Below, in pieces: positions 1 through 47,393 of a stretch of DNA of 47,393 nt. The notes beneath the pieces were generated by a model that ran no database searches, was not told the DNA's origin, and worked only from the letters and a program-made list of their open reading frames with translations. Source of the DNA: Bacteroidetes bacterium 4572_128 (GTDB taxonomy: Bacteria > Bacteroidota > Bacteroidia > Bacteroidales > 4572-128); NCBI GenBank assembly GCA_002084355.1, contig NBLL01000005.1, positions 1 through 47,393 on the forward strand. Direction: 5' to 3'. The position numbers and the translations under genes are program-made. Numbering within the stretch: position 1 is the first letter of the stretch; each line of letters begins with the position of its first letter.

Positions 1-275
1 AATAATTAAAAAAAAAAAATTTTTTTTCAAAAAACGCCAATTTTTTAATGTTTTTAATAATTTAAAAAAAAATTTTTTCCAAAAACGTCAATTTTTTAAT
101 GTTTAAAAAAAAATTTTTTCCAAAAAAACCAAAATTTTATGGTTTTTAATAATTTAAAAAAAATTTTTTTTCAAAAAACGCCAATTTTTTAATGTTTTTA
201 ATAATTAAAAAAAAAATTTTTTTCAAAAAAAACCAATTTTTTAATGTTTTTAATAATTTCAAAAAAAAATTTTTA
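1..275 (-). repeat. A/T-tract tandem repeat array, about 5 units
   Basis: Five to six imperfect units of about 50 bp are visible. On the plus strand each reads A-run, T-run, CAAAAAACGCCAATTTTTTA, then ATGTTTTTAATAATT. This is the reverse orientation of the family found across the window: core, then GAAAA/TTTT palindrome, then AATT spacer. The array lies just past the 3' end of the minus-strand beta-barrel gene. Its core (TTGGCG on the minus strand) matches the first part of the array at 20425. Confidence 0.85.
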
Positions 276-279
276 ATTT

Positions 280-931
280 TCAAAAGAACTTTCGTTTCGA
301 TTTTTTAATTCTTTTTTTTCTAACAAAAGGATTTTTAGAAATTTGTTTGAATTGATAACGCACAACTAAATAAATTCCAAAATTTACACTCCTCATAAAA
401 TCTTCTGATTCAGATTCAAAACTATTTCCATTATAATCAACTCCTTGCCAGTCAGTAAAACCTACATTTGTTCGAAAACCGATATTATAAACAATATTTT
501 GATTTAATTGAAATTCTCCACCTATTCCCAAAACACCAGAAAAACCAAAATTACTAAAAGTATCTTCAAAATTATCTCGAGATAAACCATCTTCTTCAAA
601 CCAAACTCTTCTTTTAATATTAAATGCAGTTCCGATTTCTGTATAAGCATGCTTAACTCTAAACCTAACAAGAACTGGAATAACTATAGTTTTTAAAACG
701 ATTCTATTTTCAGGATATGGATATTTCAAACGTATAGAATATCTTTGATTGGATTCACTTAATAAAAATTCTGTTTGCAAAGCAAAATTCCTTGTCCATT
801 GAAAACCAAACAATAAACCAAATTCACTTGCAAAAGTTGGTAAATAATCTACGGTATTATTTACCGTTGTTTTATTTGTCAATAACCAAGAAGTCATTAA
901 ATAATGTAAAAGTAAAAAGAAATTTTTTCAT
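280..931 (-). pseudogene. Outer-membrane beta-barrel (porin-family) protein, disrupted near its N-terminus
   Basis: The main frame (897 down to 280) encodes 205 residues with alternating aromatic/polar strands typical of small Bacteroidota PorT/OmpW-like barrels (for example FGLLFGFQWTRNFALQTEF). It ends in a basic tail (KKRIKKSKRKFF). It has no signal peptide of its own. Just upstream, an ATG at 931-929 starts MKKFLFTFTLF, which looks like the first half of a signal peptide, but in another frame. The simplest reading is one gene that has lost the segment joining the signal peptide to the barrel. It lies directly downstream of the glycosylphosphotransferase on the same strand, so it may close that transcription unit. 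Family membership is inferred from strand pattern and size, and the function is unknown. Confidence 0.6.
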
Positions 932-948
932 AATATATTTTTTAAATT

Positions 949-2364
949 TTATTTTCCGCTTCCTTTGAAAATTATCATCACAGTATAAATCATAATTTTA
1001 AAATCAGTATAAATGGACATATTTTCTATATAAATTATATCATATTTTAAACGCTCAACCATCTCTTTAACATTTTCTGCATAACCATATTTTACTTGTC
1101 CCCAGGAAGTTATTCCAGGTTTAACTTTTTGCAAATGATAATAATGCGGAGCAATTTTTGCAATTTTTTCTATAAAAAATTGTCTTTCCGGACGTGGTCC
1201 AACAAGAGACATATCACCAATTAAAACATTATAAAACTGCGGTGTTTCATCTAAACGCAATTTCCTCATAAAAAGTCCAAATTTTGTAATTCTAATATCT
1301 TTATCTTTCGATAAAGCTGGACCGTGTTTTTCGGCATCAATAAACATAGAACGAAATTTCCAAATAAAAAATGGTTTTCCATATTTACCAATTCTTTCTT
1401 GACCATAAAAAATTGGACCTTTCGAAGATAATTTTACACTTATCATTAAAAAAATATACAATGGAATTAATAAAATTAATGCAATAATTGAAAAAACAAT
1501 ATCTATAATTTTCTTTAAATTTTCTTGAAAAGTAGACATTAAATCATAAGAAATTTCTATTAATGGCGTAGTGAAAAAAGTTGTCATATTTGCTGTTCCC
1601 GTTAAAATATCATACATACTTGGAATAACTTTTATTATTAAATCATTTTTATAAAGTTTATTTAAAATATCACTGATATTTTTATGCTCGGAATTTTCTA
1701 TGGCAATAATTATTTCTTCTATTTTATATTCTTCAATAATTTTTTGCAAATTGCAAATTTCTCCAAGATGTTTTAAATTTTCTTTAAAAATAAATTTATT
1801 GGTTTTATTAATATTAATAAAACCAATAAATTTATTTCCAGACGATTGCTCTTGATTTTTAAATTCATTATAAATTTTAAATGCTTTTTTTCCATTTCCA
1901 ATCAATAAGGTATTAAAACCTATTTTTCTATATCTAAGTTTTTTAATAGTGTGATTTGTTATCAAAAAACGAGGAATATAAGTCAAAATAAAATGAAATG
2001 AAAATAATGCAAAAAAAGAATAATAATAATCCTTATAAGATACAATTGTGTCATCGAGAATTAACAAGAAGAAAATTATTATTACACCTGTCATAGAAAT
2101 GCTGATAGTTTGCCAAAGTTCTTTCAATCTGGATTTTCTATAAATTCTTTTATAATAACCATTTAAATAATATAAAATTAACCAAAAACACGGAATAGCA
2201 ATTAAAAAATAAAAATAGTTCTTTTTAAATTCTATAGGAATTTCATAGCCAAATTTTGCTGATTCTATATATATTTTTCTAAAAGCAAAAAATAAAATCC
2301 AAGCAACCAAAGAAGAAATTATATCAAAAATTAAATATTTAAAAATTTGACGATTTTTATTCAT
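949..2364 (-). CDS. Polyprenyl glycosylphosphotransferase (WbaP/EpsE-type sugar transferase)
   Basis: This 471-residue protein has four N-terminal membrane segments (about residues 9-130), a soluble Rossmann-like region (about 145-250), one more membrane helix (about 285-308) and a C-terminal bacterial sugar transferase domain. The C-terminal part shows the family motifs KFRSM, LDETPQFYNVL, DMSLVGPRPE and KPGITSWGQV. Such enzymes move a sugar-1-phosphate from a nucleotide sugar to undecaprenyl phosphate, the first step of exopolysaccharide or O-antigen assembly at the inner membrane. No glycosyltransferase cluster surrounds it. The only close neighbours are an upstream lipoprotein gene 9 bp away, probably co-transcribed, and the broken barrel gene downstream. 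The sugar specificity cannot be read from sequence. Confidence 0.9.
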   Translation of the reverse strand: MNKNRQIFKYLIFDIISSLVAWILFFAFRKIYIESAKFGYEIPIEFKKNYFYFLIAIPCFWLILYYLNGYYKRIYRKSRLKELWQTISISMTGVIIIFFLLILDDTIVSYKDYYYSFFALFSFHFILTYIPRFLITNHTIKKLRYRKIGFNTLLIGNGKKAFKIYNEFKNQEQSSGNKFIGFININKTNKFIFKENLKHLGEICNLQKIIEEYKIEEIIIAIENSEHKNISDILNKLYKNDLIIKVIPSMYDILTGTANMTTFFTTPLIEISYDLMSTFQENLKKIIDIVFSIIALILLIPLYIFLMISVKLSSKGPIFYGQERIGKYGKPFFIWKFRSMFIDAEKHGPALSKDKDIRITKFGLFMRKLRLDETPQFYNVLIGDMSLVGPRPERQFFIEKIAKIAPHYYHLQKVKPGITSWGQVKYGYAENVKEMVERLKYDIIYIENMSIYTDFKIMIYTVMIIFKGSGK

Positions 2365-2373
2365 TATTTTTTT

Positions 2374-3231
2374 TTAAAAATGTAATAATTTAAAATTATC
2401 CCAGTAAAATTTTGGTTCTATAATTTCATCTTCTTCGCCTTTTGCATAAGCAAAAAATAAATTATAAGTTTTTATTTCTGTATAGCTTTCGAAAGTTTGA
2501 GTTAAATTTATATAAATTTTATTCCAATTTTCTTTTTTATTTAGATAAATAACTGGAATTGTTTTTATAGACGTTTCGGTTTCATAAATTAACCCAATTA
2601 CAAATTCTGTATTATTTTTATAATTCATCTCTAAATAAGTTTCCGAGTAATTTGTTGGTTTCTCGAACTTATTTATAGTTTTGAATTGAAATAATGAATC
2701 TTCAATTTTAATTCTCGTAAAACCAGAATATTGTCCTTCGAAAACTGAGGAATCTATTTTTTCCATTAGAGAGGAGTTTGAATTTACAGTGTCTAAACTT
2801 ATTCCCGCAGATTCAAAATCTTCCATCCAATCAAAAATTGTTTCTTCTTTATAAGAAATTTTCGGTGATATTTTTGTTATTTTACTTGTTTCAAGAACTT
2901 TTTCTATTTCATAAGCTTCATAAAATGGGTAAATTGTACGACTGGCAGAAATTCCATTTTTTTTAATTCCAGCCTTTATAACAATTTTTTGCTCTCCTGT
3001 TTCCATAACAGGAAATTCTGCTGGCAATTCAAAAACACCTATAAAATTCCCATTAACACTTACCCAAGCATCTGTAATATTTTCTGATGCAGTACCTTGA
3101 TAATGAGAAGTTTGTAATTCTATCTTTTCAATATTTATATATGAAGGTATTTTTTCCTTTTCATCTATTTCGCAAGAATATAAAAGAATTATATAAAATA
3201 AAATAAAAATTTTTTTTTCAAAAAAACGCAT
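2374..3231 (-). CDS. Lipoprotein of unknown function
   Basis: A 285-residue protein begins with a lipoprotein signal: a basic start, a hydrophobic stretch and the lipobox LLYSC (Cys about residue 20), followed by an acidic EIDEKEK region. The rest is beta-rich. Residues about 40-110 resemble an Ig-like/carboxypeptidase-regulatory fold (DAWVSVNGNFIGVFELP), and the C-terminal half resembles a jelly-roll module ending FYWDNFKLLHF. It is likely a surface or periplasmic lipoprotein. It precedes the glycosylphosphotransferase by 9 bp on the same strand, so co-transcription is likely and an envelope role is plausible. No specific function is recognised. Confidence 0.75.
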   Translation of the reverse strand: MRFFEKKIFILFYIILLYSCEIDEKEKIPSYINIEKIELQTSHYQGTASENITDAWVSVNGNFIGVFELPAEFPVMETGEQKIVIKAGIKKNGISASRTIYPFYEAYEIEKVLETSKITKISPKISYKEETIFDWMEDFESAGISLDTVNSNSSLMEKIDSSVFEGQYSGFTRIKIEDSLFQFKTINKFEKPTNYSETYLEMNYKNNTEFVIGLIYETETSIKTIPVIYLNKKENWNKIYINLTQTFESYTEIKTYNLFFAYAKGEEDEIIEPKFYWDNFKLLHF

Positions 3232-3318
3232 TTTTTTTTAATTTTTTCAAATTTGTTTTTAAACGATTTTATTTTTTTTATATTTTAAAAAAAAAAAAAA
3301 TAATTAAAAAAAAAATAT

Positions 3319-3326
3319 TATTTTTG
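3319..3326 (+). promoter_or_regulatory. Bacteroidota -7 element for the Omp28-like gene
   Basis: TATTTTTG matches the TAnnTTTG -7 consensus of Bacteroidota primary sigma factors and lies about 28 bp before the ATG at 3354. No clear -33 TTG is visible in the A/T-only upstream DNA. Confidence 0.5.
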
Positions 3327-3353
3327 TAAAAATTCACAATTTTATATTTTTTT

Positions 3354-5047
3354 ATGAAGACTTTTAAAAATTACTTTTTTATTTTTGTGATTGCAATGTC
3401 ATTTTCATCTCTTGCAATTTCACAAAACCGTATGATTTTGTTCGAAGAAGGAACGAATGCTTCTTGCGGACCTTGTGCTGCTCAAAATCCTACTTTTAAT
3501 GCTTTATTAGATGCAAATACTGATAATGTTATTTCTATAAAGTACCAATGGTATTTTCCCGGAACTGACCCTATGCATGACCACAACCCAGGTGAGGCAA
3601 ATGCAAGACTGCAATATTATGAAATAAGTGGTGTTCCTACTGCTACTATGGACGGAGTTATATATTCTTTTCCAAATGCTTATGATGGTGCTGCTATTGG
3701 ATATACACAATCTCACATAGATGAACAACTTGCTGTTCCTTCTCCCTTAAATATAGATCTATCTCATACAGTTATTGGACATACAATAACTGCTTCTATG
3801 GATATAGGAGCTCTTGAAGATCTTACTGGTAATCTTGTTGCTCATATTGTAGTTATTGAAAAAGCAATATTTTTTGATTCTCCTCCTGGATCAAACGGGG
3901 AAACAGAATTTTACAATGTAATGAAGAAAATGTTACCATCAAGTAATGGAACCAGTTTAGAAGATTTTATATCTGGTGGAAGTGTTAACATAACAGAATC
4001 TTGGGAAATAGCAAATATTTATGATATAAATGAATTGGCTGTTGTTGCTTTTGTACAGAATAATTCTACAAAAGAAGTTTTACAGGCATCTTATTCTGAA
4101 CCTGTTACACCTATTGCACCAGATTTTTTGAATACATCAGCTAAATCTATTTTATATCCTACAGAAGATTTTTGTGGAAATACTATTTCACCAGTAGTGA
4201 AAATAGAAAATAATGGTATGGATTTAACAAGTCTTGATATCTCTTATTCTGTAAACGGTGGTGAAATAACTACTTTAAATTGGACAGGAGAATTAGCATT
4301 TCTTAGTGCTATGGAAGTTGAATTACCAGAATCTGAATTTATCAGAGTTGATGATATAGTTAGAAATGATTATACTATAGAGGTATTTACATCTTTACCA
4401 AATGGACTTGAAGATACAGATACTAATGATGACGAAATAAGTTTATCTTTCTTAGCACCGTCAACAGATTTTAATATTGTTTCTTTAGAAAGGGATTATT
4501 TAAGAATGACGAAGAAACACCAATATACAAAGGAGGAAAATTTTTAGAAAGTGATAATGATTCTGTTGCTTACGATGCCAATTCTTCAGAATTAATTACA
4601 GAAGTTTTTAACTTAGAACCGAATAATTGTTATACGTTTGTAATTTTAGATACTTACGGTGATGGAATAGCTAGCAATGGCGCACAAACTAATGGATATT
4701 ATTCTCTTAGAGATGGTGATGGAAATATTTTAAAAACTGGTGGAGATTACGGTTTTGGAGAAATGTATAACTTTAAAGTTAATTATCCAGTAAATATAGA
4801 TGATATTTCAGAAAGTAATAATTCTGTAGAGATTTATCCTAATCCAGTTAAAGATAATTTGAGCATTAAAAATGCAGAAAACAGCAAAATTAAAATTTAT
4901 AATGTTCTTGGAGAAGAAATTTTAGAAATAAAAAGTGCTTCTGATAATGAAACAATCAATTTAGAAAAATACAAAAAAGGAACTTATTTTGTAAAAATTT
5001 TCAATAAAAAAGAAGTTATCGTTAAAAAAATTGTTTTAAACAATTAA
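3354..5047 (+). pseudogene. Omp28/thioredoxin-like secreted protein with T9SS sorting domain, disrupted
   Basis: The N-terminal frame (3354-4547) has a signal peptide (MKTFKNYFFIFVIAMSFSS) and a thioredoxin-like Omp28-type domain with a CxxC in NASCGPCAAQNP. The gene continues in another frame from about 4500 (NDEETPIYKGGKFLESDN, then YTFVILDTYGDGIASNGAQ). It ends in a type A T9SS sorting domain (VEIYPNPVKDNL ... GTYFVKI, 4830-5040). The two parts meet at about 4490-4510. Relatives usually carry a segment of the kind TDNYPxETSW at that point, which is missing here, so a short out-of-frame loss is more likely than a one-base shift. Intact, this would be an extracellular or surface-attached protein. 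The lesion removes the sorting signal from the translated product. Confidence 0.75.
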
Positions 5048-5064
5048 AATCTTTTTATAATTTT

Positions 5065-5104
5065 AAAAAAATTCGGATTTTTTTAAAAATCCGAATTTTT
5101 TTTG
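5065..5104 (+). terminator. Rho-independent terminator
   Basis: A perfect stem (AAATTCGGATTTTT paired with AAAAATCCGAATTT), a two-base loop and a run of T residues follow the T9SS cargo gene by about 20 bp. Confidence 0.9.
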
Positions 5105-5180
5105 TAATCTAAATATTAAAAAATTTAGTTATAGAACATTTTGTGAAATATAAATTTTTTTATTATTAAAAATAAAGAGA

Positions 5181-5267
5181 TTATGTTTCATCGTTCACGA
5201 TGATTTCGTTGCATATCCTATATCCATTGATTTTTAATGCTTTAATAATAATTTGGAATGAAAATTT
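5181..5267 (-). pseudogene. Short coding-like fragment
   Basis: Read on the minus strand, about 28 codons (FQIIIKALKINGYRICNEII, then VNDET and a TAA) look like the end of a real protein and have better base composition than the surrounding DNA. The plus strand also shows a small hairpin (CATCG TTCA CGATG). No start or parent family could be identified. It lies in a gene-poor stretch (5105-5466) that otherwise holds only A/T-rich DNA. Confidence 0.25.
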
Positions 5268-5466
5268 TAAAAAAATATTTAAAAAAAAACAAATTTTTCA
5301 CAATTTTATTATAAAAGAACTCTCACCGTAAAAATATTCTATAACCAAAATTTTTTTAGATTTTTTTAAAAAAAGTTTAAATGACTTCAACCTAAAAAAG
5401 ATTGAAATTTTTATCATATCCTAAAAAAAATCTTAATTTTGAGATTTTAAATAAAAAATTCAAAAA

Positions 5467-5706
5467 ATGAAAACATTAAAAATTTGTCTTGATTATATCA
5501 ATTATACAAATTATGTTTTGTAATATATTGTTTTGCTTTGGCTATCAATGACGAAATTACATCAAAATTAATAATAAAGTTTTATGAAAATTTATTGAAA
5601 AACGAAAAAAATAAATCTAAACATTTGCAAAAGGCAAAATTGCAATTAATTAAAGATGGAAAATATTCACATCCATATTTATGGAGCCATTTATTTTAAT
5701 TGGGAA
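5467..5706 (+). pseudogene. Remnant of a secreted CHAT-domain (caspase-like) protein
   Basis: An ATG at 5467 starts MKTLKIC. With a one-base shift this continues into a hydrophobic signal-peptide-like stretch (IISIIQIMFCNILF). Immediately after, from 5541, comes AINDEITSKLIIKFYENLL, then KHLQKAKLQLIKDGKYSHPY and LWSH. This closely matches the final 55-60 residues of CHAT proteases (LWxxND..T..fY..LL ... A...L......HPYyWa.FiLiG). The last FILIGND is reached only after another shift near 5691. Only the two ends of the gene seem to remain, joined by a large deletion. Bacteroidota CHAT proteins commonly carry signal peptides and TPR repeats. The catalytic His/Cys part is absent, so it cannot be functional. 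Confidence 0.6.
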
Positions 5707-5774
5707 TGATTTTTCAAAAAAAAATTTTGAAATTTTAATGATTTTTTGTTTTTTTAATTTAAAATTTAAATTTA

Positions 5775-6725
5775 ATGAAAACGGTTATTTCTATAGAAAA
5801 TCTAAGTATAGCTTATAAATTAAAAAAAAGAATAAAAACTATAAAAAAAAATATTAACCTCATAGCAAATGAAGGTGAATTAATTGCTTTAATCGGTGCG
5901 AATGGTGTTGGGAAAAGCACATTTTTACGTACAATTTCATCTTTACAAAAACATTTTTTTGGGGAAATAAAAATTTTTAATAAAGAAATTAATAAATATT
6001 CAAATATAGAAATGTCAAAAAAATTAAGTTTTGTTTCGACAGAAATTATTAATGTTAATAATTTGAAAGTTAAAGATTTAGTTGCTTTGGGAAGATTTCC
6101 ATACACAAATTTTATAGGAAAATTGAAAGAAAAAGACAAATTTAAAATTAGTTCTGCATTAGAAATCACTGGAATGAAAAATTTTGCTAATAAATATATA
6201 AACGAAATTAGCGATGGAGAAAGACAAAAAGTTATGATAGCAAAAACTTTAGCACAAGATACTGATATTATAATTCTCGACGAGCCGAGTGCTTTTTTAG
6301 ACTTGGAAAATAAATATGAAATTATAAGCATTTTAAAAAAACTTTCTGAAGAAAACAATAAAACAATTATTTTTTCATCTCACGATTTGAATATTACAAT
6401 GCAAGAAGCAGATAAAATTTGTTTCCATAATAAAAAAATTATTTTTGATAATAAAAAATTCGATTTTATAAGAAAAAATAATAATAAAAATTTTAAAATA
6501 AATTTAATTTCTGATGAAAATTTAGAAAAATTTTTGACAAAAAAAGCATTAGAACGAATAAATTTTAAAATTACAGAAAACTCTAAAATGAAAATTTTTA
6601 TTAAAAAAGACTTAAAAAAAACAATATGGATTTTCAAAATTCAAAATGAAAAAAAAATATGTTATTCTATTTATGAGCTTATTTTTATTTTAAAAAAAAT
6701 AAAAAAAATTCTAATTAAAAAATAA
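5775..6725 (+). CDS. ABC transporter ATP-binding protein, FecE/HmuV-like
   Basis: This 316-residue ATPase has Walker A GANGVGKST (about residue 42), a signature region ISDGERQKVMIAKTLAQ (SDGER in place of LSGGQ), Walker B IIILDEPSAFLD and an H-loop SSHD. This order, and the DLVALGRFPYT segment after the Q-loop, are typical of ATPases of iron-siderophore/haem/cobalamin importers. About 90 residues follow the H-loop, very rich in Lys, Asn and Ile, where the family usually has only a short tail. No permease or binding-protein gene adjoins it, so the partner subunits must lie elsewhere. A repeat array begins right after the stop. Confidence 0.85.
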   Translation: MKTVISIENLSIAYKLKKRIKTIKKNINLIANEGELIALIGANGVGKSTFLRTISSLQKHFFGEIKIFNKEINKYSNIEMSKKLSFVSTEIINVNNLKVKDLVALGRFPYTNFIGKLKEKDKFKISSALEITGMKNFANKYINEISDGERQKVMIAKTLAQDTDIIILDEPSAFLDLENKYEIISILKKLSEENNKTIIFSSHDLNITMQEADKICFHNKKIIFDNKKFDFIRKNNNKNFKINLISDENLEKFLTKKALERINFKITENSKMKIFIKKDLKKTIWIFKIQNEKKICYSIYELIFILKKIKKILIKK

Positions 6726-6729
6726 AAAA

Positions 6730-7075
6730 AATTCTAATTAAAAAATTGCCATTTATTTGAAAAAAAAATTTTTTTTGATTTAAAAATTTCATAAAATTAT
6801 ATCGTTTTTTTGAAAAAAAAATTTTTTTTTAATTATAAAAATCTTAAAAAAGTGTCGTTTTTTGAAAAAAAAATTTTTTTTTAATTATAAAAATCTTAAA
6901 AAGATGTCGTTTTTTGAAAAAAAAATTTTTTTTTAATTTTCAAAAACATTAAAAATTACGCATTTTATTAAAAAAAATTTTTTTAATTTTCAAAATTCAT
7001 AAAAAATCGGCATTTTATTAAAAAAATTTTTTTTTTTAATATTAAAAAAAATCAATTTAGATAAAAATTTTATAA
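6730..7075 (+). repeat. A/T-tract tandem repeat array, about 6 units
   Basis: Units recur every 50-53 bp, with cores such as TGTCGTTTTTTG at about 6802, 6855 and 6907 and TACGC/TCGGC variants at 6958 and 7007. Each core is followed by GAAAAAAAATTTTTTTT and an AATTATAAAAATC spacer. Orientation is forward. The array fills the gap between the ABC ATPase and the PD-(D/E)XK-like gene. Confidence 0.85.
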
Positions 7076-7151
7076 TTTTTCTTTGAATTTGAAAAAAAAA
7101 ATAAATTTGATAGAAATTTTTTTATAATTTAATTTGAATTAAAAAAATAAC

Positions 7152-7817
7152 ATGGAACAAAAAAAAGAATATAAATTTTCAGAAATCACCTATAAAATAT
7201 TAAAAGAAATAAGCAATTTCGATCAAGTTAGAAGTCAAGATATTTTTGAAGAATGGTTTAATTTTCATTATGAAATTGATGTATCAGATAAAAAATATTT
7301 AAAAGGATTAATAGAAGCAAACAGATATAATATTTCTGATTATATTGAATATCAATTGCTTGCACATTTTATTAGTCCGCTTTTGCATAAAGTATATTTT
7401 TACGGAAAAAATTTTAGAGAATGGTTTCAGCCAGAATTGTCGGGAATTGTAAATGGAAAAATATTAAAAGGAAAACCTGATTTTATGGTTGCAAGCGGAA
7501 AACGTGAACCGAAAAAACCTTTTTTCTTTTTACAAGAATTTAAAAAACAGTCTGCGAACTCTGACCCATTATCACAACTGACAGCACAAATGGCTGTTGC
7601 AATGGAAATTAATAAATCAAAAGAAATAAAAGGTGCATATAATATTGGAAGGTTCTGGTTTTTTATTGTTTTGGAAAAAATTAATGATAAAAAATATCAA
7701 TATCACGAATCAAAAGCTTTTGACTGTTTAGATTACGAACATTTAAAACAAATATTCATAAATCTTAAAGCAGTAAAACACAAATACTGTAATTTAATTT
7801 CAAATGTGAATGAATAA
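7152..7817 (+). CDS. PD-(D/E)XK nuclease-like protein
   Basis: In this 221-residue protein, the middle (about residues 105-135) shows GKPDFMVA followed by FFFLQEFKKQ. This fits the PD...ExK catalytic signature of the restriction-endonuclease fold (D in PD, E and K in QEFKK). The N-terminal half is helical and charged. It resembles widespread Bacteroidota hypothetical proteins assigned to the PD-(D/E)XK superfamily; the assignment here rests on the motif only. There is no methyltransferase, toxin partner or mobile element beside it. It stands alone between a repeat array and a convergent gene. Substrate unknown. Confidence 0.6.
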   Translation: MEQKKEYKFSEITYKILKEISNFDQVRSQDIFEEWFNFHYEIDVSDKKYLKGLIEANRYNISDYIEYQLLAHFISPLLHKVYFYGKNFREWFQPELSGIVNGKILKGKPDFMVASGKREPKKPFFFLQEFKKQSANSDPLSQLTAQMAVAMEINKSKEIKGAYNIGRFWFFIVLEKINDKKYQYHESKAFDCLDYEHLKQIFINLKAVKHKYCNLISNVNE

Positions 7818-7900
7818 TGTGAATGAATTTTTTTTCAAAAAAAACGGTGATTTATTTGAAATAATTTATTTTAAATAAATCAAAATATTTTTTATGAATT

Positions 7901-8983
7901 TTATAATTTATTCTTAGAGTTAAACCCAAATGTTAGTCCAAATCTAACTCCTTTATTACTTGGCACAACAAATAAATTTACAGGAAAATTCATTTTTCCA
8001 GATTTAAATGAACGACCAGCAGCAAAAACAAATCCAGTATGAAATTCTTCATCACCTCTTTTGTCTATTCGTTTTTCGCTTTGATTTTCTTGGTTTATAT
8101 GCCAATTTCCGTTTTCGTCATAATAACCTGATGATTGTTTAATAAGTCCAATTGTTGGTCCCAAAGCAATTTCCCAACCTTTAACATTATTTCTAAAACC
8201 CATTAAAAAAGCTAGATTAGGAATAATAATTCCTTGATCTACTCCAGTTATTGTAGGGATAACTTCAAAAAGTGCTTGGAAATTACCAGAATTAAGATAT
8301 TGAACTTCAAACTGATAACCAAACATAAACATTACCGGAACATTAATATCCCAACCTCCATCATCTGTAGTTTTGCTCAGAACTTCTGCAGTTTCACCTG
8401 TAAAATATGTTAGTCCAAGTCTTGGACCAGATAAATTTAAACGGTTTTCATTTGGATTATTTATTAAACTTTCTTGCTGTTGAACATCTGTCAAACGTGC
8501 CATTAATAATTCATTAATTTGCAAATTAAACATCTCTTGTAAAGTTAATCTTATCATAGATTGTAACTCATCTTCTATGTTCAAAAATTCTTTCACTTCA
8601 GCTTTCTCAATTTTAGATTTTTTAACATCTAATAACCTTAATGTTATAATAATTGTTTTTCCATAGAGTTCTACACTTCCACTGAGAATTTTATCTGTCC
8701 CAATTAAATTTCCCATTTCAGTAAGGCAAATTTTACCATAACAACCATTAATATCAAGACTGTGTTTCTTAATCATATAAGCAACATCATATCTGTCCAT
8801 CACTTCAAATGTATCAAGTTTTTCAACTTCCATTCTCAAAAGGTTTCCAATTTGATTAGGTTTTAGAGAAACTCCTTGACTGTCTATATTTAAGACCGTC
8901 AGAGTTTTTTTTTGTGCTTTTATATTTATTGAAAATAATAAAATTAAAGCTAAAATTCCTATTTTACTAAAAATTGTTTTCAT
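7901..8983 (-). CDS. TolB/CsgG-like N-domain plus outer-membrane C-domain protein
   Basis: This 360-residue protein has a signal peptide (MKTIFSKIGILALILLFSIN, mature start near QKK). Residues about 25-150 form a periplasmic domain of the TolB-N/CsgG kind (LTVLNIDSQGVSL, LLRMEVEKLDTFEVMDRYD, GTDKILSGSVELYGKTIIIT). The remainder (about 185-355) looks like a small beta-barrel (GLTYFTGET ... FEVQYLNSGNFQALFEVIP ... VRFGLTFGFNSK). Family knowledge suggests an envelope role, but no function is established. A -7 element (9005-9012) lies about 25 bp upstream, and the gene is transcribed divergently from the HTH regulator. Confidence 0.65.
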   Translation of the reverse strand: MKTIFSKIGILALILLFSINIKAQKKTLTVLNIDSQGVSLKPNQIGNLLRMEVEKLDTFEVMDRYDVAYMIKKHSLDINGCYGKICLTEMGNLIGTDKILSGSVELYGKTIIITLRLLDVKKSKIEKAEVKEFLNIEDELQSMIRLTLQEMFNLQINELLMARLTDVQQQESLINNPNENRLNLSGPRLGLTYFTGETAEVLSKTTDDGGWDINVPVMFMFGYQFEVQYLNSGNFQALFEVIPTITGVDQGIIIPNLAFLMGFRNNVKGWEIALGPTIGLIKQSSGYYDENGNWHINQENQSEKRIDKRGDEEFHTGFVFAAGRSFKSGKMNFPVNLFVVPSNKGVRFGLTFGFNSKNKL

Positions 8984-9004
8984 AATTTATAATTTTTTTT
9001 TAAA

Positions 9005-9012
9005 CAAAAGTA
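9005..9012 (-). promoter_or_regulatory. -7 element for the TolB/CsgG-like gene
   Basis: On the minus strand this reads TACTTTTG, a match to TAnnTTTG, about 22 bp before the start codon at 8983. A correctly spaced -33 box is not obvious. Confidence 0.5.
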
Positions 9013-9108
9013 CTTTCATAAGCTCAAAAAAAAAAACGGATATACACTTGCAAAATTTATTTTAATTGAAATATAAAAAATATTATAAGAATAAATTTAT
9101 TTTCCAAT

Positions 9109-9116
9109 TATTTTTG
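9109..9116 (+). promoter_or_regulatory. -7 element that decides the HTH gene start
   Basis: TATTTTTG matches TAnnTTTG and lies 70 bp before the ATG at 9186. It sits inside the upstream in-frame extension that begins at 9066, which argues that the extension is untranslated leader. Confidence 0.5.
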
Positions 9117-9185
9117 CGAAATTTGCAAATTATAAATTTTTATTGTTATTTTTATCAAAAAATAAATCTTTTATTATTATTTTTA

Positions 9186-10187
9186 ATGAATAAAAAAACA
9201 GAGATACAGCAGAATTTTTTAAATGAAATAAAGAATTTAATTCCTTTAAAAACAAATGTAGTATATGAACTTGCGGATATTTTAAATATAAGTGGCGACA
9301 GTGTTTATAGAAGATTGAGTGGCAAAACCGCTCTCACTATAAATGAAATAGTTTTATTATGCAATCATTTTAAAATATCTTTTGATATTTTTGCAAATGC
9401 TAATAAAAATATTACTTTTAGTTATGACTCTCTTGGCAGTGATAATATTGGTTTTGAAAATTATTTATTTCAAATATTAGAAGATATGATTTTAATTGAG
9501 AAATCAAAAAATAAACAAATTATTTATGCTGCTATAGATATTCCTATTTTTCACCATTTTAATTATCCAGAGTTATCAGCTTTTAAAATGTTTTACTGGA
9601 GTAAAGAATTTGTAAATGTTCCATTTTTAAGAAATAAAAAGTTTAACACAAAACATATAAGCAAAGAATTTGCAGAAATGGGGAAAAAAATATATAAAAC
9701 ATATTGCAAAATTCCTTCAATTGAAATATGGACTTATGAAACTGTGAATAGTCTTATAAAGCAAATTGAATTTTATTGGGACACAGGAAATTTCGAAAGT
9801 AAAAATGATGCACTTATAGTTTGTGAACAAGCAAAAACAGAAATAGATAATATAAAAAAACAAGCAGAAAATAATAATAAAATTATATCTGGGATAAAAA
9901 ATAAAGAAAGTGAATTTACATTATTAAACAGTGATATAGAAATTGGAAATAATTGTATATTTACAAAAAAAGCAGGTATTGAAAGCATATATTTTAGTGT
10001 GCATACTTTTAACAAAATAAAAACGTCAAATAAAAAATTTGTAAAAGATACTAAAAGCTGGCTGGATAATTTAATGAAAAAATCTAATCAAATAAGTGGA
10101 ATTTCCCAAATTAATAGATATAAATTTTTTGAAAAAGCATTTTTTAAAATAAACAAATTGTATAATAAAATTAAAAACGAGAAATGA
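9186..10187 (+). CDS. Helix-turn-helix transcriptional regulator
   Basis: From the ATG at 9186 the protein is 333 residues, beginning MNKKTEIQQNFLNEIKNL. An in-frame extension of 40 codons (from 9066) is rich in Phe/Tyr/Lys and contains the promoter-like TATTTTTG, so it is not used. Residues about 18-65 form an HTH (VVYELADILNISGDSVYRRL, then SGKTALTINEIVLLCNHFKI). The remainder is helical with no recognised ligand domain. This pattern matches a large Bacteroidota family of N-terminal HTH regulators of unknown target. It is divergent from the TolB/CsgG-like gene, a possible regulatory pair. It ends in TGA, which supports the standard code. Confidence 0.75.
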   Translation: MNKKTEIQQNFLNEIKNLIPLKTNVVYELADILNISGDSVYRRLSGKTALTINEIVLLCNHFKISFDIFANANKNITFSYDSLGSDNIGFENYLFQILEDMILIEKSKNKQIIYAAIDIPIFHHFNYPELSAFKMFYWSKEFVNVPFLRNKKFNTKHISKEFAEMGKKIYKTYCKIPSIEIWTYETVNSLIKQIEFYWDTGNFESKNDALIVCEQAKTEIDNIKKQAENNNKIISGIKNKESEFTLLNSDIEIGNNCIFTKKAGIESIYFSVHTFNKIKTSNKKFVKDTKSWLDNLMKKSNQISGISQINRYKFFEKAFFKINKLYNKIKNEK

Positions 10188-10189
10188 TT

Positions 10190-10530
10190 TTTTTAAAATA
10201 TTAAATTTTTGGACGAATTTGAAAATTTTTTTTTTATTTCAAAATAAAAAACATTAAAATTTCGGACGAATTTGAAAAAAAAATTTTTTTTTATTTCAAA
10301 ATAAAAAACATTAAAATTTTGGACGAATTAAAAAAAAAAATTTTTTTTATTTCAAAATAAAAAGCATTAAAATTTTGGACGAATTTGAAAAAAAAAATTT
10401 TTTTATTTGAAATTAAAATATTTAAAATTTTGGACGAATTTGAAAAAAAATTTTTTATTTCAAAATAAAAAACATTAAAATTTCGGACGAATTTGAAAAA
10501 AATATTGAAATTTTGGACGTTTTCTTTCTG
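10190..10530 (+). repeat. A/T-tract tandem repeat array, GGACGAATTTG core
   Basis: The core GGACGAATT occurs at 10211, 10264, 10321, 10377, 10432 and 10485, with a partial GGACG at 10515; spacings are 53-57 bp. Each unit is core, GAAAAAAAATTTTTTT, then ATTTCAAAATAAAAAACATT. Orientation is forward. The array fills the gap before pgi. Confidence 0.9.
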
Positions 10531-10644
10531 AAATTTTTTTTTTTAAATTCTTTATTCCTAATTATAAAATTCTTCATTTTTTATTAAAAAAAAAAATAAA
10601 AATTAAAAAAAAATGTTTTTTTTGATAAAAATTAAAAAAAAAAA

Positions 10645-11949
10645 ATGTCAAAAAAATTTTTAGATATAAAAAATGTAGGGAATTTTATTTCAAAAAAAGA
10701 AATTTTATATTTCGAAAAAGAAGTTAAAAATCACATTTTGAATCTCGAAAAATGTAAGGGTTTAGGAAGTGAATTTACTGCGTGGAATAATTTACCAAAT
10801 TTATTTTCAAAAAAAGAATTGAAAGATATTCAAAAAACTTCTAATTTCTTATCTTCAAATTCAGAGATTGTTGTTGTTATTGGAATAGGTGGTTCTTATC
10901 TCGGAGCAAAAGCTGTTATAAACGCTTTGAGTGATAATTTTAATTATTTAAAAAATAAAAAAAAAAATCCTTTAATTTTATTTGCTGGACAAAATCTCAG
11001 TGAAGATTATTTATTTGAATTATTAGGAATTTTAAAAGAAAAATCTTTTTCTGTAGTTGTAATTTCTAAATCTGGAACAACCACAGAACCAGCAATTGCA
11101 TTTCGTATTTTGAAAAAACTTTTAGAAGAAAAATATGGGAAAAATGATTTGAAAAATAGGATAGTTGTAATTACAGATGAAAAAAAAGGTGCTTTAAAAA
11201 TTTTATCTGATAAAGAAAATTATAAGAAATTTATCATTCCAGATGATATTGGTGGTCGTTATTCTGTTTTAACTGCTGTTGGACTTTTGCCAATTGCCAT
11301 TGCTGGTTTTGACATAGAAAAACTTTTGCTCGGAGCAAAAAATATGTGTAATTTAACAAAAAGTGATATTAATTTCGAAAAAAATCCTGCTGCAATTTAT
11401 GCTGTTATTAGGAATATTCTTTATAAAAAAGGAAAGAAAATTGAAATTCTTGTAAATTACAATCCCAAATTAAATTTTTTATCAGAATGGTGGAAACAAC
11501 TTTTTGGTGAAAGTGAGGGTAAAGAAAAAAAAGGAATTTTTCCTGCGAATGCAAATTTTACAACAGATTTACATTCTTTAGGACAATATATTCAAGATGG
11601 TGAACGCACAATTTTTGAAACTGTTATTTCTGTAGAAGAAACAAAACATAAATTGAAAATTCCATTTGATATATATAATATTGATAAGTTAAATTATTTG
11701 TACGAAAAAAATATAGATGAAATAAATAAAAAAGCTGAAGAAGGAACAACAAAAGCACATTTAGATGGCGGTGTTCCAAATATTAAAATTTCAATTGACA
11801 AAATAGATGAATATTCTATAGGGGAAATAATTTATTTCTTTGAAAAATCTTGTGCAATTAGTGCTTATATTCTTGGAATAAATCCGTTTAATCAAGAAGG
11901 TGTAGAAGAATATAAAAAAAATATGTTCAAATTGCTGGGGAAAAAATAA
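10645..11949 (+). CDS. pgi: Glucose-6-phosphate isomerase
   Basis: This 434-residue protein is the expected size for the short, Bacillus-type PGI. Sugar-phosphate-binding SIS motifs are visible: VVVIGIGGSYLGAKAVI (about residue 77), VVISKSGTTTEPAIAFR (about 139) and GGRYSVLTAVGLLPIA. The catalytic region SEWWKQLFGESEGK and the C-terminal GQYIQDGER are also present. It interconverts glucose-6-phosphate and fructose-6-phosphate in glycolysis and gluconeogenesis in the cytoplasm. The LptF/G permease gene follows 17 bp downstream on the same strand, so they may share a transcript. No lesion is visible. Confidence 0.96.
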   Translation: MSKKFLDIKNVGNFISKKEILYFEKEVKNHILNLEKCKGLGSEFTAWNNLPNLFSKKELKDIQKTSNFLSSNSEIVVVIGIGGSYLGAKAVINALSDNFNYLKNKKKNPLILFAGQNLSEDYLFELLGILKEKSFSVVVISKSGTTTEPAIAFRILKKLLEEKYGKNDLKNRIVVITDEKKGALKILSDKENYKKFIIPDDIGGRYSVLTAVGLLPIAIAGFDIEKLLLGAKNMCNLTKSDINFEKNPAAIYAVIRNILYKKGKKIEILVNYNPKLNFLSEWWKQLFGESEGKEKKGIFPANANFTTDLHSLGQYIQDGERTIFETVISVEETKHKLKIPFDIYNIDKLNYLYEKNIDEINKKAEEGTTKAHLDGGVPNIKISIDKIDEYSIGEIIYFFEKSCAISAYILGINPFNQEGVEEYKKNMFKLLGKK

Positions 11950-11965
11950 TTTTATAGATTTTTTT

Positions 11966-13039
11966 ATGAAAAAAATAGATTTATATATTATAAAAAAGTT
12001 TTTAGGAACATTTTTTTATGCTATATTATTGATAATTAGCATAGCAGTTATTTTCGATTTCTCGGAAAAATTAGATGATTTTATGGCAAAAAATGCTCCT
12101 TGGGAAGCAATTATTTTTGATTATTATTTGAATTTTATTCCATATTTTGCAAATTTATTTAGTTCATTATTTACTTTTATTTCGGTAATATTTTTCACTT
12201 CAAAAATGGCTTATAATACAGAAATTATTGCAATTCTTAGTAGTGGTGTGAGTTTTAAAAGAATAATGTTTCCTTATTTTGTTTCCGCAACTATTATTGC
12301 GACAATTTCTTTTTTACTTTTGGGTTATATTATTCCATCTGCGAATAAAGTGAGAATAGAATTTGAGGAAATTTATATAAAAAATCGATACAGAAATGAA
12401 AATAAAAATATTCATAAACAAATAAAACCGAATTTTTATATTTATATGGAAACTTATAATAATAATAGAAATATTGGTTATAAATTTTCAATAGAAAAAT
12501 ATGAAAATGGAAAATTAAAGCATAAATTAATTTCTGATTATATAAAATGGAACGAAAAAATACAGAAATGGACAATAGAAAATTATTATATTCGCACTTT
12601 TACTGAAAATGGAGAAATTATTGAAAAAGGTGCTAAAAAAGATACAACTTTAAATATGAAACCTAAAGATTTTGGAAGAAGATTGAAAATAATAGAAACT
12701 ATGAATAATAAAGAATTGAGTGAATTTATTGAAGAAGAAAAAATGCACGGAGTTAGTGTAGAAAATTACTTAATAGAAAAACATAAAAGATTTGCTTTTC
12801 CGTTTTCTACTTTTATTTTAACTTTAATTGGTGTTTCTCTTGCTTCAAGAAAATTAAAAGGAGGAATTGGTGTTCACGTTGGAATAGGTTTACTTTTAAG
12901 TTTTTCTTACATTTTATTTATGCAAATTTCATCAGTTTTTGCTGTTGGAGGTGGGTTATCGCCTTTTGTTGCGGTATGGATACCAAATTTAATTTTCTTA
13001 TTTATAGGAATATTCCTATATAAAAATGCACCAAAATAA
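11966..13039 (+). CDS. LptF/LptG family LPS export permease
   Basis: This 357-residue protein has the YjgP/YjgQ layout. Three N-terminal membrane helices (about 10-30, 53-75, 100-122) are followed by a periplasmic beta-rich domain (about 130-265) and three C-terminal helices (about 275-295, 303-325, 332-352). The start MKKIDLYIIKKFLGTFFYAI and the ILSSGVSFKRIMFP loop (coupling helix) are characteristic. These permeases form the LptB2FG ABC transporter that lifts lipopolysaccharide to the periplasmic bridge. A second family member is at 45360. LptF and LptG cannot be told apart reliably here. It lies downstream of pgi. Confidence 0.88.
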   Translation: MKKIDLYIIKKFLGTFFYAILLIISIAVIFDFSEKLDDFMAKNAPWEAIIFDYYLNFIPYFANLFSSLFTFISVIFFTSKMAYNTEIIAILSSGVSFKRIMFPYFVSATIIATISFLLLGYIIPSANKVRIEFEEIYIKNRYRNENKNIHKQIKPNFYIYMETYNNNRNIGYKFSIEKYENGKLKHKLISDYIKWNEKIQKWTIENYYIRTFTENGEIIEKGAKKDTTLNMKPKDFGRRLKIIETMNNKELSEFIEEEKMHGVSVENYLIEKHKRFAFPFSTFILTLIGVSLASRKLKGGIGVHVGIGLLLSFSYILFMQISSVFAVGGGLSPFVAVWIPNLIFLFIGIFLYKNAPK

Positions 13040-13073
13040 TTGAAAATTGAAAATTAAAATTTTCAATTTTCAA
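13040..13073. terminator. Bidirectional terminator hairpin
   Basis: A perfect inverted repeat (TTGAAAATTGAAAAT, TAAA loop, ATTTTCAATTTTCAA) sits between the convergent LptF/G permease and TlpA-like genes and has A- and T-rich flanks on both sides. Confidence 0.75.
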
Positions 13074-13078
13074 AAATC

Positions 13079-13618
13079 TTATTTTAATTGTGATTTTAAA
13101 AATTCCTCTAATTTTTGTCCACGTAAAGAATGTGCAATAATTTTACCTTCACCATCTATAAGGAAATTAGCAGGAATACCTCTAACTGCATAAGCTTTTG
13201 CAGGAACACATCCCCAGCCTTTTAAATCACTAACATTAGTTTCCCAAACTAATCCATCTTTTTTTATTGCGCCTTCCCAAGCAGATTTCTTTTTATCTAA
13301 AGAAACTCCGTAAACAGTAAAACCATTACCATTTTTAAATTTCTTATCTTTATAATTATGATAAGCTTTAACAACAGTTGGATTTTCGCGTCTACAAGGT
13401 CCACACCACGCAGCCCAAAAATCTATCAAAACAAGTTTTCCTTTTAAAGAAGATAAAGCAATTTCTTTTCCCGAAGGAGATGGCAAATTAATTTCAGGAG
13501 CATATTGCCCAATTTGTGTTCCAACTTTTTTATCTTGTAAACCAGATTTATTTTCTTTAAAACCAAGAAAAATCAAAAATGCAATAGACAAAACAAATAA
13601 TAATGAGTATTTTTTCAT
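13079..13618 (-). CDS. TlpA/ResA-like thiol-disulfide oxidoreductase
   Basis: This 179-residue protein has an N-terminal hydrophobic signal or anchor (about residues 5-20). It is followed by a thioredoxin fold of the AhpC/TlpA type: APEINLPSPSGKEIALSSLK, then LVLIDFWAAWCGPCRRENP with the redox pair CGPC, and a cis-Pro region GIPANFLIDGEGKIIA. Such proteins reduce or isomerise disulfides of periplasmic proteins, for example in cytochrome c maturation. An internal segment with an extra Cys (KGWGCVPAKAYAVRG) matches other Bacteroidota members. It stands alone; a good -7 box lies 39 bp upstream. Confidence 0.88.
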   Translation of the reverse strand: MKKYSLLFVLSIAFLIFLGFKENKSGLQDKKVGTQIGQYAPEINLPSPSGKEIALSSLKGKLVLIDFWAAWCGPCRRENPTVVKAYHNYKDKKFKNGNGFTVYGVSLDKKKSAWEGAIKKDGLVWETNVSDLKGWGCVPAKAYAVRGIPANFLIDGEGKIIAHSLRGQKLEEFLKSQLK

Positions 13619-13656
13619 AATTAAAAATTAAAATATTTTATTAAAAAATTAAAACG

Positions 13657-13664
13657 CAAACTTA
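13657..13664 (-). promoter_or_regulatory. -7 element for the TlpA-like gene
   Basis: On the minus strand this reads TAAGTTTG, a full match to TAnnTTTG, about 39 bp before the ATG at 13618. Confidence 0.55.
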
Positions 13665-13739
13665 AAAAAAATATTTTAAAAAAAATTAATGTTTTTTTTT
13701 ATTAAAAAAAAAACAAATATTTTATGATTTTAAATATCA

Positions 13740-14045
13740 AATTTCATTAAAAAATTAACGTTTTTTGAAAAAAAAATTTTTTTAATTTAAAAGCATAAAA
13801 ATTTTGGCATTTTTTGAAAAAAAAAATTTTTTTTTAATTGAGATTAAAAAATATTGAAATTTTTGGACGAATTTTGAAAATTTTTTTTTAATTGAGATTA
13901 AAAAATATTGAAATTTTTGGACGAATTTTGAAAAAATTTTTTTTAATTGAAATTAAAATATTTAAAATTTTGGACGAATTTTGAAAAAAAATTTTTTTAT
14001 AAATTATAAAAAACGCCGAAATTTCAATATTTTTATAATTTAAAT
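13740..14045 (+). repeat. A/T-tract tandem repeat array with mixed cores and an inverted last unit
   Basis: Forward units have cores TTAACGTTTTTTG (about 13758), TTTGGCATTTTTTG (13806) and GGACGAATTTTG (13865, 13919, 13972). The final unit near 14012 reads AACGCCGAAATTTCAATA, the opposite orientation, so the array ends in an inverted copy. Spacing is 48-59 bp. It lies between two minus-strand genes. Confidence 0.85.
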
Positions 14046-14056
14046 AAAATTTGAAA

Positions 14057-15079
14057 TTATTTTTTATTTTTTTTTTCTAAAATTTTTTTAAATTTTTTAG
14101 AATCTTCTTCTAAATAAATTACTTTTCCCATATCAAATAAAGAATAATGGATGTATTTTTTTGGATTTAATTTTATATCCTCTAACAATTTTGCTAAATT
14201 TATTGACGATTTTTCCAGATTTTCGTATAACTTTTTATCATTTAGCATCATTGCAAATGTTCCATCTCCATTATTTATTTTATTTATTGTTTCATTTGTT
14301 TTTTCAATAAGTTTGTTAGTATTTTTTACTATTTCATTTAATTTTAAATGACTTAGAGTATCTGAAAAGCTAACCATATTGTTTATAATTTTAGAAAGAT
14401 TTTCATTATTTGCTTTCAAATTAGCGGAAATAGATTCTACATTTTCTATAGTATTTCTAATTTTACTTTGTTGATTTTGAATAATTGTATCAAGAGAAAA
14501 TGTAGTTTTTTCTAAATTTCCAATTATTTTTTTTATTCCAAAAAAACTTTCTTTCAAATTAACCCTTGTTTTTTCATTAAAAACAGAACGAATAACTATC
14601 AAAACAGAATCCATAGAACCCATTAAATCTTCGGCTTTTCTTTTAAAAGGTAACATTTGCCTATTTACTTCTTCTTTCAAATCGGTTTCTATTTTTCCTA
14701 TTATTGTATCTCCAAAATTATGATTTTCATTATAATCTGAAATAAGTAATTCTATTGCTTTCGTTCCCATTAAATCGGAACTATAAATTTTCGCGACAGA
14801 ATTTTTTGGAATATTAAAACCTTTTTTAACTGTAAAACGAACAACTAATTCTTTATTTTTTGGAGGATTTAAATAAATATCTCTAACTTTACCAATTTTA
14901 AATCCATTAACAACTACAAAACTAGAAACTTGTAATCCCTCAACTTTTTTATAAGTTACAAAAAAATAATTTTCACTCTTAAAAAAGTTTTTCCCTTGTA
15001 AAAATTGCAAACCCCAAACAAGAAGAGAAATAGCAATTACCATGACAAAACCAATTTTTGTATAAGAAGAAATTTTCAT
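14057..15079 (-). CDS. MlaD/MCE-family lipid transport protein
   Basis: This 340-residue protein has one N-terminal membrane helix (about residues 8-26) and a single MCE domain (about 37-115; YFFVTYKKVEGLQVSSFVVV, then GFKIGKVRDI and AKIYSSDLMGTKAIEL). A long helical C-terminal part (about 130-330) is rich in Asn/Lys. MCE proteins form hexameric rings that carry phospholipids between the inner and outer membranes. The usual MlaE permease and MlaF ATPase genes are not adjacent. The gene is divergent from rpsA, and its -7 box lies about 15 bp upstream of the start. Confidence 0.88.
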   Translation of the reverse strand: MKISSYTKIGFVMVIAISLLVWGLQFLQGKNFFKSENYFFVTYKKVEGLQVSSFVVVNGFKIGKVRDIYLNPPKNKELVVRFTVKKGFNIPKNSVAKIYSSDLMGTKAIELLISDYNENHNFGDTIIGKIETDLKEEVNRQMLPFKRKAEDLMGSMDSVLIVIRSVFNEKTRVNLKESFFGIKKIIGNLEKTTFSLDTIIQNQQSKIRNTIENVESISANLKANNENLSKIINNMVSFSDTLSHLKLNEIVKNTNKLIEKTNETINKINNGDGTFAMMLNDKKLYENLEKSSINLAKLLEDIKLNPKKYIHYSLFDMGKVIYLEEDSKKFKKILEKKNKK

Positions 15080-15093
15080 ATATAATTTTTTTA

Positions 15094-15101
15094 CAAAAAT
15101 A
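15094..15101 (-). promoter_or_regulatory. -7 element for the MCE gene
   Basis: On the minus strand this reads TATTTTTG, a match to TAnnTTTG, followed by TAAAAAAATTATATATG into the start codon at 15079. Confidence 0.5.
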
Positions 15102-15164
15102 ATTTTTATTTTAAATTAAAAAATAATTTTTTTCATAAAAAAACCCAAATTTTAAAATTAAAAA

Positions 15165-15270
15165 TTAAAATAAATTTTTTCAAAAAAATGCCAAAATTTT
15201 AATGCTTTTTATAATTAAAAAAAAAAATTTGAAAATTTTAAATTCATAAAAATTTTGCCATTTTTTTATT
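15165..15270. repeat. Head-to-head pair of A/T-tract repeat units
   Basis: A reverse unit (TTTTTTCAAAAAAATGCCAA then AATTTTAATGC, about 15176-15206) is followed by a forward unit (CATAAAAATTTTGCCATTTT, 15245-15264). The two cores are inverted copies of each other. The pair lies in the divergent promoter region between the MCE gene and rpsA. Confidence 0.7.
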
Positions 15271-15299
15271 AATTATTTTTTTCTTTTTAAGAGATTAAA

Positions 15300-15329
15300 T
15301 TTGTTTTTAAGAAAAAGTTTTTAACTTTG
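15300..15329 (+). promoter_or_regulatory. Promoter of rpsA
   Basis: TTTG (15300-15303), 18 bp, then TAACTTTG (15322-15329) fits the Bacteroidota -33/-7 consensus. It would give a leader of about 70 nt before the ATG at 15407, a plausible space for translational autoregulation. Confidence 0.7.
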
Positions 15330-15406
15330 CGACGATTTAAGTAATTGTAAATTTACAATTCTTTTTATATATAAAGTATAATTTAATTAATTTTATTTAT
15401 TATAAA

Positions 15407-17365
15407 ATGGAAGAAAACCAAAAAACAAGTTCTGAAATAACAGAACAAAAACAAGAAACAACAGAGAATATTGCTGTTGTGGAAAATTCAAAATCAGAAG
15501 AAAAAGTTCTCTCAAAAACAGAAAATCCTGATAAAACAGAAAACCCTGATAAAACAGAGAATAAAGTAAAAGCTTTTAAGCAAAATATTAATAGAAGTAT
15601 TCCACCAGAAGAATTTAACTGGGAAGATCTTGATAAAGAAAATGATAATTTTTCTAAGGAAAAAAGAGAAGAATTAGAGAATATTTATAATGAAACTTTA
15701 TCTACTGTTAGTGAAAATGAAATTCTACAAGGAAAAATTTCATCTATTACAAACCGTGAGGTTATAGTTAATATAGGTTATAAATCTGAAGGAATTATTG
15801 GTTTAAATGAATTCAAATATACTCCTGATTTAGAAATTGGTGCAAATGTAGAAGTTTTTGTTGAAAGTCAAGAAGATAAAAATGGGCAATTAGTTCTTTC
15901 TCATAAGAAAGCTCGTGCTTTACGTTCTTGGGATAAAGTTAATAATGCTTTAGATGATAATGAAATTATTAAAGGTTTTATCAAATGTAGAACTAAAGGT
16001 GGTATGATAGTAGATGTTTTTGGAATAGAAGCATTTTTACCAGGATCTCAAATTGACATCAGACCTATCCGAGACTATGATGTTTATGTAGGAAAAACTA
16101 TGGAGTTTAAAGTTGTGAAAATTAATCACGAGTTTAAAAATGTAGTTGTTTCTCATAAAGCACTTATAGAAGCAGAATTAGAAGAACAAAGAAAAGAAAT
16201 AATTTCTAAACTTGAAAAAGGTCAAATTCTCGAAGGAATAGTAAAAAATATCACTTCTTACGGTGTATTTATTGATCTTGGAGGTGTAGATGGTTTAATT
16301 CATATTACAGATTTATCTTGGGGAAGAGTTAGTCATCCGGAAGAAGTAGTAGAATTAGACCAGAAATTAAATGTTGCGATACTTGATTTTGACGACCAGA
16401 AAAAACGTATTGCTCTTGGTTTAAAACAACTTACTCCACATCCTTGGGATAAATTAGACGAAAATATAAAAGTTGGTGATAAAGTAGAAGGAAGAGTTGT
16501 TGTACTTGCTGATTACGGTGCATTTGTAGAAATTGCTCCGGGAGTAGAAGGTTTGATTCATGTTTCTGAAATGTCTTGGTCTCAACACCTAAGAAGCGCT
16601 CAGGAATTCCTTAAAATAGGGGATAATTTAGAAGTTCAAATTCTTAGCATAGATAAAGAAGATAGGAAAATGTCTTTTGGAATGAAACAACTGAAAGAAG
16701 ATCCTTGGAAAACTGTCGACGAAAGATATCCAATTAATTCTAAGCATAAAGCAAAAGTTAGAAACTTTACTAATTTTGGCGTTTTTGTTGAAATAGAAGA
16801 AGGAGTTGATGGTTTAATACATATCTCTGATTTATCTTGGACGAAAAAAATTAAACATCCGGCAGAATTTACTGCTATAGGAGAAGAAATTAATACTGTC
16901 GTTTTAGAAATAGACTCTGAAAACAGACGTTTAAGTCTTGGACATAAACAGCTTGAAGAAAATCCTTGGGATGTATTTGAAACTATTTTCAAAGTAGACC
17001 AAATTCATGAAGGAACTGTTGCAAATATTTTTGATAAAGGTGCTGTTATTACATTACCTTATGGAGTTGAAGGTTTTGCAAGTCCAAAACATATAGTGAA
17101 AGAAGACGGAACAATTGCAAATATTGATGAAAAACTTCCTTTCAAAGTTATTGAATTTTCTAAAGCAGCTAAACGTATTATATTATCGCATAGCAAAGTT
17201 CATGAAGATGTAAAAAGAAAAGTAGAAGAAACAAAAAGGAAAAAAGAGAGAATCTCTTCTGAAAAACAGAAAGGTTTTAAAAAACAATCAAGCGGAGAAA
17301 AAACTACTTTCGGTGATATTGCTGATTTAATAGCATTAAAAAAAGCTATGGAAAATAAAAAGTAA
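15407..17365 (+). CDS. rpsA: 30S ribosomal protein S1
   Basis: This 652-residue protein has an acidic, low-complexity N-terminal extension (about residues 1-85) containing a small repeat (KTENPD twice, then KTEN). Six S1 OB-fold domains follow, from about residue 100 to 600. Domains 3-5 show the classic GVEGLIHVSEMSW and GVDGLIHISDLSW motifs and linkers of the form LGLKQLTPHPWDKL. The C-terminal tail is basic (about 605-652). S1 binds mRNA on the 30S subunit and matters especially in Bacteroidota, which rarely use Shine-Dalgarno pairing. A good promoter lies upstream, and the STAS gene follows 37 bp downstream. Confidence 0.96.
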   Translation: MEENQKTSSEITEQKQETTENIAVVENSKSEEKVLSKTENPDKTENPDKTENKVKAFKQNINRSIPPEEFNWEDLDKENDNFSKEKREELENIYNETLSTVSENEILQGKISSITNREVIVNIGYKSEGIIGLNEFKYTPDLEIGANVEVFVESQEDKNGQLVLSHKKARALRSWDKVNNALDDNEIIKGFIKCRTKGGMIVDVFGIEAFLPGSQIDIRPIRDYDVYVGKTMEFKVVKINHEFKNVVVSHKALIEAELEEQRKEIISKLEKGQILEGIVKNITSYGVFIDLGGVDGLIHITDLSWGRVSHPEEVVELDQKLNVAILDFDDQKKRIALGLKQLTPHPWDKLDENIKVGDKVEGRVVVLADYGAFVEIAPGVEGLIHVSEMSWSQHLRSAQEFLKIGDNLEVQILSIDKEDRKMSFGMKQLKEDPWKTVDERYPINSKHKAKVRNFTNFGVFVEIEEGVDGLIHISDLSWTKKIKHPAEFTAIGEEINTVVLEIDSENRRLSLGHKQLEENPWDVFETIFKVDQIHEGTVANIFDKGAVITLPYGVEGFASPKHIVKEDGTIANIDEKLPFKVIEFSKAAKRIILSHSKVHEDVKRKVEETKRKKERISSEKQKGFKKQSSGEKTTFGDIADLIALKKAMENKK

Positions 17366-17402
17366 AAAATTTTTTTTTATAAAATAATTAAATTATATAT
17401 AT

Positions 17403-17753
17403 ATGAATAATTTTAAACTTGATAAATTAGAAAATTGCACTTTAATTAGCGTTTTAAAAGAAAAATTAGATACACATCTTGCTCCCTCTTTAAAATCAGA
17501 ACTTGTTCTTACAGTAGGAAATGGAGAGAGGAATATAATTTTGGATCTATCTAATTGTCGTTATTGTGATTCTTCTGGATTAAGTGCTGTTCTTGTTGCA
17601 AATCGTTTGTGTAAAAATTCTGAAGGAACTTTTGTTTTGACAGGTTTACAAACAGCAGTTCAAAGATTAATTTCTATTTCACAATTAGATACTGTTTTAA
17701 ATATTTCCAAAAGTGTAGATGATGGAGAAGAAATTATAAAAAATAATTTATAA
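17403..17753 (+). CDS. STAS-domain anti-sigma factor antagonist
   Basis: This 116-residue single-domain STAS protein shows the SpoIIAA/RsbV pattern: NIILDLSNCRYCDSSGLSAV, with the phosphorylatable serine in DSSG (about residue 57) and a later VLTGLQTAVQRLISISQLD helix. Such proteins release a sigma factor or other partner by binding a kinase/anti-sigma factor, with Ser phosphorylation as the switch. No kinase or sigma gene lies nearby. It follows rpsA closely and precedes a strong terminator, so it probably shares the rpsA transcript. Confidence 0.88.
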   Translation: MNNFKLDKLENCTLISVLKEKLDTHLAPSLKSELVLTVGNGERNIILDLSNCRYCDSSGLSAVLVANRLCKNSEGTFVLTGLQTAVQRLISISQLDTVLNISKSVDDGEEIIKNNL

Positions 17754-17761
17754 AAAATTAT

Positions 17762-17794
17762 AAAAATGCGTTTTAAAAAAACGCATTTTTTTTT
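17762..17794 (+). terminator. Rho-independent terminator
   Basis: Stem AAAATGCGTTTT paired with AAAACGCATTTT, followed by a T run; 8 bp after the STAS stop codon. Confidence 0.9.
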
Positions 17795-17971
17795 ATTAAA
17801 ATATTTTCAATTATGAAAAAAAATACCGAATTTTTTATAAAAAAAATTCAACCTGTACAAACCTAAAATTTTATGATTTTTGAATTTTTTTTTTATTTCA
17901 AAAAATTAAAATATTTTGATATTTTTAAAAAAAAAAATTTATCTCAAAAATTTAAATCTTATATTAAAAAA

Positions 17972-19910
17972 ATGAATAAATTTATTTCACTATTTATTTT
18001 GATAGCTTTCTTTTTTTCTGAAAGTTACGCACAAGAAAAATTAACTCCCGAATTATTATGGAAATTAAGAAGACTTGGTTCTTCTGTAATTTCTGCAAAT
18101 CAAAAAGATGTTTTATTTTCTGTAAAAGATTACAAAGTTGAAGAAAACAAAGGAAAATCAACTTGGTATATTAAGAATTTAGAAACGAATAAAACCATTA
18201 CTTTACCTGAAGTAGAAGGCGGTCAGCATAGTTGTGTTTGGATAGATAAAGCTAATAAAATTGCTTTTTTATCTAAAAAAAGTGGCATTATGCAAATTTG
18301 GGAAATGGATAAAAATGGAAAGAATTTAACTCAAATTTCTGACGAAAAAGAAGGAATACAAAGTTTTTTATATTCTCCAAAAGAGAAGCATATTTTATTT
18401 GTAAAACGTGTAAAAATGGAGAAAACTGTTCAAGATATTTATCCGGATTTACCTCACGCTGAAGCAAGAATTATTGATGATTTGATGTATAGACATTGGG
18501 ACAGCTGGAGTGATTATAGTTATAATCATATTTTTGTTGCTTCGTATCAAAAGGGAGACATTAGCAATATAATAGATATTTTAAAAGATGAGCCTTATGA
18601 CAGTCCGATGATGCCATTTGGTGGATTAGAAGAAATTGCTTGGAGTAAAGACGGCAAACAAATTGCTTACACTTGCAAAAAAGAAAAAGGCAAAAAATAT
18701 GCAATGAGTACAAATTCAGAAATTTATTTGTATGATTTAGATTCTAAAAAAACAAGTAATTTGAGTAGCTGATAAAAAAAGAATAATGATTTATGATTTA
18801 CAAACTAAAAAGCGTGAAGATATTAGCAAAAAATTTGACCAAAATGCTGGTAGTTTAATTTGGAGTAAAGACAGTAAAAATTTATTTTTCATTACAGGAG
18901 TTCAGGCAACTTATCAAATTTTTTCTTATAATTTTGATAAAAAATCATTTAGACAAATTACTAATGGAGTTCATAATTATCGTTCTTTTGATTTGATAGA
19001 TGAAAAAACATTAATTGGAACGAAGCAATCTATGTCTATGCCTACAGAAATGTTTACGATAAATATTGCTGATGGAAAAGAGAAGCAAATTACTTTTTTG
19101 AATAAAAGTATTTTGGATAAAATTAAAATGGGAAAAGTTGAAAAACGTTGGGTAAAAACAACAGACGGAAAAGATATGCTAACATGGGTAATTTTTCCTC
19201 CGAATTTTGATAAAAATAAAAAATATCCTACTTTACTTTACGCTCAGGGTGGACCACAATCTGCAGTAAGTCAATTTTTTTCTTATCGTTGGAATTTTCA
19301 ATTAATGGCGGCTAATGATTATATTATTGTTGCTCCAAATCGTAGAGGTTTGCCAACTTTTGGGCAAGAATGGAACGACCAAATTAGTAAGGATTATGGC
19401 GGACAAAATATGAAAGATTATTTTAGTGCCATAGACGAATTAAAAAAAGAGCCTTATATTAATGAAAATAAAATGGGTGCAATTGGTGCAAGTTATGGTG
19501 GATTTTCTGTTTATTGGTTAGCAGGAAATCACGAAAAACGTTTTAAAACCTTTATTTCTCATTGCGGGATTTTTAATTTTGAAGCAATGTATGGTTCTAC
19601 CGAAGAGTTATTTTTTGTTGATTGGGATTTAGGAGGTTCATATTGGAATAAGCAAAAGAAAAATTCTTATGATGCTTCACCTCATAAATTTGTAAATAAT
19701 TGGGACACACCGATTTTAGTTGTTCACGGACAAAAAGATTTTCGTATTCCGGTAACACAAGGAATGAATGCTTTTACCGTAGCTCAATTAAAAAATATTC
19801 CAAGTAGATTTTTGTATTTTCCAAAGGAAGGACACTGGGTTTTATCCCCGCAAAATGGAATTTTATGGCACAGAGTATTTTTTGATTGGTTAGAAAGAGA
19901 TTTAAAATAA
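17972..19910 (+). pseudogene. S9-family (acylaminoacyl/dipeptidyl-like) peptidase, disrupted in the propeller
   Basis: The start is at 17972 (MNKFISLFILIAFFFSESYA, a signal peptide), not the in-frame start 33 codons earlier. Residues about 25-266 are beta-propeller blades. The frame stops at 18772 after YLYDLDSKKTSNLSS. A second frame from 18769-18771 continues ADKKRIMIYDLQTKKREDIS and runs to 19910, with the hydrolase triad: GASYGG serine, Asp in HGQKDFRIP and His in PKEGHW. Relatives carry about 35 residues (a GMMGY ... FSPDGKxIAW ... stretch) between those points; they are absent here, and the joint is out of frame. Apart from that, both halves are well conserved. Intact, it would be a secreted or periplasmic peptidase. 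Confidence 0.85.
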
Positions 19911-19927
19911 TTTTTTTTGCTTATTTT

Positions 19928-19965
19928 AAAATTCCAAAAGATTTAAAATTTGGAATTTTTTTTTT
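19928..19965 (+). terminator. Rho-independent terminator
   Basis: AAATTCCAAA, a loop, TTTGGAATTT and a long T run about 20 bp after the S9 peptidase stop. Confidence 0.85.
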
Positions 19966-20071
19966 GTAAAAAACGATATTTTTTTTAAATTTTATAAAAA
20001 TTTTAAAAAATAATGGGATTTTTTATAAAAAATAATTGGCAAATATTTAGGGAAATTTAAAAACAAATAAA

Positions 20072-20374
20072 ATGAAAACAACTATAATATTAAAAAAGAA
20101 ATCATTTATACAACAATTTACTGAAAATATAAAAGACTTTGCTTTTCAGCAATATTGTTTTTTTCATACTCTTATCAATCATCCTGCACAACTGAAAAAA
20201 GTATATTGGTCTGTTACGGATTGCTATATAGAAATTGGTAAAAGTGGCTATATTTCTAATGGACGTATATATGATTTGAATGGAGAGCCTGAATTTCGTA
20301 AAATCAAGAAATTAGCAAAAGAAAAAAAACTAAGTATCAAAGAAGTTTTATTACTTGCGATTGATAAAGTCTAA
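20072..20374 (+). CDS. Small protein of unknown function
   Basis: This 100-residue protein has no signal peptide or membrane segment. The centre is Cys/Tyr/Trp-containing (LKKVYWSVTDCYIEIGKSGY), and the Lys-rich C-terminal helix ends SIKEVLLLAIDKV. The codons look richer in G and C than those of neighbours. It has its own strong terminator and stands alone between a terminator and a long repeat array. It is possibly acquired, but no family or mobile signature could be recognised. Confidence 0.6.
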   Translation: MKTTIILKKKSFIQQFTENIKDFAFQQYCFFHTLINHPAQLKKVYWSVTDCYIEIGKSGYISNGRIYDLNGEPEFRKIKKLAKEKKLSIKEVLLLAIDKV

Positions 20375-20384
20375 TCAGTTATTT

Positions 20385-20422
20385 AACTTTCCAAAAGTTC
20401 TAACTTTTGGAAAGTTGTTTTT
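20385..20422 (+). terminator. Rho-independent terminator
   Basis: A perfect 15-bp stem (AACTTTCCAAAAGTT paired with AACTTTTGGAAAGTT), a two-base loop and GTTTTT, 10 bp after the stop at 20374. Confidence 0.92.
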
Positions 20423-20424
20423 AA

Positions 20425-21385
20425 TTGGTGTTTTTTGAAAAAAAAAATTTTTTTTTAATAATTTAAAATCATTAAAAATTGGCGTTTTTTGAAAAAAATT
20501 TTTTTAATAATTTAAAATCATAAAAAATTGACGTTTTTTGAAAAAAATTTTTTTTTTAATGATTTAAAAATCATAAAAAATTGACGTTTTTTGAAAAAAA
20601 ATTTTTTTTTAATAATTTAAAATCATTAAAAATTGACGTTTTTTGAAAAAAAATTTTTTAATAATTTAAAATCATTAAAATTTTGGCGTTTTTTGAAAAA
20701 AATTTTTTTTCAAAAATTTAAAATCATTAAAATTTTGGACGAATTTTGAAAAAAATTTTTTTCAATTGAAATTTAAAAAATCTTAAAATTTTGGACGAAT
20801 TTTGAAAAAAATTTTTTTTAATTGAAATTTAAAAAATATTAAAATTTTGGACGAATTTTGAAAAAAATTTTTTCAATTGAAATTTAGAAAAAAATTTTTT
20901 CAATTGAAATTTAAAAAATATTAAAATTTTGGACGAATTTTGAAAAAAATTTTTAATTGAAATTTAAAAAATATTAAAATTTTGGACGAATTTTGAAAAA
21001 AATTTTTTTTAATTGAAATTTAAAAAATATTAAAATTTTGGACGAATTTTGAATTTTTTAACACCAATGTTTGTTTTATGATTTTTGTAAAAACATTAAA
21101 ATTTTGGACGAATTTTGAAAAAAATTTTTTTTAATTGAAATTTAAAAAACATTAAAATTTTGGACGAATTTTGAAAAAAAATTTTTTTATTTTTAATTGA
21201 AATTTAAAAAATAGTATCCGCTCATTATAGTATGGTAAATTTCAATTTTTTGCATTTTACAAAAAACGTAACAACCTTAAAATCAAAGCTTTATGGTTTT
21301 TATTTTTTGTTTTTTGAAAAAATTTTTTTTAATAATTTAAAATCATAAAAAATTGCCATTTTATTGAAAAAAAAATTTTACGACT
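20425..21385 (+). repeat. Longest A/T-tract tandem repeat array, about 16-17 units, two core types
   Basis: The first units have the core TTG(G/A)CGTTTTTTG (20481, 20530, 20583, 20635, 20685). From 20737 the core switches to GGACGAATTTTG (20737, 20793, 20849, 20931, 20984, 21040, 21106, 21162). Spacing is 49-57 bp except for two longer steps. Interruptions without the motif lie at about 21055-21085 and 21210-21300. The array fills the gap between a plus and a minus gene that converge, and I see no coding sequence in it. Confidence 0.92.
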
Positions 21386-21402
21386 AAATCAAAAAATCGT
21401 TT

Positions 21403-23278
21403 TTATTTTAATTTAATAATTTTATGATATTCTTCGAAAGTTTTTAAATCACTAATCCTTAGAAAATAAATTCCATTTTCTAAAAAAGAAATATCTATTT
21501 CTTCTAAAAAATTTTTTTCATAAAAAACATTTTGACCTTTATAATCAAAAATGGAAATATATAATTTTTCATTTTCCATTTCCGTATCGCAAATCAAATT
21601 AATTTTATCTCTTACTGGATTTGGAAAAATTTTAAAATTCTTTTCAATTTTATCTTCTAAAAGTTTATCTATTTCTTTTTTTCTTAAACTTTTTCCAAAA
21701 ACTGGACGTATCATTAAAGCACCATCAAAAATCATAACCAACATTTAAAAAATCATTAGTTGTTTGTTTCCAACCAACAAAAAATGTATCTTGAACAGTA
21801 AAAGCTGTATCAATTTCGTCATCATTTTCTTTATGAAATTTGAAAGTTAAAAACTCATTTATATTTTCAGGATATTCTAAATTTTCGGACAAAGTTTTTT
21901 GGTATAAAATTTTACCCGGTAATAAAGTTTCTTCATCTTGCTCCCATACTGTTAAATAAAAATATTTTATTTCTCTGAGCAGATTTTGATTAAAATAAAA
22001 TTGTACAGCACGCAAAGAATCATCTAATTTATAATTATTAAATTTATAAGCAACTACTGCCTCGTGAGTTCCTTGTCCAGAAATTCCATAACCGTTTTCT
22101 GCCGTTCCGTCGTCAAAAGAATAATAATTGAAAAATTTTTGAAATTCATAAATAGTATCGTTCCAATTTTTATATATTTGTTCCAATTTATTATTAGTAA
22201 TTTTTTCTGGCTCTGGCTCTACGGCAGAAAATTTTATAGAAAACATAGCCGAATCTCCATCATTTTTTATAGGGAAAAAAGGATTAATTCCAAGTGCAGT
22301 TAAATCAGAAAAAATTGTATATGGATTTATATTATCTGCTCCCGCATTATAATTTTGTAAATTAGAACTTCCTAAAACTCCTAAAATTTCTATATTTTGT
22401 TGAATATTAACAACCCTGTTAGAATTATTTTTCACATTATAAAATACTTGGTCTTTTAATTCTTCATCATTTTCTTTAAAATGTGTCCAAGGCATACTGG
22501 TGTAATTTTTCAAAAAATTACTTATTCCCAGAACGCTTGTATCGTCGATTATTGTGTCATTTTTACTTCTATTTTTATTTAAATAAATCCAATCTAAATT
22601 CCAATGATCAACATTAGAAGAACGACCATAATTTCCGGGATTATTACCAGAAAGACTTACGTAATTACAAAAACGAAAACGAAAATCTTTTTGTAAAAAA
22701 ACAGTATCATTAATTGGAATCATAACATTTTTAAAATTATGACTTTTTTCTCCCGGAACCGACCAAACTAAATTCCAAATGCTGTCCAAAGGCGAAAAAA
22801 ATTCTAAAATCAAAGAATCATTTGTTTCGGGTTCATCGCCGTTACCTTGCGGTTGATAAAAAAAACTTAGATAAATAGAATCAGAAATTTCAAATTCTAA
22901 ATTAATTTCATGAGATGTTAGAGTGTCAGCTTTGAAAGTGGAATAATTCGAAGCCACATCATATAAAGAACCATAATTGTCTATTGCATCTAAAGTTGCA
23001 ACTCCAACAGAAATTACATTTACACCATAATTTTTATTTATAAATGCCATATTATCTTGCCATAAACTGTCGGCAGGAAAAATATTAGAAAAAGAAAAAT
23101 CATCAAAAAATGGCATTTCTAAATTTGATTTATTGATTTTTTTTTTCTTTTTTCCTATTATCAAATTACTTTTAATAATAGGATTGGTATTTAAACCGAT
23201 TAGTTTTTCTTGTGAATATGTATTTTTAAAAAAAAATGCACAAAAAACGAAAAAAAAAATTTTTATTTTTTTACTCAT
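21403..23278 (-). pseudogene. Secreted T9SS-cargo protein, disrupted before its sorting domain
   Basis: The N-terminal frame (23278 down to 21725, 517 residues) has a signal peptide (MSKKIKIFFFVFCAFFFKN) and beta-rich, Asp/Asn-rich jelly-roll-like sequence (RFCNYVSLSGNNPGNYGRSS, HWNLDWIYLNKNRS). It ends TTNDFLNVGYDF. Another frame carries on with DGALMIRPVFGKSLRKKE and a type A T9SS sorting domain (FKIFPNPVRDKINL ... ENGIYFLRI). Related proteins usually have about 20 more residues between FLNxGYD and GxLMIRPV, so a short out-of-frame loss is inferred. The stop at about 21725 removes the export signal. Its start overlaps the upstream PASTA gene by 8 bp, which indicates translational coupling. 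Confidence 0.75.
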
Positions 23279-23936
23279 CTTCTACCGAATTTAATAGTGA
23301 ATCAATGACTAAACTATCTTTATTTATTTTTAATTGTGTTTTGTCATCAAATTTTGTTATTTCTTTTCCTACTCCAACAAATAAATCTATTTTTGTACCT
23401 TTTTCTAGCATAGCATTTTCTTCAACAAAATTACCATCTAATTCTTGTTTTTTTACAAGATTTTTATAAAAAGATAAAACAGGAATAGAATCTCCAATTT
23501 TGAAACCTGCAGAAATTAACATTACTTTTGCTTGTCTATAAGAAACTCCAACAACATTTGGCATTTTAATTTTTTGATTATTAAAAGCGTTTATAGTAAG
23601 AAATATACGTCTATTTTTTTTTACTTTATTCCCAATGTTTGGATCCTGAGTAACTACTTTACCTCTTTTATCTTCTCTATTAAAATTGTCATAAATAGAA
23701 TCTATAATTTCAAAACGTAAATTTTTTTCCTTTAAAATTTTTTTTACGTCATCTATTTTTAAATCTATTAAATTTGGCACAAGTTCTTCTTCGTTGTGTC
23801 TTGCATAAATATGCCTAAAATAAACATTTTTTACAGCCCAATAAATAGACACGAAAAGACCTATTATTAAAACTAAAAAAAATAATAATATATTTTGAAA
23901 AAACTCACTTTTGCTAATTAACTTCAGATAATTCAT
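23271..23936 (-). CDS. PASTA-domain membrane protein
   Basis: This 221-residue protein has one membrane helix (about 15-37, ILLFFLVLIIGLFVSIYWAV) and then PASTA repeats facing the periplasm. The first covers about 50-115 (LVPNLIDLKIDDVKKILKEK ... VVTQDPNIGNKVKKN), the second about 120-195 (MPNVVGVSYRQAKVMLISAG ... GTKIDLFVGVG). No kinase domain is present. PASTA domains bind cell-wall muropeptides or beta-lactams in other proteins; the role of kinase-less Bacteroidota versions is not established. The stop overlaps the start of the downstream secreted protein. The -7 box is at 23974-23981. Confidence 0.85.
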   Translation of the reverse strand: MNYLKLISKSEFFQNILLFFLVLIIGLFVSIYWAVKNVYFRHIYARHNEEELVPNLIDLKIDDVKKILKEKNLRFEIIDSIYDNFNREDKRGKVVTQDPNIGNKVKKNRRIFLTINAFNNQKIKMPNVVGVSYRQAKVMLISAGFKIGDSIPVLSFYKNLVKKQELDGNFVEENAMLEKGTKIDLFVGVGKEITKFDDKTQLKINKDSLVIDSLLNSVEDE

Positions 23937-23973
23937 AATTTATTATTTGAATTTAAAATTTCAAAAATTTTTA

Positions 23974-23981
23974 CAAAAGTA
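23974..23981 (-). promoter_or_regulatory. -7 element for the PASTA gene
   Basis: On the minus strand this reads TACTTTTG, a match to TAnnTTTG, about 38 bp before the start at 23936. It is back-to-back with the -7 element of the acyltransferase gene. Confidence 0.5.
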
Positions 23982-23994
23982 ATAAAAAAAATAT

Positions 23995-24002
23995 TATTTT
24001 TG
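23995..24002 (+). promoter_or_regulatory. -7 element for the PlsC-like gene
   Basis: TATTTTTG, a match to TAnnTTTG, about 23 bp before the ATG at 24025. It lies only 13 bp from the divergent element for the PASTA gene. Confidence 0.5.
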
Positions 24003-24024
24003 TAAAAATTTTAATAAAATAAAA

Positions 24025-24579
24025 ATGATTTTTTTATCTAGATTAATTTTAAAATTACTTGGTTGGAAAATAGTAGGTGGAAGACCACATTTAAACAAAT
24101 TTGTTATTTGTGCCGCACCACATACAAGCAATTGGGATTTTATCATTGGAAGATTACAATGTGTTGTTTTTGGTCTTAAACCTATTACTTTAATAAAAGC
24201 AGAATCTTTTTTTTTCCCATTGGGAATTTTTTTGAAAGCAATAAATGCTTTTCCTGTAAAAAGAGGAAGTAAAAATAATATTGTTGATATTCTAAAAGAA
24301 GAGTTTGATAAAAATGAGAAATTTACCGTTGTCATTACACCAGAAGGAACAAGAAAAAAAAGAAAACGTTGGAAACGTGGATTTTACCATATCGCAGTAA
24401 AAGCAAATGTTCCAATTTTGCTTGCATACAGCGATTACAAAACAAAAGAAATAGGAATGTCTAATTTTTTTTATCCAACTGGAGATATAGAAAAAGATAT
24501 AATAGCAATTAAAAAATTTTACCAAAATATTGGTGCAAAACATCCTGAAAGATTTGTAACTGGTTTGGAAAAAAATTAA
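24025..24579 (+). CDS. 1-acyl-sn-glycerol-3-phosphate acyltransferase-like protein (PlsC family)
   Basis: This 184-residue protein carries acyltransferase motif I as PHTSNWDF (the HxxxxD of the family, about residues 31-37) and motif III as VVITPEGTRKK (about 107-117). A basic RKRWKRGFYHIA stretch follows. It has the short form seen in Bacteroidota. Such enzymes add an acyl chain to a glycerophosphate-type acceptor at the inner membrane; the exact acceptor is uncertain because no lipid gene adjoins it. Confidence 0.85.
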   Translation: MIFLSRLILKLLGWKIVGGRPHLNKFVICAAPHTSNWDFIIGRLQCVVFGLKPITLIKAESFFFPLGIFLKAINAFPVKRGSKNNIVDILKEEFDKNEKFTVVITPEGTRKKRKRWKRGFYHIAVKANVPILLAYSDYKTKEIGMSNFFYPTGDIEKDIIAIKKFYQNIGAKHPERFVTGLEKN

Positions 24580-24654
24580 AAATTAAATTTTTATGGAAAA
24601 TAGAATATTTGTGGAATTTTTTTGATTCCTTCTATTTTATTTATATTTTTTTTT

Positions 24655-24958
24655 TTAATTTTCAAATAAAAAGTCATGAAATTTTGGGCATTTTTAAAAT
24701 TAAAATTATTAAAATTTTGGACGAATTTGAAAAAAAATTTTTTTTATTTTGAAATTAAAAATTATTAAAATATTTTTTTAAATTATAAAAATTCATAAAA
24801 AATTGGCATTTTTTCAAAAATATTTTTTTTTTAATTATAAAAATTCATAAAATAATTGATGTTTTTTGGAAAATCTTTTTTATAAATTCGTAAAATTTTG
24901 GCGTTTTTTGGAAATAAATTATTTCAATATACAAACCCAAAAAATTGACATTTTTTTG
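24655..24958 (+). repeat. Degenerate A/T-tract repeat array
   Basis: About five forward units have diverse cores: TTTGGGCATTTTTA (about 24685), GGACGAATTTG (24719), TTGGCATTTTTTC (24804), TTGATGTTTTTTGG (24858) and TTGGCGTTTTTTGG (24898). The A-run/T-run element is partly eroded. It lies between the acyltransferase gene and the restriction-enzyme-like remnant. Confidence 0.7.
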
Positions 24959-24961
24959 AAA

Positions 24962-25269
24962 AATTTTAGGTTTGTAAGCTTGAAAAATTTTAATATGTAC
25001 AAAAGCATCGTATGTTTCAAAAAATAAATCAGAACCTATAGTGATGAATTTGGTATTCCAAATTGATTAAATAACCAAAAATAAATTCTTTCTGCACCTT
25101 TTGCAAAATCAGAATTTTTATTAGAACTTTTTCTAAAAACATTTCAATTATCTATAATTTTATCTTTAGAAATTAAAGCATCCATCATTTTAGAAATATC
25201 TTGTTTTATTGTAAATTCTATTTGATTTAGATAATGATTTTCCCAAAATTAGATTTCTTTTTTTATCAT
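24962..25269 (-). pseudogene. Truncated remnant resembling a restriction endonuclease
   Basis: From an ATG at 25269 the minus strand reads MIKKEI, stop, FWENHYLNQIEFTIKQDISK, MMDALISKDKIIDN, stop (TGA), NVFRKSSNKNSDFAKGAERI, YFWLFNQFGIPNSS. After a one-base shift it continues PIGSDLFFETYDAFVHIKI. The last part looks like the region leading to a nuclease active site (usually HIDIKT) in type II restriction enzymes; this match is from memory and not certain. Two stops, a frameshift and loss of the C-terminal half before a repeat array show that it is dead. No methyltransferase gene remains. Beyond the array and this remnant, the 800-bp gap holds nothing else I can support. Confidence 0.45.
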
Positions 25270-25399
25270 AAAATTATTTTTTATTTAAAATCATTAAAAA
25301 TTTTTATTTTTTAAGGAAAATTTATTTTTAATTAAAAAAATTAAATTTTATAATATATATTTTTTTTTAACGTTTTTATTTTTTAAAAAAATTAAAAAA

Positions 25400-25786
25400 A
25401 TGAGTGCTTTTATAAGAAAAAAAATTTTATTTTATTTTATTTTTTTATTTAGTTTTTCTGTTTTTTCTCAGATAAAACCTTTTACTAATAATGATGCTAA
25501 GAACGAAAAAAAAGAATTAGAATTTTTTAGTTTACAAACAAAACGTTTTATCTTACCAAATTCGCAGGACAAAAAAAATTTAGAAAAAGCACATTATAAA
25601 GAATTAAGAAAGATGCGAAAAAAACATAAAAAAAAAATTAAAAAGTTTCAAAAAAAAATACAAGACAGACCAACAAAAAAAAAAATGAGAAAGACTAAAA
25701 GATATTCCAGAAGAGCAAATAAAAATAGACCAAAATATCCAAGTTTATGGCAAAAAATATGGTGGGGAATTACTTTTTGGAAATAA
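25400..25786 (+). CDS. Small, very basic secreted protein of unknown function
   Basis: This 128-residue protein has a signal peptide (MSAFIRKKILFYFIFLFSFS, mature start near QIKPF). The body is extremely rich in Lys and Arg (KELRKMRKKHKKKIKKFQKK, then RPTKKKMRKTKRYSRRANKN), and it ends in an aromatic tail (SLWQKIWWGITFWK). The pattern suggests a helical polycation anchored or stacked at a membrane by its Trp-rich end. No family is recognised. Its stop at 25786 is only 4 bp from the end of the convergent TolC-family gene, so the two transcripts must overlap. Confidence 0.6.
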   Translation: MSAFIRKKILFYFIFLFSFSVFSQIKPFTNNDAKNEKKELEFFSLQTKRFILPNSQDKKNLEKAHYKELRKMRKKHKKKIKKFQKKIQDRPTKKKMRKTKRYSRRANKNRPKYPSLWQKIWWGITFWK

Positions 25787-25790
25787 AATT

Positions 25791-26440
25791 TTAAAAATTA
25801 TTTAAAAATTTTATATCATTAATTCTAAGGCCTATTAACTCTTCCAGAAGCAAATAAGAATTTCTAAATTCCATTTTAGTTTTTTCATATTGAGCCATAG
25901 AATTTGAAATTAAACTAATTACACTGGTATATTCTGAAAGTGAAATTTTAATTTTTGTGATAAAATAACTTTATTATAAGCTTTCAAAATATCTTTTCTA
26001 ATAGAATTAATTATAATTTCTCTTTTGAATTTTTGTGATTTTATTTTTTCATTTGCAATTAATAATTTTTTTTTATTATCTGCAATGGTTTTTAAATCTA
26101 CCGAAAGCCTCAAACTAACAGAAAAAGAAGATGAAATAGATGAGGTTTCTTCGCTTGCAAAATAAGTTCCTTCTTCGTCATAATAAGCTGTATTTCCAGC
26201 AGAACCGTAGCTAAATTGAAATTGTGGTTTAATAAATTTCAACCATTCTGTTTTTATCATATCTTTTTTGTATTTTTCTGATAAAATAGAACTTTCCTGT
26301 TGTTTTAACAATGGAGAATTTACAATAGCCGAATCTATTAAAGATTCTAATGATGGAATTTCTAAAATTGTTTTTTCCTGAGAGAAAATGAAATTCCAAA
26401 ATATAAAAAAAATAAATAAAAAAAAAAATTTTTTTTTCAT
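25791..26440 (-). pseudogene. Short TolC-family outer-membrane protein, disrupted
   Basis: The start is taken at 26440 (MKKKFFFLFIFFIFWNFIFS, signal peptide), not 13 codons earlier. Residues about 20-165 match the N-terminal half of short Bacteroidota TolC-like proteins (LESLIDSAIVNSPLLKQQES, later SIRKDILKAYNKVILSQKL). The frame stops at 25919. In another frame the C-terminal end is intact: KISLSEYTSVISLISNSMAQ, YEKTKMEFRNSYLLLEELIG, LRINDIKF, to a TAA at 25793-25791. About 20-30 residues that normally lie between SQKL and (G)KISLSEY are missing. Partner RND or ABC genes are absent from the neighbourhood. Confidence 0.7.
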
Positions 26441-26489
26441 AAAAACACAATTTTTTTCATAAAATTTTTCAAAATTCACTAAAATTTTA

Positions 26490-26718
26490 ACATTTTTTAA
26501 ATCTAATTAAAAAAAAATTTTTTTCAAAAAATGCCGAAATTTTAACTTTTTTTAATTTTAATGTTTTTTAATTTCAATTAATAATTTTTTCAAAAAATGC
26601 CAAAATTTTCAACAAATTTCAATTTCAATTAAAAAAAATTTTTTTCAAAAAATGCCGAAATTTTCAACAAATTTCAATTTCAATTAAAAAAAAATTTTTT
26701 TCAAAAATGCCCAAAATT
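26490..26718 (-). repeat. A/T-tract tandem repeat array, ATGCCGAAATTTT core
   Basis: Four reverse-orientation units are seen: A-run, T-run, CAAAAAATGCC(G/A)AAATTTT, then AATTTCAATT spacers. Cores lie near 26529, 26597, 26650 and 26705. The array sits between two minus-strand genes, immediately past the 3' end of the methyltransferase gene. Confidence 0.85.
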
Positions 26719-27612
26719 TTAAATTTTTTCTAAAACAAAAAACATATATTTTTTTTCTTCCAAAAATTTATTTGGGTCAATTCCAGATAATTCTTTATCA
26801 AATTTTTTATCTACCGATGAACGCAAATCTTCACTTATATTATATAACCAAGGCTTTTTATATTTTAATTTTTCACTTGCATAATTTATTACAGGTTTTA
26901 AAATTCTTTCCGCATACATATTTACAAATTTTAAAGTGGGCATAATATTTTCTGTAATATCTTTTACATAAGATATTTTCCAATTTTTTTCTATTGTCTT
27001 TTTGATAAAATCGTTCAAAAAATGTCCAGATTTATTTTTTCCTTCTTTTTTTATTCTAAAATAATCTACAATTATCCATTTTCCATTATCAAGCAAAATT
27101 TTATCTAAAATTTCAAAAGACTTGTCTAAGTTTATGTATTGAAAAGATTCTGCATTAATTACAGTTCCAAATTTTTTTTCCGAGCTAAAATCCTCAAATT
27201 TTAAATTATGACATAAAAATTTATTCCCGTATTTTTTTAAAATATATTCAAATTGATTATTATCTGGAGTTAATGCCTCTACTTTTAAATTATTTTTCAA
27301 AAGTAAATTCGCCAAAGCACCCATACCACAACCAACATCCAAAATTGCTAAATCTTTTTTTGTAATTTTTCCAATAATAATTTCCAAATATTTTAATTGC
27401 GCATCTTCTATTTGTTTGATAGAAATTGTTTCAGGAGCAATATCTTTATTTTCAAAATATCCATAATGAAGAGAGTCATTTTCAAGAATTTGAGAATATA
27501 ACATCAATTCAAGATCTTTTCTTTCTTTAACATGTTTTTTTTGATTTTTTTGATATTTTATAGCTTTTACTATTTTCAAGGGGTTTAAAAAATTTTTTAA
27601 TAATTTGTTCAT
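26719..27612 (-). CDS. SAM-dependent methyltransferase (class I, CFA/sterol-type)
   Basis: This 297-residue protein has a basic N-terminus. HYGYFEN appears about residue 54, then the SAM-binding motif LAILDVGCGMGALANLLL (about 93-110) and later ESFQYINLDKSFEILDKILL and GKWIIVDYF. The layout resembles cyclopropane-fatty-acid synthase or small-molecule methyltransferases that act on lipid or quinone-like substrates. The substrate cannot be stated. It stands alone, with repeats downstream and the dksA-like gene divergent upstream. Confidence 0.82.
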   Translation of the reverse strand: MNKLLKNFLNPLKIVKAIKYQKNQKKHVKERKDLELMLYSQILENDSLHYGYFENKDIAPETISIKQIEDAQLKYLEIIIGKITKKDLAILDVGCGMGALANLLLKNNLKVEALTPDNNQFEYILKKYGNKFLCHNLKFEDFSSEKKFGTVINAESFQYINLDKSFEILDKILLDNGKWIIVDYFRIKKEGKNKSGHFLNDFIKKTIEKNWKISYVKDITENIMPTLKFVNMYAERILKPVINYASEKLKYKKPWLYNISEDLRSSVDKKFDKELSGIDPNKFLEEKKYMFFVLEKI

Positions 27613-27711
27613 AATTTTTTATTTTTTTTGTAAAATTATTATTTTTTTTTTAAAAAAATTTTTTATAAAAAAAAATGTTAATTGTATTTTTATTAAAATA
27701 AATAAAAAATT

Positions 27712-28098
27712 ATGTCAGATAAATTACGATATTCAGATAGTGAACTGCAAGAATTTAAAAAACTAATTTTAAAAAAATTAGAAAATGCAGAAAAAGATTA
27801 TTTGCAATTTAGGAATGTATTAACAAATAGTGATAATAATGATATTAGTGATACATCTCCAACTTTTAAAGTTTTAGAAGAAGGAGCAAACGTTTTTTCC
27901 AGAGAAGAAGCAGGAAGATTTGCACAACGTCAAGAAGAATTTATTTATCATTTGAAAGGTGCATTAGCAAGAATAGAAAATAAAACTTATGGAATTTGCA
28001 GAGCATCAGGAAAGCTAATTTCAAAAGAACGTTTAAAAATTGTTTCTCATGCTACTTTGAGTATAGATTCTAAAAGAAAAAGAGATAAAAGAAAATAA
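27712..28098 (+). CDS. DksA/TraR-family transcription regulator
   Basis: This 128-residue protein has an N-terminal coiled-coil pair (about 8-85, with DNNDISDTSPTFKVLEEGAN in the tip region) and a C-terminal degenerate zinc-finger segment YGICRASGKLISKERLK. Only one Cys of the classic C4 set remains, which is normal for this Bacteroidota subfamily. DksA-type proteins enter the RNA polymerase secondary channel and tune rRNA and stress promoters, often with ppGpp. A basic tail ends the protein. gyrA follows from its own promoter. Confidence 0.88.
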   Translation: MSDKLRYSDSELQEFKKLILKKLENAEKDYLQFRNVLTNSDNNDISDTSPTFKVLEEGANVFSREEAGRFAQRQEEFIYHLKGALARIENKTYGICRASGKLISKERLKIVSHATLSIDSKRKRDKRK

Positions 28099-28103
28099 TT
28101 TTT

Positions 28104-28134
28104 TTTGAAATTCAATATTTTTTTATTATTTTTG
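28104..28134 (+). promoter_or_regulatory. Promoter of gyrA
   Basis: TTTG (28104-28107), 19 bp, then TATTTTTG (28127-28134) fits the Bacteroidota consensus and gives a very short leader before the start codon at 28157. Confidence 0.65.
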
Positions 28135-28156
28135 TAAAAATAATAAAAACAAATGG

Positions 28157-30634
28157 ATGTTAGAAAACGAAAGAATACGCAGGGTAAATATAGAAGACGA
28201 AATGAAATCTGCTTACATAGATTATGCTATGTCAGTGATTGTTTCTCGTGCTTTACCTGATGTACGCGATGGATTAAAACCTGTTCACAGAAGAGTACTT
28301 TTTGGTATGCGTGAACTCGGAACTTATGCAAATAAAGCACATAAAAAATCAGCAAGAATAGTTGGAGAAGTGCTTGGAAAATATCATCCACACGGCGATT
28401 CATCTGTTTATGAGGCGATGGTTCGTATGGCACAAGATTGGTCTTTACGGTACACTTTAATAGATGGACAAGGAAATTTTGGTTCTATAGATGGAGATAG
28501 TCAAGCGGCTATGCGTTATACAGAAGCAAGATTAACAAAAATTGCAGAAGAATTTTTAGAAGATTTAGATAAAGATACCGTAGATTTTAAATTAAATTTT
28601 GATGATACTTTATTAGAACCAACAGTTTTGCCGAGTAAATTACCTAATTTGCTTGTTAATGGAGCTTCAGGTATTGCTGTTGGTATGGCAACAAACATGG
28701 CACCTCATAATATTTCAGAAGTAATAAATGCTTGTATTTCTTATGTAAAAAATCCGGAAATTTCTATAGAAGAATTAATTACACACGTTAAAGCACCAGA
28801 TTTTCCAACGGGAGGAATTATTTACGGTTATGAAGGTGTAAAAGATGCTTTTCTAACCGGAAGAGGTCGGATAGTTTTGCGTTCTAAAACTCACATAGAA
28901 ACAAAAAAAAATGGGTCAGAACGAATTATTGTTACAGAAATTCCTTACCAAGTAAATAAATCTGAGTTAATAAAGAAAATTGCTGATTTAATAAATAATA
29001 AAAAAATATCAGGAATTTCTAATATTAATGATGAATCAGATAGGAAAGGTATGCGAATAGTTTTTGATTTAAAAAGAGATGCTATTAGTAGTGTTGTTTT
29101 AAATAAACTTTTCAAATACACTTATTTGCAAAATTCTTTTAATGTAAATAATATTGCTCTTGTAAACGGTCGTCCAGAACTATTAAATTTAAGACGATTA
29201 ATAGAAGAATTTATTTTACATAGACACGAAATAGTTGAAAGAAGAACAAAATATAAACTAAAAAAAGTTTTAGAAAGAATAAATATTTTAGAAGGACTTT
29301 TAATTGCTTTAGATAATCTTGATAAAATTATAGACATAATTAGGAAATCTAAAACAACAGAAATAGCAAAAAATGATTTGATAGAAAATTATAATTTAAA
29401 TTCAATACAAGCAAAGTCTATTTTAGAGTTGCGTCTCAGTAAATTGACTGGTTTAGAGATGGATAAAGTTAAATATGAATATCAAGATATAAAAAAACAA
29501 ATTTTATATTTTGATGAAATTTTATCAAATAAAAATTTGCGTATGCAAATTGTTGAAGAAGAATTATTAGAAATAAAAAGTAAATATAAAGATAAAAGAA
29601 AAACTGAGATTGTTTATTCGTCCCAAGAATTCAATCCAGAAGATTTTTATATAAATGAAAAAGTTGTAATTACTATTTCTCATCTTGGTTATATCAAAAG
29701 AACACCGCTCTCTATTTTTAGAACACAAGGAAGAGGAGGAAAAGGTTCTAAAGGTGGAGGAGTTGGAAATAATGATTTTTTAGAACATCTTTTCATTGCA
29801 AACATGCATAATCACATGTTATTTTTTACAGAAAAAGGCAGATTATTTTGGCTAAAAGTTTATGAAATTCCTGAAGGTTCGAAAATTGCCCGAGGACGTG
29901 CCATTCAAAATCTTTTGAAAATTGAAAAAGATGAAAAAGTAAATGTTTATATTAAAATTGAAAAATTAGATGATGAAGATTTTGTAAAAGATCATTATAT
30001 TGTTTTTGCCACTAAAAATGGAATTATTAAGAAAACATCTTTAGAAAATTATGCAAAGCCAAGAAAAGGAGGAATTAAAGCAATAACAATTAGAGAAGAT
30101 GATAAATTAATAAAAGTAAAATTAACCGATGGCATTAACAATATTGTTTTAGGTACGAAATATGGGAAAGCAATAAATTTTTCTGAAAAAGATGTAAGAG
30201 CTGTCGGACGTACAAGCATAGGTGTAAGAGGAATAAAACTTGATTATAAAGATGACCAAGTTATTGGTATGGTTTGCGTTAGAGATAATCAAGATATTCT
30301 TGTTGTATCAGAAAAAGGCTATGGAAAAAGAACTGGTTTTGAAAATTATAGAACCACAAGCAGAGGAGGAAAAGGTGTAAAAACCTTACAAGTTACTGAA
30401 AAAACTGGCGATTTAGTTGGTATAGTTGGAGTTCTTGATAAAGACGATTTAATGATAATTAAAAAATCTGGAGTAATTATTCGATTAGAAGTTTCTAAAA
30501 TAAGACAAATTGGAAGAGCAACTCAGGGAGTTCGTTTAATAAAAATTAATGAAGAAGACGATATTGCTGCAGTTGCAAAAGTTGTAAATAGTGAAGAAAT
30601 AGAAGAAGAAAATATAATTGATAATAAAATTTGA
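28157..30634 (+). CDS. gyrA: DNA gyrase subunit A
   Basis: This 825-residue protein is full length for the family. The N-terminal breakage-reunion domain shows [44 protein letters not shown] and the active-site Tyr in AAMRYTEAR (about residue 121). The C-terminal domain (about 495-810) has six beta-pinwheel blades, including the GyrA box region [11 protein letters not shown], with a second QGVR-type motif near the end ([10 protein letters not shown]). With GyrB it introduces negative supercoils. The GyrA box supports gyrase rather than topoisomerase IV subunit ParC. It ends in TGA and converges on sucC through a shared terminator. Confidence 0.96.
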
Positions 30635-30639
30635 GATAA

Positions 30640-30698
30640 AAAAAATTTCAAAAAAAATAAGACATAAAATTTTATGTCTTATTTTTTTGAAATTTTTA
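30640..30698. terminator. Bidirectional terminator between gyrA and sucC
   Basis: A long, almost perfect inverted repeat (AAAATTTCAAAAAAAATAAG then ACATAAAA, mirrored by TTTTATGTCTTATTTTTTTG then AAATTT) separates two convergent genes and supplies T runs in both directions. Confidence 0.88.
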
Positions 30699-31770
30699 AA
30701 CTAATTTTTTAACTAAATCTGCTGCTTCTTGTAAACCTATAGCTGAGTAAACTTTTAATCCAGATTTATCTATCAAATTTTTTCCTTCTATTGCATTTGT
30801 TCCTTGTAATCTCACAATTACAGGAATTTTTATATTTCCTATGGAATTATAAGCATCTACAACTCCTTGTGCTACTCTGTCGCATCTAACAATTCCGCCA
30901 AAAATATTTAATAAAATAGCTTTTACATTTTTATCTTTCAAAATAATCCTAAATCCAGCTTCTACTGTTTCGGCACTTGCTGTTCCTCCAACATCAAGAA
31001 AGTTAGACGGTTCACCTCCAGATTGTTTTATAATGTCCATAGTTGCCATCGCAAGACCTGCACCGTTTACCATGCAACCAAAAATTTACTTTTGCATCTG
31101 CAGCAAGTATAAGATCGTCAGAAGTTTTAAAAACTGGATTTATTTCAATCATAGAAGCATCGCAAGCAAGATAAGTATTATAAAGATTATATACAAATTT
31201 TGTCATATTCTTGTAAGCTTTTCCTTTTAAACCGAGATTAAAAGCAATTTTACGAGTTTGAAAATTTTGTATTCCGATTTTAGTGCATATTACTTCTTTG
31301 AAAATTAAATGGGGAGTTTCTTTTGCAACTTTTTCTATGTCCATACCGCCAGCAGGAGAATACATTATCATATTCCTACCTTTTTCGCGGTCTAATAAAA
31401 TACTAATGTAATATTCGCTAACATCTAATTTACCGTTTTTATCCGGATAAAAAATATTTTGCTCTATTAAAACTTTATGAACTTCTTTACCTTCTTTAGA
31501 TGTTTGTGGAGTTATTAATTGCATACCCAAAATTGATTTTGCATGTTTTTCCACTTCGTCAAAAGAATTAGCAACTTTTATACCGCCACCTTTTCCTCGT
31601 CCTCCAGCATGAATTTGAGCTTTAACTACCCAAGAACTTACACCAGTATGTCCTTGTATTTGTCTCGCTGCTTGCAGAGCAGAGATTGGAGTATCAGCAA
31701 CAAGTCCTTCAGGAACATTAACACCAAAATTTCTTAATATATGTTTTCCTTGATATTCGTGTATATTCAT
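30696..31770 (-). pseudogene. sucC: Succinate-CoA ligase (ADP-forming) beta subunit, disrupted
   Basis: The first frame (31770 down to about 31080) reads MNIHEYQGKHILRNFGVNVP, AQIHAGGRGKGGG, ... [24 protein letters not shown]: the ATP-grasp domain. The second frame resumes at [20 protein letters not shown] and runs to the normal C-terminus at 30696. About 40 residues that all SucC proteins have between DAK(V/I)N and GCMVNGAG are missing, including the acidic EED region and LDGNxG. The joint at about 31074 is out of frame. Everything else, including the GGxxRCDxVAxG region, is conserved. Intact, it makes succinyl-CoA/succinate in the TCA or methylmalonyl pathway. sucD is not adjacent. Confidence 0.9.
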
Positions 31771-31786
31771 AATAAATAAATTTTTA

Positions 31787-31794
31787 CAAAAATA
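31787..31794 (-). promoter_or_regulatory. -7 element for sucC
   Basis: On the minus strand this reads TATTTTTG, a match to TAnnTTTG, about 17 bp upstream of the ATG at 31770. Confidence 0.5.
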
Positions 31795-31799
31795 AGATT

Positions 31800-32430
31800 T
31801 ATTTTAAATAAAAAAAATTTTTTCAAAAAATTGGCAAATTTTTAATGTTTTTTAATTTAAAAAAAAATTTTCGAAAAAAACGACAAAATTTTTAATGTTT
31901 TTAATTTTAAATTAAAAAAAATTTTTTTTAAATTCGTCCAAAATTTTAATGTTTTTTAATTTCAAAAAAATTTTTTTTTATAATTTGTCAAAAATTTTAA
32001 TGCTTTTTAATTTGAAATTAAAAAAATTTTTTTCAAATTCGTCCAAAATTTTAATGTTTTTTAATTTCAAAAAAAAAAATTTTTATAATTTGCCAAAAAT
32101 TTTAATGCTTTTTAATTTCAATGAAAAAAAAATTTTTTTAAATTCGTCCAAAATTTTAATGCTTTTTAATTTCAAAAAAAAATTTTTTTATAATTTGCCA
32201 AAAATTTTAATACTTTTAATTTGAAATTAAAAAAAATTTTTTTCAAATTCATCCAAAATTTTAATTAATTTCAAAAAAATTTTTCGAAAAAACGACAAAA
32301 TTTTTAATGTTTTTAATTTCAAATTAAAAAAAAATTTTTTTCAAAAAACGACCAAAATTTTAATATTTTTTAATTTAAGAAATTAAAAAATTTTTTCTAA
32401 AAACTACCAAAATTTCAATATTTTTTTTAA
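31800..32430 (-). repeat. A/T-tract array with a 105-bp dimeric higher-order repeat
   Basis: About eleven reverse-orientation units fill the divergent gap between sucC and nnr. Inside it two unit types alternate. Type A (ATTCGTCC core) starts at 31932, 32037, 32142 and 32247 (ATTCATCC). Type B (TAATTTGTC or TAATTTGCC core) starts at 31981, 32086 and 32191. A-to-A and B-to-B distances are exactly 105 bp, A-to-B is 49 and B-to-A is 56. Flanking units (AATTGGC, AAACGAC, AAACTACC cores) are single-type. A 92-codon open frame across it is a by-product of the 105-bp period. Confidence 0.92.
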
Positions 32431-32447
32431 TTTTGAAAAAAAAAAAG

Positions 32448-33913
32448 ATGAAGATTTTATCTACAGAACAAATTAGAAAAGCTGATAATTTTACAATTAA
32501 AAATGAACCAATTTCCTCCATTGATTTAATGGAACGTGCTTCACAATCTTGCACAGATTGGATAATTAAAAATTTCAATAAAAATCAAAAATTCAAGATT
32601 TTTGCTGGACAAGGAAATAATGGAGGCGATGGACTTGCAATTGCAAGACAACTGAAAGAAAAAAACTTTTTTATAGAAGTTTTTATTATGAAAATCTCTG
32701 AAAATTATTCTGACGATTTCAAAATAAATTTGCTTCGTTTAGAAAAACAAAATAAAGTTAAAATTAATTTCTTAGAAAATGAATCAAATTTTAAAGAAAT
32801 TAATAAGAATGATATTATTATAGATGCATTATTTGGTTCTGGTTTAAAAAGAAAGTTAGAAAATTTTCCAGCGAAGATATTGAATTTTTTAAATAATTTG
32901 GAAGCGAAAATTATATCTATAGATATTCCATCTGGTTTATTTGCTGAAAATAACGAAAAAACAATTTACGATAAAGAAATACCTATAATTAAAGCAAATT
33001 TTACTTTGAGTTTTCAATTCCCAAAACTTTCTTTTTTCTTCCCAGAAACAGAAAAATTTGTAAAAGAATATTTTATTCTAAATATTTCGCTTCATAAAAA
33101 ATTTATTGAAAATATAGAAACAAAAAATTTTTTTCTAAAAAAAGACTTTATTTTTAATAAAATAAAAAAAAGAAATCGTTTTTCTCACAAAGGAAATTTT
33201 GGACACGGACTTTTAATTGCGGGAAGTTATGGTAAATTTGGTGCTTGTGTTTTAGCAGCAAAATCTTGTTTAAAAACAGGAATAGGTTTATTGAGTACTC
33301 AAACTCCAAAATTTTGTTATTCTATTATACAAATTTCTGTTCCTGAAAGTATGGTTATTTTAGATAATTCAATGGTATGGAAAAAGATACCGAAAATGCT
33401 TTGGAAATTTTAATGAAAAAACTGAAATCACACAAAAATAAAAGATTGGTTATAGATGCAGACGCAATAAATTTAATTGCAAAAAATTCTGAATTATTAA
33501 AAATAATTCCGGAAAATGCTGTTTTAACGCCACACATTAAAGAGTTTGAAAGATTGATTGGAAAGAAAATTTCATCTAATTTTCATCGTTATGAAATTTT
33601 AAAAAAATTTTCTAAAAAATATAAAGTTTTTATTGTTTTAAAAGGTCAAAATAGTATAATTTCTTGTCCAGACGGAATTTGTTATTTTAACACAACAGGA
33701 AATCCAGGAATGGCTACAGCCGGAAGTGGCGACGTTTTAACAGGTATGATTTTGTCTTTTCTCGCACAAAATTATGAAATAAAAGACGCTGTAATACTTG
33801 GGGTTTATTTGCACGGTTTAGCAGGAGATTTTGCAAAAAATAAAGTTGGTGAAAATTCTTTGACAGCAAGTGATATTATAAAAAACATTAAAAATACATT
33901 TCCAATAAATTAA
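32448..33913 (+). pseudogene. nnr: Bifunctional NAD(P)H-hydrate repair enzyme (epimerase/dehydratase), disrupted
   Basis: The start is at 32448 (MKILSTEQIRKADNFTI). Residues 1-210 are the YjeF-N epimerase domain (KIFAGQGNNGGDGLAIARQL, DIIIDALFGSGL, IISIDIPSGL). From about 235 the ADP/ATP-dependent dehydratase domain begins (RFSHKGNFGHGLLIAGSYGK). The frame is lost at about 33380 after PESMVILDN. The other frame resumes at GMEKDTENALEILMKK and includes RLVIDADAINLIAKN, ILTPH-type VLTPHIKEFERL and the catalytic NPGMATAGSGDVLTGM. A roughly 20-residue stretch with the usual GxGPGxG motif is missing. Intact, the enzyme repairs hydrated NADH/NADPH. Confidence 0.87.
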
Positions 33914-33924
33914 ATTTTCAAAAA

Positions 33925-34015
33925 ATTAAAAAAAAAATCGTTTTTGGAAGAAAATTTTTTTTCGAAATTAATTTTCAAAACGTTTTTTGTAAAAAAAATT
34001 TTTTTTTAATAAATT
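33925..34015 (+). repeat. Short pair of A/T-tract repeat units
   Basis: Two diverged units (ATCGTTTTTGGAAGAAAATT about 33937, and AAACGTTTTTTGTAAAAAAA about 33979) have the core/A-run/T-run order in forward orientation. They fill the gap between nnr and gpsA. Confidence 0.55.
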
Positions 34016-34024
34016 AATAATTTT

Positions 34025-35158
34025 ATGGAATACGAATTTAAAATAGATTCAAATTCTCAGGAAGCAAAACGTTTGGTAGAATTTTTGAAAACTTTAACTT
34101 ACGTAAAAGAAGAATCAAAATCTCCGGAAAAAAAAGAAATTTATAAATCTTTTGATTATAAAAATTCAAAAATAGCGGTAATAGGAGGCGGAAGTTGGGC
34201 AACAGCAATAATAAAAATGTTGTTAAATAATGTTGATAAGAATAATAAAATAAATTGGTTTTTACGAGAGAAAAAATCTATAGACTTTATTAAAAAATTC
34301 AAAAAGAATCCTCGTTATTTGCGTTCTGTAAAATTAGATACGGATAAAATTGTTTTTTTTGAAAATATTGAAGAAATTATAAAAAAATCTAATATTTTAA
34401 TTTTTGTTATTCCGTCAGCATTTTTGAAAAGTTCTTTAGAATTTTTGAAAATAAATTTAAAAGATAAATTTATTGTTTCTGCAATCAAAGGAATAATTCC
34501 TGAAGATAATACAATTATTGCAGAGTTTTTTCAAAATGAATATAAAGTTCCTTTATCATCTATAGCTGTGATTTCTGGACCTTGTCATGCTGAGGAGGTC
34601 GCCCTAGAAAAACTTTCATATTTGACTATCGCTTCAAAAGATCTAAATAAAGCACAATTTATTTCTGAGAAACTTAGCTGTCGCTATATAAAAAGTTCCA
34701 TTTCTGATGATATTTTCGGAACAGAATACTCTTCTGTTTTAAAAAATATTTTTGCCATTGCTTCTGGAATTTGTAAAAGTTTGGGCTACGGTGATAATTT
34801 CCAAGCAGTTTTGATTTCTAATGCTATACAAGAAATAGAAAATTTTGCAAATACAGTTCATCCGATAAGTAGAGACATAAAAAATTCGGCTTATTTGGGA
34901 GATTTATTAGTTACCTCTTATTCTCAGTTTTCCAGAAATAGAACTTTTGGAGCAATGATAGGAAAAGGATATTCTGTAAAATCGGCACAATTAGAAATGA
35001 ATATGATTGCAGAAGGATATTATGCTTTATATTGCATACACAAAATAAATAAAAAATTTAATGTGGAAATGCCAATTACAGAAAGCGTTTATAGAATAAT
35101 TTACAAAAAAAAAGATGCCGCAATAGAAATAAAAAATTTAACAGCCTATTTAAAATAA
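34025..35158 (+). CDS. gpsA: Glycerol-3-phosphate dehydrogenase (NAD(P)+) with N-terminal extension
   Basis: This 377-residue protein is about 45 residues longer than usual. The NAD-binding Rossmann motif KIAVIGGGSWATAI begins near residue 49. FVSAIKG-type FIVSAIKGI, ISGPCHAEEVA, the catalytic KN region YSSVLKNIFAIASGI and AYLGDLLVT complete the enzyme. It makes sn-glycerol-3-phosphate for phospholipids. Residues 1-45 (MEYEFKIDSNSQEAKRLVEF, then LKTLTYVKEESKS) resemble the small beta-helix antitoxin-like or DUF2683-like proteins common in Bacteroidota. Internal in-frame ATG codons near the Rossmann start are lacking, so the extension appears translated. Confidence 0.93.
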   Translation: MEYEFKIDSNSQEAKRLVEFLKTLTYVKEESKSPEKKEIYKSFDYKNSKIAVIGGGSWATAIIKMLLNNVDKNNKINWFLREKKSIDFIKKFKKNPRYLRSVKLDTDKIVFFENIEEIIKKSNILIFVIPSAFLKSSLEFLKINLKDKFIVSAIKGIIPEDNTIIAEFFQNEYKVPLSSIAVISGPCHAEEVALEKLSYLTIASKDLNKAQFISEKLSCRYIKSSISDDIFGTEYSSVLKNIFAIASGICKSLGYGDNFQAVLISNAIQEIENFANTVHPISRDIKNSAYLGDLLVTSYSQFSRNRTFGAMIGKGYSVKSAQLEMNMIAEGYYALYCIHKINKKFNVEMPITESVYRIIYKKKDAAIEIKNLTAYLK

Positions 35159-35190
35159 TTGAAAAAATACGTTATTTAAAAATGGTTTCA

Positions 35191-35225
35191 ATAAAATTCT
35201 AAAATTTTTTTTTTAGAATTTTATT
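35191..35225 (+). terminator. Probable terminator after gpsA
   Basis: ATAAAATTCTAAAA pairs with TTTTAGAATTTTAT around a T-rich loop, 32 bp after the gpsA stop. The following T run is poor, so efficiency is uncertain. Confidence 0.5.
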
Positions 35226-35227
35226 TA

Positions 35228-35455
35228 TTCAAAATAAAAATAAAAAAAATTTTTTTCAAAATTCGTGAAAATTTTAATATTTTTTAATTTCAATTAAAAA
35301 AATTTTTTTCAAAAATCGTGAAAATTTTAATATTTTTTAATTTCAATTAAAAAAAATTTTTTTCAAAAATCGCGAAAATTTTAACATTTTTTAATTTCAA
35401 TTTTTTTTTTTTTTCAAATTCTTCCAAAATTTTAATATTTTAAAATTGGTTTTTT
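35228..35455 (-). repeat. A/T-tract array, TTCACGAATTT-type core, inverted relative to the array beyond the next gene
   Basis: Reverse units are A-run, T-run, CAAAATTCGTGAAAATTTTA, then ATATTTTTTAATTTCAATT. Cores are TCGTG at about 35263 and 35316 and TCGCG at 35370, followed by a TTCTTCC variant near 35420. Spacing is 53-54 bp. It lies upstream of the GWxTD gene. Confidence 0.88.
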
Positions 35456-35510
35456 AAATTATTTTTTAAATTTGTATAATTTTTGTATATATTTAAAAAA
35501 AATATTAATT

Positions 35511-36938
35511 ATGAAAAAAAAAATTATTTTTATAATATGTTTGTTTTTTTTTGCAAATTTTACTTTTGCAGAGAAATTACAATCATATTTTAATATAAGA
35601 ACTTTCAAAACTTTAGAAAGTCCTTATTTGGAAAGTTATTTAAGCGTAATTGGAAATTCTGCCGTTTTTGTTAAGAAAGAAAATGGTAAATACCAAGCTG
35701 TTTTGGAAGTAACAATTATTTTCAAAGAAAATGGAATTATAAAAAATTTCAAAAAATATCAATTAACAAGTCCAGAAATTAAGAATAAAAATTCTTATAA
35801 ACCAAATTTTATTGATGTGCAGCGCTTTGTTTTGGAAAATGGAATTTATAATTACGAATTAAAAATCATAGATGTAAATGCAGAAAAATCTGAAATTAAT
35901 TATAAAAATATTTTAAACTTAGATTATAGAAGTAATCTCGTACAATTTTCTGACATTCAATTAATAGAAAGTTTTTCTAAAACAAAAAAAGAAAACGTTT
36001 TAAGTAAAAATTCTTATGATTTAATTCCTTATATTTCTGATTTTTACCCAGAAAATATTAATAAATTAATTTTTTACGCAGAAATTTATAATACAGATAA
36101 ATATCTTGCAAAAGAAGAGAATTTTTTAATTCGCTATTTTATAGAAAGATCTGATAAAGAAATTATTTTGAATAAATATGTTTCTTTTTTTAAAAGGAAA
36201 TCTGCTTCTATTATTCCAGTTTTTGCTGAATTTAATATAGAAAATCTGCCGTCTGGAAATTATAATCTTGTAATAGAAGCGAGAAATAGAAAAAATGAAT
36301 TATTAAAATCTAAAAAATTCATTTTTCAAAGAAGTAATATAAAAAAAGATAATTTGATATTTGAGGCAAGCAAAGAAAATTTAAATTCTTCTTTTGTTAC
36401 TCAAATTAATGATGCAGAAATTTTAAAAGAAAATATAAAATGTTTATATCCAATTTCTTCTGAAATAGAAAAAAACTACGCAAATAACATAATTAAATTA
36501 AATGATATTGAAAAAATGCAAAATTATTTTTATGTTTTTTGGTATAAAAGAGATGAAAAAAATTATGAAAAATTATGGAATAATTATAAAAAACGTGTAG
36601 ATTTTGTAAATAATTCTTACAGCACACAAGTTAAAAAAGGTTATTATACAGATAGAGGGCGAATTTATTTGCAATATGGAAGTCCAAATTCTGTGATAGA
36701 AAGTAAACACGAGCCGAGTTCGTATCCTTATGAAATATGGCATTATTACAGATTAGAAGACCAAACAAATAAACGTTTTGTTTTTTACAATCAATTTATA
36801 GTTGGAGATGAATATACTTTAATTCATTCTAATGCAAAAGGAGAATTTAGCAATAGAAACTGGGAAGTTATCTTGCAAAGTAGAAACGAAATGAGAACAG
36901 ACCACGACAGAACAAATTCACTAAATTTTAAAACATAA
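35511..36938 (+). CDS. GWxTD-domain protein
   Basis: The start is at 35511 (MKKKIIFIICLFFFANFTFA, signal peptide); the in-frame start 13 codons earlier would spoil the signal sequence. The protein is 475 residues. The middle is beta-rich (about 30-290), and residues about 370-460 form the GWxTD domain (GYYTDRGRIYLQYGSPNSVI, EIWHYYRLEDQTNKRFVFYN). This domain is named for a motif found in Bacteroidota and related phyla; its biochemical role is unknown. Repeat arrays with the same private core flank the gene in inverted orientation. No lesion is visible. Confidence 0.88.
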   Translation: MKKKIIFIICLFFFANFTFAEKLQSYFNIRTFKTLESPYLESYLSVIGNSAVFVKKENGKYQAVLEVTIIFKENGIIKNFKKYQLTSPEIKNKNSYKPNFIDVQRFVLENGIYNYELKIIDVNAEKSEINYKNILNLDYRSNLVQFSDIQLIESFSKTKKENVLSKNSYDLIPYISDFYPENINKLIFYAEIYNTDKYLAKEENFLIRYFIERSDKEIILNKYVSFFKRKSASIIPVFAEFNIENLPSGNYNLVIEARNRKNELLKSKKFIFQRSNIKKDNLIFEASKENLNSSFVTQINDAEILKENIKCLYPISSEIEKNYANNIIKLNDIEKMQNYFYVFWYKRDEKNYEKLWNNYKKRVDFVNNSYSTQVKKGYYTDRGRIYLQYGSPNSVIESKHEPSSYPYEIWHYYRLEDQTNKRFVFYNQFIVGDEYTLIHSNAKGEFSNRNWEVILQSRNEMRTDHDRTNSLNFKT

Positions 36939-36939
36939 A

Positions 36940-37275
36940 TATTAAAATTTTCACGAATTTGAAAAAAAATTTTTTTTTAAATTGAAATTAAAAAATATTA
37001 AAATTTTCACGAATTTGAAAAAAAATTTTTTTTTAAATTGAAATTAAAAAATATTAAAATTTTGGGCGAATTTGAAAAAAAATTTTTTAAATTGAAATTA
37101 AAAAATATTAAAATTTTGGGCGATTTTTGAAAAAAATTTTTTTTAATTGAAATTAAAAAAATATTAAAATTTTGGGCGATTTTTAAAAAAAATTTTTTTT
37201 AATTGAAATTAAAAAAATATTAAAATTTTGGGCGATTTTTGAAAAAATTTTTTTTTTTAATTTAAAAATTATTGA
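36940..37275 (+). repeat. A/T-tract array, TCACGAATTTG then GGGCGATTTTTG cores
   Basis: Forward units have cores TCACGAATTTG (36951, 37007), TGGGCGAATTTG (37063) and TGGGCGATTTTTG (37117, 37173, 37229). Spacing is 54-56 bp. The TCACGAATT core is the reverse complement of the core upstream of the GWxTD gene. Confidence 0.9.
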
Positions 37276-37405
37276 AATTTTAGCATATAAAAAAAAAAAA
37301 AAATCAAATATTTAAATTCAAAAAATTTCTCGTTTTTTTTAATTAAAATTCATAATTATTAAAAATAAATACAGTTATCATTGTAAATTATTAATTTTAT
37401 TTAAA

Positions 37406-37947
37406 ATGACTTTATTTATAATTATAATCACTATTGTGGTTTCTGTTTTTGGATTTAAAGATTCAAATTTTTTTGGTAAATTTTTATTTAATCCTTTTCT
37501 CGTTCATAAAGAAAAACAATGGTATAGACTTTTAACTCATGGATTTTTGCATGCTGATTATTTTCATTTAGCAATTAATATGTTTGTTTTATTTTCTTTT
37601 GGCAAAAACGCAGAATATTATTTAAGTTCAACTACTAATTACATTTTTCTTTATTTTGGTGGAATGATTATAGCTTCTTTAATTTCTTTGAGAAAGCATA
37701 AAGAAAATTTTTATTATAATTCTGTTGGTGCTTCTGGTGCTGTTTCAGCAGTTGTTTTTACAAGCATATTTTTTGCTCCTTTACAAAAAATTTATATTTA
37801 CGGTCTAATTGGATTACCTGGAATTGTTCTTGGGGGAAGTGATAATATTAATCATGATGCACATTTCTCCGGAGCTTTATTTGGTTTTTTATTTCCGTAA
37901 TTTCAGGAGAGGCTTCTATAATTGATTTTTTTGAAAAATTATTTTAA
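37406..37947 (+). pseudogene. Rhomboid family intramembrane serine protease, disrupted
   Basis: Rhomboid features are clear: WYRLLTHGFLHADYFHLAIN (loop 1 and HLxxN), a catalytic serine in GASGAVSAV (about residue 113) and a catalytic histidine in NINHDAHFSGALFG (about 153). Two lesions are inferred. A transmembrane stretch of about 15 residues normally found between LPGIVLG and the GSDNINHDAH region is missing, leaving the frame open. The frame then ends at 37900 after FGFLFP, while another frame carries the tail ISGEASIIDFFEKLF to a TAA at 37945-37947. That stop lies one base before the next gene's ATG, so it is likely the true end. Intact, it would cleave membrane proteins. Confidence 0.8.
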
Positions 37948-37948
37948 A

Positions 37949-38725
37949 ATGATAAAAAAAACTAATATTTTGTTTTTCATTTTGTTTTTCATTTTGTCTT
38001 GCAAAACAAAAAATAATATAAAAAATACAAATTTTTCTCCAAAAAACTCTGGACAAATTTTGTCATTGACAAAAAATAATTTCTTAGAATATGAAAATTT
38101 ATCTATAAAATTTAAAGTTAATTATAAAAAAGAAGAACAAAGTTTAATTTTTTCCGGAAATTTGAGAATTTTAAAAGATAAAAAAATTTGGTTATCTTTG
38201 CGAGCTTTTGGTTTTCCTGTTGCTTCTGCTTTATTTACAAATGACAGTTTGAAAATTGTAGATAAATTTAATAAAAAATATTTTGTCGGAAATTATGATT
38301 TCTTAGAAAAACAATTCAATCAAAAAATTGATTTTCAAATTCTGCAAGCAATTTTGACAAATGAATTTTTTAAAACAGATAAAAATCAAAATCTTAAAAA
38401 ATTTGAATTTTTAGAAGAAAAAAATTTTTTTAATATTTTTTTTGATAATAAAAATATTTATCAAAAATTTATAATTAAAGATAAAATTTTTAAAATTGAA
38501 AATATTGAAATATTTGATAAAAAAAAGAAAAAAAAACTTTTTATAAATTATGGAGAATTTAAAAATATAAAAAATAAAATTTTTCCGAATTTAATAAAAA
38601 TTAAATTAGAAAACCAAGAGGAAAAAGAAAATATTTTTATAAATGTAAAATATACAAATATTGTAAAAAATAAAAAAAACTTAAAATTTAATTTTAAAAT
38701 ACCAAAAAAGTATAAAAAATTTTAA
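37949..38725 (+). CDS. DUF4292-type lipoprotein (LolA/LolB-like fold)
   Basis: The start is at 37949 (MIKKTNILFFILFFILSCKT), one base after the inferred rhomboid stop, which makes an operon. The lipobox is ILSC. The body matches DUF4292: KIWLSLRAFGFPVASALFTN, DSLKIVDKFNKKYFVGNYDF. The family has a predicted LolA/LolB-like half-barrel, so a role in lipoprotein or lipid handling at the outer membrane is plausible but unproven. The C-terminal third is extremely Lys/Asn/Phe-rich. A bidirectional terminator follows. Confidence 0.82.
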   Translation: MIKKTNILFFILFFILSCKTKNNIKNTNFSPKNSGQILSLTKNNFLEYENLSIKFKVNYKKEEQSLIFSGNLRILKDKKIWLSLRAFGFPVASALFTNDSLKIVDKFNKKYFVGNYDFLEKQFNQKIDFQILQAILTNEFFKTDKNQNLKKFEFLEEKNFFNIFFDNKNIYQKFIIKDKIFKIENIEIFDKKKKKKLFINYGEFKNIKNKIFPNLIKIKLENQEEKENIFINVKYTNIVKNKKNLKFNFKIPKKYKKF

Positions 38726-38727
38726 AA

Positions 38728-38767
38728 AAAATTCCAATTATTTATTAATAATTGGAATTTTTTTTTT
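38728..38767. terminator. Bidirectional terminator
   Basis: AAATTCCAATTATT, TATT, AATAATTGGAATTT with A and T runs at both ends separates the convergent DUF4292 and exchanger genes. Confidence 0.9.
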
Positions 38768-39908
38768 ATAGGGTTGGTATATAATCCATTATCAAATGTA
38801 AAAAATCTCCTATTTGAATTGCAAATTGATTTTCATAAGTTCTTCCAAATACATAAAATAGGAAAAAACCATAAATTGCTAATAAAAATACAACTGTTCC
38901 CATAGCCATTTTTTTAGAAAATAAATACCAAAAAAACGTTACTATTGTTAATAGCAATAAAAATACACGTAATTCAGAACTGTATCTTATGGTATTTGCA
39001 TCCATTGTAATATCTCCGTGAATTATTGTATATAAAAATAAAGGTAAACCAAGCGCAAAACAAATATCAAAAATATTACTTCCAAGAGCATTAGCAACAG
39101 CATCGTCGTAATTTCCTTTTCTTGCATCTTTCATAGAAATTATAGTATCTGGAACACTGGAAGCAGCAGCAGCAAGAACAACAGAAACAAAAATAATTGG
39201 CATATCTAATGCGGTTCCGATTTGTTCGCAAGCGTGAACCAAAAGCATACAAGCAGCAGCAATCACAAGAACAGCAACACTTAATAAAGACCAAGCATTA
39301 GAATTATTAATTTTATTTTTTCCAATGATCAAACTTTCTAAATCTAAAGTTAATAGTGCTTTTCCATAATTTATTTCTTCGTCATTTTCTTCGTCGTCGT
39401 CTTCCTCTTCTTCTTCGGAATTTTCATTTTTTTCCATAGAAGTTAGCATATAAGTTACATAAACTCCGTAAGTTATCATCAAAGTAAAACCGTGCCACCA
39501 TTTTAAAGAAGTTCCACTAATTAAAATTATTAGTATTAATTCTGCAATTATTAAAGAAATTCCATCTCTTAGAATTACTTTCTTAGAAACTTCTACTCCT
39601 TTTGCGACATTTCCAATTAATACTGCAAGTATCACAAAAGCTGGAATTATCATTCCATTAAAAATTGCACTACCTGCAGTAGTTCCAATTCCACCTGAAA
39701 AGCCGTCTACATCTTTCAAATAAAATAAGAAAAATAAAGTAGTAAATAATTCGGGTAAAGAACTAGCAACAGCATTTATAGTTGCACCTTTTACACCGTC
39801 AGATAAATTTCTACCTATATAATCAGAAGCAGCTTCAAAACCGTCGCTTGCTCTCCAAATTATAAGCATAGTAAAAGTAATAAGTAATAATGGGAATAAT
39901 ATATCCAT
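38766..39908 (-). CDS. Sodium/calcium exchanger family protein (CaCA superfamily)
   Basis: This 380-residue membrane protein has ten or so hydrophobic segments in two homologous halves. The alpha repeats are visible as GATINAVASSLPELFTT (about residues 40-56) and AAAASSVPDTIISM with ANALGSNIFDICFALG (about 245-285). The conserved acidic residues of the ion site are E (PELFTT) and D (PDTI). The two halves are joined by a cytoplasmic loop with a strongly acidic tract (SEEEEEDDDEENDEE, about 163-177), a possible ion-sensing or spacer element. It exchanges cytoplasmic Ca2+ or a similar cation for Na+ or H+. A -7 box (39940-39947) sits inside a long inverted repeat upstream. Confidence 0.88.
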   Translation of the reverse strand: MDILFPLLLITFTMLIIWRASDGFEAASDYIGRNLSDGVKGATINAVASSLPELFTTLFFLFYLKDVDGFSGGIGTTAGSAIFNGMIIPAFVILAVLIGNVAKGVEVSKKVILRDGISLIIAELILIILISGTSLKWWHGFTLMITYGVYVTYMLTSMEKNENSEEEEEDDDEENDEEINYGKALLTLDLESLIIGKNKINNSNAWSLLSVAVLVIAAACMLLVHACEQIGTALDMPIIFVSVVLAAAASSVPDTIISMKDARKGNYDDAVANALGSNIFDICFALGLPLFLYTIIHGDITMDANTIRYSSELRVFLLLLTIVTFFWYLFSKKMAMGTVVFLLAIYGFFLFYVFGRTYENQFAIQIGDFLHLIMDYIPTL

Positions 39909-39925
39909 AATTTTTTATTTTTATT

Positions 39926-39991
39926 GAAAAATCAAAAAACAAAAATAATTTTTTTTTATAAAAAAAAATTATTTTTATTTTTTGATTTTTT
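39926..39991. repeat. Long inverted repeat in the exchanger promoter region
   Basis: Two arms of about 32 bp (AAAAATCAAAAAACAAAAAT then AATTTTTTTTTA, mirrored by TAAAAAAAAATT then ATTTTTATTTTTTGATTTTT) meet near 39958. The left arm contains TATTTTTG on the minus strand (39940-39947), the likely -7 element of the exchanger gene. The structure could act as a terminator for the opposite strand or as an operator. Confidence 0.7.
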
Positions 39992-40008
39992 ATTCTATAT
40001 TCACATTA

Positions 40009-40076
40009 TTCTTTCTTCATTCTTCATTAAAAATTTTCATTCTTCATTAAAAATTCTTCATTAAAAATTCTTCATT
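40009..40076 (+). repeat. Short direct repeats ATTCTTCATTAAAA
   Basis: ATTCTTCATT recurs about five times with AAAAATT spacers (40014-40075), a minisatellite unlike the A/T-tract arrays. It lies between the exchanger and mce promoters. Confidence 0.7.
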
Positions 40077-40138
40077 ATTCGTTCCATATTTTTATTAAAA
40101 AAGTCTTTGATTTATTTTTTTATTAAAAATAAACTATT

Positions 40139-40146
40139 TACATTTG
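40139..40146 (+). promoter_or_regulatory. -7 element for the mce-mmd operon
   Basis: TACATTTG fits TAnnTTTG and lies 44 bp before the mce ATG. No well-spaced -33 TTG is evident. Confidence 0.5.
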
Positions 40147-40189
40147 TAAAAAAATTTTAAAATTTTTTTATAAAAATATTTAAAATAAA

Positions 40190-40594
40190 ATGCAAATAAC
40201 TCACATAGAGCATATCGGAATAGCAGTAAAAAATTTAGAAGAAAGCGTAAAATATTACGAAAAAATTCTCGGTTTAAAATGCTACGCAATAGAAGAAATT
40301 AAAGACCAGAAAGTAAAAACTGCATTTTTTCAAGTCGGTGAAACAAAAATAGAATTACTTGAAGCAAGTTCTTCAGATAGTCCTGTTGGTAAATTTATTG
40401 ATAAAAAAGGTGAAGGTTTACATCATATTGCTTTTTCTGTTCCAGATGTAAATTCTTCTTTAAAAGAAGTGGAGGAAAAAGGTATTCGTTTAGTTGATAA
40501 AGTTTCTCGCAAAGGTGCGGAATCTTTGGATATTGGATTTTTACATCCTAAATTTACTGGAGGCGTTTTAACAGAATTTTGTAGTAAAAATTAA
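40190..40594 (+). CDS. mce: Methylmalonyl-CoA epimerase
   Basis: This 134-residue VOC-fold protein has HIEHIGIAVKNLEESVKYYE at the N-terminus, KTAFFQVGETKIELLEASS in the middle and GEGLHHIAFSVPDV. The His and Glu residues are the metal ligands of the family, and the C-terminal pattern LTEFC completes it. It converts (S)- to (R)-methylmalonyl-CoA or the reverse. It opens an operon whose next gene lies 10 bp downstream and encodes the decarboxylase carboxyltransferase subunit, which makes the functional call firm. Confidence 0.95.
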   Translation: MQITHIEHIGIAVKNLEESVKYYEKILGLKCYAIEEIKDQKVKTAFFQVGETKIELLEASSSDSPVGKFIDKKGEGLHHIAFSVPDVNSSLKEVEEKGIRLVDKVSRKGAESLDIGFLHPKFTGGVLTEFCSKN

Positions 40595-40604
40595 AATTTA
40601 AAAA

Positions 40605-42164
40605 ATGAGCAATCAAGACAAAATTAACGAGCTGATAAAAAAGCGTGAAGAAGCAAAACTTGGCGGTGGAATAAAAAGAATAGAAAAACAACATAGTCAG
40701 GGGAAATTTACGGCACGAGAAAGAATAGATATACTTCTTGACGAAGGCAGTTTTGAAGAATTTGATATGTTTGTAACTCATCGTTGTACAAATTTTGGTT
40801 TAGAAAAAGTGAAATTTCTTGGAGACGGTGTAATTACTGGACATGGTACTATTGATGGTAGAGTTGTATATGTTTTTTCTCAAGATTTTACTGTTATGGG
40901 CGGTTCGCTATCTGAAACTTTTGCTAATAAAATTTGCAAAATAATGGATCAAGCGATGACAGTTGGAGCTCCGGTCATAGGAATTAACGATTCTGGTGGA
41001 GCAAGAATTCAAGAAGGAGTGAATTCTCTCGCTGGTTATGCGGAGATTTTTCAGAGGAATATTCTAGCTTCTGGAGTTATTCCACAGATTTCGGCAATTT
41101 TTGGACCTTGTGCTGGTGGAGCAGTTTATTCTCCTGCTTTGACTGACCTTGTAATTATGAGCGATAAAACAAGCTATATGTTTGTTACTGGTCCGAAAGT
41201 TACAAAAACTGTAACTGGAGAAGATATTACAACAGAAGATCTAGGAGGTGCTTCTGTTCATGCTACAAAATCTGGAGTTACGCATTTTAAAGCAGATGAC
41301 GAAGAAGAGGGTTTATTAATAATAAGAAAATTATTAGAATATCTACCTCAAAATAATATGGAAGATCCTATAGTTACAGAATGTAATGACCCCATTGATA
41401 GAATAGAAGATGCTTTAAATGAGATAATTCCAGAAAATCCAAATAAACCTTATAATGTAAAAGATGTTATACATTTAATAGTTGATGATGATGAATTTTT
41501 GGAAGTTCACCGTTATTATGCACAAAATATAGTTGTTGGTTTTGCGAAATTCAATGGTATGCCTGTTGGAATAGTTGCCAATCAACCGAGTTATCTTGCG
41601 GGAGTTCTTGATATAAAATCGTCCATAAAAGCGGCACGTTTTATCCGTCTTTGTGATTGTTTTAATATTCCTATAGTTACTCTTGTTGATGTACCTGGAT
41701 TTTTGCCCGGAAGTATTCAAGAATATGGCGGAATTATTACACACGGAGCAAAATTAATGTTTGCTTATTGTGAGGCAACTGTTCCGAAAATTACCATTAC
41801 ACTTAGAAAATCTTACGGTGGAGCGCACGATGTTATGAGTTCTAAGCAACTTAGGGGAGATATAAATTATGCTTGGCCAGGTGCAGAAATTGCTGTTATG
41901 GGAGCAAAAGGAGCTATAGAAGTTTTGGAAGGTCGTAATTTAAGAAAAATTAAAGACCCAGAAAAGGCTGCTGATTATGCTGATAAAAAAGAAATGGAAT
42001 ATAAAACAAAATTTGCAAATCCTTATGAAGCAGCAAAATATGGTTATATAGACGATGTTATTGAGCCACGAAATACGAGGTTTAGAGTTATTAGAGCATT
42101 GAAAACTTTGTCAACTAAGAGACAAACAAATCCACCTAAGAAACATTCTAATATCCCATTATAA
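40605..42164 (+). CDS. mmdA: Methylmalonyl-CoA decarboxylase alpha subunit (carboxyltransferase)
   Basis: This 519-residue protein has the acyl-CoA carboxylase beta-chain fold. The N-terminal half has [50 protein letters not shown] and [16 protein letters not shown]. The C-terminal half has [29 protein letters not shown] and [10 protein letters not shown]. It transfers the carboxyl group from methylmalonyl-CoA to biotin. Propionyl-CoA carboxylase beta is the close alternative, but the downstream OadG, biotin-carrier and OadB-type genes, and the lack of a biotin carboxylase, favour the Na+-pumping decarboxylase. The frame is intact. Confidence 0.94.
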
Positions 42165-42175
42165 AAATTAAAAAA

Positions 42176-42541
42176 ATGATAAGTAATTTAAATTTTTTTT
42201 TAGCAAGTATTTTAGAAGAAGGCATAGTTATATCTATTGTTGGTTATATAATTGTATTTTCTGCTCTTTTAGCTTTGTATGGTGTATTTTACTATTTGCC
42301 AAAATTGTTATCTTATAACATAAAACAAAAATTATACAAAGAAGGGAAAAAAGAATGTATTGAAAAAGGTGATTTTCAAATTGAAGGGGGAGTGAACGCT
42401 GCAATTAGTACTGCTTTATTCTTATATTTTGAAGAATTGCACGATGAAGAAAGTGGTCTAATGACAATTAAATCTGTCGAAAGAAAATATTCGCCATGGA
42501 GTTCTAAAATTCACGGTTTAACAAGTAATCCGAGATTTTAA
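42176..42541 (+). CDS. OadG-family small membrane subunit of the sodium-pumping decarboxylase
   Basis: This 121-residue protein has one membrane helix near the N-terminus (about 17-40, GIVISIVGYIIVFSALLALY) and a soluble tail rich in Lys/Glu. The tail contains INAA-like GVNAAISTALFLYFEEL and ends in KYSPWSSKIHGLTSNPRF, a Bacteroidota OadG signature. This subunit anchors the carboxyltransferase and biotin carrier to the membrane beta subunit. It lies 11 bp after mmdA in the operon. Confidence 0.85.
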   Translation: MISNLNFFLASILEEGIVISIVGYIIVFSALLALYGVFYYLPKLLSYNIKQKLYKEGKKECIEKGDFQIEGGVNAAISTALFLYFEELHDEESGLMTIKSVERKYSPWSSKIHGLTSNPRF

Positions 42542-42593
42542 AAATTAAAAAAAACATCAAATTTTGTAAAAATTTTTTTTATAAATAAAAAAA

Positions 42594-43016
42594 ATGAAGA
42601 ATTTTAAATTTAAAATTAGAGGTCATAAGTACGATGTTGAAATTAAAAATTTTGAGAAGAACATCGCCGAAATAGAAGTAAACGGAACTGTTTATAAAGT
42701 AGAAATTGATAGAGAGGTTAAAAATGAAATTAAAACTCCGAGATTAGTTCGTTCAAAAATTAAAAATCCTAAGGGAGCTGGAAAAATTAAAAAGTCTGGT
42801 ATAGCAACAATTAATGCTCCACTTCCAGGTTCTATTTTTAAAATTTTTGTAAAAGAAGGAGATACTATTGCAGTGGGTGATAAAGTATTAATTATGGAAG
42901 CTATGAAAATGGAAAATAACATAATGTCAGAAAAAGCTGGAACAATTAAATCTATGAAAGTTGCTGTTGGTGATACTGTTTTGCAAAATGATATTTTAAT
43001 TGAAATAGAAGCTTAA
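42594..43016 (+). CDS. mmdC: Biotin carboxyl carrier subunit of methylmalonyl-CoA decarboxylase
   Basis: In this 140-residue protein, residues about 1-60 are a small beta domain and linker. Residues about 70-140 form the biotinyl domain (INAPLPGSIFKIFVKEGDTI), with the biotinylated lysine in EAMKMEN (about residue 107). It shuttles the carboxyl group from MmdA to MmdB. The linker is basic (SKIKNPKGAGKIKKSG) rather than the Ala/Pro-rich type. The next gene starts 2 bp after its stop, which indicates tight coupling. Confidence 0.94.
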   Translation: MKNFKFKIRGHKYDVEIKNFEKNIAEIEVNGTVYKVEIDREVKNEIKTPRLVRSKIKNPKGAGKIKKSGIATINAPLPGSIFKIFVKEGDTIAVGDKVLIMEAMKMENNIMSEKAGTIKSMKVAVGDTVLQNDILIEIEA

Positions 43017-43018
43017 AA

Positions 43019-44594
43019 ATGAGAAAGTTACTTACAATAATAGGGGCAATTGCGTTAATTATATTCATCAGAGTAATTTTTATACAAGCAGATGATATTT
43101 CTGAAGATAAAGGAAAGACAAATGAAAGTCTTATAGAAAAGCTTGTAAATTATAAATGGGTAAATTATTCTGACGGTTATTATACCACTCGCAGTGCAAA
43201 AAAACTCAAACCTGAAGAAACAGTAGAACGTTATAAAACTTTTACTTTTAAAGAAGAAAAAAATATTTTTATTATGGATTCTGTAAAACAGCGTTTTACA
43301 GGAAAATGGAAAATAAAAAATAAAAAAATTTATTTATATTTTGACATAAAAAAAGTTGTTCATCTAAGTAAAAATACTGATCCTAATTCTATGTCGAATG
43401 CTTATTCTACATTATCCGAAAATTTAAAATTAAAAAATAGAGTTGCAACCGTCGAAGGAGATATAATGAAAAGTAGCGATGGTTTTACTTATGAAAAATA
43501 TGACCCATCTTATGCAGGATTAGTAAATTTCTTTGAATTTTCTGGATTTGCAAATGCAAAAATGGGACATTTTATTATGATGCTTGTTGGTATTTTTTTC
43601 ATTTTTTTAGCTATAAAATATGATTACGAGCCACTTCTTTTAATTCCAATTGGGACAGGTATTTTAATGGGAAATATTCCTATGTTTCAGGCGATAGATT
43701 TCAATTTGAAATTAGGGATTTATGAGCCGGGTAGTGTGATGAATTATTTATATCAAGGAGTTGTACAAGGTTGGTATCCGCCTTTGATTTTTCTTGGAAT
43801 AGGTGCGATGACAGATTTTTCTTCTTTGATTTCAAATCCTCGTCTAATGTTGCTTGGTGCAGCAGCACAAATTGGAATTTTTGCAACATTTCTCGGTTCT
43901 TTATTACTTGGTTTTGCTCCACAAGAAGCAGGAGCAATAGGAATTATTGGGTCCTATTGCCATAGCCGCTTATTCTTATATGGCACTTGTTCCAGTAATT
44001 CAGCCGCCTATAATAAAACTTCTTACAACTAAAGAGGAAAGAAAAATTAAAATGAAACCTCCGAGAGCAGTTTCAAGGTTAGAAAAAATTATGTTTCCAA
44101 TAGTTGGGTTACTACTGACAACTTATATTTCACCGACTTCTTTACCGCTTTTGGGAATGTTATTTTTTGGAAATTTATTAAAAGAATCGGGTGTTACGAA
44201 ACGTCTTGCAGATACTTCCAGCAATGCTTTGATTGATACTATTAATATTTTACTTGGAATCACAGTTGGAGCATCTACTCAGGCAGATGTATTTTTGACT
44301 TATGATTCTATTTTAATTTTCATATTAGGAGCACTTGCTTTTATGGTTGCGACGGCAGGAGGAGTAATTTTTGCTAAAATTATGAATTGGTTATCTCCAA
44401 AAGACAATCCAATAAATCCTATGATAGGAGCAGCAGGAGTTTCAGCTGTGCCTGATAGTGCCAGAGTGGTACAAATGGAAGGTTTAAAAGCTGACCCTTC
44501 TAATCATTTATTAATGCATGCTATGGCACCAAATGTTTCTGGAGTAATTGGTTCAGCAGTTGGAGCTGGTATATTGTTAAGCTTTTTAATGTAA
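43019..44594 (+). pseudogene. mmdB: Sodium-pumping decarboxylase beta subunit (OadB/MmdB) with N-terminal domain, disrupted
   Basis: The N-terminus has a hydrophobic segment and an unusual extracytoplasmic beta domain of about 140 residues (YKWVNYSDGYYTTRS ... FTGKWKIKNKKIYLYFDIK). From about residue 165 the OadB membrane core begins (GHFIMMLVGIFFIFLAIKYD, LGIGAMTDFSSLISNPR, EAGAIGIIG). The frame then fails at about 43950. The other frame resumes PIAIAAYSYMALVPVIQPPI and runs through GAAGVSAVPDSARVV and NVSGVIGSAVGAG to 44594. The segment G-ADGPT...KLAPxLLG, which is strictly conserved and near the Na+/carboxylate site, is missing. Intact, it couples decarboxylation of carboxybiotin to Na+ export. 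Confidence 0.9.
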
Positions 44595-44598
44595 ATTA

Positions 44599-44636
44599 AA
44601 AAAAAATTCCAATTAATTTAATTGGAATTTTTTTTT
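44599..44636 (+). terminator. Operon terminator
   Basis: AAATTCCAATTAA pairs with TTAATTGGAATTT, followed by a long T run, 5 bp after the mmdB stop. Confidence 0.92.
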
Positions 44637-44693
44637 ATTTAATATTAAAATATTTAATTTCTTTTGAATTAAATTATAATAATATTAAATAAT

Positions 44694-44721
44694 TTGACAT
44701 TTTTGAAAAAAATTATCTTTG
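44694..44721 (+). promoter_or_regulatory. Strong Bacteroidota promoter
   Basis: TTGACA begins at 44694 and TATCTTTG lies at 44714-44721, with 17 bp between TTG and TATCTTTG. The start codon of the small gene is 28 bp downstream. This is among the best promoter matches in the window. Confidence 0.65.
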
Positions 44722-44748
44722 TATTTTATTTCAAAAAAATATAACAAA

Positions 44749-44953
44749 ATGAAGAAAAAAGTAATAAATCAAAGAGAAGCATTAAAATTAATGCAAGAAA
44801 GAAAAAATATAAGTTTATTTTCATTGAATTTAATGACGAATAATAGACGAATTGGAAAATATTTATTTTATTCATAAAGGAATTAATGTTCCTAAGCATT
44901 TAATTTATTGTGAGATATCAGATAGCATTTATATCTATAATCAAAAAGAATAA
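44749..44953 (+). pseudogene. Small disrupted gene
   Basis: Frame one (44749-44877) reads MKKKVINQREALKLMQERKN, ISLFSLNL, then loses sense. Another frame from 44846 reads DELENIYFIHKGINVPKHLI, YCEISDSIYIYNQKE, stop at 44953. Together they look like one protein of perhaps 80-100 residues with a short loss near 44840. No family is recognised. It has a strong promoter of its own. The stretch from 44954 to 45150 holds only scattered A/T repeats. Confidence 0.5.
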
Positions 44954-45009
44954 AAAAAAAAAAATCATTAGAATTAATGAGGAAATATTTTAATGTGAAA
45001 ATTATACAA

Positions 45010-45316
45010 TAAAAATTTATTAAAACATTAAAATTTTTTGGACAATTTTTGAATATGAATATAAATGAAAAAAATTAAAACATTATTACATTCCTCATTA
45101 TTCATCTATGTCTTGCGGTGTTTTTACAGACATTATTAAATTTAAATATTAAAATTTTGAACTATCTTTGAAAAAACAACGAAATTTTTAAATTTTTTAT
45201 TTGAATTAAAAAAAAAATATTCCCCAAAAAACAGCAATTTTTTAATGATTTCTTATAATTTTATAAAAATTTTTTTTCATAAAAACGGCAATTTTTTAAG
45301 ATATTTTATAATTTTT
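45010..45316. repeat. Eroded A/T-tract repeats ending in an inverted copy of the downstream array unit
   Basis: Two eroded forward units (TTTTTTGGACAATTTTTG near 45035; TTTTGAACTATCTTTG near 45155) precede reverse units (CCAAAAAACAGCAATTTTTT near 45224). The last reverse unit (45251-45316) matches, in reverse complement, the unit of the array at 46870 over about 36 bp with one clear mismatch. Confidence 0.75.
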
Positions 45317-45359
45317 AGTAAAAATAAAATTTTATTTAATTTGTTATAAAGAATATATT

Positions 45360-46868
45360 ATGAAAAGACTACATTTATTTATTATAAAATCTTATTTAGG
45401 ACCATTTTTTTTAACATTTTTCATTTCATTATTTTTATTGCTAATGCAATTTTTATGGAAATATATAGATGAATTAGTTGGAAAAGATTTAGATACAAGT
45501 ATTATTTTAGAATTATTATTTTATGCTTCTGCTGGTCTGGTTCCTATGGCTTTACCTCTTGCAATTTTGCTTGCTTCCATTATGACTTTTGGAAACCTTG
45601 GTGAAAACTATGAATTAATAGCATTAAAATCCTCTGGAATTTCTTTATTTCGTTTAATGTTTCCGTTAATAATTCTTATAACAATTTTGAGTATCTCTGC
45701 ATTTTTTTATTCAAATAATATGTTGCCTTTTACAAAGTTAAAAATGTCAGCACTTCTTTGGGACATAAAACATCAAAAACCAGAATTAAGTATTCAAGAA
45801 GGAATTTTTTCTAATGAAATAGACGGTTTTAGTATAAAAATAAACAAAAAAGACAAAAAAACAGGAAAATTATATGGGATTTTAATTTATGACCACACAA
45901 AAAGAAATGGAAACAAAAATGTAACAATTGCTGATTCTGGATTGATGAATTTAACAAAAGACGGTTCAGCTATGGTTTTGACTTTATTTAATGGAGTAAA
46001 TTACGCAGAAGAAAAAGATAAAAAAAATAATAGAAAAAATAGAACTTATCCTCATAGAAAAGATAAATTTGATGAAGAAAAAATTTTTTTTAAATTAAAA
46101 GGTGTTGGATTCGAACGAACAGATGAAAATCTTTTTAGTCAAAATTATCAAATGCTAACTATCAAACAATTAATAAAAGCAGAAGATTCTTTGTCCAAAG
46201 TTTTAAACAATAGAAAAAAAAAAGTAAAAGAAAATTTATTGAAAAATAATTATTTTAGAAGAAATATAAGAAAAGATAAAAAATTTAGAAATATAAAAAA
46301 TAATGTCAAAAAAGAAGAAAATAATTTTTTAGATACAATTAAAAAAAATGAAATTAAAGAAAAAAATTATTTTAATTTTGTAGATTTTTATAATGAATTG
46401 GATGAAAAAACTTATAATAAAGTTATGAAAGTGGCTTTAAATTATGCACGTTCAACTAAATCTTATGTAACAAACAGTAAAGAAGATTTATTATATAGAG
46501 AGAAAATAATTCGAAAACATAAATCACAATGGCATTTAAAATTTACACTTTCTTTTGCTTGTTTTGTTTTCTTTTTTATAGGTGCTCCTCTTGGAGCAAT
46601 TATTAGAAAAGGTGGTTTGGGAATGCCTGTTGTAGTTTCTATTTTATTTTTTGTTGTTTATTATATGCTTTCTATTTCTGGAAAAAAACTTGCTATAGAA
46701 GAAGTTTTAGAAACTTATCAAGGAATGTGGTTGTCATCAGCAGTTTTGTTTCCTGTTGGAATTTTTCTGACTTATAAAGCAGCAACAGATTCTGTGATTT
46801 TAAATATAGAAATATATTTAGAACTATTTAAAAAAGTTAAAAAAAAGTTAAAAATTTTTAAATTATAA
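45360..46868 (+). CDS. LptF/LptG family LPS export permease
   Basis: This 502-residue protein has three N-terminal helices (about 12-30, 58-80, 100-122) and three C-terminal ones (about 400-490). The coupling-helix motif LKSSGISLFRLMFP and the start MKRLHLFIIKSYLGPFFLTF are typical. The periplasmic region is about 100 residues longer than in the paralogue at 11966 and contains a highly charged, Lys/Asn-rich insertion (about 215-370) that looks disordered. With LptB and the other permease it would extract lipopolysaccharide from the inner membrane. Inverted copies of one repeat unit flank the gene. Confidence 0.87.
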   Translation: MKRLHLFIIKSYLGPFFLTFFISLFLLLMQFLWKYIDELVGKDLDTSIILELLFYASAGLVPMALPLAILLASIMTFGNLGENYELIALKSSGISLFRLMFPLIILITILSISAFFYSNNMLPFTKLKMSALLWDIKHQKPELSIQEGIFSNEIDGFSIKINKKDKKTGKLYGILIYDHTKRNGNKNVTIADSGLMNLTKDGSAMVLTLFNGVNYAEEKDKKNNRKNRTYPHRKDKFDEEKIFFKLKGVGFERTDENLFSQNYQMLTIKQLIKAEDSLSKVLNNRKKKVKENLLKNNYFRRNIRKDKKFRNIKNNVKKEENNFLDTIKKNEIKEKNYFNFVDFYNELDEKTYNKVMKVALNYARSTKSYVTNSKEDLLYREKIIRKHKSQWHLKFTLSFACFVFFFIGAPLGAIIRKGGLGMPVVVSILFFVVYYMLSISGKKLAIEEVLETYQGMWLSSAVLFPVGIFLTYKAATDSVILNIEIYLELFKKVKKKLKIFKL

Positions 46869-46869
46869 A

Positions 46870-47393
46870 ATATCTTAAAAAAAATGCCGTTTTTATGAAA
46901 AAATTTTTTTTTTAAATTATAAAATATCTTAAAAAAATGCCGTTTTTATGAAAAAAATTTTTTTAAATTATAAAATATCTTAAAAAAATGCCGTTTTTAT
47001 GAAAAAAATTTTTTTAAATTATAAAATATCTTAAAAAAATGCCGTTTTTATGAAAAAAAATTTTTTTAAATTATAAAATATCTTAAAAAAATGCCGTTTT
47101 TTATGAAAAAAATTAAATTATAAAATATCTTAAAAAAATGCCGTTTTTATGAAAAAATTTTTTTTTTAAATTATAAAATATCTTAAAAAAATGCCGTTTT
47201 TATGAAAAAAATTTTTTTTTTTAATTATAAAATATCTTAAAAAAATGCCGTTTTTTATGAAAAAAAATTTTTAATTATAAAATATCTTAAAAAAAAATGC
47301 CGTTTTTATGAAAAAAAATTTTTTTTTTAATTATAAAATATCTTAAAAAAATGCCGTTTTTATGAAAAAAAAATTTTATAAATTATAAATTAT
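46870..47393 (+). repeat. Highly regular A/T-tract array, ATGCCGTTTTTATG core, 10 units
   Basis: Core ATGCCGT starts at 46884, 46937, 46988, 47039, 47091, 47138, 47191, 47245, 47297 and 47351. Spacings are 51-54 bp apart from one of 47, where the T-run is missing. Each unit is AAATTATAAAATATCTTAAA, then core, then GAAAAAAATTTTTTTT. Units are nearly identical outside the homopolymers, so the expansion is recent. It runs off the window end. Confidence 0.95.

Follow-up and report, generated by a model that had tools for sequence, protein, structure and literature searches.

The MIRU of mycobacteria consist of tandem units of about 50-100 bp, which are intergenic, directional and found at many (i.e., tens of) loci. 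For the Bacteroidales, BrickBuilt of Porphyromonas gingivalis has been described, which comprises 19 copies of a 23-nt unit together with a MITE leader, a tail and inverted-repeat ends (PMC4596501). The TAACTGA direct repeats are based on a heptamer that, in the studied genome, mostly lies immediately before start codons (PMC4679880). With regard to gene order, Portiera, the endosymbiont of the Aleurolobini whitefly lineage, shows rearrangement that goes along with the loss of dnaQ (PMC7821994).

We studied a window of 47,393 nucleotides, i.e., one whole contig (C85) of the Bacteroidota draft genome G000 (2.6 Mb, 151 contigs, 73% complete), and related it to further contigs of this genome as well as to the sister species G001, a congener with a 91% complete draft. 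Both are fragmented metagenome drafts. Their intergenic DNA holds a satellite that is, like MIRU, tandem, intergenic, directional and dispersed, and its head-to-tail units at many intergenic loci place it in the broad class of dispersed intergenic minisatellites (MIRU-like). In contrast to the tens of MIRU loci, 226 arrays are found in about a quarter of the G000 genome, and they differ in sequence and carry an A-run/T-run palindrome; membership in the mycobacterial MIRU family itself is implausible for a Bacteroidales unit of 24% GC that is absent from 395 other genomes of the phylum. BrickBuilt is also a tandem minisatellite of Bacteroidales that is always intergenic and restricted in its hosts (PMC4596501), but the units studied here are 43-59 bp long and far more numerous, and no constant ends were seen at the arrays of the window. 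TAACTGA repeats are likewise abundant, short, tandem and intergenic and have been reported from some Bacteroidetes, too, but differ in unit and position (PMC4679880). Portiera resembles our genomes in its AT-richness, its enlarged repeat-bearing intergenic regions and its extensive rearrangement (PMC7821994); unlike Portiera, the sister species keeps two DnaQ-type domains, MutS and MutL, the genomes measure 2.6-3.4 Mb, and the breaks are marked by a single satellite family. Among the papers searched for satellites between genes of Bacteroidetes and for repeats located at breakpoints, none describes this repeat.

Read in core-to-A/T direction, a unit is composed of a lead rich in A that frequently reads AAAAAYATTAAAATTTT and ends in AAAATTTT or AAAAAAAT, a short GC-containing core, 4-7 A/T positions, a G, a run of the form A5-10 T5-12, and an AT spacer. 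GGACG is the commonest core, next to GGCG, GACG, GCCG, GGGCG, CACG and others. Short AT inverted repeats enclose the core (AAAATT TTGGACG AATTTT), and their arms co-vary above shuffled partners when one unit per array is considered (0.695 vs. 0.650, z 4.8). Within the intergenic DNA of the window, we count 76 A5+T5+ runs, compared to a mean of 39 and a maximum of 51 among 30 third-order Markov copies, while the mirror T5+A5+ runs are depleted (6 vs. 24). Unit spacing is broad (43-59 bp, with modes near 46 and 56) rather than sharply confined to the about 50-57 bp given by the original prediction.

To count units, we used a profile trained on 120 G000 units (G001 was left out of training) and searched without speed filters, applying a cut-off of at least 14 bits for the G000 sample and of at least 12 bits for the arrays of the window. 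Genes were called as simple long open reading frames with a composition filter, i.e., not with a trained gene finder. In the 673 kb of the G000 sample, 1137 units were found, 1116 of which are intergenic, compared to just 5 units in a third-order Markov copy of 153 kb of G000 intergenic DNA; units are thus far commoner than in shuffled sequence. Their density is 7.3 per kb between genes vs. 0.04 per kb within genes (about 180-fold gene avoidance), where both values lean high since contigs were picked partly for holding units. The arrays make up 9.7% of this sample and about 43% of its intergenic DNA. For the sister species, which had no part in the training, 393 units were detected in 311 kb, again with a low density in genes (0.05 per kb). 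A strict two-unit pattern is matched 172 times in G000 and 113 times in G001, while 39 further genomes from the order and 395 from the phylum yield no match. The unit also has no match in viral contigs. As far as the compared genomes go, the satellite thus appears to be restricted to the genus.

The original prediction of a single kind of directional intergenic satellite, with a GC-containing core followed by an A-run/T-run and avoiding genes, therefore holds genome-wide: the satellite is confirmed, very abundant, genus-specific and of a known broad kind. Its finer claims fared less uniformly. Of the 14 arrays proposed for the window, 13 are recovered by the unit model (Table 1), while the one at 33925 finds no support. 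Nearly all gaps above 200 bp were expected to be filled; this is so for those longer than 500 bp (87/98 with a unit in G000), but the fraction drops to 46/66 at 300-500 bp and 15/38 at 200-300 bp.

Table 1. Satellite arrays located in the window, with strand, composition and supporting evidence.
Positions	Strand	Array	Evidence and context
11..254	-	5 units	unit model; tandem repeat 12-274, period 52; contig end
6737..7036	+	6 units, core TGTCG	unit model and tandem repeat; after ABC-type ATPase gene
10193..10523	+	7 units, core GGACG	unit model and tandem repeat
13738..14038	+	6 units, mixed cores, final unit reversed	unit model and tandem repeat
15118..15212	-	degenerate, 2 units	unit model; divergent gap
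20425..21379	+	composite, 15 units, GACG/GGCG cores then GGACG	unit model and tandem repeat
24698..24966	+	5 units	unit model; gene order broken vs. sister species
26508..26731	-	4 units	unit model; gene order broken vs. sister species
31808..32427	-	12 units	unit model and tandem repeat; divergent gap
35241..35446	-	4 units	unit model; between genes 34025-35158 and 35472-36938
36937..37258	+	6 units, core GGGCG	unit model; begins at stop codon of GWxTD-domain gene
45018..45309	.	weak, 4 units, mixed direction	unit model
46867..47379	+	10 units, core GCCG	unit model and tandem repeat; contig end

Units of an array mostly point the same way (116 uniform arrays vs. 20 mixed). The view that cores are homogeneous within arrays stands for neighbouring units, which share their core in 55% of the cases vs. 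13.5% for random pairs, but not for arrays as a whole: only 13/97 are fully core-uniform and several, e.g., 20425-21379, change the core type midway. Since cores are array-specific, arrays probably grow and become partially homogenised in place by slippage or unequal crossing over, with the satellite seemingly tolerated only between genes. Unrelated arrays align at about 70% identity, with a median local match of 73 bp. For one array that sits in conserved gene order (C88 in G000, C87 in G001), the two species agree over 450 bp at about 98-100% identity, i.e., more than for a flanking protein (93%), which suggests a recent exchange or conversion. Within the window, an open frame of 91 codons with 12% GC (31949-32224) lies entirely inside a satellite array, and gene finders may annotate spurious proteins such as this one within arrays.

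We also compared the gene order of G000 and G001 based on 175 pairs of reciprocal best protein hits (median identity 95%), scoring whether a gene has the same neighbour in both species, with N-containing gaps removed and each G000 gap taken once. Bacteria with proteins 95% identical normally retain a largely intact gene order. Where neither species has an array, 94/107 neighbours are conserved (13 broken). For gaps in which at least one of the species has a unit, this holds for 9/81 only (72 broken, p-value 7e-28 vs. array-free gaps). That is, neighbourhoods are broken in clear excess at arrays between the two drafts, something the original prediction had not foreseen. Order is broken just as often whether arrays are present in G000 only (17/18), in G001 only (18/21) or in both (47/52). 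The G001 sample, which reached up to 1.29 Mb, is enriched in array-bearing contigs; this alters the number of array gaps seen, not the broken fraction among them. For opposite-strand neighbours (i.e., without operons) with both gaps of at least 80 bp, we find 4 conserved and 35 broken with arrays vs. 13 and 2 without, and when each neighbour is required to reach 150 residues, 8 conserved and 61 broken with arrays vs. 71 and 6 without. The contrast is thus not just a matter of operon conservation. Several such subsets were tried and all show the same direction.

The breaks leave a pattern at the gene edges. In 45/55 broken cases, the array direction at the orthologous gene edge is kept while the far neighbour has changed, which holds for 3' edges (25/29, p-value 4e-5) as well as for 5' edges (20/26, p-value 0.003). 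Whenever the sister species offered a placement for both flanks, the best-fitting switch point falls within the array or at its edge. In the window, the genes beside the arrays at 35241 and 36937 lie mid-contig on different G001 contigs (C252, C87 and C236), e.g., genes 34025-35158 and 35472-36938 are found on C252 and C87, respectively. For the array at 36937, the change of neighbours could be fully traced, with both new neighbours found. Within units, the exact crossover points have ambiguity ranges too wide to be placed, and no concentration at cores is seen. Only 19/55 flanks have a whole unit inside the aligned stretch, and the decay of flank identity (global alignment, strict local matches) is informative for no more than the first tens of bases given the baseline of about 70%. 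The regularity of arrays in broken vs. conserved gaps gives no comparison, as conserved arrays are too few. Continuity of replichores across arrays, screened by third-position skew, gave no clear signal, even within blocks.

Gene blocks between arrays hold on average 2.7 genes. We consider it somewhat better than even that the arrays of this dispersed lineage-specific satellite act as portable homology at which gene blocks recombine. As the same directional sequence flanks most small gene blocks, an in-register crossover between two arrays would give the blocks new neighbours without separating a gene edge from its own array and array direction. Kept direction along with a changed far neighbour is the remnant to be expected from in-register crossovers between pre-existing arrays. 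That the breaks are mostly biological we regard as probable, and we infer that RecA-type exchange between arrays is the simplest agent for them. MutS is present in both species and an intact MutL in G001, and mismatch repair (MutS, MutL) should slow exchange between arrays that are 75-87% alike. Array turnover without recombination could also erase the similarity of flanks. As causes of the rearrangement, neither the loss of mismatch repair (MutS and MutL are present in the better genome, G001) nor the loss of dnaQ (G001 has two DnaQ-type exonuclease domains) is supported there.

The satellite may be real and the broken gene order still result from misjoins through arrays during short-read assembly or scaffolding, which is the main rival reading, though we take it to be the less likely one. 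The absence of any repeated 111-mer within the G000 sample suggests a short-read graph assembly, such that false joins are possible, and misjoins via shared unit sequence would likewise preserve direction. Contigs, including the window, terminate in arrays. The three odd-length N runs of G000 are all near arrays, and in the sister species, where 28 N runs have length 100, 18/30 N runs are. Furthermore, G000 shows seams with lost bases inside genes: frame changes affect 41/180 of its genes (23%) vs. 3/198 in G001 (1.5%) and stem from losses of about 35-125 bp at seams with little microhomology. Within the window, such losses relative to the sister species occur at 18766, 21730, 25949, 31081 (sucC-like gene) and 33373; they look like draft seams, and the window's apparent pseudogenes are not trustworthy. 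The sharing of exact sequence between different arrays is double-edged, i.e., when comparing a quarter of the genome, 41-mers in common with other arrays occur in 98/226 arrays, but sharing is rare at 77 bases (8/226) and nil at 127. As a single case, the window's array at 31771-32432 has no near-identical copy genome-wide; no other genome site exceeds about 84% identity to it. Dropping every gap that contains N leaves the contrast unchanged, and misjoining would have to affect about 90% of arrays in two independent assemblies (see 17/18 and 18/21 above), although assemblers normally stop at ambiguity. Finally, the nearly identical C88/C87 array with its conserved gene order demonstrates that arrays can assemble correctly. 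A relaxed constraint, under which the same long gaps simply accommodate both rearrangement and repeat growth without any promoting role of the repeat, appears unlikely to us. It would fit the avoidance of genes and short gaps by the arrays, and the effect of arrays is not completely disentangled from that of gap length, given that only 6 array-free cases remain when the gap has to reach 150 bp in each species (4 conserved, 2 broken). On the other hand, array-free opposite-strand gaps of at least 80 bp are mostly conserved (13/15), and the direction kept at gene edges across the break is unlike random breakage.

Functional readings of the units themselves fared poorly, including those of the original prediction. 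That arrays are nucleoid-protein binding or bending sites, i.e., A-tract arrays whether phased or not, we consider doubtful. The order of an A-run followed by a T-run favours narrow-groove A-tracts, and it is this order that is enriched, with the reverse being depleted. Arrays are also predicted to be mildly more curved than shuffled DNA (end-to-end length 0.80-0.81 vs. 0.88, using a wedge model). However, the value of a phased A-tract control is much lower (0.32), unit spacing is broad and off multiples of the helical repeat, and jittering the spacing leaves the predicted curvature unchanged. The proposed helically phased bending is thus not borne out, and we dismissed the class of helix-phased curved DNA, for which neither a spacing near multiples of 10.5 bp nor a spacing-dependent curvature was found. 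A role as directional transcription terminators or 3'-end signals is very improbable, even though convergent gaps hold arrays most often (41/68) and co-directional arrays in G001 lean with the gene direction (24 vs. 7). Divergent gaps hold arrays as often (33/81) as co-directional ones (92/238), in G000 52 arrays of co-directional gaps agree with the genes and 40 oppose, and the RNA of units is no stabler than shuffles (z 0.06, 1.34, -0.02). The observation that the array direction follows the adjoining 3' end applies to the window, but genome-wide 98 arrays beside a stop codon agree and 76 oppose, such that the predicted 3'-end use is not supported. Judged by gap orientation, RNA folds and direction at stop codons, the repeat was not assigned to intrinsic terminators; Rfam gave no match in the window. 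Equally improbable is a mobile or recombinase-borne element (REP/RAYT, MITE, or a tyrosine-recombinase site that shuffles blocks). The co-varying AT inverted-repeat arms around the core would suit it, as would the array-specific core, since overlap regions of recombinase sites can be of this kind, but the arm co-variation is confounded with subfamily structure. Tyrosine recombinases (PF00589) are absent from both drafts, while they are present in 18/19 other genomes of the order, and a REP-type transposase is missing in G000 and represented by one decayed copy in G001. Among defined classes, we accordingly set aside tyrosine-recombinase sites and integron cassettes (no PF00589 in either draft) as well as REP/BIME with RAYT (no Y1_Tnp in G000, one decayed in G001, and units that fold like shuffles). 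MITE-type constant ends were not seen at the arrays of the window.

Returning to recombination between arrays, the association with breakpoints would be a novelty, provided that long reads bear it out. Gene order looks nearly randomised at a single intergenic repeat class and intact elsewhere. If confirmed by long reads, this would provide a natural system for the effects of a satellite seam on chromosome order, operon integrity and replication, and it would join two questions, namely why gaps are filled with satellites in AT-rich lineages and how order can change fast without gene loss. If it is an artefact, it is a warning against reading gene order across such arrays in AT-rich metagenome genomes. 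A far-reaching version, which we hold to be speculative and rather improbable, is that blocks of about 3 genes bounded by directional arrays are continuously reshuffled in register after XerC/XerD-type dimer resolution was lost, such that a chromosome-wide seam would combine fluid order with protected genes. With PF00589 lacking in the drafts (73% and 91% complete), XerC/XerD were not found there; a loss of dimer resolution would be unusual at a genome size of 2.6-3.4 Mb.

Besides the satellite, we observed a second repeat in or beside arrays. It forms a hairpin (AACATTGGWGGTT...AACCWCCAATGTT) that frequently occurs twice around TTGATGTCGAA, and it folds 9 standard deviations better than shuffles. 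The G000 sample holds 44 copies and G001 holds 48, all at most 120 bp away from a satellite unit, while most arrays are without it. Example sites are L008:11300-12700, L011:2842-3014 and 10241-10419, and L016:2337-2640; in the window, the array 20425..21379 includes a single arm of the element near 21064. Further small motifs are located at array ends, i.e., a hairpin GTGCGGTG..CACCGCAC or CACCGCAGATT and also GTTTGTACAGGTT / AACCTGTACAAAC, which are found, e.g., in L011 near 10419, in L012 near 1370-1554 and in L008 near 16930.

Follow-up and report, generated by a model that had tools for sequence, protein, structure and literature searches.

A local 105-bp dimeric repeat within an AT-rich intergenic minisatellite of a Bacteroidales genome

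The locus and its genomic setting

The window analyzed here is a 47,393-nucleotide stretch of the Bacteroidetes bacterium 4572_128 assembly (contig C85; 24% GC), a 2.6-Mb metagenome-assembled genome (MAG) that is 73% complete. Its genes include the bacterial housekeeping genes gyrA, rpsA, sucC and nnrE. Among named records, the nearest is JAOZVH010000185.1 ('Bacteroidales bacterium isolate GMC9.metabat2.18'), which comes from a congener (genome G001) and has a GyrA that is 96% identical. Between sucC and nnrE lies a tandem array, for which Tandem Repeats Finder (TRF) gives a period of 105 and 5.8 copies (Table 1). A CRISPR array was rejected on the grounds that the entire unit repeats and unique spacers are absent, and an Rfam scan of the whole window returned no model at the gathering score.

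Both flanking genes are disrupted relative to the congener. In sucC, the absence of ~122 bp found in the congener leaves two overlapping ORFs in place of one. Intragenic gaps fall at 31081 in sucC and at 33372 in nnrE, with similar ones near 6421, 18767, 21730, 23807 and 25948; the absent segments measure about 56–122 bp, and several gaps run in the same direction. These gaps represent either pseudogenes or an assembly fault of the MAG.

Table 1 Features of the sucC–nnrE region, in window coordinates
Feature	Coordinates	Strand	Description
sucC, succinate-CoA ligase beta subunit	30696..31770	-	Two overlapping ORFs; start codon end at 31770
Whole intergenic array, ~54-bp AnTn-cored units	31801..32446	+	Between sucC (-) and nnrE (+); 13 units, one orientation; TRF and unit HMM
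Dimer 1	31932..32036	+	Type A 31932-31980, 49 bp, tract A7T9 at 31964; type B 31981-32036, 56 bp, tract A7T7 at 32020
Dimer 2	32037..32141	+	Type A tract A11T5 at 32069; type B tract A9T7 at 32124
Dimer 3	32142..32246	+	Type A tract A9T7 at 32174; type B tract A8T7 at 32229
Degenerate 3' part of array	32247..32446	+	Fourth type A core followed by units whose lengths differ; 105-bp register lost
nnrE, NAD(P)H-hydrate epimerase/dehydratase	32433..33913	+	Broken; lacks 64 bp of the 546-aa ORF seen in the congener

Structure of the 105-bp patch

An earlier note on this sequence had described two alternating core types with an exact 105-bp period, and a base-by-base check confirmed its geometry: type A cores begin at 31932, 32037, 32142 and 32247 and type B cores at 31981, 32086 and 32191, giving A-to-B intervals of 49, 49 and 49 bp and B-to-A intervals of 56, 56 and 56 bp. 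The A-to-B tracts are likewise as described (A7T9, A11T5 and A9T7, each summing to 16), as is the offset in the B-to-A intervals, where dimer 3 has lost one T and gained one A relative to dimer 1. The B-to-A tracts themselves (A7T7, A9T7 and A8T7) have totals of 14, 16 and 15, which are not constant, and the spacer compensates.

The three dimers differ at 11 of 105 positions in each pairwise comparison; between dimers 2 and 1, four of the mismatches form a contiguous T-to-A boundary shift. Across these dimers, identity is 0.92–0.94 among type A and 0.88–0.93 among type B monomers, compared with 0.73–0.82 between types, so that similarity at lag n exceeds that at lag 1 and the monomers fall into distinct types, as expected of a higher-order repeat. 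The regular stretch comprises three dimers only. When compared in register with dimer 2, the 105 bases upstream of the patch (from 31827) match at 74 positions and mismatch at 31, and the 105 bases downstream (from 32247) match at 43 and mismatch at 62. Unit lengths over the whole array, taken from HMM anchors, are 54, 49, 55, 51, 54, 51, 54, 51, 54, 42, 57 and 55, and the longest exact repeat within it is 41 bp.

A minisatellite family in two genomes

Hundreds of such arrays occur in this MAG (24% GC) and in its one congener (JAOZVH01). At E ≤ 1e-8, none of the other genomes in a sample of 295 from the order contained the repeat, and loci L010-L012, L014, L015 and L101-L103 from other genera of the order held no analogous arrays. 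An HMM built from the window units (score ≥10) gave 564 raw matches in 265 kb, compared with 17 in an order-2 Markov control. Removal of overlaps left 473 units, 17 mostly within ORFs and 456 not, although these densities are not strictly extrapolable, as some sampled stretches were picked for holding arrays.

The ~54-bp unit has the approximate consensus TTCGTCCAAAATTTTAATATTTTTTAATTT..A~8T~7-CAAA and occurs in most long gene spacers of the genus. Units are arranged head to tail, are mostly 45–59 bp long (124 runs), and are non-coding and present at many loci, which together describe a minisatellite. A single orientation is kept in 36 of the 45 spacers with at least two units; the longest array observed (L119:5502-7080) packs 30 units, all oriented alike, into a 1.6-kb spacer. 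The two genomes differ in their arrays and unit lengths, a comparison between species rather than between strains of one species, and both copies and orthologues are more diverged than adjacent genes.

Arrays occupy ++, --, +- and -+ spacers, and many spacers have none. A promoter or terminator role is not favored because convergent, divergent and tandem spacers are used alike, and a role as a replication-strand marker is not supported by the correlation of orientation with GC skew (r = -0.19, 27 stretches). Another possibility is that a nucleoid-associated protein or a regulator binds the units by recognizing TCGTCCAAAATTTT, with spacing irrelevant. The only GC-containing word of the consensus, TCGTCC, sits immediately 5' of AAAATTTT, and this GC-containing core tops the information content of the unit (1.4–1.8 bits at three positions; the genome has 24% GC); the presence of arrays in most long spacers, mostly in one orientation each, would also suit such a role. 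However, core positions are conserved at 0.57–0.79 compared with ~0.9–0.98 for A/T positions, the indifference to spacer type, the array-free spacers and the lack of a link between orientation and GC skew all weigh against it, and orthologous arrays diverge fast. We therefore consider binding sites an unlikely account of the family.

The 105-bp period in the context of the family

The earlier note had suggested, as one of two possibilities, selection on spacing, 105 bp being ten helical turns. On a reading of this sort, AnTn tracts would be held in register on one face of the helix, bending the DNA or seating a nucleoid protein. The period is indeed close to ten turns, the unit is AT-rich with many A-tracts, and an early, smaller sample had a mean unit length of 52.5, albeit with a broad distribution and few units at 52–53. 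The full set, 817 units in 124 arrays from the two genomes, has a mean of 53.6 (SD 4.4; range about 45–59) and a mode of 55–56 rather than 52.5, with 15% of units at 52–53 and 33% at 55–56. Spectral power at 10.5 bp in the positions of A/T-run centers showed no excess (0.81 compared with 0.86 in shuffled sequences). Exact alternation also occurs at other periods, namely 112 (L121) and 109 (L128, in the congener), and a dimeric patch at L107:8505-8720 has units of 51, 57, 51 and 57, a period of 108 and a lag-2 identity of 0.96. The family thus has several higher-order periods (105, 108, 109, 112 and others) rather than one.

Spacing also varies between relatives. In the comparison with relatives that the earlier note proposed, orthologous arrays, defined by aligned unique flanks, change their spacings by 1–6 bp, the outcome that the note itself had named as speaking against its idea. 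Unit spacings in the L120/L172 pair are 58/57, 56/51, 55/56 and 57/57, and in the L157/L178 pair 54/53, 55/57, 55/56, 56/54 and 56/54. In the latter pair, substitutions reach 8.6% in the array and 0.2% in the flank, with six gaps and none, respectively (L157:4186-5966 against L178:1-1781, where a flank 99.8% identical between species adjoins the diverged array); judged from these alignments, the contrast appears to reflect recent exchange plus a fast-mutating array. On the sucC side, the congener has the same kind of array with other variants and, in the part on that contig, no 105-bp dimer; an array is present there beside nnrE as well, but the adjacent gene is a different one.

We estimated how often such regularity arises by chance using a first sample of about 370 kb and 66 arrays and the identity-matched rate of equal lengths. 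If lengths were independent, four successive lag-2 length matches would be expected in 0.22 arrays (probability of at least one, 0.21); two such arrays were observed, and a third reached three matches in succession. The assumption of independence does not strictly hold, since blocks copied together make such runs easier. For copies <10% diverged, the probability of an equal tract total is 0.30, and three equal totals are therefore roughly a 1-in-10 event. The 105-bp pattern is thus uncommon, not exceptional. Helical selection is already largely refuted by the modal unit length, the missing 10.5-bp signal, the alternations at 109 and 112, the freely changing orthologous spacings and the congener's array without a 105-bp dimer at the same spacer; we regard it as highly improbable and read the 105-bp period as a local higher-order duplication.

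Length-neutral shifts of the A/T boundary

We compared tracts in 808 pairs of copies that were <10% diverged outside the tract, with bootstrapping over arrays, which corrects in part for the non-independence of pairs within an array. The premise that homopolymers drift in length held up, as the A-run is equal in 33% and the T-run in 32% of these pairs; the whole unit is equal in 23%. The tract total is equal in 30% and differs in about 70%, so of the suggestion that totals stay fixed while the split moves, an excess of such shifts survives and a rule does not. Total-preserving shifts occur at 1.75 times the independent expectation (array bootstrap 95% interval 1.42–2.15), although tract splits were read from assembled consensus, in which errors at run junctions are possible. 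By size, observed and expected counts are 82 and 56.5 for one base, 36 and 13.4 for two (a 2.7-fold excess), 7 and 2.0 for three, and 2 and 0.3 for four. The excess of multi-base shifts favors single events that move the boundary by several bases. Lengths of adjacent A- and T-runs are correlated at -0.28, compared with 0.13 and -0.10 for control, non-adjacent T-runs.

The same tendency is seen between species: among 31 orthologous tracts, 8 are identical, 7 preserve the total and 16 have changed it, and the 7 exceed an expectation of 3.1 (p = 0.012). The other mechanism raised in the earlier note, in which substitutions or an inverted palindrome move the boundary, accordingly stands as a tendency, given the 1.75-fold excess and 7 of 31 against 3.1, and not as a rule, given that 16 of 31 orthologous totals differ. 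Template switching at inverted repeats leads to spacer inversion and clustered substitutions (PMC8604942), and dislocation mutagenesis leads to substitutions at the ends of homopolymer runs (PMC3105016). The excess fits either template-switch microinversion or dislocation mutagenesis, and library errors may contribute. Length-neutral boundary shifting is a modest, measurable mutational tendency.

Gene order around arrays

Where the window can be mapped to the congener, four spacers with at least four units were testable, and in every case they separate genes that lie on different congener contigs. At the sucC–nnrE break, the sucC side lies near a congener contig end and the nnrE side has another neighbor. 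The one spacer with two units is conserved, as are most array-free spacers, while at three breaks in unit-free spacers the congener has arrays beside both blocks. Two further stretches give the same picture; in a third, L120, one array has traveled with its gene. The window spacers in this comparison are 24579-25400, 26479-26719, 31770-32433, 35158-35472 and 36938-37406, and the gene blocks are about 87–98% identical to congener contigs C210, C280, C126, C247, C252, C87 and C236.

These breaks possibly reflect repeat-driven scrambling or assembly chimerism. Chimeric joins are conceivable because both genomes are fragmented MAGs with many contigs ending in arrays. Congener contigs C241, C201, C312, C216, C231 and C316 have ends within or near arrays, and such ends mean that the repeats limit assembly of both genomes. 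A broader version of this concern is that the array copies, the tract splits and even the joins are chimeric products of repeat assembly. Contigs that end inside arrays would be expected on this account, as would the bases that the window lacks relative to the congener (64 bp in nnrE, ~122 bp in sucC) and the several joins between window gene blocks that have no array where the congener has arrays beside both blocks. However, the family, its unit structure and the boundary-shift tendency recur in a separate assembly, and the longest exact repeat in the array, at 41 bp, is short enough for ordinary k-mer assembly, leaving an artifact quite unlikely.

A more far-reaching reading makes the arrays active hubs of recombination and mutation, with frequent length-neutral AnTn inversions and with inter-array recombination that reshuffles the chromosome nearly spacer by spacer while the congeners are still about 95% identical in genes. 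We put this forward tentatively, as a possibility that we think somewhat doubtful.

Discussion

The 105-bp pattern is genuine, confined to one patch and of a familiar type. Selection on helical phase or spacing is not required to explain it, and the wider family contradicts such selection. With good confidence, we interpret the locus as a local dimeric higher-order patch in a genus-specific intergenic minisatellite, shaped by a boundary tendency and luck rather than by selection on spacing. A neighboring A+B pair would have been copied as one 105-bp block through unequal recombination or slippage, and copying as a block would explain why A resembles A, B resembles B and the spacing is equal. 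Boundaries would then have moved by length-keeping events at the AnTn palindrome, whether microinversion through template switching or dislocation mutagenesis where runs end; inversion of a segment across the junction, for example, would convert AnTm to An-kTm+k. Such events would be superimposed on ordinary homopolymer slippage, and the equal totals at the patch may be this tendency plus luck. The mutational mechanism is deduced from patterns of variation, and one point against our interpretation is that the dimers, differing from one another at 11 of 105 positions and so not freshly copied, have kept their net length; the four length equalities are roughly a one-in-five outcome for such a sample.

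The arrays resemble several known systems in part. Like bacterial intergenic minisatellites and VNTRs such as mycobacterial MIRU-VNTR, they consist of non-coding tandem units of tens of base pairs in many spacers, with differences among copies and fast turnover; unlike MIRU-VNTR, they are extremely AT-rich, have an AnTn palindrome core, occupy far more loci per genome (hundreds) and have no homologue outside one genus in our sample. As in alpha-satellite higher-order repeats, diverged monomers A and B were amplified as a dimer in which like matches like at lag two, but here there are only three dimers, in dispersed bacterial spacers, with several dimer periods and no centromeric role. Palindromic units scattered by the hundred outside genes and grouped in spacers recall the BIME/REP elements of enterobacteria. 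REPs have a high GC content, come in alternating orientations and are associated with RAYT transposases; the units here are AT-rich and mostly in a single orientation (36 of 45 spacers), which sets them apart from REPs. Dense A/T runs, including A4T4-type junctions, are shared with phased A-tract curved DNA, but 10.5-bp phasing does not rise above shuffles, and the arrays do not qualify as such. Finally, Orientia tsutsugamushi also has small conserved gene blocks between repeats, with an order that is not conserved among close relatives (PMC6005640); its repeats are amplified mobile elements (PMC6005640), whereas those here are short non-coding tandem arrays and the scrambling is seen in two MAGs.

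With hundreds of fast-evolving AnTn tracts in each genome, the family provides a natural assay of length-neutral boundary mutation against slippage. Should long reads confirm the breaks at array spacers, the genus would exemplify extreme scrambling of gene order, centered on short non-coding tandem arrays instead of mobile elements.
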